64,000 bases of DNA from Neisseria animaloris (GTDB lineage: Bacteria > Pseudomonadota > Gammaproteobacteria > Burkholderiales > Neisseriaceae). The stretch covers positions 310,001 through 374,000 of the forward strand of contig NZ_LR134440.1 in NCBI RefSeq assembly GCF_900637855.1. The letters run 5' to 3'. Of this stretch, positions 1-64,000 are shown piece after piece (the stretch's first letter is position 1; each line of letters opens with the position of its first letter). A program made the position numbers and the translations under genes. The notes under the pieces are model-generated. The model worked only from the letters and a program-made list of their open reading frames with translations, did not search any database and had not been told where the DNA came from.

Positions 1-732
1 GTTTGGCGCGCGCATGTTTTCATAGGCCGTCTGAAAACGCTGCCAGCGGTTTTTACCGGTTAAGCCTTTGTTTTCGCGCTGTATCACATGGTTGGCACCG
101 ATGTTTTTCAGGCTGTGCAGCAGGGCTTTGAGGGTGGGGAAATATTGGGTGTAGCTTTCGGTGTGTATGCGAATGTTTTGAAAACGGCAAAAGGCCGTCT
201 GAATGTCGCTTTCGGTGAGAAAGCGGTTGACGTGCGCGCTTTCGTCGGCGGCCTGCCATGCCTGTTCGAGCTGTTGCAGGCTGCCTGCGCTAACGGTAGC
301 CACGGCCGCATAACCGCCGATACGGATCACGCGCCGCATTTCGGCGGCGGCGCGTTCGAGGTTGCACCATTGCAGGGCGAGGCTGCTGAAACAGGCATCC
401 ATGCTGCCGCCCGCCAACGGCAGCGATTCGGCATCGGCGAGCAGGCAGCAGTCGGCGCGGCGGTGGCGGGTGATGTGGCGCAACATGCCTTCGGCCAAAT
501 CGAGGGCAAGCACGTTTGCACCGCGACTGCGTATTTGTTCGCTGACCCAGCCGCTGCCCGCGCCGATGTCGGCAACGGTTTTGCGGTTGAGGCCGTCTGA
601 AAAACGGCTTTCCAGAAGTTGCAGCAAACGCAGCCCGGCCTGTTGCTGGATGGCTGCCGATGCGTCGTAGCTTTCGGCCGCTTGGCTGAAGGCGCGGGCA
701 ATGTGGTGTTTGGACGGGTTTTCAGACGGCAT
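1..732 (-). CDS. bioC: Malonyl-ACP O-methyltransferase BioC, 3' end outside the window
   Basis: SAM-dependent methyltransferase that would methylate malonyl-ACP to start pimeloyl synthesis for biotin. The frame is open for 244 codons from an ATG at 732 to the window edge. The N-terminal part shows the Rossmann motif VADIGAGSGWVSEQI, then LALDLAEGML and the motif-II-like stretch SLPLAGGSMDACFSSLALQWC typical of BioC. The start codon is the ATG of a DUS (ATGCCGTCTGAA), so the protein begins MPSENPSKHH; this same DUS supplies the stop codon of bioF, and the two genes overlap by 11 bases. Family membership rests on the motifs and the bioF neighbour. The C-terminus is not visible. Confidence 0.8.
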   Translation of the reverse strand, partial: MPSENPSKHHIARAFSQAAESYDASAAIQQQAGLRLLQLLESRFSDGLNRKTVADIGAGSGWVSEQIRSRGANVLALDLAEGMLRHITRHRRADCCLLADAESLPLAGGSMDACFSSLALQWCNLERAAAEMRRVIRIGGYAAVATVSAGSLQQLEQAWQAADESAHVNRFLTESDIQTAFCRFQNIRIHTESYTQYFPTLKALLHSLKNIGANHVIQRENKGLTGKNRWQRFQTAYENMRAPN

Positions 733-1882
733 CTTGCAAGCCTTTGATTAATGTTTCGATATGCGTTGCGTCGTGGGCGGCGGTGAGGGTAATCCGCAGC
801 CGTGCCTGCCCGACGGGTACGGTGGGCGGGCGGATGGCGGGCACATACAGGCCGTGCCTGCGCAGGGTAGTAGATGCGGATAAGGCCGCTTCGTTGCTGC
901 CGCATAAAAAGGGCTGGATGGCGGTTTCAGACGGCATCAGGCGTTCCCGCAATCCGCATTCGGATAAGGCCGTCTGAAACAGGCGGATATTGCCGCACAG
1001 TTTTTCGCGCAAACCGTCGGCGGCACGAACGCGCTCCAAAGCAACAGACAGCGCGGCGGCTTGGGCGGGCGGAAAGGCGGTGCTGTAAATAAGGTGGCGG
1101 GCGAATTGGGTGAGGTATTCGGCTACGGTGCGGCTGCACAATACCGCCGCGCCCATCAGCCCGACCGCTTTGCCGAAGGTAACGATAAGTATGTTTGGCT
1201 GCACGCCTGCGACTGCCGCACTGCCGCGCCCTTCGCCGCCCAGCACGCCGATACCGTGCGCGTCGTCGAGCAGCAGCCATGCGCCGTATCGTCCGCACAG
1301 GCTTTTCAGACGGCCTAAGTCGGCGGTGTCGCCGTCCATGCTGAACACGCCTTCGCTGGCCACCAAGATTCTTTTGCCTGCATGTTCAATCAATTGCTTT
1401 TCCAAAACGTCGTATTGCCGATGGGCGAACCGCTTAAACTGCGCGGGGCCGAGAGCGGCGGCTTCCTGCATGGAAGCGTGGCAGAGTTTGTCGGCCAGCA
1501 GCACGTCGTCTTTGCCCAATAAACCGAGCAACACGGCTTGGTTGGCGGCGTAACCGCTGGGGAACAGGATGGCGCGTTCGTAGCCGAGCCAATCGGCCAA
1601 ACGGTTTTCCAACGTTTCGTGCGCATCGGTGTGGCCGCTAACCAAAGGCGAGCCGCCGCTGCCGGTGCCGTATTGCGCCAAAGCCTGCTGCCAGGCGGCG
1701 ATAACGGCAGGGTCGCGGCTCAAACCGAGATAATCGTTGCCGGCAAAGTTTAAATAGCGTTTGCCGCCGCTTTCGAGATACGGCGGTGCGGTATCGGCAC
1801 GGCGGGCGGTGCGGCGGCGGTAGGCTTGTTTGGCCGTTTGGCGGTCGAGCGCGGCTTGCAGGTGGTCGTTCCAGTTCATCAT
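722..1882 (-). CDS. bioF: 8-amino-7-oxononanoate synthase BioF
   Basis: PLP-dependent alpha-oxoamine synthase that condenses pimeloyl-ACP (or CoA) with L-alanine in biotin synthesis. From the ATG at 1882 it is about 386 residues, the usual size. Visible motifs are GNDYLGLS, YGTGSGGSPLVSGH, LFPSGYAANQAV, the cofactor-contacting DDAHGIGVLG (about residues 206-215) and the lysine of ILIVTFGKAVG (about residue 238), the expected PLP Schiff-base lysine. The reading frame extends to a TTG at 1900, but the paired ATGs at 1882 and 1879 are more likely starts. The C-terminus is GLQDAV followed by the TGA inside a DUS, which overlaps the bioC start. A two-gene bio operon is therefore translated toward the left edge. 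Confidence 0.93.
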   Translation of the reverse strand: MMNWNDHLQAALDRQTAKQAYRRRTARRADTAPPYLESGGKRYLNFAGNDYLGLSRDPAVIAAWQQALAQYGTGSGGSPLVSGHTDAHETLENRLADWLGYERAILFPSGYAANQAVLLGLLGKDDVLLADKLCHASMQEAAALGPAQFKRFAHRQYDVLEKQLIEHAGKRILVASEGVFSMDGDTADLGRLKSLCGRYGAWLLLDDAHGIGVLGGEGRGSAAVAGVQPNILIVTFGKAVGLMGAAVLCSRTVAEYLTQFARHLIYSTAFPPAQAAALSVALERVRAADGLREKLCGNIRLFQTALSECGLRERLMPSETAIQPFLCGSNEAALSASTTLRRHGLYVPAIRPPTVPVGQARLRITLTAAHDATHIETLIKGLQDAV

Positions 1883-2094
1883 GGCTGCGGCGGGTTGCAA
1901 AGCGGCAGAGTGTGTATGGTTTCAGACGGCCTGTCAAATCGGCCGGCAGCTGCCCGCCTGTCTGAGCCGGCGGTTTTTTGGTACAATATCCGCCGTTTTG
2001 CAGCAGGTTTTGTCTGTCTGTCGAGCGGTGAATGGAAGCCCTGTATTTCAAACAGGTTTTCTGCATCCGAATCTGTATTTACCCCATCATATTT

Positions 2095-2132
2095 TTTCAG
2101 ACGGCCTGCATCGACTGCGAGGCCGTCTGAAA
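2095..2132 (+). promoter_or_regulatory. Inverted DUS pair in the norM leader
   Basis: TTTCAGACGGCCT and AGGCCGTCTGAAA face each other across 12 bases and end 13 bases before the norM start. The flanking genes diverge, so this hairpin ends no obvious gene. It would form in the 5' leader of norM or simply serve as uptake sites. Confidence 0.6.
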
Positions 2133-2145
2133 CTTTGGAATCCTT

Positions 2146-3525
2146 ATGCTTTTCGACCTAAACCGTTATTCCTTCCCCGTTTTCCACAAGGAAGGCAAAA
2201 AACTCGTGCTGCTTGCCCTGCCGATGCTGTTTGCCCAAGTGGCGCAAGTGGGTGTGGGTTTTGTGGATACGGTGATGGCAGGCGGCGCGGGTAAAGACGA
2301 TTTGGCCGCCGTCGCCCTCGGCAGCAGCGCGTTTGTGATGGTATATATCACTTTCCTCGGTGTGATGACGGCGCTGAACCCGATGATCGCCCAGCTTTAC
2401 GGTGCGGGCAAGTACGACGAAGTGGGCGAAACGGGGCGGCAAAGCATCTGGTTCGGCCTGATGTTGGGCGTGATAGGTATGTTGTTGATGTGGCTGGCGG
2501 TTTTTCCTTTTCAGAAGTTGCTGGATTTGAGTGAAAACGTCGAAAGCATGATGGCGCAATATATGCTGTTTACCGGCTTGGCCATGCCTGCGGCGATGAT
2601 ACACCGCGCCCTGCATGCCTATGCTTCGAGCCTGAACCGCCCGCGTGTGATCATGATTGTAAGCTTTCTGGCGTTTTTCCTGAACGTGCCGCTCAATTAT
2701 GCGTTTGTGTACGGCAAATTCGGTATGCCCGAGTTGGGCGGTGCGGGTTGCGGCGTGGCCACCACGTTGGTGTTTTGGTTCAATGCCGCCGCGCTGTGGC
2801 TGTATGTGGTGAAGCAGAAATATTTCAGGCAATTCAAGCTGACCGAGCGGTTCAGCAAACCCGATATGAAGGTGTTCAAACAAATCTGGAAACTGGGTGC
2901 GCCGATCGGTTTGTCGTTCTTTTTGGAAGTGAGCCTGTTTTCGTGCATTGTATTTTTGGTGGCGCGGCAAGGTCAGGATTATGTGGCGGCGCAACAAGTG
3001 GTTATGAGCTTGACCAGCGTGATTTATATGATTCCGCAAAGTGTCGGTTCGGCGGGCACGGTGCGGGTGGGCTACACCATCGGGCGCGGCGAATATAAGC
3101 GTGCGCGTTATATTTCGGGCGTATCGCTGATTCTCGGTTTGGTGTTGGCGGTGGCAACGGCGTTATTGTTGGTGTTTTTCCGCTACCCGTTGGCAGGCAT
3201 GTACACCGACGATGCAGCCGTGCTGGCAATCGCGGCGACAGTGCTGCTGTTTGCGGCGTTTTTCCAGTTGGGCGATGCCACCCAATGTATCGCTTCTTAT
3301 GCCCTGCGCGGTTACAAATTAACCAAAATCCCGATGCTGATTCATGCCGTGGCCTTTTGGGGCTTCGGCTTGGTGCCCGGATATTTTTTGGCTTATTCGG
3401 TCGGCATGGGCATTTACGGTTTTTGGACGGCGTTGGTGGTTTCACTTAGCGTGGCCGCCGTTTTGCTGGTTTGGTGTTTGGAAATATGCAGCCGTTCGGT
3501 GGCTGCGCAAAAAAGGATGTTGTGA
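2146..3525 (+). CDS. norM: MATE-family multidrug efflux protein NorM
   Basis: Inner-membrane sodium- or proton-coupled exporter of cationic drugs and fluoroquinolones. It is 459 residues, typical for NorM, with about twelve hydrophobic segments in two similar halves. The N-terminus reads KEGKKLVLLALPMLFAQVAQ and VGFVDTVMAGGAGKDDLAAV, the conserved MATE opening, and the second half repeats the pattern from about residue 245 (WKLGAPIGLSFFLEVSLF). Its TGA overlaps the murB ATG (ATGA), so the two are translationally coupled. The assignment to MATE is firm. The substrate is inferred from neisserial NorM. Confidence 0.93.
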   Translation: MLFDLNRYSFPVFHKEGKKLVLLALPMLFAQVAQVGVGFVDTVMAGGAGKDDLAAVALGSSAFVMVYITFLGVMTALNPMIAQLYGAGKYDEVGETGRQSIWFGLMLGVIGMLLMWLAVFPFQKLLDLSENVESMMAQYMLFTGLAMPAAMIHRALHAYASSLNRPRVIMIVSFLAFFLNVPLNYAFVYGKFGMPELGGAGCGVATTLVFWFNAAALWLYVVKQKYFRQFKLTERFSKPDMKVFKQIWKLGAPIGLSFFLEVSLFSCIVFLVARQGQDYVAAQQVVMSLTSVIYMIPQSVGSAGTVRVGYTIGRGEYKRARYISGVSLILGLVLAVATALLLVFFRYPLAGMYTDDAAVLAIAATVLLFAAFFQLGDATQCIASYALRGYKLTKIPMLIHAVAFWGFGLVPGYFLAYSVGMGIYGFWTALVVSLSVAAVLLVWCLEICSRSVAAQKRML

Positions 3526-4562
3526 TGCAGCTATTGCACGATGTGGATTTAACGCCGTTCAACACATTCGGATTGAAAGCCGCGGCGCGTGATTTTGCGG
3601 TGCTGGAAAACGAAAGCGATCTGCCCGACTTGGTGAAACTGCCCGCATTCGACCGCCATACTGTGTTGTGGCTCGGCGGCGGCAGCAATATCCTGCTGAT
3701 GCAGGACTACGACGGCTTGGTCGTCCACATGCAAAATAAAGGCATACGCGAACTTTTCCGTTCAGACGGCCTCGTTTATATAGAAGCACAGGCCGGAGAA
3801 GTGTGGCATGACTTTGTGTTGAAAACGCTGGACATGGGCTTGTGCGGCTTGGAAAACCTCAGCCTGATTCCCGGCACGGTAGGCGCATCGCCGGTGCAGA
3901 ACATCGGCGCTTACGGCGTGGAAGTGAAAGACATCATCCACAGCGTGCGCTGCTTTGATTTAAACACCCTAAGCTTTGTCGAATTAAGCAATGCCGACTG
4001 CTGCTTTTCCTACCGCGAAAGCCTGTTCAAACAGCAGGGCAAAGGCCGTTATGTGATTGTTTCGGTTGTATTTGCCTTAAAAGAACACTTCACCGCCAAC
4101 GCCCGCTACGGCGACTTGGCCGCCGTGCTGGCCGAAGAATGCGCCGGCCGCGAAGCCACCGCAAAAGACGTCTGCCAAGCCGTATGCCGCATCCGCGCAA
4201 GCAAACTGCCCGACCCCAAAGTGCTGGGCAATGTCGGCAGTTTTTTCAAAAACCCGATTGTCGATCACGAAACCGCACACCGGCTGCTGGCACTATATCC
4301 AAACATGCCGCATTATCCGCAAGCCGACGGCACGGTTAAGCTGGCTGCCGGTTGGCTGATCGACCAATGCCGTCTGAAAGGCTACGGCATAGGCGGCGCA
4401 GCGGTGCACGATAAACAGGCTTTGGTATTGGTCAACAAACACCATGCGTCCGCCCAAGATGTGCATCGGTTGGCACAGCATATTTGCCGAACCGTTCTAC
4501 AAACCTTCGGTGTGGTACTGCATGCCGAACCCAACTGGCTGCCGGCATCTTTTTCGCTGTGA
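3525..4562 (+). CDS. murB: UDP-N-acetylenolpyruvoylglucosamine reductase MurB
   Basis: FAD-dependent enzyme that reduces UDP-GlcNAc-enolpyruvate to UDP-MurNAc in peptidoglycan synthesis. It is 345 residues, the type I (E. coli-like) size. Landmarks are TFGLKAAA at the N-terminus, the FAD-binding GGGSNIL (51-57), LSLIPGTVGASPVQNIGAYGVE, YRES (163-166, with the substrate-stabilising Arg) and GSFFKNP (238-244), whose Ser239 is the proton donor. The open frame starts at 3471 inside norM, but the ATG at 3525 follows an AAAAGGA ribosome site and overlaps the norM stop, and it gives the family N-terminus. Confidence 0.95.
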   Translation: MQLLHDVDLTPFNTFGLKAAARDFAVLENESDLPDLVKLPAFDRHTVLWLGGGSNILLMQDYDGLVVHMQNKGIRELFRSDGLVYIEAQAGEVWHDFVLKTLDMGLCGLENLSLIPGTVGASPVQNIGAYGVEVKDIIHSVRCFDLNTLSFVELSNADCCFSYRESLFKQQGKGRYVIVSVVFALKEHFTANARYGDLAAVLAEECAGREATAKDVCQAVCRIRASKLPDPKVLGNVGSFFKNPIVDHETAHRLLALYPNMPHYPQADGTVKLAAGWLIDQCRLKGYGIGGAAVHDKQALVLVNKHHASAQDVHRLAQHICRTVLQTFGVVLHAEPNWLPASFSL

Positions 4563-4657
4563 TGGCCGGTTAAAACCGAGCTTGATGCTTTGAAAAACCG
4601 CCGGATGAGGCCGGGCTATGAGAGCTTATAACGCGGAAATGCGCGGCATACGGCGTT

Positions 4658-4687
4658 TTGCAAAGGTTTCGGCTTGTTGGTTATAAT
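4658..4687 (+). promoter_or_regulatory. Candidate sigma-70 promoter of the TetR-family gene
   Basis: TTGCAA, an 18-base gap, then a perfect TATAAT at 4682-4687, about 59 bases before the GTG start. Assigned by eye; the -35 matches four of six positions. Confidence 0.45.
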
Positions 4688-4745
4688 TGCCAACCCATAA
4701 GCATCAAATTAAAACAAGAGTAGGCAAGCCCCAAGGAGTAGCAAC

Positions 4746-5426
4746 GTGGCAAAAGAAGTGAAAACCAATACTTACATCAGAATCGTCGAGGCGGCTCTGG
4801 TGCTGTTTAACGAGGAAGGCGAGCGCAACATCAGCACCAATCATATCGCCGCCCATCTGGGCATCAGCCCCGGCAACCTTTATTACCATTTCCGCAATAA
4901 AGACGAAATCATCGTCCAATTGTTCAAACGATACAGCGAAGACCTGCTCAATTATCTGCACAACGCCGAACTGCCCGCAGGCGTGTGCGATGCCGTCAGC
5001 TATATGTCGGGTATTTACGATGTGATGTGGCGCTACCGTTTTCTGTTTAGCGACGTAAACGCCTTGCTGGCACGCAGTGCCGAGCTTTTGGGCGAGCACA
5101 ACAACTTCACGCAGGCAAAAGTGTCGCCGCTATTGGTCAACCTGCTTACACGCCTGAACGGTTTGGGCATTATCAAAGCCGACGAAACCGCCATGAACGA
5201 CTTGGCTTTGAATATGTGGATGGTTACCAAATATTGGTTCGACTTCGACGGTTCGATGCGCGGCCGCGCCAAGCTGACCGAGGATTCCAAAGTCAGCGGC
5301 ATCCGCCGCACCCTCAGCCTGCTGCGCCCTTATCTGCTGGAGCAGTATCTTGCCGAGTTTGACGAAACCGTCGGCAACTTGACGCTGGAGTCGGGTTGTG
5401 TAAACAATACGGTGCACCAAAGCTGA
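4746..5426 (+). CDS. TetR/AcrR-family transcriptional regulator
   Basis: DNA-binding regulator of 226 residues. The N-terminal helix-turn-helix is clear: ISTNHIAAHLGISPGN followed by LYYHFRNKDEII, the TetR signature, within residues 15-60. The rest is helical ligand-binding domain with no recognisable specificity. Translation begins at GTG (4746), chosen because AAGGAG lies eight bases upstream and no in-frame ATG precedes the HTH. It stands alone between murB and the LOG gene with its own promoter and a DUS-pair terminator, so its target cannot be read from the context. Confidence 0.85.
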   Translation: MAKEVKTNTYIRIVEAALVLFNEEGERNISTNHIAAHLGISPGNLYYHFRNKDEIIVQLFKRYSEDLLNYLHNAELPAGVCDAVSYMSGIYDVMWRYRFLFSDVNALLARSAELLGEHNNFTQAKVSPLLVNLLTRLNGLGIIKADETAMNDLALNMWMVTKYWFDFDGSMRGRAKLTEDSKVSGIRRTLSLLRPYLLEQYLAEFDETVGNLTLESGCVNNTVHQS

Positions 5427-5446
5427 AATAACCGTACTTGTCTTAT

Positions 5447-5475
5447 AGGCCGTCTGAAAAGTTTTCAGACGGCCT
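5447..5475 (+). terminator. DUS-pair terminator after the TetR gene
   Basis: AGGCCGTCTGAAAA and TTTTCAGACGGCCT separated by a single base; stem of at least 12 bp, followed by TT. Confidence 0.75.
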
Positions 5476-5556
5476 TTCCATGTCCGCCGTTTCTTTAATT
5501 TCAGACGGCCATATCGGTTACAATACCCGCTTCTTATTTTTGAAATTGCCGGTAAT

Positions 5557-6153
5557 ATGAAAAATATCGTTGTTTATTGCGGTTCCAATTTGGGAGACAC
5601 CCCCGCTTATTTCCATGCGGCCCAAGCGATGGGGGCGGCTATTGCCCTACGCGGCAGCCGTTTGGTTTACGGTGGCGGCAGAATCGGGCTGATGGGTACG
5701 GTAGCCGATGCCGTGCTGGCAAACGGCGGTGAAGTAACCGGTGTGATTCCCACTTTTTTGCGGGAAAAAGAAGTAGCGCATACCGGTTTAACCGAGCTGA
5801 TCGAAACGCCTGATATGACCGCGCGCAAAAACAAAATGATAGCGCTTGCCGATGCTTTTATCGCCATGCCCGGCGGGTTGGGTACTTACGAAGAACTGTT
5901 TGAAGTGCTTTCGCAAGCCCAGTTGAAGCTGCACGGCAAGCCTGTCGGCGTATTTAATGTAAACGGCTTTTTCGATCCGATGATAACCATGTTGCAGCAA
6001 ACCGCCGATGCGGGCTTTATGCCGCAAGCCAATATGAGCCTGCTGTGCGTCGACGGCACCCCTGAAGGTTTGCTGGAAAAAATGGCGGCCTACCGGTTTG
6101 TGGACGTATCCAAATGGGTAACGCCGGATTGGAAGAATGCGGAGGCCGTCTGA
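5557..6153 (+). CDS. LOG-family protein (TIGR00730 type Rossmann-fold)
   Basis: 198-residue cytosolic protein of the LOG/YvdD family, members of which are nucleoside 5'-monophosphate phosphoribohydrolases. It opens VYCGSNLGDTPAYF, then VYGGGRIGLMGTVADA, and carries the family signature PGGLGTYEE (105-113), which holds the catalytic Glu and phosphate contacts. A bacterial housekeeping role is likely but the natural substrate is not known. The last residues EAV and the stop codon are encoded by a DUS (AGGCCGTCTGAA), and the next gene starts two bases after the stop, so the two are probably co-transcribed. Confidence 0.88.
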   Translation: MKNIVVYCGSNLGDTPAYFHAAQAMGAAIALRGSRLVYGGGRIGLMGTVADAVLANGGEVTGVIPTFLREKEVAHTGLTELIETPDMTARKNKMIALADAFIAMPGGLGTYEELFEVLSQAQLKLHGKPVGVFNVNGFFDPMITMLQQTADAGFMPQANMSLLCVDGTPEGLLEKMAAYRFVDVSKWVTPDWKNAEAV

Positions 6154-6154
6154 A

Positions 6155-6934
6155 ATGAATACACCCGATGCAGCCATACTCGGCATGGGCTATTTAGGCC
6201 GCCCGTTGGCTGAAAAATTATTTGAAAACGGCGGCCGCGTGTCGGCCTTGAAACGCAGCCTGACTTCCGACGACATCAATCTGCCGATTGAATTGGATGC
6301 CGTCGATTTAAACGATGAAAAAGTTTTTCAGACGGCCTTTTGGCGCAAATGGGCCGATAAAGAAGTGTGGATCTGCTTGTTGCCGCCGTCGGCAGTCGGC
6401 CGTTACACCGATTTGCTGGCGGTTTGGGGGAAAGCGGCAAAACAGTTCGGCGTACGGCATATTGTTTACGCAAGCAGCACCAGCGTTTACGGCGAGGAGG
6501 CTCGGGAATGTACCGAACACAACACGCTGCAACCGCAAACGGCAAGTGCGCAAAAAGTGCTGGCGGCGGAGCGGCTGCTTCTCGAAAGTGGTATCGAGCA
6601 TGTCGATATTCTGCGTTTGGGCGGGTTGTATTCCGCGGAACGCCATCCGCTCAACAGCTTGCTGAAAAGCGGCAAAAAGGCGGCAGGCATGCACCGTCCC
6701 GTGAACATGCTGCACCGAAGCCGTGCTGTTGCCGCCTTATATTTGGCCGCCTGTACGCCGAGCGGCTTGCGTATCCGCAATATCGTAGAAAAGCGGCATC
6801 TGCCCAAACACGAGTTTTATCGGGCTGAAGCCGTCAAACTCGGTTTGCCGGAATTGACTTTTGACGAAACCGATTGCAGCAGCGGTAAAATCGTAAACAC
6901 CGCATATGATGATTTTTCCACCGTTTTAGACTGA
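6155..6934 (+). CDS. NAD(P)-dependent SDR-type epimerase-like protein (YeeZ-like)
   Basis: About 259 residues with an extended-SDR Rossmann fold: AAILGMGYLGRPLAEKLF at the N-terminus in place of the classic GxxGxxG, and YASSTSVYGE near residue 115 carrying the Ser/Tyr pattern of the active site. It resembles YeeZ-type nucleoside-diphosphate-sugar epimerase homologues, whose substrate is not established. The frame opens at 6137, but the ATG at 6155, just after the LOG stop and the DUS, gives a sensible N-terminus. A DUS is also read through internally as FQTA near residue 55. Confidence 0.75.
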   Translation: MNTPDAAILGMGYLGRPLAEKLFENGGRVSALKRSLTSDDINLPIELDAVDLNDEKVFQTAFWRKWADKEVWICLLPPSAVGRYTDLLAVWGKAAKQFGVRHIVYASSTSVYGEEARECTEHNTLQPQTASAQKVLAAERLLLESGIEHVDILRLGGLYSAERHPLNSLLKSGKKAAGMHRPVNMLHRSRAVAALYLAACTPSGLRIRNIVEKRHLPKHEFYRAEAVKLGLPELTFDETDCSSGKIVNTAYDDFSTVLD

Positions 6935-6963
6935 AGGCCGTCTAAAACTTTTTCAGACGGCCT
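6935..6963 (+). terminator. Imperfect DUS-pair terminator
   Basis: AGGCCGTCTAAAA (one change from the DUS) and TTTCAGACGGCCT with a three-base loop, directly after the stop of the SDR gene and before ubiJ. Confidence 0.6.
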
Positions 6964-6980
6964 GATAAGAAAGAACACCC

Positions 6981-7550
6981 ATGACAGCCCTGATTCCCGT
7001 TATCAACCACCTGATTCGGCAAAACCGCGAAACCCAAGCGGCACTGGCCGGATTCGCCGGTACAACCGTTTGCCTGAATGCCGCCGGCCTGAGTATACAC
7101 GGCACCTTGAATGCCGAAGGTTTTCTTGAACACAGCGAAGCCGAAGCGGTTACCGAAATCACTTTTCAAAACAGTGCCCTGCAAAAAGTACTGCAAGGCC
7201 AAACACCCGGAGTGGGCGATGTGGCCATCGACGGAGACACCGATACCGGCATGGCTTTGCTGCCGCTTTTCGGCGGTTTGCGCTATTACGCCAACGACGA
7301 CTTGAGCCGACTGTTCGGTGATGCAGTAGCCGGAAGTATCGGTACGCGTGCCGCCCAAATGGGCCAAACACTTAAGGCTTTCGGCCAAAGTATGCTGGAA
7401 CAGTTCGGCGATTATGCCCGTGAACCCGAATCGCCGGTAATCAATCGTGAAACTTTCGAAACATGGTCGCAGCAAGTTGATACCTTGCGCGACGACTTTG
7501 CCCGATTGAATGCGCGGTTGGAAAAATTGGAGCGGCGCAAGTCGGAGTGA
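6981..7550 (+). CDS. ubiJ: UbiJ-like SCP2-domain ubiquinone accessory protein
   Basis: 189-residue cytosolic protein. UbiJ is a lipid-binding SCP2-fold scaffold of the soluble complex that assembles ubiquinone. The sequence has the expected pattern: a short helical start (ALIPVINHLIRQN), a beta-rich SCP2-like middle up to about residue 110, the stretch RLFGDAVAGSIGTRAAQMGQ, and a charged helical tail (TLRDDFARLNARLEKLERR) that looks like the UbiJ coiled coil. The assignment rests on this pattern; ubiE lies far away in the window and ubiB is not seen. A plain SCP2-domain protein is the alternative. Confidence 0.6.
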   Translation: MTALIPVINHLIRQNRETQAALAGFAGTTVCLNAAGLSIHGTLNAEGFLEHSEAEAVTEITFQNSALQKVLQGQTPGVGDVAIDGDTDTGMALLPLFGGLRYYANDDLSRLFGDAVAGSIGTRAAQMGQTLKAFGQSMLEQFGDYAREPESPVINRETFETWSQQVDTLRDDFARLNARLEKLERRKSE

Positions 7551-7664
7551 ATAAGGATAAGATATACGTGATCATATCCGTTTGATTGTTTTCACCGTTT
7601 CAAACATGCCCGTTTTTTTCCCTTAAGCGCTTGGCCGGTACGGATGATTTCCAACCGTTGAAAA

Positions 7665-7705
7665 CAGCCCGCATCCATTGTTTTTTAAGCAATGAATGCG
7701 GGCTG
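7665..7705. terminator. Terminator between ubiJ and purL
   Basis: CAGCCCGCATCCATTG and CAATGAATGCGGGCTG form a 16-bp stem with one wobble around a 9-base loop. The minus-strand side ends in TTTTC after the stem, so it best serves purL but can stop both convergent units. This one is not DUS-based. Confidence 0.8.
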
Positions 7706-7725
7706 CTTGTTATCGGATTGGATTG

Positions 7726-10700
7726 TTAACCGAATACTTTACGCGCGCCGGCGAACATTCTGTACCAGCCGGAAAGTTCGCTGTGTTGCCAATCGTCGGG
7801 ATGCCAGCTCATTTGGGCGGTGCGGTACACGCGCTCGGGGTGCGGCATCATGATGGTAACGCGGCCGTCGGCATTGGTTACGCCTGCGATGCCTTGCGGC
7901 GAGCCGTTGGGGTTGAGCGGGTAGGTTTGGGTGACTGCGCCCAAGCCGTCCACATATTGCAGGGCGATGTTGAGGCCGTCTGAAACTGTGCCGCCGATAT
8001 GGGCGAAATCGGCGCGGCCTTCGCCGTGGCTCACCACGACGGGCAGGCTGCTGCCTTGCATTTCGGCCAGAATCAGCGAGGGTGATTTGGGCACGTTGAC
8101 CATGCTCAGGCGGGCTTCAAACTGCTCGCTTCGGTTGCGTTTGAACTTCGGCCAGCCTTGCGTGCCGGGGATGATTTCCGCCAAGTTGCTCACCATTTGG
8201 CAGCCGTTGCACACGCCTAAAGTGAGCGTGTCGCCGCGCTCGAAGAAGGCGCTGAACTGGTCGCGCAATTCGGGATGGAACAGGATGGATTTCGCCCAGC
8301 CTTCGCCTGCGCCCAATACGTCGCCGTAGCTGAAACCGCCGCAGGCGGCGAGCATTTGGAAGTTAGCCAGTTTCACGCGGCCTGCCATCAAATCGCTCAT
8401 GTGTACGTCGTAAGCGTCGAAGCCCGCACGGGTAAAGGCGGCGGCCATTTCCACCTGACCGTTCACGCCTTGTTCGCGCAATACGGCGATTTTCGGCTTG
8501 GCACCGCCCGCGATAAACGGTGCGGCGATGTCTTCTTTGAGGTCGAATGTCAGGTCGGCAAACAGCGCGCTGCGTTGGTTGTCTTTCAGCAGGGCAAACT
8601 CGCTGTCGGCGCATTCGGGGTTGTCGCGCAGGCGTTGGATTTGGTGGCTGGTTTCTTGCCAGGTTTGTTGCAGTTTGATTAGGTTGTCAGAAATAAGGTG
8701 CGTTTGCCCGTCGCGGATGATTAACGTGTTCTCATCAGTTAACGTACCGATTTCAAAGACATTGTGATGCAGCTTTTGTTGATAGAATAAATTGATAATA
8801 TCGGCAACATCTTGTTTTCTGACTTGGATAACAGCACCCAACTCTTCATTAAATAATGTGCGGGCAATGGTTTCTTGCCATTCAGCCAACGCTTTTACCT
8901 CTTCAGTCCGCAATGATTGAGACAGAGCGGTATGGTTGGTAATGAATGTTTGTGCAAGCAATAAATTTAAATCTATATCCAAGCCGCAACGTGCCGCAAA
9001 CGCCATTTCCGCCAACGTAGCAAACAGGCCGCCGTCGCTGCGGTCGTGGTAAGCCAGTAACTTATCTTCGGCTACAAGCTGCTGAATCACTTGGTAAAAC
9101 GCTTTCAGACGGCCTGTTTCGATATCCGGCGCTTCGCCTGCCATATCGTTATACACTTGGCTTAAGGCCGAGCCGCCCATGCGTGCTTTGCCGAAGCCTA
9201 AATCCACGGCCAGCAATACGCTGTCGGCCGTGTTTTTCAATTCGGGCGTAACGGTTTTGCGCACGTCCTGCACCGGTGCGAAGCCGGTAATAATCAGGCT
9301 CAACGGCGAAGTTACCGATTTTTGCGCGCCGTTGTCTTTCCACACGGTTTTCATCGACAGCGAATCTTTGCCCACGGGAATGCTGATGCCCAGTTCCTGA
9401 CAGGCTTGCGACACGGCTTCGACGGTGCGGTAGAGTTTTTCATCTTCGCCGGCGTTGCCACAGGCGGCCATCCAGTTGGCGGAAAGTTTGATGTTGCCGA
9501 TGTCGCCGATATTCACGCCGGCGAGGTTGGTCAGCGTTTCGCCGATGGCCATGCGGCCGGAAGCGGGCGCGTCAAACAGGGCGACGGTCGGTTTTTCGCC
9601 CATGGCCATCGCTTCGCCTTTGTGGGTGTTGAAGCCCATCATGGTTACGGCGGCATCGGCTACGGGGGTTTGATATTTGCCGACCATTTGGTCGCGGTGG
9701 GTCATGCCGCCGACGCTGCGGTCGCCGATGGTAATCAGGAAGTTTTTGGCGGCCACGGTAGGCAGGCGCAATACGCGGTAGGCGGCTTCTTTCAGGTCGA
9801 TATGCCTGCCTGAAAACGGTTTTTCAGACGGCCTTACGGTGTGGTCGCTGCGGGTGGTTTTGGGCGGTTTGCCGAGCAAAACGTTCAGCGGCAAATCAAC
9901 GGGATGGTTGCCGTACAAATCGTCGTGCACTTGCAGATGGCCGTCGTCGGTGGCGGTGCCGACCACGGCAAACGGGCAGCGTTCGCGCTCGCAGATTTGG
10001 CGGAACAAGTCTAAGTGTTCGGGCAAAATCGACAACACATAACGCTCTTGCGCCTCATTACACCAAATCTGCATCGGGCTTAGGCCGTGTTCTTCCAACG
10101 GCACGTCGCGCAGCTTAAATATTGCGCCTCGGCCTGCGTCGTTGACCAATTCGGGAAAGGCGTTCGACAAGCCGCCCGCGCCGACATCGTGAATCGACAC
10201 GATCGGGTTGTTTTTACCGAGTTGCCAGCAGCGGTCGATCACTTCTTGTGCGCGGCGTTCGATTTCGGGGTTGCCGCGCTGTACCGAGTTGAAGTCCAAA
10301 TCGGCGGCGTTGCTGCCGGTATCCATAGAAGAGGCTGCGCCGCCCCCGAGCCCGATCAGCATGCCGGGGCCGCCGAGTTGCACCAATAATGCGCCTTCGG
10401 GGATTTGGTCTTTATGGGTTTGGCCGGCCTGAATGTTGCCCAAGCCGCCGGCAATCATAATCGGTTTGTGGTAGCCGCGCATTTGGCCTTCGAACTCTTC
10501 TTCAAAGGTGCGGAAATAGCCCAAGAGGTTGGGGCGGCCGAATTCGTTGTTGAACGCCGCGCCGCCGATGGGGCCTTCGATCATGATGTCGAGCGGGCTG
10601 CTGATGTGGTCGGGCTTGCCGTAGCCGCCTTCCCACGGTTGTTTGAAATCGGGAATGTTGAGGTTGGACACGGTAAAGCCGGTCAAACCCGCTTTCGGGC

Positions 10701-11691
10701 GCGCACCGCGTCCGGTGGCACCTTCGTCGCGGATTTCGCCGCCCGCACCGGTGGCCGCGCCCGCGAAAGGAGCAATGGCGGTGGGGTGGTTGTGGGTTTC
10801 CACTTTCATCAAGATGTGCGTTTCTTCTTCGCTGAAGCGGTAGCCTTGCTGCTCGTCCGCACGCGGGTAGAAACGCTCGATTTTCGCGCCTTCGATGATG
10901 GAGGCGTTGTCTTTATAGGCGACTACGGTGCCTTCGGGATGGGCGTTGTGGGTGTCGCGAATCATGCCGAACAGCGATTTGGGCTGTTTTTCGCCGTTTA
11001 AAATGAAGTCGGCATTGAAGATTTTGTGGCGGCAGTGTTCGGAGTTGGCCTGTGCGAACATCATCAGTTCGACATCGCTTGGGTTGCGCTGCAAGGCTTG
11101 GTAGTTTTCCAGCAGATAGTCTATTTCGTCGGGCGACAGCGCCAAGCCCAGTTCGCTGTTGGCTTGTATCAAAGCGTCTTTGCCTTTGCCTAAAACGTCA
11201 ACGGTGGCGAAGGTTTGCGCTTCGGGGTGGGCGAAGAGCTGCGAGGCCGTCTGAAAATCGGGCAACACGCTTTCGGTCATGCGGTCGTGCAAGAGGGCGG
11301 CCCATTGCTGTTTTTGCCCGGCGTTCAGCTCGCCTTTCACCCACACCGCCATGCCGCGCTCGATGCGTTCGATTTCGCCCAAGCCGCAGTTGTGCGCGAT
11401 GTCGGTGGCTTTGGATGCCCACGGCGAAATGGTGCCGATGCGCGGGGTGATTAAAAACAAATGCAGGCTGTTTTCGGCTTCGGGTGTTTTTTCGACACGT
11501 TCTGCTTCCAACAAAGCCTGCAATTTCGTTGCGGTTTCGAGGTTCAGCGCGGATTGGCTGCTCACAAAATACCAAAATTCGCTGCTTAATTCTGCTTTCG
11601 GCAGGCCGGCGGCCGCAGCTTTTTGCAGGAGTTTTTCGACACGGAAATCAGACAGGGCGGTAACGCCGCGCAAAGGCAATACGACAGACAT
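7726..11691 (-). CDS. purL: Phosphoribosylformylglycinamidine synthase PurL (large single-chain type)
   Basis: 1,321-residue ATP-dependent enzyme that converts FGAR and glutamine to FGAM, the fourth step of purine synthesis. It is the fused proteobacterial form. Visible parts are an N-terminal PurS-like domain, the synthetase core with [26 protein letters not shown] and [17 protein letters not shown], and a second half with [10 protein letters not shown]. The C-terminal glutamine amidotransferase has the nucleophile region [12 protein letters not shown] and the His/Glu of PHPERVYR. It is monocistronic and divergent from glnB. Several DUS copies lie inside it as GRLK, FQTA and similar peptides. 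Nothing is missing. Confidence 0.97.
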
Positions 11692-11793
11692 GAATCTAGC
11701 TCACACATGCGGTTGGAAATGGGCGTAATTGTACACAAAACCGGCCCCGGCCGCTTGGTTAAATTTCCCTTTTCAGATGGCCTGAAAAGCCCA

Positions 11794-11822
11794 TTGAACC
11801 TTGCCGTGCTTTGTGCTAAAAC
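11794..11822 (+). promoter_or_regulatory. Candidate promoter of glnB
   Basis: TTGAAC, a 17-base gap, then TAAAAC, 36 bases before the glnB ATG. Both boxes are four-of-six matches, so this is only a candidate. Confidence 0.35.
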
Positions 11823-11833
11823 AGGCCGTCTGA

Positions 11834-12196
<363 letters not shown>

Positions 12197-12246
12197 CGGT
12201 TTAATATGCGATGTGATGCAAATTCCGTTTTGGCAAATGCAGCATA

Positions 12247-12278
12247 AGGCCGTCTGAAAATATTTTTTCAGACGGCCT
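12247..12278. terminator. Bidirectional DUS-pair terminator between glnB and sbp
   Basis: AGGCCGTCTGAAAA and TTTTCAGACGGCCT with a four-base loop, A/T-rich on both inner sides, between convergent genes. Confidence 0.8.
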
Positions 12279-12302
12279 GCAGTTTCAAAAGGAGAGAACG
12301 CT

Positions 12303-13379
12303 TTAGTTGCGTGCACTCAATTGGTCGAACAAACTGCCGTCGGCAAAAAATTTCTTGGCGATGTCATCCCAAGAACCGAAAACCTCGTTGGGGCGGAATG
12401 TTTCGACGGCGGGAAAGTCGGCTCGGTGTTTTTCCAGCACGGCGGTGTTGCGGGGGCGCAGATAAAATTTGGCGGCCAGCTCTTGCGCCGGTTCGCTCCA
12501 CAGGTATTTCAAATATTCGCCGGCGGCGGCACGGGTGCCTTTTTTATCGGCCACGGCATCGACGATGGCGACGGGGCTTTCCGAGAGAATGGTGTAACTC
12601 GGATACACGATTTCAAACTGACCGGGAGCAAGGTTGCGGCTCACATGGTTGGCTTCGTTTTCAAAAGTAATCAACACGTCGCCGATATTGCGTTGGGTAA
12701 ATGTGGTGGTGGCGGCACGCCCGCCGTTTTCAAACACGGGCACGTTTTTAAGCAGTTTGGCGGTGAAGGCTTTGGCTTGGGTTTCGTCGCCGTTGTGCGC
12801 TTTCAAGCCGTAACCGAATGCGCCGAGGAAAGCATAACGGCCGTTGCCTGAAGTTTTGGGATTGGCGATCACGATTTGCAGATTGTCTTTGGCCAAGTCT
12901 GCCCAATCACGTATTTGCTTGGGGTTGCCTTTACGGACGAGAAACACGGTGGTGCTGGTAAAGGGAACGGCATTGTCGGGCAGGCGGGTGTGCCAGTTTG
13001 ATGCGACCAATCCTTTTTTTTCTAAAAGATCGATATCGGAAGTTTGGTTCATGGTGGCTACATCCGCTTGCAGGCCGTTGGCGACGGCTAAAGCCTGTTT
13101 GCTCGAACCGCCGTGCGATTGCTGAATATTAATCGCCACATCGGGATTTCGGGTTTGGTATTCTTTGATAAACAGCGGATTGTATTCTTTATAGAAATCG
13201 CGGGCCACATCGTAGGAAACATTCAGCAGCTTGATGTTTTTGCCATCGGAAGAAGCAACGGCGTTTCCGTCGGATGCCGATGTTTCGGCCTGATTTTTAG
13301 CAGTATCGGGCGAGCAGGCCGATAAAGCCAGTAGGGTGCCGAGCGCGGCGGCAAATGGGAGAAAGCGTGTTGCCGGCAT
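12303..13379 (-). CDS. sbp: Periplasmic sulfate-binding protein (lipoprotein)
   Basis: Substrate-binding component for sulfate/thiosulfate ABC uptake. From the ATG at 13379 it is 358 residues; a GCAAAGGAAA ribosome site precedes it, and the longer open frame to 13421 lacks a sensible N-terminus. It begins MPATRFLPFAAALG and has the lipobox LALSAC with Cys21, so it is probably anchored to the membrane. Family motifs are KLLNVSYDVARDFYKEYN near the start, SHGGSSKQALAV, and NPKTSGNGRYAFLGAFGYG. It is monocistronic; the matching permease/ATPase genes (cysW, cysA) lie about 50 kb to the right. Confidence 0.9.
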   Translation of the reverse strand: MPATRFLPFAAALGTLLALSACSPDTAKNQAETSASDGNAVASSDGKNIKLLNVSYDVARDFYKEYNPLFIKEYQTRNPDVAINIQQSHGGSSKQALAVANGLQADVATMNQTSDIDLLEKKGLVASNWHTRLPDNAVPFTSTTVFLVRKGNPKQIRDWADLAKDNLQIVIANPKTSGNGRYAFLGAFGYGLKAHNGDETQAKAFTAKLLKNVPVFENGGRAATTTFTQRNIGDVLITFENEANHVSRNLAPGQFEIVYPSYTILSESPVAIVDAVADKKGTRAAAGEYLKYLWSEPAQELAAKFYLRPRNTAVLEKHRADFPAVETFRPNEVFGSWDDIAKKFFADGSLFDQLSARN

Positions 13380-13583
13380 GGTATTTTCCTTTGCAGTAAT
13401 TGGTTTGAGTATGGGCAACACTTTATCGAGGCCGTCTGAAAAAGAGAAAGAATACTTGGTTTTATCATCATTGCCTTTGGTTATAAGCCGTCTGAAAACA
13501 TCTCTGGCGCGGGCAACGGTTTTCAGACGCCCTGATTTTGATTTATTCTTTCATGTTTATTATTTTTGTAGAAACCATCATCT

Positions 13584-15815
13584 ATGCCCCGTTTCTGGCT
13601 GCCGCTCTGGGTAAGCGGCGTTGTTGTTTCGTTTGCGCTGCCCGCCGTGCCGTCTTGGACGGTGCTAGCGGCGGTATGGCTGTGCCTGTTTGCAGCGGCG
13701 TGGCGGTTTCGGGCGGCGGCTTGGCTGCTGATTGCTTTTTCCGGCGCGCTATACGGCATCTGGCGCACGCAGTCTGCTTTGGAGCAACAATGGCCTGCGG
13801 TTCAGACGGCCTCTGTGCCGCTCACAATAGAAGTGGCGGATTTGCCGCAGCGCGACGACAAACGGGTGCGTTTTACGGCGCGGGCGCGTGATGGTGCGGG
13901 GCGGGAATACCGTTTGCTGCTGTCGGATTACGGCCTGCGTGATTGGCCGGCCGGCAGCCGTTGGCAGGTTAAGGCACGGGTTAGGCCGCCGGTAGGCGAG
14001 GTTAATCTGCGCGGTTTCAACCGTGAGGCGTGGGCGTTGGCCGACGGCATCGGCGGGGTGGGCAGCATCGGCAAGGAAAGGCAGCCGTTGCCGGAAAACC
14101 GTGCCGGTGTGTTGTTGCGTGTGCGTGAAGCGGTGAGCCTGCGCTGGCGGCAAACCGATACCGGCGGGCGGGATTTTTCAGACGGCCTCGGTTTGATGCG
14201 GGCCTTGAGCATAGGCGAGCAGTCGGCTTTGAGCGCACAGTCTTGGCAGGCGTTCCGGCCTTTGGGTTTGAACCATCTGGTGAGTATTTCCGGCCTGCAT
14301 GTGGGTATGGTGGCGGTGCTGGCGGGGTGGCTGACGAAGCAGTTGCTGCGCGTGCTGCCGCGCGTGCCGAAACGGCCGCGGGTGTGGATGTTGGCGGCGG
14401 GTTTGGCGGCGGCGTTGTTTTATGCGGGTTTGGCGGGCTTTTCGGTGCCGACGCAACGCAGCGTGTTGATGCTGTGTGCGCTGGCGTGGGCTTGGTGGCG
14501 CGGCAGCGGCGCGTCGGTATGGGCGGGTTGGTGGCAGGCGTTGGCTTGGGTGCTGCTGTTCGACCCGTTGGCGGTTTTGGGTGCGGGGTTTTGGCTCTCG
14601 TTCGGCTTGGTGGGGGCTTTGCTGTGGGTGTCGGCAGGCCGTCTGAACGAACGCGGCTGGCTGTTGGCGGTGCGCGGGCAATGGGCGGTGTCGCTGTTGT
14701 CGGTGGCGGCCTTGGGCAGCATGTTTGCTTCGTTGCCGATAATCAGCCCGTTGGTGAATGCCTTGGCGATCCCGTGGTTTTCGTGGGTGCTGGTGCCGCT
14801 GGCTCTGCTGGCTTCGCTGCTGTCGTTTGGTTGGCTGCAATGGCTGGCGGCCGCGGCGGGCGAATACACCATGCGCGTGTTGGTGTGGGTGGCGGAATAT
14901 GCGCCCGAATATGCGGTTGCGGCCTCGCCGCCTTATCTGCTGCCGTTGGCGGTGCTGGCGGTATTGATGGTGCTGCTGCCGCGCGGCACGGGCTGGAAAC
15001 CGCTGGCGTGGCTGGTGTTGGCGGGGTTTGTGCTGTACCGCCCGCCGCCTGTTGAGGAAGGCCGTCTGAAAATAACGGTGTGGGACGCGGGGCAGGGTTT
15101 GTCGGTATTGATGCAGACGAAAAACCATCACCTGTTGTTCGACACCGGTACGGAGCACATCGCCAACGCGCAGATTCTGCCTGCGCTGAATGCCGCCGGT
15201 GTGCGCCGTTTGGATGCGCTGGTGCTGTCGCATCACGATGCCGACCACGACGGCGGTTTTGTTGAAATCCGCCGCTCGAAACAGCCGCGCCGAATCTGGG
15301 TGGGGCAGCCTGAGTTTTATCAGGGTGCGGAGTTTTGCAGGGAGCGGCAATGGCAATGGGACGGCGTGGTGTTTGAGTTTTTGAGGCCGTCTGAAAACTC
15401 GAAAACGGCCGACGACAACGAGCAAAGTTGCGTTCTGCGCGTGCTGGCGGGCGGGCAGTCGCTGCTGGTAACGGGCGATTTGGGCAAACGCGGCGAGCTG
15501 GCGTTGGTGGAGAAATACGGCGAAGGCTTGTACAGCCAAGTGCTGGTGTTGGGGCATCACGGCAGCGACACTTCGTCGGCGGGCGGTTTTCTGAACGCGG
15601 TTTCACCGCAATACGCCGTGGCTTCGAGCGGTTATGCCAATGCTTACAAACACCCCACCACAGCGGTGCAAAACCGCGTGAAAGCCCACGGTATCGAGTT
15701 GTTGCGCACCGACTTATCGGGCGCGCTGGTGTTTGAACTGGGCGCGGGAGAAGAGGTGCGGGCAGGCCGTCTGAAAACAATTAAACCGTATTGGCAGAGA
15801 AAGCCGTTTGAATGA
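13584..15815 (+). CDS. comEC: Competence channel protein ComEC/ComA
   Basis: 743-residue inner-membrane protein that carries single-stranded DNA into the cytoplasm during transformation; called ComA in Neisseria. Domains in order: hydrophobic N-terminus, an OB-like periplasmic region (about 60-150), the multi-pass Competence domain (about 205-480, with LNHLVSISGLHVGMVAVLAG), and a C-terminal metallo-beta-lactamase-like domain with LSHHDADHDGGF, VTGDLGKRGELALV and LGHHGSDTSSAGGF. All parts are intact, so the strain should be able to take up DNA. The gene is very GC-rich and carries several DUS copies itself, read as GRLK, RPSE and SDGL. Confidence 0.95.
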   Translation: MPRFWLPLWVSGVVVSFALPAVPSWTVLAAVWLCLFAAAWRFRAAAWLLIAFSGALYGIWRTQSALEQQWPAVQTASVPLTIEVADLPQRDDKRVRFTARARDGAGREYRLLLSDYGLRDWPAGSRWQVKARVRPPVGEVNLRGFNREAWALADGIGGVGSIGKERQPLPENRAGVLLRVREAVSLRWRQTDTGGRDFSDGLGLMRALSIGEQSALSAQSWQAFRPLGLNHLVSISGLHVGMVAVLAGWLTKQLLRVLPRVPKRPRVWMLAAGLAAALFYAGLAGFSVPTQRSVLMLCALAWAWWRGSGASVWAGWWQALAWVLLFDPLAVLGAGFWLSFGLVGALLWVSAGRLNERGWLLAVRGQWAVSLLSVAALGSMFASLPIISPLVNALAIPWFSWVLVPLALLASLLSFGWLQWLAAAAGEYTMRVLVWVAEYAPEYAVAASPPYLLPLAVLAVLMVLLPRGTGWKPLAWLVLAGFVLYRPPPVEEGRLKITVWDAGQGLSVLMQTKNHHLLFDTGTEHIANAQILPALNAAGVRRLDALVLSHHDADHDGGFVEIRRSKQPRRIWVGQPEFYQGAEFCRERQWQWDGVVFEFLRPSENSKTADDNEQSCVLRVLAGGQSLLVTGDLGKRGELALVEKYGEGLYSQVLVLGHHGSDTSSAGGFLNAVSPQYAVASSGYANAYKHPTTAVQNRVKAHGIELLRTDLSGALVFELGAGEEVRAGRLKTIKPYWQRKPFE

Positions 15816-15913
15816 TGAAGGGTGGTGAATCTTAACTTTGCAGGGCAGGAAGTCGATTGCATACCCATCCCTACAAATGGTTTTGAACCCCGGGGTTTGC
15901 TGCATATACAAAA

Positions 15914-15945
15914 AGGCCGTCTGAAATCGTTTTTTCAGACGGCCT
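15914..15945. terminator. Bidirectional DUS-pair terminator
   Basis: AGGCCGTCTGAAA and TTTCAGACGGCCT around a six-base loop, between convergent comEC and the ankyrin gene. Confidence 0.75.
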
Positions 15946-15962
15946 CTCAGCAGGCAAAAGTA

Positions 15963-16697
15963 TTACTCGCAGCTTGATTTGCCGGTGCGGTGGTTGATGG
16001 CACCTTTGGAAATCAGCAACGCCTGCATTTCTTTATGCCCGCGGGTGCAGGCGTAAGAGAGTGCGCTTTGGTTGTACGAACCGGCGGATTTGTTGGTTTG
16101 GGTGGTTACCAAGTTCGGGTTTGCACCGAGTGAAAGCAGATATTTCACCGTTTCGATGCGGTTGTTGCTGGCGGCCACCATCAGCAGCGTTTCGCCGTCG
16201 CTTTCAACGGTTTGGTCGTTCAAATCGGTTTTGTCTTTCAGTTTGGCATACACTTTGCGCACGATTTTGGTGTTTTTGCCCAATACCGCCGATTTGAGCA
16301 CGTTGTACACGTCGCCGCGGTCGGTAGCGTTCAAATCGGCACCTTGGGCGATCAGGTAATCCACCATGTCTTCATAGCCGATAAACGCCGCCCAGCCGAG
16401 CGCGGTTTGACCCAAGCTGGCTTCGTCTTTGGCTTCGAGGTTTTGGCCTTTGGCCACCATTTTTTTCACTTTGGCCAAGTTGCCTTGTTTCACGGCATCA
16501 AACCATTCGGCATCGGGGCCTTCGGAAGGTTTGTCATAGAAAATGCGCCATGAAAGTTTTTTCGGATTGGCGATATCCTGCATTTCGGCCATGCTGTAAC
16601 GGAATTTGCCTTTGGCAGCGGGCGCAGCCGAAGCGGTAACGGGTAAAACGAACGCAGCCGCAAGCAGAGCGGCGGGAATAAATTTTTGAATGGACAT
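15963..16697 (-). CDS. Exported ankyrin-repeat protein
   Basis: 244-residue precursor. The ATG at 16697 is preceded by AAAGGAACC and starts a clear Sec signal peptide, MSIQKFIPAALLAAAFVLP, with cleavage likely after TASA. The mature part has about four ankyrin repeats: the AKVKKMVAKGQNLEAKDEASL region, TALGWAAFIGYEDMVDYLIAQ, an atypical third repeat, then ETLLMVAASNNRIETVKYLL, and a final SALSYACTRGHKEMQALLIS. Ankyrin repeats mediate protein contacts; a periplasmic partner is not indicated by the neighbours. It ends with a Cys, NHRTGKSSCE. Function unknown. Confidence 0.82.
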   Translation of the reverse strand: MSIQKFIPAALLAAAFVLPVTASAAPAAKGKFRYSMAEMQDIANPKKLSWRIFYDKPSEGPDAEWFDAVKQGNLAKVKKMVAKGQNLEAKDEASLGQTALGWAAFIGYEDMVDYLIAQGADLNATDRGDVYNVLKSAVLGKNTKIVRKVYAKLKDKTDLNDQTVESDGETLLMVAASNNRIETVKYLLSLGANPNLVTTQTNKSAGSYNQSALSYACTRGHKEMQALLISKGAINHRTGKSSCE

Positions 16698-16813
16698 AAA
16701 GGTTCCTTTGAAAAATCGAATAGAGAAAAAAATCATATAATACGATACATAAAGACCGCCCGAAACTTTACCTTTTGTTTCAGACGGCCTCAAGATATTT
16801 AAATAAACCTTAA

Positions 16814-17785
16814 TCAACGGTGCAATTTATTTACATATTCTACTTCTTCACGGCTGCCCATCACCACTGATACGCGCTGGTGCAGGCCTTCGGGTCGGAT
16901 ATCGAGCATGTTTTGAACGGTATTGCTTCCCGTGCCGCCAGCCTGTTCCAAAATCAGGCTCAAGGGGTTGGCTTCGTACATCAGGCGCAGTTTGCCAGGT
17001 TTGGCCGGATCGCGTTTGTCTTGCGGATACATAAACACGCCGCCGCGCATCAGAATGCGGTGGATTTCGGCCACCATCGAGGCCACCCAGCGCATATTGT
17101 AGTTTTTGCCGCGCACGCCGGTATCGCCTGCGAGCAGCTCGGCAATGTATTGCTGCACGGGCGGGAACCAATGGCGTTGGTTCGACATATTGATGGCAAA
17201 TTCTTTGGTTTGCTCCGGCACTTTCGGATGGGCTTGCGTTTGAACGAATTGGCCGTCTGAACCCAGGGTAAACACAAACACGCCGTGTTTCACAGTAAAC
17301 ACCAACTGGGTTTGCGGGCCGTAAAGCACATAACCGCTGCCTACCTGTTCGCTGCCTTTTTGCAGAAACGATTCGGTAGTTAGCGCGCCTTCGGGCTTGG
17401 CCAAAATCGAGAAAATGGTGCCGACGGAAATGTTTACGTCGATATTGGACGAACCGTCGAGCGGATCGAACAGCACCAGATAGCTGCCGTTTTCGTTGCA
17501 GGCCACAAAAGTGTCTTCTTCTTCGCTGGCCAAACCTGCCACGGCGGGCTCTGCTTTCAGGGTGTCAATCAGAATATCGTTGGCGATAACATCCAGTTTT
17601 TTTTGGTCTTCCCCCTGCACATTCCCCGTACCCGCTTCGCCCAAAATACCGGCCAGCGCCCCTTGGCGCACTTGGCTGTTGATTTTCGCACAGGCGGCAA
17701 CAATCGATTCGAGCACGCCGCCCAAGTTTTCGGGAAGGGCGTTTTGTTGCAGGTGTTGCGGTAAGAATTTAGAAAAAGTAGTCAT
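16814..17785 (-). CDS. fbp: Fructose-1,6-bisphosphatase class I
   Basis: 323-residue gluconeogenic enzyme that removes the C1 phosphate of fructose-1,6-bisphosphate. The metal site is complete: GEDQKKLDVIAND, GLASEEED and FDPLDGSSNIDVNISVGT. Substrate contacts in GGVFMYPQDKRDPAKPGK and LRLMYEANPLSLILEQAGG are present. Neisseria uses gluconeogenesis because it grows on lactate and pyruvate, which fits. It is preceded by a DUS pair that ends the upstream lipoprotein gene and is followed by a degenerate DUS hairpin at about 16755-16791. Confidence 0.95.
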   Translation of the reverse strand: MTTFSKFLPQHLQQNALPENLGGVLESIVAACAKINSQVRQGALAGILGEAGTGNVQGEDQKKLDVIANDILIDTLKAEPAVAGLASEEEDTFVACNENGSYLVLFDPLDGSSNIDVNISVGTIFSILAKPEGALTTESFLQKGSEQVGSGYVLYGPQTQLVFTVKHGVFVFTLGSDGQFVQTQAHPKVPEQTKEFAINMSNQRHWFPPVQQYIAELLAGDTGVRGKNYNMRWVASMVAEIHRILMRGGVFMYPQDKRDPAKPGKLRLMYEANPLSLILEQAGGTGSNTVQNMLDIRPEGLHQRVSVVMGSREEVEYVNKLHR

Positions 17786-17808
17786 GATGTTCTCGCTTCA
17801 AGTGATGG

Positions 17809-17838
17809 AGGCCGTCTTAAAAATATTTCAGACGGCCT
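17809..17838 (-). terminator. Imperfect DUS-pair terminator before fbp
   Basis: AGGCCGTCTTAAA (one change) and TTTCAGACGGCCT between the small lipoprotein gene and fbp, both on the minus strand. Confidence 0.55.
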
Positions 17839-17851
17839 GTCGGGTTTTATT

Positions 17852-18211
17852 TCAAGAAGTGCGTTTCAAGAGTGTTTTGCAAGGCTCGACCGCACGCTCG
17901 ACACGCTTTTCTATTTCTTTTTTGCCTTGGTCTCCGGCCATCATTCGGGTCATGTCTTCGGGAGTAACCGTTTCCACGGCTTTGCTTGCAGCGCACGCGC
18001 AGAATTCTTGGGCGGTTTGCTCCGAAACGGCTGCTTCTTTGGGAATGCTGTTGATGCATTGCTTGGTGAACGAAGCCATAAATTCGGTGCGGAATGCGGA
18101 ATCGGTTTGGTTTTTCGAAGGTTGTTCGGTTTGCTGTTGCTGCCCGCCGCAAGCCGAGAGCAGGGCGGAGAGGAGCAGTAGGGCGGGTAGATTGAAACGT
18201 TTTTTATGCAT
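17852..18211 (-). CDS. Small lipoprotein of unknown function
   Basis: 119 residues with a lipoprotein signal: MHKKRFNLPALLLLSALL and lipobox LLSAC, lipidated Cys21. The mature part is hydrophilic and helical, with a Gln-rich linker after the Cys and three further cysteines (in KQCINSI and EFCACAASKA) plus one near the end (EPCKTL), so disulfides are likely. The middle, from AVSEQTAQEFCACAA to PEDMTRMMAG, looks like a small helical cysteine-pair domain. I do not recognise a family. It is monocistronic. Confidence 0.7.
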   Translation of the reverse strand: MHKKRFNLPALLLLSALLSACGGQQQQTEQPSKNQTDSAFRTEFMASFTKQCINSIPKEAAVSEQTAQEFCACAASKAVETVTPEDMTRMMAGDQGKKEIEKRVERAVEPCKTLLKRTS

Positions 18212-18896
18212 GGATTGGGTTCCGTTTCGGGCGGGCGTATGCCCGGGGTTAGGAAAAGCAGGTAAACGGTCGGGGGATTGTAAAGCAAATCAGCACCGGT
18301 TTCTATATGGGAAGGCGGTTTGAAACCCACGCTACCGCTTGTTTTTTCAGACGGCCTTTTAGAAAAAGCAGTTCAGTTTAAATCACAAAATAAAAAAATG
18401 CCGTGTGGCAATTTAAAAGAGAAATATGCTGGATATACAAGGTTTTAGTTTTATTGTAGGCAGTGGCAATCCCGTTATCGGAAAAGAAAAAACGGGGCGG
18501 GAGAAGGCCGGTCGGAGTTTGTTTTGCAGTACGGGACAGTAATAAAGTTGTTCCTGTAATGAAGTGTTGAAAAAATAACAATGTTTACATCATGATAAGA
18601 ATTTACAATAATTAACATTATTATGCTTACTGTTTTCCGAGCCGGCTTCAAATGTCTGATTTGAAGTTTGATGATGATGTTTTCCCAACAAAAATGCTTT
18701 TTTGTTATGCAAAATGGGTGTTATGCGCGGGTGGATTCCGCCCTAATATTGTGTGCAGAACCGTGCGCTTAGAAAGGCTGAATTTTCTTTGCTTAAGCGG
18801 CTTTGGATAAGCATATGCCTTATGTTTTTGCCTGTTGGAACAGTGTGAGAGAACTTCTTTTCCCCAACTTTGTCAAGTCTGGAAGCTCAATCAAAA
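18212..18896. other. Long intergenic region upstream of nrdA
   Basis: AT-rich, with one DUS near 18344-18355. The only open frame (18378-18581, minus) has no ribosome site or protein-like composition. I see nothing else up to the NrdR boxes. Confidence 0.6.
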
Positions 18897-18944
18897 ATAC
18901 AGTATATTGTGCCCGAATTGTCGCAGTGCTACTGTATCTTGTGT
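18897..18944 (+). promoter_or_regulatory. Tandem NrdR boxes upstream of nrdA
   Basis: Two imperfect copies of the NrdR box (consensus about ACACWATATATWGTGT): ATACAGTATATTGTGC at 18897-18912 and CTACTGTATCTTGTGT at 18929-18944. They start 32 bases apart, about three helical turns, the spacing known for NrdR pairs, and end 26 bases before the nrdA ATG. NrdR is the ATP/dATP-sensing repressor of ribonucleotide reductase genes. No clear -35/-10 pair could be fixed. Confidence 0.75.
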
Positions 18945-18970
18945 TTTAAGAAATTCTTAAGGTGAAATAG

Positions 18971-21250
18971 ATGAACGCAGCAAACAACCTGAAAGTAACC
19001 AAACGCGACGGTCGTTTGGAAGATATTAATTTGGACAAAATCCACCGCGTCATCAACTGGGCGGCAGAGGGTTTGGACAATGTTTCGGTTTCTCAGGTCG
19101 AGCTGAAATCGCACATCCAGTTTTACAACGGCATCCGTACCGACGATATCCATGAAACCATCATTAAAGCGGCGGCCGATTTAATTTCACAAGATACGCC
19201 CGATTACCAATATCTCGCCGCACGCTTGGCGATTTTCCATTTACGCAAAATTGCATACGGCGAATTCGAGCCGCCGCACCTGTTCGACCACGTTTCCAAA
19301 CTTACCGAAGCGGGCAAATACGACCGCCACATTCTGGCCGATTACAGCCGTGAAGAGTTTGAAGAACTGAACGATTATCTCGACCACGAGCGCGATATGA
19401 CTTTCTCTTACGGCGCGGTCAAGCAGCTTGAAGGCAAATATCTGGTGCAAAACCGCGTTACCCGCCAAATCTACGAAACGCCGCAGTTTCTGTATATTTT
19501 GGTGGCCATGTGCCTGTTTGCCAAATATCCGAAAGCCACCCGTTTGGATTATGTGAAACGCTTTTACGATGCCGTTTCCACCTTCAAAATTTCCCTGCCT
19601 ACGCCGATTATGTCAGGCGTGCGCACGCCGACCCGCCAATTTTCAAGCTGCGTGTTGATCGAGTGCGACGACAGCCTCGACAGCATCAACGCCACCACCA
19701 GCGCGATTGTGAAATACGTTTCCCAACGTGCCGGTATCGGCATCAACGCAGGCCGTATCCGCGGCTTGGGCAGCGAAATCCGCGGCGGCGAAGCGCAACA
19801 CACCGGCTGTATTCCGTTTTTCAAAATGTTCCAAGCTGCGGTTAAGTCTTGTTCGCAAGGCGGCGTGCGCGGCGGTGCGGCTACTCTGTTTTACCCGCTG
19901 TGGCACATCGAAGTGGAAAGCCTGTTGGTGCTGAAAAACAACCGCGGCGTAGAAGACAACCGTGTGCGCCATCTCGACTACGGCGTGCAAATCAACCGTC
20001 TGCTTTATACCCGCCTGATTAAAGGCGGCAACATTACTTTGTTCTCGCCCAACGAAGTACCCGGTTTGTACGAAGCGTTTTTTGCCGATCAAGACCAGTT
20101 CGAGCGTTTGTACACCCAATACGAGCAAGATCCGAATATCCGCAAACGTTCGCTGCCTGCAACCGAACTGTTTTCATTGATGATGCAGGAACGCGCCGGC
20201 ACCGGCCGCATCTACATTCAAAACGTCGATCATTGCAACACGCACAGCCCGTTTGATCCCAAAGTTGCGCCCGTGCGCCAATCCAACCTGTGCTTGGAAA
20301 TTGCCTTGCCGACCAAGCCGTTAAACGACATTAACGATGAAAACGGCGAAATCGCCTTGTGCACCCTGTCGGCATTCAACTTGGGCGCGTTGGAAAGTTT
20401 GGATGAACTCGAAGGCTTGGCCGATCTCGCCGTCCGCGCACTCGATGCCTTGTTGGATTATCAGGATTACCCCGTTAAAGCGGCCAAAGTTGCCACCATG
20501 AACCGCCGCACCCTCGGCATCGGCGTGATTAACTACGCCTACTATTTGGCCAAAAACGGTGTGAAATACAGCGACGATTCCGCTATCCCTTTAACCCACC
20601 GCACCTTTGAAGCCATCCAATACTACTTGCTCAAAGCCTCGGTGGAACTTGCCAAAGAATTCGGTGCATGCCCGCTGTTCAACGAAACCACTTACGCGCA
20701 AGGCAAGCTGCCGATTGATACCTACAAAAAAGATTTGGATGCCATCTGCCAAGAGCCGCTGCATCTCGATTGGGAAAGCCTGCGTGCCGACATCGTGAAG
20801 CACGGCCTGCGCAATTCAACCTTAACCGCCTTGATGCCGTCTGAAACCAGCTCGCAGATCGCCAACGCCACCAACGGCATCGAACCGCCGCGCGGTTTGG
20901 TATCTGTAAAAGCCTCGAAAGACGGTATTCTGAAACAAGTGGTGCCTGAATTCGGCCGTCTGAAAAACCAATACGAACTGCTGTGGCAAATGCCTTCCAA
21001 CGACGGTTATTTGAAACTTGTCGGCATTATGCAGAAGTTTGTCGACCAAGCCATTTCCGCCAATACCAGCTACGACCCGCAACGCTTCGAAGGCGGCCGC
21101 GTACCGATGAAGCAACTGCTGAAAGATTTGCTCACCGCCTATAAATTCGGCTTGAAAACCCTGTATTACCATAACACCCGCGACGGAGCGGACGATACGC
21201 AGACTGACTTGCAGGATGACGGCTGCGCGGGTGGGGCTTGTAAGATTTAA
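18971..21250 (+). CDS. nrdA: Ribonucleoside-diphosphate reductase class Ia, alpha subunit
   Basis: 759-residue catalytic subunit that makes deoxyribonucleotides. An N-terminal ATP-cone is present (VTKRDGRLEDINLDKIHRVI). Active-site features are intact: the redox Cys near 227 in QFSSCVLIECDDS, the NLCLEIALPTKPL loop with the thiyl-radical Cys and the Asn/Glu pair, the second redox Cys in GEIALCTLSAFNLG, and the C-terminal shuttle pair in DGCAGGACKI (Cys752, Cys757). The ATP-cone implies dATP feedback control. nrdB follows after 271 bases. A DUS within the gene is in the AT form, rare in this window. Likely repressed by NrdR. Confidence 0.97.
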   Translation: MNAANNLKVTKRDGRLEDINLDKIHRVINWAAEGLDNVSVSQVELKSHIQFYNGIRTDDIHETIIKAAADLISQDTPDYQYLAARLAIFHLRKIAYGEFEPPHLFDHVSKLTEAGKYDRHILADYSREEFEELNDYLDHERDMTFSYGAVKQLEGKYLVQNRVTRQIYETPQFLYILVAMCLFAKYPKATRLDYVKRFYDAVSTFKISLPTPIMSGVRTPTRQFSSCVLIECDDSLDSINATTSAIVKYVSQRAGIGINAGRIRGLGSEIRGGEAQHTGCIPFFKMFQAAVKSCSQGGVRGGAATLFYPLWHIEVESLLVLKNNRGVEDNRVRHLDYGVQINRLLYTRLIKGGNITLFSPNEVPGLYEAFFADQDQFERLYTQYEQDPNIRKRSLPATELFSLMMQERAGTGRIYIQNVDHCNTHSPFDPKVAPVRQSNLCLEIALPTKPLNDINDENGEIALCTLSAFNLGALESLDELEGLADLAVRALDALLDYQDYPVKAAKVATMNRRTLGIGVINYAYYLAKNGVKYSDDSAIPLTHRTFEAIQYYLLKASVELAKEFGACPLFNETTYAQGKLPIDTYKKDLDAICQEPLHLDWESLRADIVKHGLRNSTLTALMPSETSSQIANATNGIEPPRGLVSVKASKDGILKQVVPEFGRLKNQYELLWQMPSNDGYLKLVGIMQKFVDQAISANTSYDPQRFEGGRVPMKQLLKDLLTAYKFGLKTLYYHNTRDGADDTQTDLQDDGCAGGACKI

Positions 21251-21521
21251 TTGAAATAGAGTCTTAAAGTTGCTTATGTATATAAGGCTTTCATTTTTGA
21301 AGGTCTTTACTTGAGGCAATAAAGCTCTGATCTTTAAAAAAACAGTGTGTTCAAATCCTAAAATATTCAAAATTCTGTGTAAGACTTTGTTTCGGGTTTT
21401 AGTTATATTTTTACTTTTATTTTTTCGGCTACAGAGACTTTTGAATTTAAGTGAAATGAAGCATCAATTAAATATACAAGCAAGCAATAATTTAATAATT
21501 AAATAAATTAAGAGAAGATTC

Positions 21522-22676
21522 ATGTCCTGCGAACACCTAGTCATGTCATACAGCACATTCAGCAAAGCAAAAAACGATGCTTTGCTGGAGCCGATGTTTT
21601 TCGGCCAACCTGTGAATGTTGCCCGTTATGACCAACAAAAATACGAAATTTTTGAAAAGCTGATTGAAAAACAACTGTCTTTCTTTTGGCGGCCGGAAGA
21701 AATCGACGTGTCGCGCGACCGTATCGATTACCAGAATCTGCCCGAGCATGAAAAGCATATTTTCATCAGTAACCTGAAATACCAAACGCTGTTGGATTCG
21801 ATTCAGGGCCGCAGCCCGAATGTGGCTTTGCTGCCATTGGTGTCGATTCCGGAGTTGGAAACGTGGATTGAAACGTGGTCGTTTTCGGAAACCATCCACT
21901 CGCGCAGCTATACGCACATTATCCGCAATATTGTGAACGACCCATCGTTGGTGTTCGATGATATTGTCGATAACGAATACATTATTGCCCGTGCGGAAGA
22001 TATCGCCTGCTATTACGATGATTTGATTGAATATACCCAATACTACAATCTGTTGGGCGAGGGCGAGCACCGGGTGAACGGCAAGGTGGTTACGGTTAAC
22101 AAGCGCGAGCTGAAAAAGAAACTGTATCTGTGCCTGATGTGCGTGAATGTGCTGGAGGCGATCCGTTTTTATGTGTCGTTTGCCTGTTCGTTCGCTTTTG
22201 CCGAGCGCGAATTGATGGAAGGCAATGCAAAAATCATCAAGCTAATTGCGCGTGATGAAGCCTTGCACTTAACCAGCACGCAGCATATGTTGAACCTGAT
22301 GCGCAGCGGTGTGGATGATCCTGAAATGGCCGAGATTGCCGCCGAATTGGAACAGGAATGTTTCGAGTTGTTTAAAACGGCGGCCACTCAGGAAAAAGAG
22401 TGGGCGGAATATCTGTTTAAAGACGGCTCGATGATCGGCTTGAATAAGGAAATTTTAAGCCAGTATGTTGAATACATTACCAATCTGCGCATGGCGGCAG
22501 TCGGGCTGAAGCCTGCTTTTGAAGGCTCGGGGCAAAACCCGATTCCGTGGATCAACGCGTGGTTATCGTCCGATAATGTTCAGGTGGCACCGCAGGAAGT
22601 GGAAATCAGCTCTTACCTAATCGGCCAGATTGATGCCGAAGTGAGCGCCGACGATTTGGGTGATTTTGAGCTGTAA
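21522..22676 (+). CDS. nrdB: Ribonucleoside-diphosphate reductase class Ia, beta subunit
   Basis: Radical-generating subunit, about 377-384 residues. The di-iron and radical site is visible: [16 protein letters not shown] contains the Glu-x-x-His ligand pair and the radical Tyr, and [15 protein letters not shown] holds the second Glu-x-x-His. Two starts are possible. ATG 21522 has an AGAGAAG upstream, while ATG 21543 gives [17 protein letters not shown], the usual neisserial N-terminus, but has no ribosome site. I keep the longer form. It partners NrdA and is followed by the ferredoxin gene yfaE. Confidence 0.95.
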
Positions 22677-22689
22677 AAACACATTTGTC

Positions 22690-22732
22690 AGGCCGTCTGA
22701 AAGTGCAGGCGTTTCTGTACTTCAGACGGCTT
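22690..22732 (+). terminator. DUS-pair hairpin between nrdB and yfaE
   Basis: AGGCCGTCTGAA and TTCAGACGGCTT with an 18-base loop; one end mismatch. It may be a partial terminator that lowers yfaE expression relative to nrdB. Confidence 0.45.
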
Positions 22733-22757
22733 GATTGATTTTTACCGGACAGTCAGC

Positions 22758-23069
22758 ATGGCTTTGATTACTACCCGAGATACTGCTTTTGAACTGAAAG
22801 AGGGGGAAACTCTTTTGGAAGGCTTAGAGCGGACGGGGCATGAAGTTGAATACCAATGCCGTAGCGGGTATTGCGGTTCCTGTCGCGTTCACATTTTATC
22901 GGGCCGTGTGGATTATGATCATTTCCCGTTGGCATTTATCGGGCCTAACGAGATACTGCCCTGTTGTTGTCGTGTTTCTGAGGCAATAGAGATAGATTGT
23001 CATATTCGTTCCCCTGAACCTGATTTGTTTGATGTAGATTTATTTGAAGATCAAACACAAACTGATTGA
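22758..23069 (+). CDS. yfaE: 2Fe-2S ferredoxin-like protein YfaE
   Basis: About 103 residues from the ATG at 22758. Plant-type 2Fe-2S ferredoxin: the cluster motif is CRSGYCGSCRVHILSG with the fourth Cys in ILPCCCRVSEA. In E. coli YfaE delivers electrons to NrdB to build and repair its di-iron tyrosyl radical, and the position after nrdB supports the same role. The frame opens at 22731, but that N-terminus would be encoded by the terminator hairpin. The C-terminus is unusually acidic (PDLFDVDLFEDQ). Confidence 0.88.
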   Translation: MALITTRDTAFELKEGETLLEGLERTGHEVEYQCRSGYCGSCRVHILSGRVDYDHFPLAFIGPNEILPCCCRVSEAIEIDCHIRSPEPDLFDVDLFEDQTQTD

Positions 23070-23073
23070 GTTG

Positions 23074-23117
23074 ATGAAGAGAGGCCGTCTGAAAATTTTC
23101 AGACGGCCTCTCTTCAT
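23074..23117. terminator. 44-bp perfect palindrome around a DUS pair
   Basis: Half-site GAGAGGCCGTCTGAAAA meets its mirror with no spacer, extended outward by ATGAA/TTCAT. It ends yfaE (plus) and the small exported protein gene (minus) from both sides. Confidence 0.8.
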
Positions 23118-23134
23118 TAGTAAATATAAAAAGC

Positions 23135-23419
23135 TTACTTACAGTTTACGCCTTGGATTTTAGGAGTATCACCGTCGCCTACTTTAAAGGTGCATTTGGT
23201 GGAATTATCGCCGGATACAGTCAGATTGGCACCGGTTAAGTTTAAAGACACAGGTTCTTTTACACCCATGCTGACTGCAGTGGCAGCGATTTTCTGCACA
23301 TTATCTTGTGTGTATGGTGTGTTATTAGAAGCTACTTTGATTTCTTTAGCTGCATAAGCGTTTGCTCCCATAGCGAGGGCTGTAACGGCAAATAAAGCAA
23401 AGAATTTGGTTTTTTTCAT
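23135..23419 (-). CDS. Small exported protein of unknown function
   Basis: 94-residue precursor. The ATG at 23419 follows AAAGGAAAC and begins a Sec signal peptide, MKKTKFFALFAVTALAMGA, cleaved likely after NAYA. The mature protein of about 73 residues is beta-prone, with Cys in STKCTFKVGDG and the final GVNCK, which could form one disulfide near the C-terminus. It is a periplasmic or secreted microprotein; no family recognised. Monocistronic. Confidence 0.72.
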   Translation of the reverse strand: MKKTKFFALFAVTALAMGANAYAAKEIKVASNNTPYTQDNVQKIAATAVSMGVKEPVSLNLTGANLTVSGDNSTKCTFKVGDGDTPKIQGVNCK

Positions 23420-23449
23420 GGTTGTTTCCTTTATATACAGCACAATCAA

Positions 23450-24031
23450 TGTGCCATTAAGGGCAGAATAGGGTTAAAAGTGCCTATGTGCAAGTATTGG
23501 CACGGTTTTTACGGGGATGTGTTGTAAGTAGGTTTTGTTTTACATTATTTTTAATCGACAAATTTATTTGTAAGTAGTTAAGAAAAAAACTTCCGTTTGA
23601 AAACAATGGGAGTTTTTTGTGAATCTGATTGCACTTATTTTTTATCTTTCGGCAAATGATGCTCCGTTTCGGTCGATATTATGGCATCATTTTCAAGTTG
23701 CTTTATTAGCACTTATATAAATAGTGTCGTATCGTCTTTTGGATAAAATGGCTTTAGCAAGAATTATCCATTTTAAGCTGGATAAAGTTGCCATACGTGT
23801 GTGGGCATGTGATATAGACTATTTTTTAATTTTCAAGTAATGTCGGCTATTGCTTAAAGCTTTCTGTAATGGTGGCAGGGTGTGAGGCATATGTTTGCGC
23901 AAGTGCGATTGAAAATCGAGGAAGGTGCTGGAAAGGTGATATAGACGTATTGTTTAACTAATTCGAGAGGCCGTCTGAAAATGTTTTAGACGGTATCTCA
24001 TAATAACGAAACAGTTTTGTATTGTTGTGGT
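23450..24031. other. AT-rich intergenic stretch
   Basis: No supported gene on either strand. One degenerate DUS pair at 23966-23998 (AGGCCGTCTGAAAA with TTTTAGACGG). The base composition is clearly more AT-rich than the coding regions. Confidence 0.6.
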
Positions 24032-24061
24032 AAAAAAAGGGGGTGGCACACGGCCACACCC
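24032..24061 (-). terminator. Intrinsic terminator of the DUF3149-like gene
   Basis: On the minus strand a GGGTGTGGC / GCCACCCC stem with one bulge is followed by a run of seven T. It lies 54 bases past the stop codon. Confidence 0.6.
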
Positions 24062-24114
24062 AAACACACACACATCAAGAGGAAAGAGATAAAACAATGA
24101 AAATAAAAAATAAA

Positions 24115-24249
24115 TCAGTTTTCAGGGTTTTTATCGGTTTGTTTCTTAACCCAGAAAAATAAAAATGTAGCAATAACCATTACAAACATGATGGTTATGA
24201 AAGACAAAATACCGATGGGCGATTTAAATAATTCGTTTAAAAGTTCCAT
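24115..24249 (-). CDS. 44-residue membrane microprotein, DUF3149-like
   Basis: Tiny gene. ATG at 24249 sits behind AAGGGAA with good spacing, and TGA is at 24115. The protein starts MELLNELFKSPIGILSF, has one transmembrane helix (ILSFITIMFVMVIATFLFFW) and a charged tail WVKKQTDKNPEN. The pattern of a short amphipathic start, PIG, one helix and basic end matches the DUF3149 family of small betaproteobacterial membrane proteins of unknown function. It has a terminator downstream and an FNR-like box with a -10 upstream, so it looks like a real, oxygen-regulated single-gene unit. Confidence 0.75.
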   Translation of the reverse strand: MELLNELFKSPIGILSFITIMFVMVIATFLFFWVKKQTDKNPEN

Positions 24250-24292
24250 CAATGTGTTCCCTTAATTTTGATTTTGAAATTATTTAGGTGCG

Positions 24293-24334
24293 ATTATTGG
24301 ACAAAATCAGATATGCAGCTTTGATTCAAGTCAA
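24293..24334 (-). promoter_or_regulatory. FNR-type promoter of the microprotein gene
   Basis: On the minus strand TTGACTTGAATCAA (24334-24321) matches the FNR box TTGAT-N4-ATCAA in nine of ten positions. AATAAT at 24298-24293 is five of six to TATAAT, and its distance puts the box centre at about -41.5 from a start near 24286, the class II arrangement. Confidence 0.65.
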
Positions 24335-24396
24335 AGTTAATAACTTTTCCGTATAATTTTGCAAATATGCAGATTAAAGAAACCAGTTCGTCACCA

Positions 24397-24434
24397 CGTT
24401 GCCTTTCCTCACTATCGTTGCCTTTCCTCACTAT
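24397..24434. repeat. Two perfect 19-bp tandem repeats
   Basis: The unit CGTTGCCTTTCCTCACTAT occurs at 24397-24415 and again at 24416-24434, in the non-coding gap before hisZ. Confidence 0.9.
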
Positions 24435-24727
24435 ATGGTTGGGCTTTGCCGTATTACCTTTCTCTATTGCTTACCGCAATTCGATTCTGGTTAAAGTTAT
24501 TTTTTCTATCTTCAAAAGCACACAAATTAATTGGCAATACCTTCATCAAAAAACAGACTGCACTAATTGTTTTTTTATGTTAAAGTCAGATTTTAATAAC
24601 TCGGCAGTTTGGACTGCCATAAAGGGCTGTTTAAATTTAAAATCCGGTAAGATGTAAATGCAGTATAGAAACTATCTGCCCGATTTTAAGCTTAAACAGC
24701 CTTCATCATGTTTACGGAAAGAGTTTC
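24435..24727. other. Intergenic region upstream of hisZ
   Basis: A TATAAT lies at 24352-24357 to its left. The open frame 24367-24657 reads through the tandem repeat and lacks a ribosome site, so I do not call it. Nothing else is seen. Confidence 0.5.
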
Positions 24728-25894
24728 ATGCAGTCTTGGCAGCTACCCGAACACATCGCCGACATTTTGCCTTCGACCGCGCGCCAGCTCGAAAGTGCGC
24801 GGGAAAAGCTGTTGGCTTTATTCCGTGTACACGGATATGAATTGGTGCATCCGCCCCTGATGGAATACAGCCACTCTCTGCTTACCCGTATCGACGCGGG
24901 TTTGTCGCTGAAAACCATCCGCGTCGTCGATCAACTCAGCGGCAGGCAGCTCGGTATCCGTGCCGACATCACGCCGCAGGTGGCGCGTATCGATGCCCAT
25001 CTTTTGTCGGCCAACAACGGCATTAACCGCTTGTGTTACGCAGGCTCGGTGCTGCATGCCCGTCCGGACGGTTTTTTGAACACCCGCGAACCTTTGCAGG
25101 TGGGTGCGGAACTCTACGGCTTTGCCGGAGTGGCCGCCGATATCGAATTGATTGATTTAATGCTGAAAAGCGTATCGGTTGCCGAGTTCGGCGAGATTCT
25201 GCTTTCGCTCGGGCATATCGGCGTGTTTCGTGCGCTGGCGGATGCGGCCGGTTTGAGTGAGCAGCAGTCGGAACAGCTGTTGGCCTTGATGCAAGATAAA
25301 GATGCCGCAGCCGTGCGCGCTCAGGTCGATGGCTGGCAGCTTGACGGAATGTGGGCCAAAGCCTTTGCCTTGCTGCCCACACTGTATGGCGGGCGGGAAG
25401 TATTGCAGGAAGCGCGTAACCGTTTGCCCGATTTGTTTGCGGTCGGCAAAGCATTAGACGAATTGCAGGCCGTTTGCGATGCTTTCCCCGGTCGGCAAAT
25501 CCATATCGATTTGGCTGAACTACGGGTAGACAATTATCACACCGGTTTGCTGTATGCCGCATACGGCAGCGACTGCCACGATGCCGTTGCACGCGGCGGG
25601 CGTTACGACGGTTTGGGTCAATATTTCGGCCGCGCCCGTCCTGCCACGGGTTTCAGCTTTGATTTGCGGATGTTTATCGGGCGCTTGCCGCAGAGCGAGC
25701 AAACGCAGTTTATCGCCGTGGCGCATCAGGATATGGCCAAGGCGTGCAGTGCAGTTGAGCAACTCCGCGCCGAAGGCTATTGCGTGGTGATCGATTACGG
25801 TGTTGAACACAATGGCACGAAGAATACGACGCGCCGTCTGAAAAAACAGGACGGCGAATGGAAAGTTATTGAAACAGAAATGGAACAGGTTTGA
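24728..25894 (+). CDS. hisZ: ATP phosphoribosyltransferase regulatory subunit HisZ
   Basis: 388 residues related to histidyl-tRNA synthetase but without tRNA-binding function. HisZ forms a complex with the short HisG and gives it activity and histidine feedback control. The class II synthetase-like core is visible: HGYELVHPPLMEYSHSLL, RQLGIRADITPQVARIDAHLL and, near the end, YDGLGQYFGRARPATGFSF. hisG is not in the window. Three bases separate it from purA, and the hisZ-purA pairing is usual in betaproteobacteria. Confidence 0.93.
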   Translation: MQSWQLPEHIADILPSTARQLESAREKLLALFRVHGYELVHPPLMEYSHSLLTRIDAGLSLKTIRVVDQLSGRQLGIRADITPQVARIDAHLLSANNGINRLCYAGSVLHARPDGFLNTREPLQVGAELYGFAGVAADIELIDLMLKSVSVAEFGEILLSLGHIGVFRALADAAGLSEQQSEQLLALMQDKDAAAVRAQVDGWQLDGMWAKAFALLPTLYGGREVLQEARNRLPDLFAVGKALDELQAVCDAFPGRQIHIDLAELRVDNYHTGLLYAAYGSDCHDAVARGGRYDGLGQYFGRARPATGFSFDLRMFIGRLPQSEQTQFIAVAHQDMAKACSAVEQLRAEGYCVVIDYGVEHNGTKNTTRRLKKQDGEWKVIETEMEQV

Positions 25895-27196
<1,302 letters not shown>

Positions 27197-27222
27197 TAGC
27201 ATGTGAGCGATAACTAAGTCAT

Positions 27223-27262
27223 AACGAGGCCGTCTGAAACCAAGTTTTCAGACGGCCTCGTT
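27223..27262 (+). terminator. DUS-pair terminator after purA
   Basis: AACGAGGCCGTCTGAAA and TTTCAGACGGCCTCGTT, 17-bp arms with a six-base loop, followed by TATTTGTTTG. Confidence 0.85.
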
Positions 27263-27313
27263 TATTTGTTTGCAGTTTGTTGTCTTTATATCGGTTATCG
27301 GAATTTCGCTATA

Positions 27314-28456
27314 TCAGCAATTTTGCTTAGCCAAACAATATAATCTGGCTGCATTTTGTGCGGCAGAAAGTAAATTTTCATAGCCGTTTGCCAAAGCATC
27401 GGCCAAGCTGCCGCTATTGCGGAGAGTCGGGAATACGGCATCGATTCCGTATCCGTATACTGCTTCGTAACCGTCACCCAAACAACCGACCAAAGCGACA
27501 ACAGGCTTGCCGTATATTTTGGCGGTTTTAGCTACGCCGATCGGGGTTTTGCCGCGAATGCTTTGGCCATCCATACGGCCTTCACCGGTGATAACCAAGT
27601 CGGCGTCGCGGAAAATTTCGGCAAGTTTCACGGTTTCCATAACGATTTGCACACCTGACTTCAAAACCACATTGGGCAAGACCAATAAACCGCCGCCCAT
27701 GCCGCCAGCCGCGCCTGCACCGGCAGGGGTGAGGATGTCTGTGTCCGTGTCGCGTTTGACGATTTTGGCAAAGTGGTGCAAGGCACGGTCTAAATCAGCC
27801 ACCATTTGGGGCGTTGCGCCTTTTTGCGGGCCGAATACGGACGAAGCTCCGAAACTGCCGCATAAAGGATTATCCACATCACAGGCCACTTCGATGGTGA
27901 TGTTTTTCAGACGGCCTTCCGATTCGGCCAAATCAATGCGAGCAAGTCGATGCAGATTGCCGCCGCCGAAGCCGATGGCACGGTTTTTTTCATCAAGCAA
28001 CTTTACACCCAAAGCTTGAAGCATTCCGGCACCGCCGTCGTTGGTGGCGCTTCCGCCTATGCCTAGAATAATCTTATCAATCCCATGTTTTAAGGCGGCC
28101 TGAATAAGTTCCCCTGTGCCGTAGCTGGTGGTTTTCAAGGGATTGCGTTGGGAAGACGGCACCAAATGCAAACCTGAGGCGGCGGCCATTTCGATGATAG
28201 CGGTTTGCCCGTCGCCGGAGATGCCTAACGCCGCTTTGACCGGATTCCCCAAAGGGGCGGTAACTTCCGTTTCCACCAAACGGCCTTGAGTAGCATCCAC
28301 TAACGATTGCACCGTGCCTTCGCCGCCGTCCGCCATCGGTACTTTCACATATTCGGCATCCGGCAGCACTTTTCTAAAGCCTGCTTCAATGGCTTCGGCG
28401 GCTTGCAAGGCGGAAAGGCTTTCTTTGAAGGAGTCGGGGGCGATAACGATTTTCAT
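27314..28456 (-). CDS. Glycerate kinase (GlxK/GarK type)
   Basis: 380 residues of the glycerate kinase type 1 family, which phosphorylates D-glycerate with ATP. Landmarks are KIVIAPDSFKESLSALQAAEAI at the N-terminus, VPMADGGEGTVQSLV, GIGGSATNDGGAGMLQALG (nucleotide/substrate loop) and TGEGRMDGQSIRGKTP. The gene follows the permease gene by 16 bases, so the pair forms a glycerate or sugar-acid uptake and use operon. Product 2-phospho- versus 3-phosphoglycerate is not decided by sequence. Confidence 0.92.
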   Translation of the reverse strand: MKIVIAPDSFKESLSALQAAEAIEAGFRKVLPDAEYVKVPMADGGEGTVQSLVDATQGRLVETEVTAPLGNPVKAALGISGDGQTAIIEMAAASGLHLVPSSQRNPLKTTSYGTGELIQAALKHGIDKIILGIGGSATNDGGAGMLQALGVKLLDEKNRAIGFGGGNLHRLARIDLAESEGRLKNITIEVACDVDNPLCGSFGASSVFGPQKGATPQMVADLDRALHHFAKIVKRDTDTDILTPAGAGAAGGMGGGLLVLPNVVLKSGVQIVMETVKLAEIFRDADLVITGEGRMDGQSIRGKTPIGVAKTAKIYGKPVVALVGCLGDGYEAVYGYGIDAVFPTLRNSGSLADALANGYENLLSAAQNAARLYCLAKQNC

Positions 28457-28472
28457 AAGGCCGTCTGAAAAA

Positions 28473-29738
28473 TTAAAGATTAAATACGCCGAACATCAGC
28501 GTTGAAACAATGGTCATCAACAAACCGACCAAACTTTCATACGGAATCAGCAGCAACCGTTCTTTCATATTCATATACACGCTGCCTCCCGTGGCATGGA
28601 AAAACGAACCGTGCGGCATGTGGTCGAGCACGGTTGCTCCGGCATGAATCATGGCGGCACCGGCGATGCTGCTTACGCCCAGTTCGATTAATGTGCTGCC
28701 GAATACACCGGAAGCCACTGCCGTGCCTGCGGTGGTCGAGGCGGTTGCCAGCGACATTAAAATGCCGGAAACAGGCGCAAGCAGGTAGGAAGGCAGGCCG
28801 GAGGCGGTTAGGCTGTCAATCAGGAGATTTTTCAAACCCGAATGGGCAATGATGCCTGCCAATGCGCCGGTACCAAGCAACATTACCGCTACCGGAGCCA
28901 TTTTGCCCAAACCGCTGGCGGCATAGCGGTTGCCGTGTTTGATTTTACCCATCAGCAATAAACCGACCAAACCGCCGGCGGGCAGAGCAATCAACGGGTC
29001 GATGGAAATACCGGCCAGCGGACGCAAAGCAAGCAGAAAAATGGCCATAAGCGGGGCGGAAACGGCTGCGGCGAAAGACGGCCGGTTATCGGTGTTTTCT
29101 GCATCGGCGGTATCGTCTTGAACATAGCTTCCCTTATTTTTCAAATGTTTGGCTAAGAAATAGGTAAGTACCAACCCGAAAACGGCGGGAACCATACCGG
29201 CCGTCATCACGGAAGTAAGCGGAATATTGAAAGCATCGGCAGCGGCAATCGCATTCGGATTCGGCGAAATAATGTTTCCTGCTTTGCCGCCGCCAATCAT
29301 TGCCAACAGCACCGCCGGTTTGGAAAGGTTGATGCGTTTGGCTAATGCCAGCGCCACCGGAGCGGTGGTAATGACCGCCACATCGACAAAAACGCCGACG
29401 GCGGTAAGCATCATTGCAGCTAAGGCCAACGCCAGTAACGCACGGGATTCGCCGAGTTTTTTCACGATGGTTTCGGCAATAACGGTTGCGGCACCAGACT
29501 CAATCAGTACGCCGGCCAATACGCCCGCCGCGAGAATCCGCATCACTGCCGTAGTAATGCCTTGTGCACCCTGTATCATCAGTCCGACGGTTTCGCCCAA
29601 ACTTGCACCGCCGGCCAAACCTCCGATAAGTGCGCCCAGCATCATGCCGTAAGCAGGAGAAACTTTTTTCAATATCAAAAAGATGGCGAGAAGCAGTGCG
29701 GTAGTGGCACCGAATGCGGAAATGGAAATATCGGTCAT
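28473..29738 (-). CDS. GntP-family permease (probable glycerate/gluconate transporter)
   Basis: 421-residue inner-membrane protein with about twelve transmembrane stretches. It belongs to the GntP family of gluconate:H+ symporters by features such as SPAYGMMLGALIGGLAGG, GVLAGVLIESGAATVIAETI and the glycine-rich ISPNPNAIAAADAFNIP. Pairing with a glycerate kinase suggests glycerate as substrate, which is inference. Start ATG at 29738. Confidence 0.87.
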   Translation of the reverse strand: MTDISISAFGATTALLLAIFLILKKVSPAYGMMLGALIGGLAGGASLGETVGLMIQGAQGITTAVMRILAAGVLAGVLIESGAATVIAETIVKKLGESRALLALALAAMMLTAVGVFVDVAVITTAPVALALAKRINLSKPAVLLAMIGGGKAGNIISPNPNAIAAADAFNIPLTSVMTAGMVPAVFGLVLTYFLAKHLKNKGSYVQDDTADAENTDNRPSFAAAVSAPLMAIFLLALRPLAGISIDPLIALPAGGLVGLLLMGKIKHGNRYAASGLGKMAPVAVMLLGTGALAGIIAHSGLKNLLIDSLTASGLPSYLLAPVSGILMSLATASTTAGTAVASGVFGSTLIELGVSSIAGAAMIHAGATVLDHMPHGSFFHATGGSVYMNMKERLLLIPYESLVGLLMTIVSTLMFGVFNL

Positions 29739-29776
29739 GATGAAGGGTAAATCGGTTGGTCGGTCAAAATATTAAC

Positions 29777-29798
29777 GGCCTCTAAATATAAAGAGGCC
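29777..29798 (-). terminator. Short hairpin after the lectin-domain lipoprotein gene
   Basis: GGCCTCT and AGAGGCC with an eight-base A/T loop, ten bases past the stop codon, with a degenerate DUS next to it. Confidence 0.45.
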
Positions 29799-29807
29799 AT
29801 CTGAAAA

Positions 29808-30329
29808 TTAACGTCTGATAAGGTAGAAATCTTGGTCGCGGCTGCCGTCGCAACGGTGCATGCGTACTTGGTTGCCGTATTTGCCTGCATCCAAGCATTT
29901 TCCGTTCATGCGGCTGCGGATGGTGTAACCGTCGCGATACCATTGCTGGTTGAGGCCGCCGTGGCATTTATAAGCGATAACTTCCGCACCGTCGCCGTCT
30001 TTTTCGTTAGCCACATCCAAACACAAGCCTTCCACGCGGATGCTGCGGTTCGACATGGTAAACCGTTGGTTGTTTTCGCCGTGGCAATCGTAACTGATGA
30101 GACCTTTGTAAGAACCGCGGCCGCGGTCGAGACATTTGCCGCTGTCGGTTTCGATGAGCACCGTTCTGCCTTGCGGAAAGCGGGAAGAACGGTCGTCGTC
30201 TCTGCGGTCATCGGGGCGGTGGTCGGGATAACGGTCGTCTATATCGACGCGGGGATAACCGTCCGGCCCTACATAAAGACAGCCTCCGAGTAATAGTGCC
30301 GGAATCAATAGAATACTTTGCAATTTCAT
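29808..30329 (-). CDS. Lipoprotein with a ricin-type beta-trefoil lectin domain
   Basis: 173 residues. Lipoprotein signal MKLQSILLIPALLLGGC puts the lipid on Cys17. A low-complexity Asp/Arg linker (DDRYPDHRPDDRRDDDRSSR) spaces the domain from the membrane. Residues 55-173 form a three-lobed beta-trefoil: each lobe has a Gly/Cys-Leu-Asp unit (GKCLDRG, GLCLDVA, GKCLDAG) followed by a QxW-type end (NQRFTM, NQQWYRD, DQDFYL). Paired cysteines in each lobe fit disulfides. Such domains bind sugars, so a surface or periplasmic carbohydrate-binding role is plausible; no catalytic domain is fused. Confidence 0.85.
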   Translation of the reverse strand: MKLQSILLIPALLLGGCLYVGPDGYPRVDIDDRYPDHRPDDRRDDDRSSRFPQGRTVLIETDSGKCLDRGRGSYKGLISYDCHGENNQRFTMSNRSIRVEGLCLDVANEKDGDGAEVIAYKCHGGLNQQWYRDGYTIRSRMNGKCLDAGKYGNQVRMHRCDGSRDQDFYLIRR

Positions 30330-30352
30330 GATTGCTCCTTTCTGATAAAACT

Positions 30353-30396
30353 GGTTTTCAGACGGCCTCCAAACCGGTTGGGGCCGCCTGAAAACC
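30353..30396. terminator. Imperfect DUS-pair hairpin between two lipoprotein genes
   Basis: GGTTTTCAGACGGCC and GGCCGCCTGAAAACC with one mismatch, centred on the self-complementary AACCGGTT. Confidence 0.6.
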
Positions 30397-30397
30397 G

Positions 30398-30625
30398 TTA
30401 ATAGCGGTAATAGCGGCGAGGGCGCGGATAAACCGTCGATACAGGTTGGGCCTCTTGGTAAATCACCGTTGTACCGGGCGGAGCATTGATCGTAACGTTT
30501 TTGTTGACGGTAGTTTCATTTTGTACGGGCAAATCCAGTATTGCGATACGCCCGTCCGGAGTTTCTGCATAAACGCAGCCGCCAAGCAGCAACAGGCTTA
30601 TTATGGTTAACGGTATGGTTTTCAC
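30398..30625 (-). CDS. Small lipoprotein, GTG start
   Basis: 75 residues from a GTG at 30625. The start is chosen because it yields a normal lipoprotein signal, VKTIPLTIISLLLLGGC (Cys17), with GGGAGAA about twelve bases upstream; the longer open frame (to 30700) would run into the methyltransferase gene. The mature part has a short beta-like region (TTVNKNVTINAPPGTTVIY) and a Tyr/Arg/Pro tail (YPRPRRYYRY). No family recognised. It lies in the same direction as the lectin lipoprotein. Confidence 0.65.
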   Translation of the reverse strand: MKTIPLTIISLLLLGGCVYAETPDGRIAILDLPVQNETTVNKNVTINAPPGTTVIYQEAQPVSTVYPRPRRYYRY

Positions 30626-30672
30626 TGTTTTTAAAATTCTCCCAAAAGCAAACAGAAAAGGCCGTCTGAAAA

Positions 30673-31620
30673 TCAGCGCTTGTGCCGTATTTCCCAGCAC
30701 TGATGGATTTTCTTATTGCGGAAATCTTCTGGAACCGATTGTTTGGAAACATCTTTTACCGAATATTCCGTTGATATTTTTCCATCCAGTTCAAAACTGC
30801 GCAGATTGTTGGAGAAAAACAAAAGGCCGTCAGCAGCCAGTAAATTCATTGCGCCATCAATCAGGTGCACATGGTCGCGTTGGACATCAAGAATATCGAG
30901 CATTTTTTTGCTGTTGGAAAAACTCGGCGGATCCATCACAATCAAATCAAATTGCTTGTTTTGTTTTAAGGCCGTCTGAAGATATTGGAAAACATCGGCC
31001 CTTACGATTTGGTGTCGGTTGGTATCTATTTGGTTCAATTCAAAATTGCGTTTTGCCCAATCAAGATAGGTATTGGATAAATCAACAGTCTCGCTGCTTA
31101 CCGCACCACCTGTGGCTGCATAAACGGTAAAGCTGCCGGTGTAGGAAAAAAGATTAAGAAAACGCTTGCCCGAAGCCATCTCGCCAACTCTCTTACGGGT
31201 ATTGCGGTGATCAAGAAACAGGCCGGTATCGAGGTATTTATCCAAGTTTACCCAAAATTTGCGCCCGTTTTCCGTGATGATGAAATCTTCGCCCTGTTTG
31301 CCGGTTTTTTCGTACTGCTGTGCCCCCTTTTGGCGTTCGCGGCGTTTGAAATGAATTTGCTCGGGAGCGAATCCGGTAACGAACGAAATCGCCTCCAGCA
31401 CGTCGGCCAGCCACGCTTCGTATTCTTCGGGTTGCATCAGCCAGCCGGTATCGTATTCTTGCAAGTGAATCTGATCACCGTATATATCTATGGCGAAAGG
31501 AAATTGCGGGATATCTCGGTCATACATACGCCAGGCTTCGATGTGGTTGCGGCGCGCCCATTTCAGATAATGCTTAATGTTTTTGCCTAAACGGTTGGCA
31601 AAAGAAGTGATGTCGGTCAT
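30673..31620 (-). CDS. Class I SAM-dependent rRNA methyltransferase, RlmK-like
   Basis: 315 residues like the C-terminal half of E. coli RlmKL, which makes m7G2069 in 23S rRNA. It has a PUA-like N-terminal part, VNLDKYLDTGLFLDHRNTR, the SAM site FLNLFSYTGSFTVYAA, and the motif VMDPPSFSNSKKM. It is stand-alone, without the THUMP/RlmL half found fused in enterobacteria. The exact target base is inferred from family membership. Confidence 0.82.
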   Translation of the reverse strand: MTDITSFANRLGKNIKHYLKWARRNHIEAWRMYDRDIPQFPFAIDIYGDQIHLQEYDTGWLMQPEEYEAWLADVLEAISFVTGFAPEQIHFKRRERQKGAQQYEKTGKQGEDFIITENGRKFWVNLDKYLDTGLFLDHRNTRKRVGEMASGKRFLNLFSYTGSFTVYAATGGAVSSETVDLSNTYLDWAKRNFELNQIDTNRHQIVRADVFQYLQTALKQNKQFDLIVMDPPSFSNSKKMLDILDVQRDHVHLIDGAMNLLAADGLLFFSNNLRSFELDGKISTEYSVKDVSKQSVPEDFRNKKIHQCWEIRHKR

Positions 31621-31651
31621 GATGCTTTGCTTTCAGACAGCCTTCTATAAG

Positions 31652-32053
31652 CTATCGGTTGAGTTGCCAAAAATCTTTCAAAGGCAGATGCTTGGTTCTG
31701 TCCAGCGTCATAACCACGGTGTTGTCGGGAGCAATCAGCATGGCGCGTTCCTCATCGTTTTGAAAAGGGAAGGCGATGCTGAAACTGGCACCATTCTCCA
31801 CCTGAATTCCATACCGGTGCTTACCGTTTTCGTATTGGATTGTGTTTTGGCTGTACCGGTAGGTTTTCTTTGTATTTTTTTGCAGATCCGACAAAGTAAA
31901 CTGTTTTTCTTCAAACACAATTTCCATCGGAACATTATTCGTATCCATAGCCTTCCAAGTGCCGCGGTAGGTTTCCGACCCGCTGCACCCGTTTAATAAC
32001 AGTATGATTGCGCCGGAAAATAAAAGGGAAAAAATATATTTGAAACGATTCAT
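31652..32053 (-). CDS. Putative lipoprotein of unknown function
   Basis: 133 residues from the ATG at 32053, which follows AAAGGAAT. Signal MNRFKYIFSLLFSGAIILLL and lipobox LNGC place the lipid on Cys23. The mature part begins SGSETYRGTWKAMDTNNVPMEIVFEEKQF and looks like a small beta-barrel or lipocalin-like fold, of the kind seen in small proteobacterial stress lipoproteins. I cannot assign a family. It lies just upstream of the methyltransferase gene on the same strand. Confidence 0.65.
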   Translation of the reverse strand: MNRFKYIFSLLFSGAIILLLNGCSGSETYRGTWKAMDTNNVPMEIVFEEKQFTLSDLQKNTKKTYRYSQNTIQYENGKHRYGIQVENGASFSIAFPFQNDEERAMLIAPDNTVVMTLDRTKHLPLKDFWQLNR

Positions 32054-32415
32054 ATCGGAATATTCCTTTGGGGACAACGCATTGCAGATTTCCGAGATTA
32101 CAAATCGGTCATTTTACCGTACTTAACCCTTTCATGCTTGACCATTTTGCGGTAAATCTTTATTATCCGCCCCTTATCTTTTTTGAAGCCATCGTCTTCA
32201 GCCAACTTTCATCCAAGCTGATCCAAACAGCTTTCCGATTGCTTATTTTACTGAATATTAAGCATATTTTGCAGGTTGTTGTCGATGTTAACCACAAGCC
32301 CGAGAGCTTGCGACGACCTTGCGTAATTCTTTGCCATAAATACGTTTTCCGTTGCTTCAAGGCTGCCTGAAAAAATTCTTCGGGCAGAAGGTTTTGTTGT
32401 CTGTTTTGGAAAACC
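32054..32415. other. Intergenic region before the DEAD-box gene
   Basis: No supported gene. It contains one AGGCTGCCTGAA at 32360-32371, a DUS dialect unlike the rest of the window. Confidence 0.6.
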
Positions 32416-33759
32416 ATGTCTGTAAAATTTACCGATTTAAACCTCGATAAAAACATCTTATCCGCTTTGAACAGCGCCGGTTACGAATCACCTACACCGA
32501 TTCAAATACAAGCCGTGCCACATGCTTTGGCACAGCGCGACATCATGGCTTCGGCACAAACCGGTTCGGGTAAAACCGCCGCTTTTCTGCTGCCCACTCT
32601 GCAACGCCTGATCAAACGCAGTGAAAAACCGGGCAAAGGCCCGCGCGCGTTGGTGTTGACACCCACCCGCGAACTTGCCGCGCAAGTGGAAAAAAACGCC
32701 CAGATTTATGCCCAGAATATGAAATGGTTCCGCACCGTGAGCATTGTCGGCGGTGCGTCTTTTAGTTATCAAATCCGTGCTTTGGGCAAACCTGTGGACT
32801 TAATCGTGGCCACGCCGGGCCGTTTGATGGATTTGATGGAGAGCGGTAAAGTGGACTTCGACCGCTTGGAAGTACTGGTGCTCGACGAAGCCGACCGCAT
32901 GCTTGATATGGGCTTTATCGACGACATCGAAACCATCGTGGCCGCCACTCCGGAAGACCGCCAAACCCTGTTATTTTCCGCTACTTGGGACGGCGCAGTC
33001 GGCAAATTGGCACGCAAACTGACTAAAAACCCCGAAGTGATTGAAATCGAGCGGGTGGACGATCAGGGAAAAATCGAAGAGCAGCTTTTGTATTGCGACG
33101 ATATGCGTCACAAGAACCGCTTGTTGGATCACATTTTGCGTGATGCCAATATCGACCAATGCGTGATTTTCACTTCGACCAAAGTGATGAGCGAACAATT
33201 GGCCGACGATCTGTATGAAAAAGGTTTTGCCGCCAACTGTCTGCACGGTGATATGCCTCAGGGTTGGCGTAACCGCACGCTGATGGATTTGCGCAAAGGC
33301 CGCTGTAAAATTCTGGTGGCCACCGATGTGGCCGCCCGTGGTATTGATGTGCCGACTATTACGCACGTTATTAATTATGATTTGCCGAAACAGGCCGAAG
33401 ATTATGTTCACCGTATCGGCCGTACCGGTCGTGCAGGGCGAACCGGTTTGGCGGTTACGTTTGCGGAAGTGAACGAATACGTTAAAGTGCACAAAATAGA
33501 GAAATACATCGGCCGCAAACTGCCCGAAATGACTGTCGAAGGCATGGAGCCGACGCGCAAACGCAGTAAAGCCGGCACAGGCAAGCCCAAGGGCAAAGGC
33601 GGCTGGGGTGCAAAAGGAGACCGCAAGTTCGGCGACAAGAAATTCGGCGATAAAAAGTTCGGCAGCGGCAAACCCAAAGGCGAAGGTTTTAAAGGAAAGA
33701 AAAAACCGGCAGGCAAGGGCGGTTTCGGTAAAACGGAGCGTGCGCCGAAGCGGGGCTGA
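32416..33759 (+). CDS. DEAD-box ATP-dependent RNA helicase (RhlE-like)
   Basis: 447 residues. All helicase motifs are present in order: Q motif GYESPTPIQIQAV, AQTGSGKT, PTRELAAQ, ATPGRL, DEAD, SAT, FTSTK, ATDVAARGID and HRIGRTGRAG. After residue 375 comes a basic Lys/Gly-rich tail with repeated GDKKFG units and KPKGEGFKGKKKPAGK, which would bind RNA non-specifically. It resembles RhlE, used in ribosome assembly and RNA decay. No cold-shock or RNase neighbour helps to narrow the role. Confidence 0.9.
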   Translation: MSVKFTDLNLDKNILSALNSAGYESPTPIQIQAVPHALAQRDIMASAQTGSGKTAAFLLPTLQRLIKRSEKPGKGPRALVLTPTRELAAQVEKNAQIYAQNMKWFRTVSIVGGASFSYQIRALGKPVDLIVATPGRLMDLMESGKVDFDRLEVLVLDEADRMLDMGFIDDIETIVAATPEDRQTLLFSATWDGAVGKLARKLTKNPEVIEIERVDDQGKIEEQLLYCDDMRHKNRLLDHILRDANIDQCVIFTSTKVMSEQLADDLYEKGFAANCLHGDMPQGWRNRTLMDLRKGRCKILVATDVAARGIDVPTITHVINYDLPKQAEDYVHRIGRTGRAGRTGLAVTFAEVNEYVKVHKIEKYIGRKLPEMTVEGMEPTRKRSKAGTGKPKGKGGWGAKGDRKFGDKKFGDKKFGSGKPKGEGFKGKKKPAGKGGFGKTERAPKRG

Positions 33760-33771
33760 TTTCAAATAGGC

Positions 33772-33818
33772 AAAGGCCGTCTGAAAAACTGTTTGAACAG
33801 TATTTTCAGACGGCCTTT
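33772..33818. terminator. Bidirectional DUS-pair terminator between the helicase gene and recR
   Basis: AAAGGCCGTCTGAAAA and TTTTCAGACGGCCTTT enclosing a second inverted repeat, ACTGTT/AACAGT. Confidence 0.85.
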
Positions 33819-33831
33819 TCGTATGTATGCG

Positions 33832-34437
33832 TTATTCTTTCAGCAGGCGGCGTTCGTAAACAGCCTGCGCCAATGTGCCTGCATCTACATATTCCAATTC
33901 TCCGCCCAGCGGGATACCACGGGCGAGGCGGCTCACTTTATAGGGCAGATTTTTAAACAGCTCCGCCAGCACATAGGCGGTGGCATCGCCTTCTGCAGTG
34001 AAATTGGTGGCGATGATGATTTCTTCCACATCACTGTTTTGCAGGCGTGCCACCAGTTTTTCCAAGGCGATATGGTTTAGACCCATGCCTTGAACGGGGT
34101 TTACCTGCCCCATGAGCACAAAATACAAACCGTCGTGGCAGTTGGCTGCTTCCATGCCGGCTACGTCGGCGGGCATGTGTACAATCATCAGGCGGCGGAA
34201 ATCCCGTTCGCCGTCGGCGCAAATATCGCAAAGCTCTGTTTCGCAAAACGTGTTGCAGTGGGCGCAATGTTGCACGTGTTTGAGGGCGTTTTGCAGAGCG
34301 GCGGACAATTCCTGCGCGCCGTCGCGGTTGTGCTGCAAAAGCTGGTAAGCCATGCGCTGGGCGGATTTGGGGCCGACGTTGGGCAGGATTTTCAAGGCAT
34401 TGATTAAACGGTTGAAAGCGTCGGGCTTCTTGGACAT
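33832..34437 (-). CDS. recR: Recombination protein RecR
   Basis: 201-residue zinc-finger/Toprim protein that works with RecO and RecF to load RecA at gaps. The N-terminal helix-hairpin-helix (LINALKILPNVGPKSAQRMAYQLL), the four-Cys zinc finger CAHCNTFCETELCDIC and the Toprim stretch CTHMP-like region through GGELEYVDAGTLAQAV are present. dnaX and the YbaB gene, usual upstream partners, are not adjacent; it is monocistronic here. Confidence 0.94.
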   Translation of the reverse strand: MSKKPDAFNRLINALKILPNVGPKSAQRMAYQLLQHNRDGAQELSAALQNALKHVQHCAHCNTFCETELCDICADGERDFRRLMIVHMPADVAGMEAANCHDGLYFVLMGQVNPVQGMGLNHIALEKLVARLQNSDVEEIIIATNFTAEGDATAYVLAELFKNLPYKVSRLARGIPLGGELEYVDAGTLAQAVYERRLLKE

Positions 34438-34490
34438 GTTTTCAGACGGCCTGATTAAGACAAAGCGGCATTATAGCCGAAGAATATAAC

Positions 34491-34537
34491 AGGCCGTCTG
34501 AAAACCGTGGATCCGGCCAAATGTTTTCAGACGGCCT
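34491..34537 (-). terminator. DUS-pair terminator of the feo operon
   Basis: AGGCCGTCTGAAAAC and GTTTTCAGACGGCCT (with one base offset) around a 17-base loop, 20 bases past the last feo gene. Confidence 0.7.
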
Positions 34538-34556
34538 CTTCGCAATACTCAAACGT

Positions 34557-34703
34557 TCAGTGGCAACCACCGCTCTTGCCGCTGCAACGGTCGCAACCGC
34601 TGCATGCATTGCTACGCGCCGATTTGGGTTTGAAAACAAATTTACGCAGCAGATACAGAATGCATAGGGAAACAATGGTGCCGACAATAATATATTGTTC
34701 CAT
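34557..34703 (-). CDS. FeoB-associated Cys-rich membrane protein
   Basis: 48 residues. MEQYIIVGTIVSLCILYLL is one transmembrane helix, followed by RKFVFKPKSA and a Cys-rich tail, NACSGCDRCSGKSGGCH, with CxxC spacing suited to binding metal. Its ATG overlaps the feoB stop (TAATG), so it is translated from the same message. This is the usual partner of FeoB in many bacteria and replaces FeoC. Too short for simple gene callers. Confidence 0.85.
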   Translation of the reverse strand: MEQYIIVGTIVSLCILYLLRKFVFKPKSARSNACSGCDRCSGKSGGCH

Positions 34704-36565
34704 TAAAAAATCCTCGAAGTGATTTGGTAAACTGCAAAAGCAAAGATATAGGCCAATACGAATAAGTAGGCAGTAATCATCAGGGTGTGGTAAGCGGATT
34801 TTGTTTCACGCTTAATTACGGCGAGCGTGGCCAAACACATCGGGGCGTATATATACCAGGCCAAGAAAGCGAAAGCGGTCGGCAGGCCCCAATTATTGTG
34901 TACCAGAGGAATCAAGGCACTTTCAACGGCTTCTTCGGAACCGGCTCCTACGGCATAAACCGTGCCGAGCGCGGCAACCACCACTTCGCGTGCGGCCATA
35001 CCCGGAATCATGGCGATACACATTTCCCAAGTGAAGCCCAACGGAGCAAACAGAGGCTGTATAAAATGGCCGATCTTGCCTGCGAAACTATAATCAATCG
35101 CCGCACCTGCCGCACCTTCGGGAGCGGCTGGAAAGCTGACCAATACCCATAATACAACGCTCATTGCAAAAATCACCGTACCGGCACGCACTAAGAATGC
35201 TTTTACCCGATCCCACAAGCTGATAATAATGTGTTTGAAGTTCGGCATACGGAAAGTGGGCAGTTCCATCAACAGGGGGAAGTACTGCACCTTACCTTTG
35301 CGACGTGCAAACAGTTTCATCACATATGCGGTTAATCCGGCTGATGCGATACCGGCAACATACAGGCCGAATAAGGTTAATCCTTGCAGGTTGAATATCC
35401 CCCAAACGGTTTGTTGCGGAATCACGGCGGCAATAATCAATGCGTAAACCGGCAGGCGTGCGGAGCAGGTCAGCATGGGAGCGATGGCAATCGTAACCAA
35501 GCGTTCGCGCGGGTCTTGAATCGTGCGCGCCGACATCACCGCAGGTACGGCACAGGCAAAACTGGATAAGAGCGGAATAAAAGCCCTACCCGACAAACCG
35601 CTTTTCGCGAGCAGATTATCCAACAGGAAAGCGGCGCGAGGCAGATAACCCGAGTCTTCCAATAGCAGAATGAAGGCGAACAAAATCGCGATTTGCGGCA
35701 GAAACACCAACACGCTGCCGATACCTGCGATTACACCGTTTACCAGCAAATCTTGCAGCACGCCTTCCGGCAGAGTGGCCGCTACCCATTCTCCCAGCGA
35801 ACCGAACGCACCTTCTATCATATCCATCAACGGTTCGGCCCATGAATAAACAGCTTGGAAAATCAAAAGCAATATGATGAAAAGAATGACGATACCCCAA
35901 AAGCGGTGCAACACCAGCGCATCTAAGCGGCGGTGCCACTCCGGCATATTCATTTCGGTGCGGACGACTTGCTTGAGTATTTTTTCTGCTTCGGCATACA
36001 GCTCGTTACTGTCGAGAGCTTCCAAATTTTTCAAGGCAACGTCCGAATCCAGCGGATGGGTATTGTGGCGCGGCAGTTTGGCAACGGCTTCGCGTACGGC
36101 GCGAATGCTGTCGCTGCGGACGGCGGCTGTTTCGAGCACCGGCACGCCCAACAATTCGCTCAATTTTGCCGCGTCGATTTTCAGGCCGCGCGAACGGGCC
36201 ACGTCGCTCATGTTTAGCGAAACGATCATCGGCAGGTTCAAGGTTTTCAATTCGAGAAGCATGCGCAGAGTCATGCGCAGATTGGTTGCGTCGGCTACGG
36301 CGATAATCGCATCGGGGCGGTGGCCGAGTTTGCCGATGGCAACATCGCGGGCCACGGTTTCGTCGATACTGGTCGTACGCAAACTGTATGTGCCGGGCAG
36401 GTCGATGATGTGAATGCTTTTATCGTCGAGAAAAACGCCTTCGCGCTGATCTACCGTTACCCCGGGGTAGTTGGCAACCTTGGCGTTCGAACCGGTAAGC
36501 CCGTTAAAGAGGACGGTCTTGCCGCAGTTCGGCAAGCCTACGAGTGCAAAGTAACTCAAATCCAT
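34703..36565 (-). CDS. feoB: Ferrous iron transport protein B
   Basis: 620-residue GTP-dependent Fe(II) importer of the inner membrane. The G domain is at the N-terminus: GLPNCGKTVLFN (10-21, with the P-loop), DLPGTYSL, and NMSD for guanine specificity. The membrane core has two Gate-type repeats with LLSSFACAVPAVMSARTI and LTCSARLPVYALIIAAVIP. It is shorter than E. coli FeoB (773), as is normal in Neisseria. feoA precedes it, a Cys-rich partner follows. Confidence 0.95.
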   Translation of the reverse strand: MDLSYFALVGLPNCGKTVLFNGLTGSNAKVANYPGVTVDQREGVFLDDKSIHIIDLPGTYSLRTTSIDETVARDVAIGKLGHRPDAIIAVADATNLRMTLRMLLELKTLNLPMIVSLNMSDVARSRGLKIDAAKLSELLGVPVLETAAVRSDSIRAVREAVAKLPRHNTHPLDSDVALKNLEALDSNELYAEAEKILKQVVRTEMNMPEWHRRLDALVLHRFWGIVILFIILLLIFQAVYSWAEPLMDMIEGAFGSLGEWVAATLPEGVLQDLLVNGVIAGIGSVLVFLPQIAILFAFILLLEDSGYLPRAAFLLDNLLAKSGLSGRAFIPLLSSFACAVPAVMSARTIQDPRERLVTIAIAPMLTCSARLPVYALIIAAVIPQQTVWGIFNLQGLTLFGLYVAGIASAGLTAYVMKLFARRKGKVQYFPLLMELPTFRMPNFKHIIISLWDRVKAFLVRAGTVIFAMSVVLWVLVSFPAAPEGAAGAAIDYSFAGKIGHFIQPLFAPLGFTWEMCIAMIPGMAAREVVVAALGTVYAVGAGSEEAVESALIPLVHNNWGLPTAFAFLAWYIYAPMCLATLAVIKRETKSAYHTLMITAYLFVLAYIFAFAVYQITSRIF

Positions 36566-36632
36566 TTGAAATCTCCCATAGACAGACTTCAGTTGCCCAA
36601 GGCCGTCTGAAAATATTTTTATTCATCCGAAT

Positions 36633-36899
36633 TCAATCGGCTATAACGTGGCAGAGGATTTTCTGAGCTTCTGCCTGACGCAGGGAAAATTGTGATTGGT
36701 TGCCCAGTCTCACCGCATAAGGGCCTTTACCGAGCAAACCGACAGCAATAACGGTTAAGGGCATACCGTTTGAGAAGCCTAAATCGGCCAAACGGCGGCT
36801 GACAACCGGATCAAGCTCGCCGAATAAAGGGTTGGGATTAATCGAATCGATATGCGCTCGGGCACCTCTGCGCAGTTGGGATAGTGGCACTACGGACAT
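36633..36899 (-). CDS. feoA: Ferrous iron transport protein A
   Basis: 88 residues from ATG 36899, which follows AAGGCAGG. SH3-like FeoA fold: VPLSQLRRGARAHI, VVSRRLADLGFSNGMPLTV, and GKGPYAVRLGNQSQFSLRQ. It supports FeoB activity. feoB starts 67 bases downstream, with a single DUS between. No clear Fur box was found by eye upstream of 36899. Confidence 0.9.
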   Translation of the reverse strand: MSVVPLSQLRRGARAHIDSINPNPLFGELDPVVSRRLADLGFSNGMPLTVIAVGLLGKGPYAVRLGNQSQFSLRQAEAQKILCHVIAD

Positions 36900-37052
36900 A
36901 ATAAACCTGCCTTCTTTATTGTGTTGTTTTGACAAACATGAAGTTGAGTTTAAGACGTGATATCGTTTTTAAAGTATGAAATAGTATTGGTTTTTATTTA
37001 TATCTATCTGTTATTTATGTTAGTCTTTTTCATGCAGGGCTGCAATCGGATG

Positions 37053-37084
37053 AAGGCCGTCTGAAAATTTTTTCAGACGGCCTT
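37053..37084. terminator. DUS-pair hairpin upstream of feoA
   Basis: AAGGCCGTCTGAAA and TTTCAGACGGCCTT with a four-base loop. Confidence 0.65.
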
Positions 37085-37285
37085 TAGAGGTTATTTGGCG
37101 TTTTTTTGAGCTAAGTCATGTATGCGGTTGTTTTTCGAAACCGCCGGGAACCTTGAATAATAATGTTTACGGATGTCAGGAGGAGAGGCTGGCGTTAACA
37201 GAGCGCTTCACGGCAGAGTAGGGCGGCACTTTAATTCCGGTTGTCTCGCAATTAAAAAACACAAGATACGGTTTTGTTGGCATAG

Positions 37286-37313
37286 AGGCCGTCTGAAAAG
37301 TTGCAGGCGGCCT
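37286..37313 (-). terminator. Imperfect DUS-pair terminator after trpD
   Basis: AGGCCGTCTG and CAGGCGGCCT with one mismatch, 13 bases past the trpD stop. Confidence 0.6.
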
Positions 37314-37325
37314 GTCGTGATTTTT

Positions 37326-38360
37326 TTATTCTTCGGCCAGCTTTCCGCTGGCGGAAATAAATTCGGCCTGTTTTGCTTTGGCTTTCCCTGAATCAAGTGC
37401 TTCGCGGGCCGCTTCGAGGCCGTCTGAAAGGGAGTCGGTGAGGTTTGCGGCATAAATGGCGGCAGCGGCATTAAGCAGCACGATATCGCGGGCCGCACCG
37501 TGTTCACCGTTTAAGACGCTCTGCATTTTAAGCAGTGATTCTTGGCTGTTTTGCACTTTGATTTCATCGAGATTTTTGCGCACGGCAATGCCGAATTGTT
37601 CCGGATGGATGTCGTATTCGCTGATGGAGCCGTTTTTCAGTTCGGCTACGCGGGTTGTGCCCGTGATGGTGATTTCGTCCAAACCGTCGCTGCCGTGCAC
37701 CACCAAAACATGTTGCGAGCCAAGCTGTTGCAGCACACGGGAAAGGATGCCGACCAAATCGATATGGAACACGCCGAGCAGCTGGTTGGGGGCGGAAGCA
37801 GGGTTGGTGAGCGGGCCGAGAATGTTGAAGATGGTGCGGATACCGAGGCTTTTTCGTACGGGGGCAACATAGCGCATACTGCTGTGATGGTTGGGGGCGA
37901 ACATAAAGCCGATGCCGACGTTTTCGATGCATTGCCCCACTTGTTCGGGCGACAAAGCCAGCGATGCGCCCATCTGTTCGATGATGTCGGCGGAACCGCT
38001 TGAAGACGAAACCGAACGCCCGCCGTGTTTGGCCACTTTCGCACCTGCCGCCGCCGCCACAAACATGGCGGTGCTGGAAATATTGAAAGTATGTGCCCCA
38101 TCGCCTCCGGTACCGACAATATCGACTAAATTATGTTTGTTCAGCACCGGCACTTTAACGGCAAATTCACGCATGACACCGGCGGCCGCAGCGATTTCGG
38201 ATACGCTTTCCACTTTGATGCGCAAACCGGTAAGAATGGCGGCCACCAACTCCGGTGCGACTTCGCCGCTCATAATCTGACGCATCAGGCTGGTCATTTC
38301 ATCATAGAAAAGCTCGTTGTTGTCAATCAGCCGGGCAAGGGCTTGCTGGGGGGTAATCAT
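37326..38360 (-). CDS. trpD: Anthranilate phosphoribosyltransferase
   Basis: 344-residue enzyme that joins anthranilate and PRPP, the second step of the tryptophan branch. From ATG 38360, after AAAGGCGGAAT; the longer frame is upstream noise. Motifs: [15 protein letters not shown] (PRPP site), [31 protein letters not shown] [18 protein letters not shown], and NILGPLTNP. trpG precedes it; trpE is not in the window. Confidence 0.94.
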
Positions 38361-38391
38361 TGGTATTCCGCCTTTATATATGGTATAGGGA

Positions 38392-38422
38392 GCCGTCTGA
38401 AAAATTCCGTTTTTCAGACGGC
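38392..38422 (-). terminator. DUS-pair hairpin between trpG and trpD
   Basis: GCCGTCTGAAAA and TTTTCAGACGGC, seven-base loop. It may reduce read-through from trpG into trpD. Confidence 0.5.
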
Positions 38423-38435
38423 CTGTCATAAAAGA

Positions 38436-39020
38436 TCAGGCCGCTTGGAAGTGTTGGAATTCTTTTAAGAAATTATCCAGCATTTCATGGCCGTGCTCGG
38501 TAAGCAGCGCTTCGGGGTGGAATTGAACGCCTTCAACGGCATAAGTTTTATGGCGTACTCCCATGATTTCGCCGTCTTCCGTCCATGCCGTGATGTCCAA
38601 GCAGGCGGGCAGGGTGGCTCGGTCGATAACCAAGCTGTGGTAGCGGGTACAGGTAACAGGGTTCGGTAAACCTTTGAACATGCCCGAATTGTGGTGGAGA
38701 ACAGGTGAAACCTTGCCGTGCATCAGCGTTTGCGCCCTCACGGTATGGCCGCCGAACGCTTCGCCTATGGTTTGATGCCCCAAACAAATGCCCATAATCG
38801 GCAGCTTGCCGGCAAAGTGTTGCATGGCTGCTATGGAAATGCCGGCTTCTTTGGGCGAACAGGGGCCGGGGCCGATAACGAGATATTGCGGTTTGAGGGC
38901 TGCGATTTCTTCCAAGGTGATGTCATCATTGCGGCGTACCACAACTTCTTGGCCGAGTTCGGCAAAATACTGGACGATGTTGTAGGTGAAGCTGTCGTAG
39001 TTGTCGATCATTAAAAGCAT
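38436..39020 (-). CDS. trpG: Anthranilate/aminodeoxychorismate synthase glutamine amidotransferase
   Basis: 194-residue class I glutaminase that gives ammonia to TrpE or PabB. It begins [19 protein letters not shown] and has the Cys nucleophile in [15 protein letters not shown] and the His/Glu in [16 protein letters not shown]. It may serve both pathways (trpG/pabA). It lies 75 bases upstream of trpD in the same direction. Confidence 0.93.
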
Positions 39021-39217
39021 GATGGATAAACCTATATGGTGTGTGGAGGACGAGGCCGTCTGAAAGAAGGGAATTATAACGGTATTATCGGACGCTGTTT
39101 AGATTTTCGGGATCACTGATAAATGCTGCTTTTGCGGATAACGTGATACAGTCTTTAGTGCACGGAAAAAAGTCGACGGATAAGAACTGCATAGCAAGGT
39201 TGTATCAACCCAGAAGG

Positions 39218-39253
39218 AAGAGGCCGTCTGAAAATGCTTTCAGACGGCCTCTT
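39218..39253 (-). terminator. DUS-pair terminator of narHJI
   Basis: AAGAGGCCGTCTGAAA and TTTCAGACGGCCTCTT with a four-base loop, 14 bases past the narI stop. Confidence 0.85.
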
Positions 39254-39267
39254 AAATATTCACTTTA

Positions 39268-39951
39268 TTAACGGCGGCGGACCAACTGCCACGCACGGCC
39301 GAGGTAGGCGACGCTTGCGAAGCCGCTCCACACATGCACCAAGCGGGTGAAGGGGAAAATCACAAACAAGCTCATACCCATGACCATATGCAGTTTGAAC
39401 AGGAAGTTCACGTCTTCGATATAGTCGGCGGCATTACCGCGGAAGGTAACGATGTGCTGCGCCCAAGTCATCAGTTTTACCATTTCGTGGCCATCGGTAT
39501 GCCCCATGCTCACGAAGATGGTCAGCAAGCCCAAGCCTAAAGTGATGATGAGCCAAATCAGTACCAATTTGTCGCGCCAAGTGCTGTTGGCGGCCAAGCG
39601 GTCGCATTTCAGACGGCGTTGCAGCAGGATAACCAAACCGACCATCGCCATCACGCCGAAGATACCGCCCATTATCATCGCAAAAATCTGCTTGGCTCCG
39701 TGCGAAATGCCCAGCGCGTCCCAAAACCATAAAGGCGTGAGCAGGCCGAACAAATGCCCGAAAAACACGGCCAAAATGCCGACGTGAAACAGAATGTTGC
39801 CCAAACGCAATTGGCCTTCATACAGGATTTGGCTGGATTCGCTTTTCCACGAATATTGTTCGCGGTCGAAGCGCACCAGGCTGCCGAAAAAGAAAATCGC
39901 CAAGGCTATGTAGGGGAAAATGCCGAAAAAAAATTGATGCAGGGTGTTCAT
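39268..39951 (-). CDS. narI: Respiratory nitrate reductase gamma subunit (cytochrome b)
   Basis: 227-residue inner-membrane di-heme protein that takes electrons from quinol. Five transmembrane segments are visible, starting FFFGIFPYIALAIFFFGSLVRF. Heme histidines lie in LFHVGILAVFFGHLFGLL (first pair) and in the later TWAQHIVTF / LFKLHMVMGMSLF helices. It follows narJ by two bases. With NarG and NarH it forms the proton-motive membrane nitrate reductase. Confidence 0.95.
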   Translation of the reverse strand: MNTLHQFFFGIFPYIALAIFFFGSLVRFDREQYSWKSESSQILYEGQLRLGNILFHVGILAVFFGHLFGLLTPLWFWDALGISHGAKQIFAMIMGGIFGVMAMVGLVILLQRRLKCDRLAANSTWRDKLVLIWLIITLGLGLLTIFVSMGHTDGHEMVKLMTWAQHIVTFRGNAADYIEDVNFLFKLHMVMGMSLFVIFPFTRLVHVWSGFASVAYLGRAWQLVRRR

Positions 39952-39953
39952 GT

Positions 39954-40622
39954 TTACGCTCCTTTTGTGGCCGTCTGAAAAGCGGCTTTAGGATAAAACT
40001 GTACGGTTTCTATGCGGGGTTTTAGCAGCGGCTCGGTGCCGGAAATGTCGGGGCCGAACGTTTCCATCGCTTCGTCCATATCGCGCACGGGCGGCTCGAC
40101 CAGCGGGCGCGGTGCCACCGGGCTGAGTGCGGTAATGCCTTGCAGCAATACGGCGTAAGGGGAACCGCTTTTCTCGAGTTTGCCGCCGATGTGGGCCACC
40201 ACATGAACGGCATCGCCGAGCAGCTTTTGCGCGTGTTCAGACGGCACTTGGCTTAAATATTCCAGCAGCACGGGCAGGTAATCGGGCAGCTCGTCGTTGC
40301 CCAACTCGAAACCGCGGCTGCGGTATTCTTGCAGTAAGTCCACCATGGCGCTGCCGCGGTCGCGGTCTTCGCCGTACACATGCTCGAAGAGATAGAGCGC
40401 GTGGTTACGGTTGCGGTCGAAGGTGGCGACGTAGCGTTCCTGCAATTCGCGCAGGCTGTGGCTGTTCAGGTAACCCAAAAAGCTGTTCAGACGGCCTGCT
40501 TGTGCTTGTAGCTCCGGCCATTCTTGCAAGGCCGTCTGAAATTCGGGCAAGGCCTCAATCAGCTCGGCCTCGGGGTAGCACAGCAGCGCGGAAAACCACT
40601 GATAAACAGGATTCGCGCCCAT
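39954..40622 (-). CDS. narJ: Nitrate reductase assembly chaperone NarJ
   Basis: 222-residue cytosolic TorD/NarJ-family chaperone that keeps NarGH soluble until the molybdenum cofactor and clusters are in place. Features: YQWFSALLCYPEAELIEALP near the start, LYLFEHVYGEDRDRGSAMVDLL, and NDELPDYLPVLLEYLS, the typical family core. Its start overlaps the last base of narH (both at 40622), and narI follows by two bases. Confidence 0.93.
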   Translation of the reverse strand: MGANPVYQWFSALLCYPEAELIEALPEFQTALQEWPELQAQAGRLNSFLGYLNSHSLRELQERYVATFDRNRNHALYLFEHVYGEDRDRGSAMVDLLQEYRSRGFELGNDELPDYLPVLLEYLSQVPSEHAQKLLGDAVHVVAHIGGKLEKSGSPYAVLLQGITALSPVAPRPLVEPPVRDMDEAMETFGPDISGTEPLLKPRIETVQFYPKAAFQTATKGA

Positions 40623-42181
40623 CAGTGGACTCCTTCTTCTTCGCGGTTTTTCTCGGCATCTTTACGCAGGCCGTGGAAGATAATCGGTGTGCCTTTGCGT
40701 TTGCCGAACAAGTTTTCTTCGCCGCCTCCGGAACAGCCGTTGCCGAAAGTGAAGCCGCAGCTCGATTTGTCTTCAAAGCTGTTTTCCACCATTTCTTTGT
40801 GCGAAGTCGGAATCACAAAGCGGTCTTCATAATTAGCAATCGCCATAATTTGATACATGTCTTCCACCATTTCGGGCGTGAGGCCGGTGCCTGCCAGCGT
40901 TTCCTCCGGCGTTTCGCCGTGTACCACTTGACCGCGTTTGAAACGGCGCATGGCAATCATGCGCTCCAGCGCGAATTTAATCGGTTCCACTTTGCCGGCG
41001 GTGAGCAGATTGGCCAGATAGCGCAACGGAATACGCATTTCGTCCACACTCGGAATGATGCCGTTTTCGCCCACCAAACCGTTTTCGATGGCAGACTGAA
41101 TCGGCGATAAAGGCGGGATATACCAAACCATCGGCAAAGTGCGGTATTCGGGGTGCAGCGGGAATGCCACTTTCCACTCCATCGCCATTTTGTACACCGG
41201 CGATTGTTTGGCCGCATCAATCCAGCTTTGGCTGATGCCCTGTTTCAAGGCTTCTCGTTGCACTTCAGGGTCGTGCGGATTCAAGAACACGCCCAATTGC
41301 TGTTCGTATAAATCCTGCGGGTTGGCTACCGAAGCGGCCTGTTCGATTTTGTCTGCGTCATACAGCAGCACGCCCAAATAACGGATGCGGCCTACGCAGG
41401 TTTCGGAACACACGGTCGGCTGGCCGCCTTCGATACGCGGGTAGCAGAACGTGCATTTTTCGGCCTTGCCCGAAGTCCAGTTGTAGTAGATTTTTTTGTA
41501 GGGGCAGCCGGATACGCACATGCGCCAGCCGCGGCATTTGTCTTGGTCGATCAACACGATGCCGTCGTCTTCGCGCTTGTAAATACTACCGGACGGGCAG
41601 GAAGCCACACAGGTCGGGTTCAAACAATGTTCGCACAGGCGCGGCAAATACATCATGAAGGTTTGCTCAAACGCGGCGTGCATGTCTTTCTGAATGCCTT
41701 CAAACAGCACGTCTTTCGCCCGCTTCTCAAACTCGCCCGCCAAATCGTCTTCCCAGTTCGGACCCCATTCCACCTTGTCCATTTTTTTGCCCGTGAGCAC
41801 GGAAATCGGACGCGCGGTCGGCGGCGTCGGCATTTTCGGCGCGTTTTGCAGATGCTCGTAGTCGTAGGTAAACGGCTCGTAGTAGTCGTCGATTTTCGGC
41901 ATATTCGGGTTGGCAAAAATATTTGCCAAAATCTTCAACTTGCCGCCCTGCTTGGGCACCAGCTTGCCGTCGGGCTTGCGCACCCAGCCGCCGTTCCATT
42001 TATTTTGGTCTTCCCAATTTTTCGGAAATCCGATGCCGGGCTTGGTTTCCACGTTGTTGAACCACGCATATTCCACGCCGTCGCGCGAAGTCCACACGTT
42101 TTTACAGGTAACGGAGCAGGTGTGGCAGCCGATACATTTGTCTAAGTTCAGAACCATGCCGACTTGTGCTCTGATTTTCAT
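40622..42181 (-). CDS. narH: Respiratory nitrate reductase beta subunit
   Basis: 519-residue iron-sulfur subunit that passes electrons from NarI to NarG. Four ferredoxin-type Cys groups are present: CIGCHTCSVTC (16-26), CEHCLNPTCVASCPSG, CRGWRMCVSGCPYKK (the [3Fe-4S] site with Trp in place of one Cys) and CTFCYPRIEGGQPTVCSETC. The C-terminus carries a GNGCSGGGEENLFGKRK tail. It now begins its own unit: upstream are a DUS hairpin and 690 bases of non-coding DNA, then genes on the other strand, instead of narG. Confidence 0.96.
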   Translation of the reverse strand: MKIRAQVGMVLNLDKCIGCHTCSVTCKNVWTSRDGVEYAWFNNVETKPGIGFPKNWEDQNKWNGGWVRKPDGKLVPKQGGKLKILANIFANPNMPKIDDYYEPFTYDYEHLQNAPKMPTPPTARPISVLTGKKMDKVEWGPNWEDDLAGEFEKRAKDVLFEGIQKDMHAAFEQTFMMYLPRLCEHCLNPTCVASCPSGSIYKREDDGIVLIDQDKCRGWRMCVSGCPYKKIYYNWTSGKAEKCTFCYPRIEGGQPTVCSETCVGRIRYLGVLLYDADKIEQAASVANPQDLYEQQLGVFLNPHDPEVQREALKQGISQSWIDAAKQSPVYKMAMEWKVAFPLHPEYRTLPMVWYIPPLSPIQSAIENGLVGENGIIPSVDEMRIPLRYLANLLTAGKVEPIKFALERMIAMRRFKRGQVVHGETPEETLAGTGLTPEMVEDMYQIMAIANYEDRFVIPTSHKEMVENSFEDKSSCGFTFGNGCSGGGEENLFGKRKGTPIIFHGLRKDAEKNREEEGVH

Positions 42182-42205
42182 GATGGTGTTCCTTTTGGTT
42201 TGGCT

Positions 42206-42246
42206 GTTCAGACGGCCTCTCTAACAGGCCCCAAGGCCGTCTGAAC
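42206..42246 (-). promoter_or_regulatory. DUS-pair hairpin in the narH leader
   Basis: GTTCAGACGGCC and GGCCGTCTGAAC (12-bp arms, 17-base loop) lie 25 bases before the narH ATG. It could weaken transcription into narHJI or simply be uptake sites. Confidence 0.5.
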
Positions 42247-42448
42247 AACAGCTTCGTCAAGTGGTTGCTGTCGTTGTTGTAAAACTTTTTCACAGATAGA
42301 AGCTTAGTGGATGGCACGCAATAAAAATATGCGCCGAAAGCGCAAATAAAGGCAGCAAAGGAATGTATGGCGGCTGGCTGAAAGGGGGTATTGAGATAGT
42401 TATTTAGAAGTATGGCGGATGAGGAGAAAGTGGCAATGCTGATTAAAG

Positions 42449-42488
42449 AGGCCGTCTGAAAAACTTTAAACGGCTTTTCAGACGGCCT
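42449..42488. terminator. DUS-pair hairpin in the narH/pirin gap
   Basis: AGGCCGTCTGAAAA and TTTTCAGACGGCCT, twelve-base loop; no gene ends at it. Confidence 0.55.
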
Positions 42489-42760
42489 AATACATGCATA
42501 ATCATTGATGTATTCGGTGGGAATATTGCGGTGTTCTAAATCAGTTGGGAAATATCGTGGGCGATACCGGCAATCGAGGTGCATTTCATCAGCCCAAAGA
42601 TAAGAAACCGTTCAAAAACGGTTTATCAGGCGGTCAAAATTTTAAATCAACGTTTCAACCTATTAATTAAAAAGAAATATTTTTCTAATTCTTTTGGATG
42701 GTATATTTTCACAACAGTTATCCAGCATCTTAATGTTTTGAACTATTGTTTACTATGGGT

Positions 42761-42814
42761 TGATAATCAATTTATCATCCGTGTCTTTTTCCCGACAAAA
42801 TTTATCCCTATAAT
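42761..42814 (+). promoter_or_regulatory. Candidate operator and -10 of the pirin operon
   Basis: TGATAA-N5-TTATCA (42761-42777) is a perfect inverted repeat; 31 bases downstream is TATAAT (42809-42814), 58 bases before the pirin ATG. No good -35 fits, which suggests an activator-dependent promoter. Confidence 0.4.
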
Positions 42815-42871
42815 TCACTCCATAGCAAATCGTTATATTAACAATAGTAATTAAATTAAAGGAAAGATAAA

Positions 42872-43609
42872 ATGCAAACTATATACCATCCGGCCGATTC
42901 ACGCGGCTTTGCCAATCACGGTTGGCTGAAAAGCGCACACACTTTCAGCTTCGCCAACTATTACGACCCCGAGCGCATGGGCTTCGGCGTGCTGCGTGTG
43001 ATTAATGATGATTTTGTAGAAGGCGGCCAAGGCTTCGGCACCCACCCGCACCGCGACATGGAAATCATTTCCGTGCCCTTGAGCGGCGATTTGGCCCACC
43101 GCGACAGCATGGGCAACGGCAGCATCATCAAAAACGGTGATGTGCAGGTTATGTCGGCCGGCACCGGCGTTACCCACAGCGAAATGAACGCCAACCGCGA
43201 CCAAGCTGTGAAATTCCTGCAAATTTGGGTGTTGCCCCGCAAAAACAACGTAGCGCCCCGCTATCAGCAAATCACGATTGCCAACGAAGCCAAACCCGAC
43301 GACTTCCAGCAAATCCTGTCTCCCAATGCTGATGACGCAGGCGTGTGGATTCACCAAAACGCTTGGTTTTCGCTGGCACGTTTTTCAGAAGGCACCCAAA
43401 AGCGTTACGATGTAAAACGCGAAGGCAACGGCGTGTATGTATTTGTGATTAAAGGTAAAGCCAAAGTAGGCGGTATCGAGTTGGGCGAGCGCGACGGCTT
43501 GGGCTTGTGGGAAACCGACGGCTTTGACGTAGAGGCTTTGGGCGATGCGGAAATCCTGTTGATGGACGTACCGATGGATGTGGAAGCCAATATCAACCAG
43601 TTACACTAA
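42872..43609 (+). CDS. Pirin-family protein (YhhW-like)
   Basis: 245-residue bicupin of the pirin family. The N-terminal metal site is complete, His58 and His60 in GTHPHRDMEI, His102 and Glu104 in GTGVTHSEMN, matching E. coli YhhW, which has quercetin 2,3-dioxygenase activity in vitro. The pattern GFGVLRVINDDFVEGGQGF is typical. The ribosome site is AAAGGAAAG. It opens a plus-strand gene set of a nitroreductase, two hydrolases, XapX and a second pirin. The physiological substrate is unknown. Confidence 0.88.
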   Translation: MQTIYHPADSRGFANHGWLKSAHTFSFANYYDPERMGFGVLRVINDDFVEGGQGFGTHPHRDMEIISVPLSGDLAHRDSMGNGSIIKNGDVQVMSAGTGVTHSEMNANRDQAVKFLQIWVLPRKNNVAPRYQQITIANEAKPDDFQQILSPNADDAGVWIHQNAWFSLARFSEGTQKRYDVKREGNGVYVFVIKGKAKVGGIELGERDGLGLWETDGFDVEALGDAEILLMDVPMDVEANINQLH

Positions 43610-43700
43610 CGGAAATCGGAGTAAAATGTTATCCAAACTTTTTAGCTGCCTGAAAAATCTCGGGCAGCCCTCTAGCCAACCTGAAATAAAGGAAACCACA

Positions 43701-44309
43701 ATGTCTGTTGTACAAACTTTGCAGCAAGCTGCTGAGAACCGCCGTTCTGTTTACGCGCTGAACAAAAATCTGCCCGTAAACAAAGAAGAAGTAGTAAAAA
43801 TCGTTGAGCACGCCGTAAAACACACACCGTCTGCGTTCAACTCGCAATCTACCCGTTTCGTTGTGTTATTCGGTGCCGAACATGAAAAACTGTGGGACAT
43901 CACCATTGCCGAACTGCGCAAGATCGTTCCTGCCGAAAACTTCCAAGCTACCGAAGACAAACTGAACATGTTTAAAGCGGCTGCCGGCAGCGTGTTGTTC
44001 TTTGAAGATGAAAATGTTGTTAAAGGCCTGCAAGAGCAGTTCCCTGCTTATGCCGCCGGTTTCCCCGTATGGGCAGGTCACAGCGATGCCATGAGCCAAT
44101 ACGCTATTTGGACTGCGCTGGCTGCGGTAAACGTAGGTGCCAACCTGCAACACTACACCCCGATTATTGATGCCGAAGTGGCTAAAACTTGGAATCTGCC
44201 GGCCAACTGGAAAATGAGCGCCCAGCTCGTATTCGGCGGCATCACCGAGCCTGCAGGCGATAAATCTTTTGCTCCCGCAGAAGACCGCCTGAAAGTTTAC
44301 GGCCTGTAA
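43701..44309 (+). CDS. Nitroreductase-family flavoprotein
   Basis: 202 residues from ATG 43701, after AAAGGAAACCAC; the upstream frame through 43578 overlaps the pirin gene. FMN-binding oxidoreductase fold: ENRRSVYALNKNLPV at the N-terminus, HTPSAFNSQSTRFVVLFG for FMN/phosphate contacts, and NVGANLQHY toward the end. It resembles the small stress-type nitroreductases (YdgI/Hub1-like) that reduce quinones or nitro compounds with NAD(P)H. Followed by an intrinsic terminator, so it may form a unit with the pirin gene. Confidence 0.85.
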   Translation: MSVVQTLQQAAENRRSVYALNKNLPVNKEEVVKIVEHAVKHTPSAFNSQSTRFVVLFGAEHEKLWDITIAELRKIVPAENFQATEDKLNMFKAAAGSVLFFEDENVVKGLQEQFPAYAAGFPVWAGHSDAMSQYAIWTALAAVNVGANLQHYTPIIDAEVAKTWNLPANWKMSAQLVFGGITEPAGDKSFAPAEDRLKVYGL

Positions 44310-44353
44310 TTATTTTCGGGTTGAACCACAGCCTGAATAAACCGTGCAATAAC

Positions 44354-44399
44354 GCGGCAAATTCAGATAGGCCCCAAGCCTGGAATCTGCCGCTTTTTT
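44354..44399 (+). terminator. Intrinsic terminator after the nitroreductase gene
   Basis: GCGGCAAATTC and GAATCTGCCGC (one mismatch), then TTTTTTA. Not DUS-based. Confidence 0.8.
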
Positions 44400-44439
44400 A
44401 TTGCCTGAAAATCCTATTAACGATACATGGAGAATCGTC

Positions 44440-45123
44440 ATGTCAAACAAATTTTTAGACTTGTTAACCCCTGAAAACAGCCAGCTGATTTTCATCGACC
44501 ACCAGCCGCAAATGGCCTTCGGCGTACAATCTATCGACCGTCAAACCCTGAAAAACAATGTGGTTGCATTGGCCAAATCAGCTAAAGTATTCAACATCCC
44601 CACCATCATCACTACTGTTGAAACCGAAGGCTTTTCCGGCCACACTTATCCTGAATTGTTGAGCGTATTCCCCGAGAACAAAATTCTCGAGCGCACTTCA
44701 ATGAACTCTTGGGACGACCAAAACGTGCGTGATGCTTTGGCTGCAAACGGCCGTAAAAAAGTTATCGTAGCAGGCTTGTGGACAGAAGTATGTAACTTGG
44801 GCTTTGCTCTGGCTGCCGCTGCCGAAGGCAACTATGATATCTACATGGTGGCAGATGCATCAGGCGGCACAACGGTAGAAGCACACGAATACGCTATGCA
44901 GCGCATGATTCAAGCGGGCATTATTCCCGTAACTTGGCAACAAGTTTTGCTCGAATGGCAACGTGACTGGGCCCGTAAAGAAACCTACGATGCCGTATTG
45001 GATATCGTTAAAGAACATTCCGGCGCATACGGCATGGGTGTGGATTACGCCTACACTATGGTTCACAAAGCACCCGAGCGCGTGCAACACGGCGAACGTA
45101 TCGGCCCTAACCCTGCCAAGTAA
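44440..45123 (+). CDS. Isochorismatase-like hydrolase (YcaC-like)
   Basis: 227 residues from ATG 44440 with GGAGAA upstream. Cysteine-hydrolase fold: Asp20 in LIFIDHQPQM and the nucleophile Cys118 in GLWTEVCNLGFAL; the position of the usual catalytic Lys (YcaC Lys84) holds Arg85 in KILERTS. It is closest to YcaC, a hydrolase of unknown substrate. The terminator before it and a hairpin after it suggest a separate unit within the set. Confidence 0.87.
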   Translation: MSNKFLDLLTPENSQLIFIDHQPQMAFGVQSIDRQTLKNNVVALAKSAKVFNIPTIITTVETEGFSGHTYPELLSVFPENKILERTSMNSWDDQNVRDALAANGRKKVIVAGLWTEVCNLGFALAAAAEGNYDIYMVADASGGTTVEAHEYAMQRMIQAGIIPVTWQQVLLEWQRDWARKETYDAVLDIVKEHSGAYGMGVDYAYTMVHKAPERVQHGERIGPNPAK

Positions 45124-45145
45124 ACGCTGATTTACTGTTGTTAAT

Positions 45146-45181
45146 GCGAAGGTGTGGTTTGCATCAAAATCACACCTTTGC
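45146..45181 (+). terminator. Hairpin after the YcaC-like gene
   Basis: GCGAAGGTGTG and CACACCTTTGC, one mismatch, no U tract. Confidence 0.45.
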
Positions 45182-45209
45182 TGTTTAATCTGCCCATTAA
45201 GGGATATTT

Positions 45210-45431
45210 ATGAAGTTGTATGTGTTTTCTTTCGGAGCCGGAATATTGGTTGGTGTGATTTACTACCTGCTTAATGTACGCTCCCCCGCACCGCCCGTTG
45301 TGGCCTTGCTAGGGCTTTTGGGCATGTTGCTGGGCGAACAAATAATTCCGCTCTCCAAACAATTTTTTTCTCCGCAAACATCTATCTCCCAAACCGCACA
45401 CTCACAAGACCAGAATCACAATAAGGAGTAA
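45210..45431 (+). CDS. XapX-domain small membrane protein
   Basis: 73 residues. Two short hydrophobic helices: MKLYVFSFGAGILVGVIYYLL and APPVVALLGLLGMLLGEQI, which is the XapX (DUF1427) pattern with VRSPAPPVVALLG between them, then a polar tail. Function of XapX is unknown; it often lies next to YcaC-type hydrolases and amidohydrolases, as here. AAGGGAT precedes the ATG; the stop abuts the amidohydrolase start. Confidence 0.85.
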   Translation: MKLYVFSFGAGILVGVIYYLLNVRSPAPPVVALLGLLGMLLGEQIIPLSKQFFSPQTSISQTAHSQDQNHNKE

Positions 45432-45434
45432 ATG

Positions 45435-47324
45435 ATGACGACACAAATCGACACAATTTTCTATAACGGCGAATTTACGACTTTAGACCGCTCCAAGCCG
45501 GTTGCCCAAGCCGTTGCCGTTGCCGACGGAAAATTTGCCGCAGTCGGCAGCAACAGCGAAATTTTAGCGATGGCGGGCGAGAATACCCGCCGCATCGACC
45601 TGCAAGGCCGCAGCGTTTTACCCGGCCTTTTCGACAACCACACCCATATCATCCGCGGCGGCCTCAATTACAACATGGAACTGCGTTGGGACGGCGTACG
45701 TTCGCTGGCCGATGCCATGGCCATGCTCAAAGCACAAGTCGATATTACGCCTGCGCCGCAATGGGTTCGCGTGGTCGGCGGTTTTACCGAGCACCAATTC
45801 ATCGAAAAACGCCTGCCCACTATTGAAGAAATCAATGCGGTTGCGCCCGATACGCCGGTGTTCATCCTGCATTTATACGACCGTGCTTTGCTCAATGCAG
45901 CCGCATTACGCGCCGTCGGCTACACCAAAGACACCCCCGAACCGCCCGGAGGCGAAATCAAACGCGATTCGAAAGGCAACCCCACCGGCCTGTTGCTGGC
46001 CAAACCGAATGCCATGATTCTGTATTCGACTTTGGCAAAAGGCCCCAAACTGCCGTTTGATTACCAAGTCAACTCCACCCGCCATTTCATGCGTGAGCTG
46101 AACCGTTTGGGCGTAACCGGTGTGATTGATGCCGGCGGCGGCTTCCAAAATTATCCCGACGATTACGAAGTGATCCGCAAGCTGGCCGAAGAAAACCAAC
46201 TCACCGTACGCATCGCCTATAACCTCTTCACGCAAAAACCGAAAGAGGAAAAAGAAGACTTCCTCAAATGGACTTCTTCGGTGACCTACAAACAGGGCGA
46301 TGATTATTTCCGCCACAACGGCGCCGGCGAGATGTTGGTATTTTCTGCCGCCGACTTTGAAGATTTCCGCCAGCCCCGCCCCGAGATGCCGCCCGAAATG
46401 GAAGGCGAATTGGAAGAAGTGGTGCGCATTCTGGCGCAAAACAAATGGCCGTGGCGCATGCACGCGACTTATGATGAAACCATTACCCGTGCCTTGGATG
46501 TATTTGAAAAGGTTAACCGCGATATTCCGCTGGAAGGCATCAACTGGTTCTTCGACCATGCCGAAACCGTATCGCAAAAATCCATCGACCGCATTGCCGA
46601 GCTGGGTGGCGGTATTGCCGTGCAGCACCGCATGGCCTATCAAGGCGAATACTTTGCCGAACGCTACGGCACGGCTGCCGCGGCTAACACACCGCCGGTG
46701 AAACGCATTCTCGAAAGCGGCGTGAAAGTGTCGGCCGGTACCGATGCCACCCGTGTGGCTTCTTACAATCCGTGGGTATCCTTGTCTTGGTTGATCAGCG
46801 GCAAAACCGTTGGCGGTATGAAACTCTATCCGCAAGCCAATTTGCTCGACCGCGAAACCGCTTTGCGCATGTGGACGGAAAATGTGGCATGGTTCTCCAA
46901 CGAAGTCGGCAAGCGCGGCCGCATCGAAGTAGGCCATTTGGCCGACATGATGGTGCCGAGCAAAGACTTTTTCAGCGTGCCGGAAGACGAAATCCCGTTC
47001 TTAACCTCGGATCTGACCGTGGTGGGCGGTCGTGTCGTTTACGGCGCAGGCAGCTTCTCTGATTTGGACACCCCGCCGCCGCCTGCCATGCCCGATTGGT
47101 CGCCGGTACACAAATACCGCGGCTACGGCGCATGGGGCGACCCCGAAGGTGCCGGTAAAAACTCGCTCGCACCGCTGCGCCAACAAGCCATCGCTTCATG
47201 CAGTTGCGCCAGCGCGTGCGGTCTGCACGGCCACGATCATGCCCGCGCATGGGCATCGTCGGCACCCGTTTCAGACCTGCAAGGTTTCTTCGGCGCACTC
47301 GGCTGCTCGTGCTGGGCCGTCTGA
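45435..47324 (+). CDS. Amidohydrolase family 3 (YtcJ-like) protein
   Basis: About 629 residues. A metal-dependent hydrolase with a TIM-barrel: HTHIIRGG near residue 75 and HATYDETITRALDVF and HRMAYQGEYF later, giving metal-binding His residues, and a closing beta-sandwich part around VEVGHLADMMVPSKD. YtcJ-type enzymes hydrolyse N-acyl or N-formyl bonds. The C-terminus is odd: ASCSCASACGLHGHDHARAW and ALGCSCWAV, rich in Cys and His, then a stop codon inside a DUS. ATG 45435 has AAGGAG at the right distance; ATG 45432 also possible. It follows xapX without a gap. Confidence 0.87.
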   Translation: MTTQIDTIFYNGEFTTLDRSKPVAQAVAVADGKFAAVGSNSEILAMAGENTRRIDLQGRSVLPGLFDNHTHIIRGGLNYNMELRWDGVRSLADAMAMLKAQVDITPAPQWVRVVGGFTEHQFIEKRLPTIEEINAVAPDTPVFILHLYDRALLNAAALRAVGYTKDTPEPPGGEIKRDSKGNPTGLLLAKPNAMILYSTLAKGPKLPFDYQVNSTRHFMRELNRLGVTGVIDAGGGFQNYPDDYEVIRKLAEENQLTVRIAYNLFTQKPKEEKEDFLKWTSSVTYKQGDDYFRHNGAGEMLVFSAADFEDFRQPRPEMPPEMEGELEEVVRILAQNKWPWRMHATYDETITRALDVFEKVNRDIPLEGINWFFDHAETVSQKSIDRIAELGGGIAVQHRMAYQGEYFAERYGTAAAANTPPVKRILESGVKVSAGTDATRVASYNPWVSLSWLISGKTVGGMKLYPQANLLDRETALRMWTENVAWFSNEVGKRGRIEVGHLADMMVPSKDFFSVPEDEIPFLTSDLTVVGGRVVYGAGSFSDLDTPPPPAMPDWSPVHKYRGYGAWGDPEGAGKNSLAPLRQQAIASCSCASACGLHGHDHARAWASSAPVSDLQGFFGALGCSCWAV

Positions 47325-47334
47325 AAACGCCCGA

Positions 47335-47362
47335 ACGGATACGGATGACTTTCCGTATCCGT
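47335..47362 (+). terminator. Hairpin between the amidohydrolase and second pirin gene
   Basis: ACGGATACGGA and TCCGTATCCGT, perfect 11-bp stem, six-base loop, no U tract. Confidence 0.5.
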
Positions 47363-47484
47363 AACCGCATTTGGCAAACGGCTTATCACCAATCCTTGCT
47401 TGAACGTTGCGCCCCGCAGCACGATAGTCGGTTGGTTATAAGCTGTCGTGCCAACCGGATATAAACACACAAAGGAACCCTGAT

Positions 47485-48384
47485 ATGAACACAGAAAAAC
47501 TTCCTGCCAAAATCAAAGATGTCGGCGGTATTCCTGTTGCCCGCCTGTTGCCGCAGGGCAAACGCCGTACCATCGGCGCATGGTGTTTTCTCGACCATGC
47601 CGGCCCCGCCGAATTCGGTGCGGACGAAGACGGTATGCAGGTAGGCGCGCACCCGCACACCAATCTGCAAACCTTCACTTGGATGCTGGAAGGCGAAGTG
47701 TGGCATCAAGACAGCCTCGGCTACCGCCAACTGATCCGTCCCAAGCAGGTCAACTTGATGACTGCCGGCACGGGCGACACGCGCGGCATCAGCCATACCG
47801 AGCAAACCCCCGAAGGCATCAACACCCTGCATGCCGTTCAATTGTGGATTGCCTTGCCGACCCATCAGGAAATCGAACCCGATTTCCAACACTATCCCGA
47901 ACTGCCCGAATGGCACGAAAACGGTGTCGATTACATCTTAACCACCGGCAGCTACGGCGGCCATACTGCGCCGACCAAACAATTCAGCCCGCTGGTCGGC
48001 GTGGATATCCGTTTTCAGACGGCCCGTACTTTGGAAATACCCGCCCACTCAGGCTGGGAATACGGCATCCTCGTACTCGCCGGCAGCGTAGAAGCCGACG
48101 GCTTACGCGCGACCGCCGATGAAATGATGGTATTCACCAACGGCAATACAGACGGCGTTATCCGCATTCAGGCCGAAGCAGGAACACATATCATGCTGCT
48201 TGGCGGCGAACCTTTGCCGCACCCGACCCTGTTTTGGTGGAATTTCGTAGCTGACAACCCCGATTCGCTCCGCCGTGCCGTTGCCGATTGGAACAGCGGC
48301 CACCCGCGTTTCGGCGATATCGATTTATCCGGCAGCAAACTCAGCCGTCTGCCTTCTCCGGAAGCGCCCGACCATTTGCGCTAA
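47485..48384 (+). CDS. Second pirin-family protein
   Basis: 299 residues, bicupin. The metal site is His56, His58 (AHPHTNLQTF) and His104, Glu106 (ISHTEQ). It is longer than the first pirin and only distantly similar to it. It has an AAAGGAAC ribosome site. Two different pirins in one cluster point to related but distinct roles, for example two isomeric substrates, which is inference. Confidence 0.88.
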   Translation: MNTEKLPAKIKDVGGIPVARLLPQGKRRTIGAWCFLDHAGPAEFGADEDGMQVGAHPHTNLQTFTWMLEGEVWHQDSLGYRQLIRPKQVNLMTAGTGDTRGISHTEQTPEGINTLHAVQLWIALPTHQEIEPDFQHYPELPEWHENGVDYILTTGSYGGHTAPTKQFSPLVGVDIRFQTARTLEIPAHSGWEYGILVLAGSVEADGLRATADEMMVFTNGNTDGVIRIQAEAGTHIMLLGGEPLPHPTLFWWNFVADNPDSLRRAVADWNSGHPRFGDIDLSGSKLSRLPSPEAPDHLR

Positions 48385-48744
48385 CCGGCAAAACCGCACG
48401 GCAGCCTGCTGCCGGAAACCGCAGGATTCAGGCACAACATCCCGCCTCATAAACCGAAGCGGGCCGGTTTGTGCTTTTATCCTTGCACCGCACAAAGCCG
48501 TACAGCTGTGCACACACGATGTTTGTTTTTTCAGACGGCCTCATGGTATCCAAACGGATTGAGCCGAAAAAACACCGCCGCCATACAAACTGATGAGTAG
48601 CTTTAGTGTCGTGCAAACCTGTCTTTTATTTTATTTTTAGTCAGTTGATTCAAAGTGGTTTAACGATATAAACAGCAAGCCGGCAAAGGTCTCAGGCCGT
48701 CTGAACAGCTTTCCCCACATTACGGAACCAAAGGAACAACATAT
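48385..48744. other. Intergenic region before the MFS gene
   Basis: One DUS at about 48530-48541. No supported gene. The promoter of the MFS gene must lie here but no clear pair stands out. Confidence 0.55.
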
Positions 48745-50346
48745 ATGACCCAACACCGTCCGTCTGCCGCCGAAACTTCCGGCAGCAGCTTCGCCCCGTT
48801 ACGGCAAACTTTGTTTGTCGTGTTATGGATAGCCACCATTTTAGGCAACACCGGCAGCTTTATCCGCGATGTTGCCAGCTCGTGGCTGATGACCGATTTA
48901 TCGCCTTCGCCTGCCGCCGTTGCCATGGTGCAAGCCGCCGCCACTCTGCCGGTGTTTCTGCTAGCCATTCCCGCCGGCGTGCTTTCCGATATTCTCGACC
49001 GCCGCAAATTCTTAATCGGCATTCAGATTCTGCTCGCCGGTGTCAGCGCCGGACTGATGCTGCTCTCGGCAAGCGGTATGCAGTCGGTTGCCTCGCTGAT
49101 TGCGCTCACCTTCCTCGGCGGTATCGGTGCCGCACTGATGGGGCCGACTTGGCAGGCCATCGTACCGGAACTGGTTGATAAAAAAGATTTGAAAAACGCC
49201 GTAGCTTTGAACTCTCTCGGCGTAAACATTGCCCGCGCCATCGGCCCCGCACTCGGCGGTTTGATTTTGGCCGGAGCGGGTGCGGCTTTCGCCTACGGTG
49301 CCGACGTATTGAGCTATGTGTTTGTGATCAGCGCATTACTGTGGTGGAAACGCCCTAAAACCCAACGCGACGAGCTTTCCGAACAATTCGGCGGGGCGTT
49401 CCGTGCCGGATTGCGCTATGTGCGTGCCAGCCGCGAGCTGCACATCGTTTTGCTGCGTGCCTTTGTCTTCTTTGCCATCGCCAGCTCGGTTTGGGCTTTG
49501 CTACCTTTGGTGGCACGACAACTTCTCAACGGTAGTGCGGGCTTTTACGGCATCTTGCTGGGTGCGGTAGGCGCGGGCGCGATTCTCGGTGCCGTGATCA
49601 TGCCGCGCTTGCGCAGCCGTTTGAGTGCCGACGGCCTACTGCTTTTGGCCGCAGGCGTAACCGCTGCCGTGATGGCCGTTTTGGCCGCCGCACCGCCCAA
49701 ATGGTTGGCGGTGGTGGTATTGTTGTTGCTCGGCGCGTCGTGGATTACCGCTTTAACCACACTCAACGGCGTGGCACAAAGCATTCTGCCCAACTGGGTG
49801 CGCGGCCGCTCGTTGGCGGTTTACCTCACCGTATTCAACGGCGCCATGACTGCCGGCAGCTTGTTATGGGGCAGCGTTGCCAGCCTTATCGGCATCCCCT
49901 TGACCTTGCTTGCAGGTGCGGTGGCATTGGTGGTTTCCGCATTGGTAGCGCACCGCATCAAACTGCCGCAAGGCGAAAACGACTTAAGCCCGTCTAACCA
50001 TTGGCCCGAACCGCTCACCGTATCTCGCCCTGCCAACGACCGCGGGCCGGTGCTGATTCAAATCGAATACCGCATCCGCCTCGAAGACCGCGAAGCGTTT
50101 ATCCGCGCCATTACCGCGCTTTCGGCCGAACGCCACCGCGACGGAGCCTACCAATGGGGCGTGAGCGAAGACACCGCCGATCCTTCCATGATGCTCGAAT
50201 GGTTCTTGGTCGAATCGTGGGCGGAACACTTGCGCCAGCACAAACGCGTTTCTAAAACCGACGCCAACCTGCAAAACGCAGTAAAACGCTTCCACCAAGG
50301 CGAAACACCGCCGCAAGTGCGTCACTTCGTTTCTTGCGGTAAATAA
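48745..50346 (+). CDS. MFS exporter (MFS_3 type) with a C-terminal ABM-like domain
   Basis: 533 residues. Residues 1-410 form twelve transmembrane helices of the MFS_3 kind (enterobactin-exporter-like), with DILDRRKFLIG as the loop-2 motif and VALNSLGVNIARAIGPALGG. After residue 430 comes a soluble domain of about 95 residues, PVLIQIEYRIRLEDREAFI through WFLVESWAEHLRQHKR, that looks like the antibiotic-biosynthesis-monooxygenase dimeric alpha/beta barrel. The linkage occurs in other MFS_3 members. It probably exports or detoxifies a small organic molecule; the substrate is not known. Confidence 0.85.
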   Translation: MTQHRPSAAETSGSSFAPLRQTLFVVLWIATILGNTGSFIRDVASSWLMTDLSPSPAAVAMVQAAATLPVFLLAIPAGVLSDILDRRKFLIGIQILLAGVSAGLMLLSASGMQSVASLIALTFLGGIGAALMGPTWQAIVPELVDKKDLKNAVALNSLGVNIARAIGPALGGLILAGAGAAFAYGADVLSYVFVISALLWWKRPKTQRDELSEQFGGAFRAGLRYVRASRELHIVLLRAFVFFAIASSVWALLPLVARQLLNGSAGFYGILLGAVGAGAILGAVIMPRLRSRLSADGLLLLAAGVTAAVMAVLAAAPPKWLAVVVLLLLGASWITALTTLNGVAQSILPNWVRGRSLAVYLTVFNGAMTAGSLLWGSVASLIGIPLTLLAGAVALVVSALVAHRIKLPQGENDLSPSNHWPEPLTVSRPANDRGPVLIQIEYRIRLEDREAFIRAITALSAERHRDGAYQWGVSEDTADPSMMLEWFLVESWAEHLRQHKRVSKTDANLQNAVKRFHQGETPPQVRHFVSCGK

Positions 50347-50369
50347 TCAAACCTATTATCTATTCGTTT

Positions 50370-50417
50370 TTTCAGACGGCCTCAAAAGCAATAAAAGGCT
50401 TTCGAGGCCGTCTGAAA
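50370..50417 (+). terminator. DUS-pair terminator after the MFS gene
   Basis: TTTCAGACGGCCTC and GAGGCCGTCTGAAA, with AAAGC/GCTTT further inside. Confidence 0.75.
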
Positions 50418-50449
50418 GCTACATTTGGTAACACGGTAAAGTTTATATA

Positions 50450-50606
50450 TATAGTGGATCAACTTAAATTTTACTACTGCGTTGCTGCGCCTTAGCTCAA
50501 AGAGAACGATTGTGTAAGCCGCTGAAGCGGCAACAGAATCGGTTCCGTACTATTTGTACTGTCTGCGGCTTGCTGCCTTGTATTAAAAATGTGTTGATTA
50601 ACTATA
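50450..50606. mobile_element. Full-length Correia-type element (CREE)
   Basis: 157 bases, the size of full CREEs. Terminal inverted repeats are TATAGTGGATCAAC on the left and TATAGTTAATCAAC (reverse complement of the right end). The inside has the typical CREE pieces CCTTAGCTCAAAGAGAACGA, AATCGGTTCCGTACTATTTG and TACTGTCTGCGGCTT. TA dinucleotides at both edges fit the usual target duplication. These are small non-autonomous elements of Neisseria that often carry promoters and an IHF site; here it lies between two genes, not inside either. Confidence 0.85.
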
Positions 50607-50649
50607 TATCTTGTATCAGAGTGTTGTTTGATTACGGATATAAATATAA

Positions 50650-50689
50650 AAAAAAGAATGCCTGCAACATGTTGCAGGCATTCTTTTTT
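50650..50689 (-). terminator. Strong palindromic terminator of the YceI-family gene
   Basis: 40-base perfect palindrome, half-site AAAAAAGAATGCCTGCAACA, with T-runs at both ends. Not DUS-based. Confidence 0.9.
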
Positions 50690-50704
50690 CGGAATGATTA
50701 ACCG

Positions 50705-51269
50705 TTATTTCTTGCCGGCTTCGATTTGGATGGTCAGTGCGACCTGTTTGGTCATACCGGCATCAACCAGATAATTGATGTCCCATTTGGTGCGGTCGAT
50801 GGTGGTGGTGAAATCGCCGCCGCAAACTTGGGTTTTGAGAATCGGGCTGTCGTAGCAGTTGAATTTTTGTGCTTTGAGCTTAACCGGATGGGTTTTGCCC
50901 AGCATAGTGAGCTTGCCGTCAACCGACAACAGTTTTTTGCCGTTGAAATTAAACTTGGTTGAGGTAAAGCGGATTTCGGGGTATTTGGCCGCATTGAATA
51001 AGTCGGCCGATTTCAGGTGATTGGTAAACTCTTGACTGCCGGTTTGAATGGAGTTCACAGGAATGCTCAAGTCTATCGAACCGGTGCGTTTGGCGGGATC
51101 GAACTCCAGAGTACCGCTCAAATTGTAAAAACCGCCGACGTTGGTGCTGGTATTGAAATGGTCGATACCGAAACGGGCATTGGTGTGATGGCCGTCAATC
51201 TGATAAGTCGCTGCGCCGGCAGTCGTAGCCAATGCGCTTAAAAACACAGCGGAAATGATTTTTTTTCAT
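50705..51269 (-). pseudogene. YceI-family periplasmic protein with a one-base frameshift in the signal peptide
   Basis: The mature part is intact: ATYQIDGHHTNARFGIDHFN, SGTLEFDPAKRTGSIDLSIP, LKSADLFNAAKYPEIRFTS and the end QIEAGKK, a YceI-like lipocalin that binds isoprenoids. The ATG at 51269, well placed behind GGAG, is followed by eight A (51266-51259) and is out of frame with the rest. With seven A it reads MKKIISAVFLSALATTAGAA, a perfect signal peptide. As written, translation from the ATG reads MKKNHFRCVF and leaves the YceI frame. A GTG at 51247 gives the in-frame remainder without a full signal. It may be phase variation, slippage, or a base-call error. Confidence 0.85.
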
Positions 51270-51460
51270 AATGCGCTCCGATTCGCTTGGTGTTGGAAAG
51301 AAATTTTATTGTAACTAAACTTGAAAATGAATCAAGGCATAGTAAATTAAATTATTTTTTCGATATAAGGTATTGCAGCCAAAGAGCAGTAATGCCGTAA
51401 AGGAAAAAAGACGGTTTGCCATATGTTTTCAGGCTGTTTCAAGCTTTCTCAGTTGCAGTT

Positions 51461-52366
51461 TTACCGAAGAAATGGATTAGGCTGGCCGAGTTTACCGCTG
51501 ATGAAATCAATAAAACTGCGAACTTTCGCACTCAAGTATTGGCGGTCGGCATAAGCTGCATAAAGCGGGTGGGAAGGCATCGAATAATCGGGCAGCAGCC
51601 GAACCAGCTTGCCTTTGGCCAAATCGTCGCAAATCAAGCAGTCGGGCCCGTAACCGATACCGCGCCCCGCTAAAATCATCTGATAAACCATTACGCTGTT
51701 GTTACTGGTAAACACCGGCTTGAGGCGCAACTCTTCACTTTCACCGCTTTTAAGATGCCGGAGCGTACGCACCCGCATATCGACATATCCCGGCAAAACG
51801 GCAGGAGAGGCCGCCGCTTGTTCCAAGGTTTCGGGTAGACCGTAACGCTCGATAAAAGTTGCCGAAGCACACAGCAGCATATTGACTGTGCCGAGCCTGC
51901 GTACAATCAGAGACGGAGCAGGTTCATCGGATGCACGCAGCGCAAGATCGAAGCCGTCGCCTACCAAATCTTTGTGACGGTTGTCTAAAACCACTTCCAA
52001 CGTAATATCGGGATACTGTTCGGAATATTCGGTCAACCATTGTGCGAATTGCGAGGAAGCGAACCATACCGGTGCCGTCAACCGCAGCAAACCCTGAGCC
52101 TGTTCCACGCCTGAAGCCGCTTTCTGTGCCGCTTGATCCAACGTATCCAAAGCATAAGCGCATTGGCGGTAGTACTCGGTTCCCGCTTCCGTTAAGCTCA
52201 AACTACGGGTATTGCGCAGCAACAGCTTTGCCCCAATGCTGCTTTCCAAATGGCGCACATGTTTGCTGACCATCGCCGGAGACAAATCCATACGCTCCGC
52301 TGCTTTGGTAAAGCTTCCATTTTCAATAACTTGGCGAAAAACTTTCATGCTTAAAAAAGTATCCAA
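51461..52366 (-). CDS. LysR-family transcriptional regulator
   Basis: 301 residues. N-terminal winged helix: FRQVIENGSFTKAAERMDLSPAMVSKHVRHLESSIGAKLLLR is the LysR HTH, then the effector domain with RLTAPVWFASSQFAQWL and LALRASDEPAPSLIVRRLG, the CrgA/AaeR-like subgroup. It sits at the right end of the accessory block and is transcribed toward the YceI-family gene, 191 bases away. It may control the pirin-amidohydrolase genes or the YceI gene; no binding site is proven. Confidence 0.9.
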   Translation of the reverse strand: MDTFLSMKVFRQVIENGSFTKAAERMDLSPAMVSKHVRHLESSIGAKLLLRNTRSLSLTEAGTEYYRQCAYALDTLDQAAQKAASGVEQAQGLLRLTAPVWFASSQFAQWLTEYSEQYPDITLEVVLDNRHKDLVGDGFDLALRASDEPAPSLIVRRLGTVNMLLCASATFIERYGLPETLEQAAASPAVLPGYVDMRVRTLRHLKSGESEELRLKPVFTSNNSVMVYQMILAGRGIGYGPDCLICDDLAKGKLVRLLPDYSMPSHPLYAAYADRQYLSAKVRSFIDFISGKLGQPNPFLR

Positions 52367-52373
52367 AATTGTT

Positions 52374-52386
52374 CCTTAAGTTAAGG
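52374..52386. promoter_or_regulatory. Small inverted repeat at the LysR gene start
   Basis: CCTTAA-G-TTAAGG just before the start codon of the regulator gene; a possible autoregulation site. Confidence 0.35.
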
Positions 52387-52761
52387 GGTAGGGTGGGGAG
52401 ATTATACAGATTATCGAATTAGAACTTTGCTACTTGATGTTGTTCGGGCTTTCAATCGTTTTTTGTAGAGAACAAGAAGAGTCGTATTGATTTTTATATG
52501 AAAATAATTATTTGAAAATGGTTGTTTTACCGTTGAAGCAGTGAATGTTTTCAGAACATGTGGTAGCAATTTCTTTCTAAATTTCACCGTTAAATCAGAC
52601 GGTATATGGAATCGTGGCATTTAATTCGGTAGGGATGGAATTCAACGCAAACAAACAGCATAAAGCTTGTAAAATTACCGTTTCCCTATGCTGTTGGGGT
52701 CTATTGGATATAAACAATATCTTATTATCTTAAATATTTCTATTGTAATTATTTTTAAAAA
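52387..52761. other. Intergenic region between narG and the LysR gene
   Basis: AT-rich. The frame 52411-52620 (minus) is not convincing. No element recognised apart from the narG terminator to its right. Confidence 0.6.
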
Positions 52762-52795
52762 ATGCCTGTCTGAAAGAGAGCTTTCAGACAGGCAT
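52762..52795. terminator. Terminator of narG made from a foreign-dialect DUS pair
   Basis: ATGCCTGTCTGAAAG and CTTTCAGACAGGCAT form a perfect 15-bp stem with an AGAG loop and A/T tracts on both sides. The core TGCCTGTCTGAA is the TG-wad DUS dialect, not the AG form found elsewhere. Confidence 0.88.
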
Positions 52796-52832
52796 AATTT
52801 TTTATTACTAACTTTTCAGACGGCCTGATGAG

Positions 52833-55800
52833 TTACACAGGTGTATCCATCCAATCCACTTTGCTCATCTTGCGCACAATCACCCATTCGTCGCGGTTGG
52901 AGCCTACCGTGCCGTAGTAGTTGAAACCGTAGGCCAGTTGGGCGTAGCCGCCGATCATGTGGGTGGGTTTCAGAATGGCGCGGGTGACGGAGTTATGGAT
53001 GCCGCCGCGTTTTTTGGAAACCTCGCCCGCCGGAGTGTGGACGATTTTTTCCTGTGCGTGGTACATCAGGATCATGGTTTCGGGAATACGCTGGCTGACA
53101 ACGGCGCGGCAGGCAATCGTGCCGTTGGCGTTGAACACTTCTACCCAGTCGTTATCGACGATACCGGCTTTTTTGGCATCAATTTCGGAAATCCACACAT
53201 GCGGGCCGCCGCGCGAAAGGGTGAGCATACGCAGGTTTTCCGAATAGGTGCTGTGGATGCCCCATTTTTGGTGCGGCGTGAGGAAGTTAAGGGTGATTTC
53301 CTTATTGCCGTTGGGGTATTTGCCCAAAAGTTTCTTGGTGGTTTTAAAGTCTACGGCGGGTTTGTACACGCACAGGTGTTCGCCGAAATCGCGCATCCAT
53401 TTGTGGTCTTGGTAGAACTGCTGGCGGCCGGTAATGGTGCGCCACGGGATGAGTTCGTGTACGTTGGTGTAGCCGGCGTTGTAGCACACTTCTTCGCTTT
53501 CCACGCCAGACCAAATCGGCGAGGTAACGATTTTGCGCGGCTGGGCAACGATGTCGCGGAAACGGATGGCGGTGTGTTCGCTGCTGTTAATCAGGTGGGT
53601 ATGGTCGCGGCCGGTGGCTTTGCCCAAGGCTTGCCATGCTTTTTTGGCAACGTGGCCGTTGGTTTCGGGCGCGAGGGTCAGCACCATTTCGCAGGCATCG
53701 ATGGCGGTTTCGATTTTCGGCTGGCCTTTGCCTGCGCCGCTTGCTTGCACGCCGTTGAGTTTGCGTAAAAATTCGACTTCGTGCTTGGTATCCCAAGCCA
53801 TGCCTTTACCGTTGTTGTTCACTTTTTCCAACAAGGGGCCGACGGAAGTGAATTTTTCGTAAATCGCGCCGTAATCTCGTTCCACCACGGTCATGGCGGG
53901 CATGGTTTTGCCGGGAATCGGGTCGCATTCGCCGTGTTTCCAGTCTTTCGGGTCGAACGGCTGGCCGAGTTCCTGCGGGCTGTCGTGCATCAGCGGGGTA
54001 AGTACGATGTCTTTGCGCACGCCGATATAGTCTTTGGCGATTTCGCTGAATTTTTTGGCAAAGCCTTTATAGATTTCCCAGTCGGTTTTGCTTTGCCACA
54101 GCGGTTGTACGGCCTCGGTGAGCGGGTGGATAAACGGATGCATATCCGAGGTGTTGAGGTCGTCTTTTTCATACCATGTGGCGGTAGGCAGCACGATATC
54201 GCCGTACAAGCAGGTGGTGGACATGCGGAAATCGAGCACCACGAGCAAATCGAGTTTGCCTTCTGCCGCGGGGCGAACCTTGATTTCAGACGGCTTGATG
54301 CACTCTTCGTCGTTTTCGTCGCTCAACACGGCGTTTTGCGTGCCCAGCAGATATTTGAGGAAATACTCGTGCCCTTTGCCGGAAGAACCGAGCAGGTTGG
54401 AACGCCACACAAACAGGTTGCGCGGGAAGTTTTGCGGGTTGTCCGGGTCGTTACACGCCATATCCAGCGTACCGTCTTTCAGACGGCCTGCCACATATTG
54501 GGCGGGATCGACACCGGCAGCTTCGGCCTGATCGACAATATCCAAGGGGTTTGCGCCCAATTGCGGTGCGCTCGGCAGCCAACCCATGCGTTCGGCTTTG
54601 GCGTTGTAATCGATCATCGAGAGCTTACCCATGCTGCCGTCGGCATTAGGCGCGAGAATTTCATCTACGGCTACTTTTTCATGCCGCCATTGGCTGGTAT
54701 GGGCGTAGAAGAACGAGGTGCTGTTCATCTGGCGCGGCGGACGGTGCCAGTCGGTCGCGAAGGTCAGCGGAATCCAGCCGCTTTGCGGGCGCAGCTTTTC
54801 TTGACCGACATAGTGACACCAGCCGCCGCCGGATTTTCCAATGGCACCGCACATCATCAACATATTGATGATGCCGCGATACGCCATATCCATGTGGTAC
54901 CAGTGGTTCAAACCTGCACCGACAATCACCATGCTGCGGCCTTCGGTATCGTGGGCGTTTTGGGCGAACTCGCGGGCTACCTGAATCACCAATTCGGGTT
55001 TCACGCCGGTGTGTTTTTCCTGCCATGCGGGAGTATAAGGCTTGTCATCGAAATAATCTTTGGCACAATTTTCGCAGCCCAAGCCGTTGTCCACACCGTA
55101 GTTGGCCACCATCAGATCGAATACGGTCGCCACCAATGCGCTTTTGCCGTCGGCCAAAGGAATGCGTTTGGCAGGCACTTTGCGGTAAATCACTTCGTCG
55201 TGCTCGCCGCCGAAATAGGTGAAGCCGACTTCCACCACTTCGTCCGAACGGTTTTTCAGCGACAGCGCGGCACGCACTTCATTGCCTTGAGCCTGCGTTT
55301 CCAAATTCCATTTACCGCTGCCGTCCCAACGGAAACCGATAGAACCGTTGGGTACCATCAGGCCGTCTGAAAGCTCGTCCCAAGCCAGCGTTTTCCAATC
55401 GGGATTGTCGTTTTCGCCGAAGTTCCCGTCCAATTCGGACGCACGCAGGAAATATTTGGGTGCATAACCGCTGCCTTCCTGCTCAAGGTGTACCAAAATC
55501 GGCATATCGGTTAAACGGCGGATATAGTCGGTAAAGTAAGGAGACGGGTTCTCGACATGAAATTCTTTAAGGATAACGTGTCCCATCGCCATTGCCAAAG
55601 CCGCATCGGTGCCTTGTCTCGGCGCCAACCAAATATCGCCGAATTTCGCCATCTCGCTGAAATCGGAAGAAACCGCCACGGTTTTGGTGCCTTTGTAGCG
55701 CACTTCGGTGTAGAAGTGGGCATCGGGCGTGCGCGTCATCGGCACGTTGGAACCCCATACCATCAGATAATTCGAGTTGTACCAGTCGGCAGACTCGGCC

Positions 55801-56510
55801 ACGTCGGTTTGCTCGCCCCAAATTTGCGGGCTGGCAGGCGGTAAGTCGCAATACCAATCGTAGAACGACATCGCCACACCGCCCATCAGGCTGAGATAAC
55901 GTACACCGGCGGCATAGCTCACCATCGACATGGCAGGAATCGGCGAGAAGCCGATGACCCGGTCGGGGCCGTAGTTTTTAACGGTGTAAGCATTGGCGGC
56001 CGCCACCAGTTCATTGGCTTCTTCCCAAGTAGAGCGCACAAACCCGCCCAAACCGCGCTGGGTTTTGAACGATTTGGCCCGTGCTTCGTCTTCAACGATA
56101 TAAGCCCATGCCTCGACAGGCTGCATGGTTTTGCGCGCCTCGCGCCACATTTCCGCCAACACGCCGCGTATCATCGGATATTTCACTCGTTGGGCGGAAT
56201 ACACATACCAGCTGTACGAAGCCCCGCGCGGGCAGCCCCGCGGTTCGTGGTTGGGTAAATCGGGGCGGGTGCGCGGATAGTCGGTCTGTTGGGTTTCCCA
56301 TGTAATCAGGCCGTTTTTCACATACACCTTCCAGCTGCACGAGCCGGTACAGTTTACGCCGTGGGTGGAACGCACCACCTTGTCGTGCTGCCAGCGGCTG
56401 CGGTAGGCATTTTCCCACTTACGGTCTTCTTCGGTTACCACCCCGTGCCCGTTGGCAAACGGTTCGTGTTTTTGGCTGAAAAATTTCAGACGGTCTAAAA
56501 AGTGGCTCAT
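52833..56510 (-). CDS. narG: Respiratory nitrate reductase alpha subunit
   Basis: 1,225-residue catalytic subunit with bis-MGD molybdenum cofactor, reducing nitrate to nitrite in the cytoplasm. The unusual [4Fe-4S] site is intact with His50, Cys54, Cys58 and Cys93 (THGVNCTGSCSW and RGCPRG). SYAAGVRYLSLMGG, YCDLPPASPQIWGEQTDVAE with the molybdenum-ligand Asp region, and NSNYLMVWGSNVPMTR follow. The start has no twin-arginine signal but the usual NarG opening MSHFLDRLKFFSQKHEPFANG. narH should follow directly; instead a terminator and the accessory block lie between. Confidence 0.97.
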   Translation of the reverse strand: MSHFLDRLKFFSQKHEPFANGHGVVTEEDRKWENAYRSRWQHDKVVRSTHGVNCTGSCSWKVYVKNGLITWETQQTDYPRTRPDLPNHEPRGCPRGASYSWYVYSAQRVKYPMIRGVLAEMWREARKTMQPVEAWAYIVEDEARAKSFKTQRGLGGFVRSTWEEANELVAAANAYTVKNYGPDRVIGFSPIPAMSMVSYAAGVRYLSLMGGVAMSFYDWYCDLPPASPQIWGEQTDVAESADWYNSNYLMVWGSNVPMTRTPDAHFYTEVRYKGTKTVAVSSDFSEMAKFGDIWLAPRQGTDAALAMAMGHVILKEFHVENPSPYFTDYIRRLTDMPILVHLEQEGSGYAPKYFLRASELDGNFGENDNPDWKTLAWDELSDGLMVPNGSIGFRWDGSGKWNLETQAQGNEVRAALSLKNRSDEVVEVGFTYFGGEHDEVIYRKVPAKRIPLADGKSALVATVFDLMVANYGVDNGLGCENCAKDYFDDKPYTPAWQEKHTGVKPELVIQVAREFAQNAHDTEGRSMVIVGAGLNHWYHMDMAYRGIINMLMMCGAIGKSGGGWCHYVGQEKLRPQSGWIPLTFATDWHRPPRQMNSTSFFYAHTSQWRHEKVAVDEILAPNADGSMGKLSMIDYNAKAERMGWLPSAPQLGANPLDIVDQAEAAGVDPAQYVAGRLKDGTLDMACNDPDNPQNFPRNLFVWRSNLLGSSGKGHEYFLKYLLGTQNAVLSDENDEECIKPSEIKVRPAAEGKLDLLVVLDFRMSTTCLYGDIVLPTATWYEKDDLNTSDMHPFIHPLTEAVQPLWQSKTDWEIYKGFAKKFSEIAKDYIGVRKDIVLTPLMHDSPQELGQPFDPKDWKHGECDPIPGKTMPAMTVVERDYGAIYEKFTSVGPLLEKVNNNGKGMAWDTKHEVEFLRKLNGVQASGAGKGQPKIETAIDACEMVLTLAPETNGHVAKKAWQALGKATGRDHTHLINSSEHTAIRFRDIVAQPRKIVTSPIWSGVESEEVCYNAGYTNVHELIPWRTITGRQQFYQDHKWMRDFGEHLCVYKPAVDFKTTKKLLGKYPNGNKEITLNFLTPHQKWGIHSTYSENLRMLTLSRGGPHVWISEIDAKKAGIVDNDWVEVFNANGTIACRAVVSQRIPETMILMYHAQEKIVHTPAGEVSKKRGGIHNSVTRAILKPTHMIGGYAQLAYGFNYYGTVGSNRDEWVIVRKMSKVDWMDTPV

Positions 56511-56952
56511 GGAGTGTTCCTCACTTATGCTTTATGGTGCTAAGGCTGTTTTTAAAACCTTTTTCGGATACTTGACAATATAAAGCAGCCGTATGTCAAA
56601 AAATATGCTTCAAAAGAGTCCTGCCACAAAGCATTAGAACAAGGGAAGAATTGCCCGAAAGAGCAGGGGATGTAATTCTTTAGAATGGGCGGTATAGTTC
56701 TTTGTAATTAGTTCTTGTGTCATGCTGCCAGAATTAAAAATTTTTTAAAGGCAGACACAGTCCAAAGTTTCATAAAGAAGCCTTTTGGAATCATGGGTAT
56801 AGACAGTTTTAGATAAATCGGAAAAAGCAGATGAAGCAAAATGTGAAGGTGCAAAAACAGCCTTGTACGATTAATTCGGCAAGTTTTACAATCATTCCCG
56901 CTATCTGCTTCCAATTCCGACATTTATTTATTCGAAAAGGGAATAACCTATC
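56511..56952. other. Intergenic region between narG and the molbindin gene
   Basis: Must hold the promoters of both divergent genes. On the minus strand TTTGACATACGG is a good -35 near 56603 but no -10 fits. No perfect FNR or NarL site was found by eye. No gene is supported. Confidence 0.5.
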
Positions 56953-57381
56953 ATGAAAACCAGCGCACGCAACCAATTGGCAGGCACTGTAAAAAGGATC
57001 AAACAAGGTGCCGTAAACAACGAAGTCATTATCAGTTTGCCGAGCGGACACGAATTAACCGCCATAATCACTTGCGAAAGTTGCGAAAATCTGGCTCTTA
57101 AAGAAGGCAGCCCGGTTGTTGCGCTAATCAAATCGACCAACATCATTATTGCAACCGATCTGGAACATATCAAACTTTCTGCCCGCAACCAATTAAACGG
57201 CATCATCAGCAGTATTGAGCGCGGTGTGGTAAATTCGGTTGTTACGGTTGATTTGGGTAATGGTGTCGTTGTTACCGCAGGCATTACCATGCAAAGCACC
57301 GAACAACTCGATTTGCATCCCGGCCAACGTGCCACGGTTTTGTTTAAAGCCAACAGTGTGATTTTAGGGGTGTTGGCTTAA
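56953..57381 (+). CDS. Cytoplasmic molybdate-binding protein (di-Mop molbindin)
   Basis: 142 residues made of two similar Mop/TOBE domains, each opening SARNQL(A/N)G and ending with a beta-strand (residues 3-70 and 75-141). Molbindins store molybdate and tungstate in the cytoplasm. The position next to narG fits molybdenum supply to nitrate reductase. Start ATG 56953, 13 bases after GAAAAGGGAA. The product is not the regulator ModE: there is no HTH. Confidence 0.9.
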   Translation: MKTSARNQLAGTVKRIKQGAVNNEVIISLPSGHELTAIITCESCENLALKEGSPVVALIKSTNIIIATDLEHIKLSARNQLNGIISSIERGVVNSVVTVDLGNGVVVTAGITMQSTEQLDLHPGQRATVLFKANSVILGVLA

Positions 57382-57424
57382 ATCATAGCCATCCGGCGGA
57401 TTACAATTTAAATTCAAGTAAAAC

Positions 57425-57456
57425 AGGCCGTCTGAAAATCTTTTTTCAGACGGCCT
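57425..57456 (+). terminator. DUS-pair terminator after the molbindin gene
   Basis: AGGCCGTCTGAAAA and TTTTTCAGACGGCCT around a three-base loop. Confidence 0.8.
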
Positions 57457-57560
57457 CATCCGATTTAAAGTCTGCAAAAATAGCAAGATAGACGGTATTC
57501 ATAACGGATAAAACAAGGCATAATGCCGTTTAATAAAAATAACGGCTTTCACATTACACC

Positions 57561-60248
57561 ATGTTATTCATCCGCCTGATTCTGATAATGTCGGTTGTCT
57601 CCGCCACACTGTTTGTGCACGCGGGAGAAACCGCCCACATACAAGGCAAGCTCGCCAACGGTTTGGCGTATCATATTTTTCACGTTCCTTCGGCGGACAA
57701 AAGGTTGGTATTGCGTTTGCAGGTCAATGTCGGCGCAGCGGACGAAAACGAGGAAGAAGAAGGGTTGGCGCATATCGTCGAGCATATGGTTTTTCAAAGC
57801 GCACCCGATTTCCCTTCCGGTTTGTCCGATGCGCTCAACGGGCAGGGTTGGCAGCTCGGCCGGCATTACAATGCTCAAACCGGTTATTATTTCACCCGTT
57901 ACCTGCTCACTCCTCCTCAAGGAAAAAAACAGCTTGGCAACGCTTTGGCCGTTTACCGTCAAATTCTTTCTCCACGCAGTTTCTCTCCGGCAGACTGGAC
58001 AAAAGAAAAACAGGTTATCTTGAGCGAATGGCGGCAACAGCAAACGCTTGAAGGCCGTCTGAAAAGGCAGGAACACGCTTTGTTATACAGCGGTTCGCGC
58101 CAGGCCCGTTATGCGCCGATCGGCAGCAAAACAGCCATTGAAAATGCCCGAATTGAAGCTATCGATGCCTTCCGGCAAAAATGGTACGGCAGCAACAATG
58201 CCGTGCTGGTGGTGATGGGCGATATTGATCCTGAAAAAACCGCAACCGCCATAGAAACTTCATTAGGCCGTCTGAAACCGATTCCGTTGCCGGAGCGCCG
58301 CCTTGAGGAATACGAGCCTGTCTTGAAAACCGGCTGGCATACCGGGTATGTGCGCGATAAAGACAATACCGACCACAAAATCACTTTGGTTTTCCGTTTC
58401 GGCAATGCTTTGTCTCAAAGCAATAATACCGAAGGATACTACCAGCGGCTGCTGGACAACTTTGCCGCATATATCATCCATCGGCGCATCGAACAATCAG
58501 GACAGCCGGTGTCGTTGAAATCCGGCAATATCGGTAAAAAAACCGGTTCGCTCGGCTTCTATATGGATGCCGCCCTGAACCGGCATGCAGCTGCAACTGA
58601 CAATCTGCGGGAGCTGCACCAACACATTTTGCAGCAACCTGCTACCGACGAAGAAGTTGCGGCCTACCGCAAAATATTGCACGGCAATACGAAACCGACC
58701 GGTTTGGCGGACGATCTCAATCAAACTGTTCTTCTTGTCGATAATATCCTGCTGAATGGCAAACCGCTGCCCACTGTAGAAAATCGCAAAACCGAGCGCG
58801 GCCAGCTTTACCGCATCAACGTCGCCGCCGTAAACAAGCGCATCGGCGAATGGTTGAATGCAGACGATAAGCTGTTGATTATCCAAGCATCAAACTCGGA
58901 AAAGCCCGTGCCGCCGAACATCAATCCTTTACCCGCAGGCAAATTGAAAGCAGCAACGCAGCCTGTTATCGGCAAGCCGTTTTTTGCCGTTCACAAAGGA
59001 CAGGGCAGAATCGTTTTCGAAGGTTATGACAGCGATAATAAAGTAAGCTATCTTCAGTTTGAAAACGGAGATAAAGCCGTATTGCTGCAACATCCCTCGG
59101 CAAACGGCAAGCTCTATTTCAAAGCTGTTAGCGAAACGGGTTATCTGCATAGCGGCGTGAACGCATGGCAGGCGCAATTGGCGGCAAAAATTATTGCGAA
59201 CTCTGCTCCCGCAGGCTTTACAGCGACGCAACTCAAGCAATGGCAGCAACAGCAGGGCATAAAATTTGCTTACCAATTAAGCGGCGACAAGCAGATTACC
59301 GGTGCGCAAGTGCCGCAAGCCGGCTTTGAAAAGCTGCTGCAACTTTACCGTAGCCGCCAAACCGCTCCGACAACCGACAACTGGCAGGAAACTTTGGAAG
59401 CCGAAGCCGTAAAACTGCCTATTTATCTGCAATCCGTTCCCGGCAGGCAAGAATTGGAGCTGGAGCAGCTTCGCTTCGGCGTTCCGGAAAGCCGGCCGGC
59501 AAACGGTGATGAAATCCGCGCACTCGACCGCGGCGAATTGCTGAACCAATGGCAAAAACTCGTTTCTTCTCCGGTGAATTATTACATCGTCAGCAATATG
59601 CCGTCTGAAAAAATCAAAACACTGCTGGCACAATATTTGGCGGACATTCCGCGTAGCACAGCCGTTCATAGCGTGCCTGCGCTGCAAGAAGGTGCGACCT
59701 TGCGTCGCGCACCGATTAACGATACTGACGGCACCGACGTCAACGCGTGGTCATGGCAGGCTTTTTATGATTGGACACCGGATACTTCCGAGCAGATTCC
59801 GCTGCTGGTCAACCTTGCCAATGCCCGTTTGAAAGACGAATTGCGCAGCCGCCGCCAAAGCGCGTACGGTGTAAAATTCACCGCTATGCCGCAGCCTTCG
59901 CATAACAGGGTGGAAAGCAATTTGTTTTTCAGCACCACGCCCGAACGGGCTGCCGAAGCATGGCAGGCCGCCCAGCAGGTTTTAACGAGGCTGCCCGAAA
60001 ACATCAGCAAAACTGAAGCATACAATTTACAGCGGCTGTTTATCGAACAGGAAGCCAAACGCCGCCAAAACCCCGAAGTCTGGCTGGAACGGCTCGCCGC
60101 CAGCCACAGGCATTACGGAGATGCCCGTTACCTCGGTCGTTTGCCCGAACTGCACCGCACGATTATCCAAACCCGATTGCGGCAAACCGCCAAACTTTTA
60201 TGGTCGGAGCAAAACGCAAGAGCACTTTTGATCGATCCGCAAAAATAA
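57561..60248 (+). CDS. Periplasmic M16-family zinc peptidase (pitrilysin-like)
   Basis: 895 residues. A signal peptide (MLFIRLILIMSVVSATLFVH) directs it outward. The inverted zinc motif is HIVEH (71-75) in EEEGLAHIVEHMVF, with Glu149 in TKEKQVILSEW as the likely third ligand. The chain consists of four M16-type domains, the two C-terminal ones non-catalytic. Such enzymes degrade peptides; close homologues occur in other Neisseria without firm function. A long coding frame with DUS copies inside. Confidence 0.87.
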   Translation: MLFIRLILIMSVVSATLFVHAGETAHIQGKLANGLAYHIFHVPSADKRLVLRLQVNVGAADENEEEEGLAHIVEHMVFQSAPDFPSGLSDALNGQGWQLGRHYNAQTGYYFTRYLLTPPQGKKQLGNALAVYRQILSPRSFSPADWTKEKQVILSEWRQQQTLEGRLKRQEHALLYSGSRQARYAPIGSKTAIENARIEAIDAFRQKWYGSNNAVLVVMGDIDPEKTATAIETSLGRLKPIPLPERRLEEYEPVLKTGWHTGYVRDKDNTDHKITLVFRFGNALSQSNNTEGYYQRLLDNFAAYIIHRRIEQSGQPVSLKSGNIGKKTGSLGFYMDAALNRHAAATDNLRELHQHILQQPATDEEVAAYRKILHGNTKPTGLADDLNQTVLLVDNILLNGKPLPTVENRKTERGQLYRINVAAVNKRIGEWLNADDKLLIIQASNSEKPVPPNINPLPAGKLKAATQPVIGKPFFAVHKGQGRIVFEGYDSDNKVSYLQFENGDKAVLLQHPSANGKLYFKAVSETGYLHSGVNAWQAQLAAKIIANSAPAGFTATQLKQWQQQQGIKFAYQLSGDKQITGAQVPQAGFEKLLQLYRSRQTAPTTDNWQETLEAEAVKLPIYLQSVPGRQELELEQLRFGVPESRPANGDEIRALDRGELLNQWQKLVSSPVNYYIVSNMPSEKIKTLLAQYLADIPRSTAVHSVPALQEGATLRRAPINDTDGTDVNAWSWQAFYDWTPDTSEQIPLLVNLANARLKDELRSRRQSAYGVKFTAMPQPSHNRVESNLFFSTTPERAAEAWQAAQQVLTRLPENISKTEAYNLQRLFIEQEAKRRQNPEVWLERLAASHRHYGDARYLGRLPELHRTIIQTRLRQTAKLLWSEQNARALLIDPQK

Positions 60249-60284
60249 CCGCAGTTGCTTTCAAACGACCCGATGGCAACATGG

Positions 60285-60321
60285 AAAAGGCCGCCTGAAA
60301 CATTTTTTCAGACGGCCTTTT
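60285..60321 (+). terminator. Imperfect DUS-pair terminator after the M16 peptidase gene
   Basis: AAAAGGCCGCCTGAAA (one change) and TTTCAGACGGCCTTTT. Confidence 0.65.
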
Positions 60322-60391
60322 AAGCTGTTAAAATACCGTTCCGAGCCGGAGGGTGCCTGTACACATTTCCGGCCAAGGAAAAGGCATTGCA

Positions 60392-60814
60392 ATGAAATAT
60401 GAAATTCCCCATGAAATCCGCCTGCAAAACAGCCGTGCCGCATTGACTTTGGTATACGACGATTTTTCCCGAAGCCTGCCCGCCGAGTTTTTGCGTGTTT
60501 ACTCACCCAGTGCGGAAGTGCGCGGCCATGCGCCCGGTCAAGAAGTATTGCAAACCGGTAAAGCCGATGTAACCATTACGGGCTTGGAACCGGTAGGGCA
60601 ATATGCCCTCAAAATCGTTTTTTCAGACGGCCACGACAGCGGGCTTTACGATTGGGATTATCTGTATCAACTCGCCTACGGATACGATACAATGTGGTCG
60701 GATTATTTATGCAGAATCGAAGCCGCAGGTGCATCGCGGATTCCCGCAACCGATGATACGGAAGCCCTGAATGCAAAGCATTTGTGCGGTTCGGGCGGTT
60801 GCGGAAAACATTAA
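60392..60814 (+). CDS. DUF971-domain protein
   Basis: 140 residues from ATG 60392, behind AAAAGG. The DUF971 fold (N-terminal part of gamma-butyrobetaine hydroxylases) is recognised by IPHEIRLQNSRAALTLVYDD, LRVYSPSAEVRGH, and VGQYALKIVFSDGHDSGLYDWDYL. The end AKHLCGSGGCGKH could bind metal. The gene is 21 bases from ubiE, a standard pairing in betaproteobacteria, suggesting a link with ubiquinone synthesis or iron-sulfur work. Function not established. Confidence 0.85.
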   Translation: MKYEIPHEIRLQNSRAALTLVYDDFSRSLPAEFLRVYSPSAEVRGHAPGQEVLQTGKADVTITGLEPVGQYALKIVFSDGHDSGLYDWDYLYQLAYGYDTMWSDYLCRIEAAGASRIPATDDTEALNAKHLCGSGGCGKH

Positions 60815-60835
60815 AGATTACATGGAAAGCAAAGT

Positions 60836-61573
60836 ATGAGCGACAACAAAACCCATTTCGGCTATCAAACCGTCGATGAAAGCGAAAAAGCAGGCAAAGT
60901 GGCCGAAGTTTTTCATTCGGTAGCCAAAAACTACGACATCATGAACGACGTTATGTCGGGCGGCCTGCATCGGGTGTGGAAACATTTCACCATCAACACC
61001 GCACGCCTGCGCAAAGGCGATAAGGTGCTCGACATTGCCGGCGGTACGGGCGATTTGTCGCGCGGCTGGGCAAAGCGCGTAGGCAAAGAGGGCGAAGTAT
61101 GGCTTACCGATATCAATTCATCTATGCTCACGGTAGGGCGCGACCGCTTGTTGAATGAAGGATTGATTTTGCCGGTGTCGCTGGCCGATGCCGAAAAACT
61201 TCCGTTTCCGGACGATTATTTTAACCTTGTTTCCGTTGCTTTCGGTTTGCGTAACATGACGCATAAAGATGCCGCCTTAAAAGAAATGCACCGCGTGCTG
61301 AAACCCGGCGGCACTTTGCTGGTGTTGGAATTTTCAAAAGTATTCAAACCGTTGGCTCCGGCCTATGATTTATATTCATTCAAACTGTTGCCGCTGATGG
61401 GTAAAATGATTGCCAAAGATGCCGACAGTTACCAATATCTTGCCGAATCCATCCGTATGCATCCGGATCAGGAAACTTTGAAACAAATGATGTTGGATGC
61501 CGGTTTTGACAGTGTCGAATACCACAACATGACCGCCGGTGTGGTGGCGTTGCACAAAGGTGTGAAGTTTTAA
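60836..61573 (+). CDS. ubiE: Ubiquinone/menaquinone biosynthesis C-methyltransferase
   Basis: 245-residue SAM-dependent methyltransferase. Motifs: [18 protein letters not shown] for SAM binding, [49 protein letters not shown] and [21 protein letters not shown], the UbiE signature. It methylates demethylubiquinol intermediates; respiration with nitrate or oxygen needs the quinone. It follows DUF971. Confidence 0.96.
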
Positions 61574-61644
61574 AAAACTTCGGGTGAAGGCCGTCCGAAA
61601 GATTTTTAAACGGTATATTCCGATCGAACAGGCCGATATGAAAA

Positions 61645-61689
61645 CGCACCTTACGAAGCATAGTATTTAAATCTGCTCTGTAAGGTGCG
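61645..61689. terminator. Bidirectional terminator between ubiE and the HIUase-like gene
   Basis: CGCACCTTAC and GTAAGGTGCG, with AGCA/TGCT further inside and an A/T-rich loop. Confidence 0.65.
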
Positions 61690-61731
61690 GTTATTCTATG
61701 GCCGAAAGCCTGTTTACGTTTCTTCTGACGA

Positions 61732-62142
61732 TTAGCTGCCGCGATATGTGGAATAACCGAACGGCGACAAGGTAATCGGCACATGGTAATGGTTGTTGTC
61801 TTTCAACTCGAAAGAAACTTCGACAAACGGATAGAAATTATCGACTTTGTCTTTGGCAAAATATTCTTTGGTTTTGAATTTAAGTTTATAGATACCTTTA
61901 TTGTCGGCACCGGGTTTTAACGGCAAAAAGTTTTTGATCCGGCCGTTGCCGTCGGTTTTGTTTTCGGCAATTTCACGCCATTGACCGTTGTTGCCCAATT
62001 TATAAAGTTCCACGCTGACATTAGGTGCGGGCTTGCCTTTGTTGATATCCAAAATATGGGTGCTCAATTGATAATTGTCGGCGGCGAATGCCGAAGATAC
62101 CAAGCCGGTCAAACCGATAAAAAGCATGGTTTTAAATTTCAT
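61732..62142 (-). CDS. Periplasmic 5-hydroxyisourate hydrolase-like (transthyretin-like) protein
   Basis: 136 residues. Signal MKFKTMLFIGLTGLVSSAFA, cleaved likely after A20. The mature chain has the HIUase signature: LSTHILDINKGKPAPNVSVELYK with the catalytic His29, RIKNFLP, and the ending NNHYHVPITLSPFGYSTYRGS, whose YRGS is the diagnostic tail. Cytosolic enzymes act in urate breakdown; exported ones are known from other Gram-negatives and their role is less clear. No other urate genes lie here. Confidence 0.85.
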   Translation of the reverse strand: MKFKTMLFIGLTGLVSSAFAADNYQLSTHILDINKGKPAPNVSVELYKLGNNGQWREIAENKTDGNGRIKNFLPLKPGADNKGIYKLKFKTKEYFAKDKVDNFYPFVEVSFELKDNNHYHVPITLSPFGYSTYRGS

Positions 62143-62296
62143 AGCTTATTTCCTTTAATGAATTTTTCAAAGATAAATCACTGAAGCGGGTCTAACAATA
62201 AACCGTTTTTCAGACGGCCTCAGGGTAAAAAATAATCCCGTTTGCTTAGAGTGCCGGGAAAATAATCTTACAACATTTACCTCCGGCAATTAATGC

Positions 62297-63370
62297 CTAA
62301 ATCGAAAAATCTATCAGTTCGTTTTGAGAAAATACGTAAATTTGTTTCGGCACTAGTGCAATATTCTGTCCGATTGCGAGTCCGAGGCAGGGGGCATCGC
62401 TGCCGGCAAAGGTAATGTGTATGTCCCGACTGTTTTCCGCTACGGTCAGATGGGTGAGTGCGCCGGCGGAGCGGATGGTGTGGATGCGGCCGTTGAGCAT
62501 CGGCGTTTCGCTGTCGTCGGCAACTGTCCATTCGTGCGGGCGCACGTAGGCGGTAGCAATCTGTTCCTGCCATGCACCGGGCAGGTCTAAAGGCCATCTG
62601 AAACCGTTGTAATGCCATTCGCCTTTTTCTATTCTGCCTTCAAAGGCATCGGTTTCGCCCAAAAACTCGGTTACGAAGGCGTTTTCGGGTTGGCGATAGA
62701 GACTTTCGGCGGTGCCGGTCTGTTCGATTCTGCCGTGGTTCATCACCACGATTTCGTCTGATACTTCAAGGGCTTCTTCTTGGTCGTGGGTAACGAGGAT
62801 GCTGGTTACGCCGAGTTCGTGGTGGATATCGCGCAGCCATTTGCGCAGCTCTTTGCGCACTTTGGCATCGAGCGCGCCGAAAGGTTCGTCGAGCAGCAGC
62901 AGTTTGGGTTCGACGGCTAAGGCGCGGGCAAGGGCGATGCGTTGGCGTTGGCCGCCTGAAAGTTGGTGCGGATAGGCTTTGGCCAAGTGCGAAAGCTGCA
63001 CGAGTTGCAGCAATTCTTCCACTTTGGCGCGGATGCGCTCTTTGCTCGGGCGTTCGGATTTGGGCAATACGGTGAGGCCGAAGGCGATGTTGTCGAACAC
63101 GTTCATGTGGCGGAACAAGGCGTAATGCTGGAATACGAAGCCGACTTTGCGCTCGCGCACATGTTTGCGGGTAACGTCTTGGCCGTCGAACAGAATGCTG
63201 CCGCCGTCGGCGTTTTCCAAACCTGCGATGATGCGCAGCAGGGTGGTTTTGCCGCAGCCGGAAGGGCCGAGCAGCGACACGAGTTTGCCGGTGGGCACGT
63301 TGAGGTTGATGTTGTTGAGGGCGTGAAATGAGCCGAAGTGTTTGTTGAGTTTTTGAATGGTGATGCTCAT
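62297..63370 (-). CDS. cysA: Sulfate/thiosulfate ABC transporter ATPase CysA
   Basis: 357 residues. N-terminal ABC ATPase: Walker [11 protein letters not shown]-loop, signature [16 protein letters not shown], Walker [12 protein letters not shown], and switch [10 protein letters not shown]. The last 110 residues form a TOBE-like domain. Start ATG 63370 overlaps the cysW stop (ATGA). The longer frame to 63661 is inside cysW. The sulfate-binding protein gene is far off at 12.3 kb. Confidence 0.93.
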
Positions 63371-64000
63371 GCGGCGTTCCTTTCGGCAGCGGCGAGTTTG
63401 CGTTCTTGAATGCGGGTGATGATGTTTTGCACGGCAAGGGTGGCGAGTGCCAGCAATGCCAAAATACCGGATAGGGCGAATGCGCCGGTAAAGTTGTATT
63501 CGTTGTAGAAAATTTCCACCAGCAGCGGAATGGTGTTGGTTTCGCCGCGGATGTGCCCCGAAACCACGCTTACCGCGCCGAATTCGCCCATCGCGCGGGC
63601 GTTGGTGAGAATGATGCCGTAGAGCAGCGCCCATTTGATGTTGGGCAGGGTAACGCGCCAAAACATCTGCCAGCCGCTTGCGCCGAGAATCAAGGCGGCC
63701 TGTTCTTCGCTGTCGCCCTGCGCCTGCATCAGCGGAATCAGTTCGCGGGCAACAAACGGAAAGGTAACGAAAAGCGTGGCGAGAATAATGCCGGGAATGG
63801 CGAAAATAATCTGAATGCCCTGCGCTTCGAGCCAGCCGCCGAGCGCGGTGTGTGCGCCGAACAGCAGCACAAACATCAAACCGGCCACCACGGGCGACAC
63901 CGAAAACGGCAAGTCGAGCAGGGTGGTGAGCAGCTGCTTGCCGCGGAAGTTAAAGCGGGTAAGCAGCCAAGCCATCGCTACGCCCAACACGGCGTTAACC
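63367..64000 (-). CDS. cysW: Sulfate ABC transporter permease CysW, 5' end outside the window
   Basis: At least 210 residues visible; the frame stays open to the right edge. Multi-pass inner-membrane protein with [41 protein letters not shown] and the EAA-type loop [26 protein letters not shown], which contacts the ATPase. [22 protein letters not shown] is the CysW/CysT signature. Its order, cysW-cysA, suggests cysT lies further right. Confidence 0.93.

Follow-up and report, generated by a model that had tools for sequence, protein, structure and literature searches.

Nitrate reductase genes narG and narHJI in Neisseria animaloris form two separate units with promoters that appear to be duplicates of a single ancestral narG promoter

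In Escherichia coli and other bacteria, the genes for the respiratory nitrate reductase and its chaperone are organized as the narGHJI operon, and FNR-dependent nar promoters carry the box TTGATNNNNATCAA near position -41.5. Operons can split, with the parts keeping or gaining promoters of their own. Among Neisseria species, gene cassettes are exchanged, presumably by transformation. The accessible text of two recent papers (PMC12054151 and PMC12607641) names a NarGHIJ operon, or narG and narHIJ, and does not mention a separation of these genes. Among the top-ranked open-licence papers, no title or abstract opening described a narG/narHJI split in Neisseria.

We analyzed a 64,000-nt stretch of the Neisseria animaloris genome (GCF_900637855.1, contig NZ_LR134440.1, positions 310,001-374,000), hereafter the window, in which narG is separated from narH-narJ-narI by a gap of 10.65 kb (Table 1). 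All four genes are intact and full length, and belong to the same families as those of E. coli narGHJI above the curated cut-offs, so that the three subunit genes of NarGHI and the NarJ chaperone gene are all represented. The gap, in place of the immediate narG-narH succession of a narGHJI operon, holds nine genes recognized by family, seven of them on the plus strand. The layout that was originally predicted from the window, with narG and narHJI on one strand and about nine genes between them, seven in the opposite orientation, is thus borne out by the family matches. Across the whole genome, which is a single 2.34-Mb contig, there is one match each for narG, narH and narI and no second intact nar operon.

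Table 1. Coordinates in the window of the nar units, their putative control elements and neighboring genes
Feature	Position	Strand	Evidence
narI	39268-39951	-	TIGR00351, 251.6 bits, above cut-off
narJ	39954-40622	-	TIGR00684, 120 bits, above cut-off
narH	40622-42181	-	TIGR01660, 928 bits, above cut-off
narHJI unit (NarL-like box, core, leader, narH, narJ, narI)	39268-42418 (end approximate)	-	blastn borders
narH leader	42182-42417	-	nhmmer match 42415-42280; alignment of 13 leaders
narH promoter core GCTTTCGGCGCATATTTTT	42323-42341	-	GCAT 80 nt below palindrome start
NarL-like 7-2-7 palindrome TACTTCT-AA-ATAACTA	42397-42412	-	13/14 consensus positions
Stress/detoxification cassette, pirin to LysR, ~9.7 kb	42672-52408 (approximate)		identity to copies in other genomes
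Pirin (quercetinase-type C-terminal cupin)	42872-43609	+	PF02678, PF17954
Nitroreductase (true start probably within ORF)	43578-44309	+	PF00881
Isochorismatase-like hydrolase, YcaC-like	44401-45123	+	PF00857; NF041461 below NCBIfam cut-off
XapX-domain protein	45210-45431	+	TIGR03510
Amidohydrolase	45432-47324	+	PF07969
Second pirin	47485-48384	+	PF02678, PF05726
MFS_3 transporter	48745-50346	+	PF05977
YceI-like protein	50705-51247	-	PF04264
LysR-type regulator	51461-52366	-	PF00126, PF03466
narG terminator	52763-52794	-	inverted TGCCTGTCTGAAAG repeat, then T-run
narG	52833-56510	-	TIGR01580, 2117 bits, nearly full-length match
TTTATATT in narG promoter region	56577-56584	-	sequence reading
narG promoter region	56577-56710	-	narH-leader HMM match 56685-56599, E 7.8e-4
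narG promoter core	56599-56616	-	part of narG promoter region
narG weaker palindromes	56673-56688; 56695-56710	-	10/14 and 11/14 NarL-like consensus positions
Mop-domain molybdate-binding protein gene	56953-57381	+	TIGR00638, PF03459; divergent from narG

Unlike the genes in E. coli, narG and narHJI each have their own leader here, and narG has its own terminator; similar stem-loops are found 3' of narG in other split genomes. The proposal that narH has acquired a leader and narG a terminator, and that two transcription units must together make one complex, is supported by these features, and the nar genes are best explained as two putative transcription units, promoter-narG-terminator and promoter-narHJI, which would jointly yield NarGHI plus the NarJ chaperone. 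As in other split operons, linkage was lost and the partners were retained.

The joined order is the rule outside the genus: in all 80 named loci, narG lies 14-823 bp upstream of narH, and in 22 of 23 genomes of the family outside the genus, the distance is 34-492 bp (the two sets share at least two loci, L110 and L111 being contigs of genomes G052 and G053). Among the 20 genomes of the genus in which narG, narH and narI all occur, eight are joined and 12 split, at distances from 9 kb to 0.9 Mb or on separate contigs. Since uninterrupted narGHJI occurs both in eight of these relatives, as had been anticipated, and outside the genus, the joined order is ancestral, and the split order is not common to all relatives. 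In G049, which belongs to another genus, the operon is also split and narH is 97% like ours, whereas its congener G048 is joined. The Mop gene adjoins narG in the present genome, in the joined G038 and G034, and in the split G027, G005, G025 and G040.

Most of the gap consists of the 9.7-kb cassette. Copies at other sites in G005, G045 and G041 show 96.6-97.2% nucleotide identity over ~7.7 kb and 88.8-92.4% elsewhere (the G045 copy matches only up to 51350), yet the trpD proteins of these carriers are only 77-81% identical to ours; one of the three genomes has no nar genes. The counterpart in G044 is 69-78% identical. By this measure, and like other exchanged Neisseria cassettes, the cassette is horizontally exchanged between species. 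A transposase gene adjoins the copies in G045 and G041; unlike these, the cassette of the present genome has no flanking transposase gene.

The simplest reading in the original prediction was that the 10.6-kb block had inserted, once, into a previously uninterrupted narGHJI operon of the present lineage. The shared strand and order of narG and narHJI, the joined relatives and the exchange of the cassette between species are all compatible with such an event. We nevertheless consider it very improbable. The sister genome by rpoB, G027, lacks the cassette and yet is not joined: its narG and narH are not adjacent, different DNA lies beside both, and both flanks run into contig ends. The other 11 genus genomes with a split all have a homologous narH leader, and in ten of them, the narI neighbors differ from ours. 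Furthermore, an insertion alone gives no narG-like promoter in front of narH. With the cassette found at other sites and G027 split without it, the comparison indicates that the genes now between the units arrived after the break and did not cause it. An ambiguous candidate cupin relic was seen beside G027 narH.

The same prediction proposed two DUS copies in the same orientation (42207-42218 and 52815-52826) as recombination points. These copies exist, and their placement is not trivial, given that 95 of 20,000 random 10,651-bp intervals have DUS on one and the same strand no more than 40 bp from each end, in a window with 97 exact 10-mers (~1.5 per kb). However, they cannot be the recombination points of the cassette because both lie inside the nar units, and the cassette homology stops ~0.25-0.35 kb outside these.

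In the genus, all 13 narH leaders of split copies, including one remnant, are homologous over ~140 bp. Palindromes upstream of narH and narG were called with the NarL 7-2-7 heptamer consensus, and by this measure, a NarL-like upstream box is a possible feature shared with the E. coli operon. No site in the window other than the one upstream of narH has fewer than two mismatches; sites with at most two number two versus 1.43 expected, which is not above chance, and several narG palindromes reach only 10 of 14 consensus positions. The spacing from palindrome to core is 79-80 nt in 13/13 leaders and 78-81 nt in 13 of 22 narG upstream regions. No FNR box within two mismatches was found at either the narG or the narH promoter, in contrast to the consensus box of E. 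coli narGHJI.

A profile of the leaders, built without the true G002 leader (the G002 slice was misplaced), was run over 38 stretches totaling 747 kb; the 13 split leaders ranked top, followed, ahead of all other matches, by 13 narG promoters on the correct strand and in the correct position. On 1100 shuffled narG upstream regions, its maximum was 8.8 bits, compared with 14.9-31.3 bits for the real ones. The best match other than narH was the narG promoter of the joined G054, from another genus (35.7 bits, E 8.8e-10), which was also the only narG promoter matched among the family loci. At E 0.01, the profile misses nine of 22 narG upstream regions, the split G006 and G029 among them, and upstream of narH in 31 joined copies (nine from the genus, 22 from the family), there was no forward-strand match at E 1. 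Conversely, a narG-promoter profile, which is longer and also spans common repeats, recovers all 13 leaders (E 1.8e-15 to 4e-5). In a comparison of 11 split copies, the blastn homology of narG breaks off 11-25 nt ahead of its start codon; the likeness of the leaders to the narG promoter is therefore one that only the profiles detect. Judged from these profiles, the two promoters appear to be duplicates of a single ancestral narG promoter, and the likeness may in part reflect a regulon-wide promoter style. Such resemblance of the promoter of the detached part to that of the parent operon, together with the apparent mobility of this part, sets the locus apart from other split operons.

This mobility is suggested by the borders of the narHJI unit, which recurs at other genomic sites amid unrelated flanks. 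In pairwise blastn of positions 37000-45000 against 11 other genomes, homology starts at 39218-39272 in all 11 copies and ends at 42412-42418 in seven (G045, G025, G040, G044, G029, G049 and G010, the last from a second blastn piece), and earlier in the others, so that the homology extends from near the narI stop codon to the far end of the NarL-like box; G027 was left out of this count, its homology running on into shared flanks. Descent from a single origin is compatible with narH, the data for which do not reject a single clade of the 12 split copies (p 0.24), which the unconstrained narH tree does not group as one. The narG data reject that clade. In the narG tree, which is not sorted by split or joined state, the joined G038/G034 and G028 lie amid split relatives, and reversals or repeated splits are therefore needed.

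Reversals are the substance of one alternative, in which the split species inherited one vertical split from a common ancestor, after which G038/G034 and G028 regained the joined order through uptake of joined alleles by transformation. The rpoB data, from a single gene and a tree that lacks G034 for want of an rpoB match, do not reject the split genomes minus G006 as one clade (p 0.1). The core gene pair yafS-mltD also fits, with narG lying at the yafS end of the pair in G002 and G045, narH at its mltD end in G044 and G045, and the orientation consistent; these genes would have been the first content of the gap, pieces being present in these three of the 12 split genomes only. Transformation, by which Neisseria acquire DNA according to PMC3630211, could bring in joined alleles. 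Against this, the split genomes are rejected as one clade by the narG data even when G006 is excluded (p 4e-7), restoration must recreate the joined spacer at narG loci, and G049 requires transfer in any case. We regard this history as unlikely. Repeated splits, each taking a nar-regulon promoter such as that of narK1 in front of narH, would accommodate the unsorted narG tree, and the narK1 promoters of G010 and G006 give weak matches (E values of 0.0026 and 3.7e-4 from small sets). Independent origins are hard to reconcile with leaders so homologous and so constant in spacing, or with the upstream border of our unit in seven of 11 copies at other sites, and seem to us quite unlikely.

We think it probable, instead, that narHJI acquired a narG promoter by fusion and so turned into a movable unit, which has reached even a second genus, and that resident narG genes lost their tails. 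In an ancestor, the narG promoter would have been joined to the ribosome-binding region of narH, for instance when a duplicated operon lost its narG, the duplication being conjectural. The product would be a self-sufficient narHJI unit of ~3.15 kb, both inherited and passed between lineages, in directions that can only be surmised. Resident narG, often keeping its Mop neighbor, would then lose the HJI tail and gain a terminator, and the units would subsequently be rearranged, to lie, in the present genome, 10.65 kb apart with the exchanged cassette in the gap. As a trace of the HJI deletion, a narI terminator moved behind narG was sought by eye; the sequences downstream of narI and narG have only generic inverted repeats in common.

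The likeness of both promoters implies that nitrate and low oxygen should induce the two units together. NarL would bind the putative palindromes, narG and narHJI would presumably be co-expressed, and the subunit balance could survive the split through joint induction. A sensor gene has NarQ as its best family match and NarX as the next, both below cut-off.

It is possible, if somewhat short of probable, that the self-regulated 3.15-kb narHJI unit was made once, by fusion of the nar promoter to narH, spreads horizontally among genera of the Neisseriaceae and makes the resident downstream part redundant, so that joined operons repeatedly split while each half remains controlled by a copy of that promoter. 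From joined through split to collapsed, the genus offers a natural series in which to study how an operon can come apart and still function, and the answer suggested here is a copy of the parent promoter on the detached part. For Neisseria, synteny of narGHJI alone is insufficient to read the capacity for nitrate respiration from a genome.

In the window, narG and narH are separated by nine family-recognised genes, as the original prediction had noted (see table), and no second narGHJI was found in the 2.34-Mb single-contig genome, narG, narH and narI each having matched only once. Among 46 genomes across the genus, narH was matched in 22, narG in 23, narI in 20 and all three in 20. The uninterrupted junction expected of relatives, if the operon had been interrupted by an insertion, was found in 8 of these 20 (G003, G007, G015, G021, G034, G038, G042 and G043; spacer of about 130-560 bp), but the split recurs in 11 genomes besides this one. 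The 12 split cases comprise four at 8.8-13.3 kb, four at 0.46-0.93 Mb and four with the parts on different contigs.

nar genes, genes between them (window positions) and split arrangements (narG-narH distances)
Feature or genome	Position or distance	Strand	Basis or arrangement
narG	52833-56510	minus	above curated family cut-off
narH-narJ-narI	42181-39268	minus	each above curated family cut-off
Pirin, nitroreductase, isochorismatase-like, XapX, amidohydrolase, second pirin, MFS_3 transporter	between narH and narG	plus	family
YceI, LysR	between narH and narG	minus	family
G000 (window genome)	10.65 kb		split
G045	13.3 kb	same strand	split
G010	8.8 kb	opposite strands	split
G006	narG 13 kb downstream of narH		split
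G005, G040, G044, G002	0.46-0.93 Mb		split
G011, G025, G027, G029	different contigs of draft assemblies		split

Excluded from the 20 were G028 (joined, 93-bp spacer; listed contamination 4), whose contig ends 207 nt into narH, G031, with a fragment of narG at the end of a contig, and G012, with a narH::narG remnant. This remnant (L069:8542-10066), read as the product of a deletion, joins narH residues 1-299 to narG residues 1006-1224 in another frame and keeps the outer neighbours of the G006 arrangement. The otherwise joined operon of G042 has narI in two pieces (L064:6355-7037). An operon variant in G021, G003 and G048, the last from another genus of the family, carries a 119-aa cupin gene between narG and narH (L066:9639-9998, minus strand); a 55% identical version occupies the same place in Vandammella animalimorsus (L149).

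Outside Neisseria, narG lies upstream of narH on the same strand, at 14-823 bp, in all 80 named loci, the best 80 of at least 590 narH matches (525 bp or less in 78). Within the family, 44 of 83 genomes gave a narH match. Of the 23 that belong to other genera, 22 have the joined order (34-492 bp) and G049 alone is split; the loci of G052 and G053 count in this set as well as among the 80 named loci. The G049 island, in which some 15 kb separate narHJI from the downstream narG, is for the most part collinear with its G006 counterpart (78-86%); G048, of the same genus as G049, has the joined order.

The block between narH and narG was compared by blastn with stretches carrying its genes in other genomes. 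From window position 42672 (G041), 42728 (G005) or 42736 (G045) to about 50450, it is 96.6-97.2% identical to stretches at a different site in each genome; from there to 52408 (in G045 to 51350 only), identity is 88.8-92.4% in the three genomes. G044 has a relative at 69-78%. For comparison, the trpD protein is 77-81% identical between these three genomes and G000, and no match for narG, narH or narI was found in G041. Judged by these comparisons, the cassette thus moves between genomes by horizontal exchange, independently of the nar genes. At strict cut-offs its amidohydrolase matched in 5 of 46 genomes, G000 counted, and so did its transporter. The cassette (42672-52408), common to four genomes at differing sites, has trmB as a neighbour in G005, a transposase gene in G045 and both in G041.

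The sister genome G027, closest to G000 by rpoB (support 100/100), is collinear by blastn with window 30672-42359 and 52761-64000. Its narG and narH are non-adjacent, each on a stretch that runs to a contig end, and its narH has different neighbours, among them a DoxX protein, LysR and a nitroreductase 69% similar to that of G000 at the DNA level. A cupin-like piece (L052:12412-12576, minus strand) lies 5' of narH with other short or broken-looking ORFs, and an Ntox44-domain ORF (bacterial toxin family; L075:17045-17863, minus strand) lies close behind narG. Because the cassette occurs at other sites and the sister is also unjoined, we regard the block as incidental rather than as the cause of the split.

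All 11 copies of narHJI at other sites are homologous from 39218-39272, at the narI stop or at most about 50 nt from it, and in 7 the homology ends at 42412-42418; no further homology above 150 bp to these copies was found in window 37000-45000. Of 11 split narG copies compared, 8 show homology from 52753-52763, where the terminator has its outer edge, and 3 from 52836-52838; in all 11 it ends at 56521-56535. The two flanking DUS proposed as recombination points of the block are untenable as such, since both lie inside the nar units; other split genomes have DUS or DUS-like repeats at corresponding places. The narG terminator (52763-52794) is an inverted repeat of TGCCTGTCTGAA, found only twice in the window versus 97 standard DUS cores. 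We take TGCCTGTCTGAA to be the letters of the N. wadsworthii DUS dialect. That dialect is named in passages of PMC3630211 that do not give these letters. A molybdate-binding-domain (Mop) gene lies divergently beside narG in two joined genomes (G038, G034) and five split ones (G000, G027, G005, G025, G040), with a blastn match to this flank beside narG in G029; the shared flank points to narHJI as the part that moved, narG having often kept its site.

AU tests (20 genomes, 19 for rpoB) did not reject a single clade of the 12 split copies for narH (p 0.24) and rejected it for narG (p 4.6e-36; p 4e-7 with G006 left out) and rpoB (2.9e-57; not rejected with G006 left out, p 0.1). The rpoB sister of G006 is joined G021; compared in 300-bp windows, the mosaic narG of G006 is nearest to that of G021 in 11 of 12, and its narH is split-type. 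Joined G028 and split G010 have narG genes 98.0% identical to each other, both beside the same UvrD-like helicase gene. In three split genomes (G045, G002, G044), nar parts border a conserved pair, a methyltransferase (presumably yafS-like) and an mltD-like gene, with consistent sides and orientation; mltD was found in 45 of 46 genomes. For part of the genus, these arrangements fit an ancestral order narG - core genes - narHJI; a duplication with later complementary losses could have given rise to that order.

Every split narH in the genus (13 with the G012 remnant) is preceded by an alignable leader, at 42182-42417 in the window. Run against 747 kb in 38 stretches, the leader profile matched first the 13 leaders and then 13 narG promoters (E 6.9e-8 to 8.1e-3), in the correct place and strand, followed by an unrelated site (E 0.015) and the G010 narK1 promoter (E 0.2). 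Among its 13 slices, that of G002 was misplaced, so the true G002 leader was outside the model and its match (1.7e-11) counts as an independent one. At E 0.01, 9 of the 22 narG upstreams went unmatched; the 13 real matches scored 14.9-31.3 bits versus at most 8.8 for shuffled narG upstreams (1100 trials). The reverse profile, of narG promoters, matched 13/13 leaders and then the G006 narK1 upstream (3.7e-4). In 31 joined operons examined, no forward-strand match preceded narH, and among the 23 family loci the leader profile had two matches at E <=0.1, the G049 leader (106 bits) and, in the joined G054 operon, the narG promoter (35.7 bits, ending 115 nt before narG). The two nar units seem to keep copies of one promoter.

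In 13/13 leaders, a NarL-like palindrome (11 to 13 of 14 positions) lies 79-80 nt above a GCAT core; the spacing is 78-81 nt in 13 of 22 narG upstreams (10 to 13 of 14 positions), 83 nt in G027 and 60 nt in G034, and 7 lack the core by the pattern used. The palindrome chosen was the best one 45-100 nt from a core, scored against what we take to be the NarL consensus. NarL-like palindromes in the window are no more numerous than by chance, so it is the conserved position that carries the argument. A search of both promoters gave no FNR box, and the conserved core near CTTTCGGCGCATATTTT (42323-42341 before narH, 56599-56616 before narG) matches neither FNR nor NarL box.

In split genomes narH is conserved (92-97% to that of G000), which, together with full-length frames, indicates that the split enzyme is kept functional. 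A NarL-type regulator co-inducing both units would be the expected link; the best NarX/NarQ-type sensor kinase match lies far from the nar genes, at 660665-662515. In one Neisseria mucosa strain, narG deletion abolished the anoxic growth gain from nitrate (PMC12607641). The point of interest is not the block; it is that narGHJI has been dismantled genus-wide into two units, probably in part by a horizontal route.
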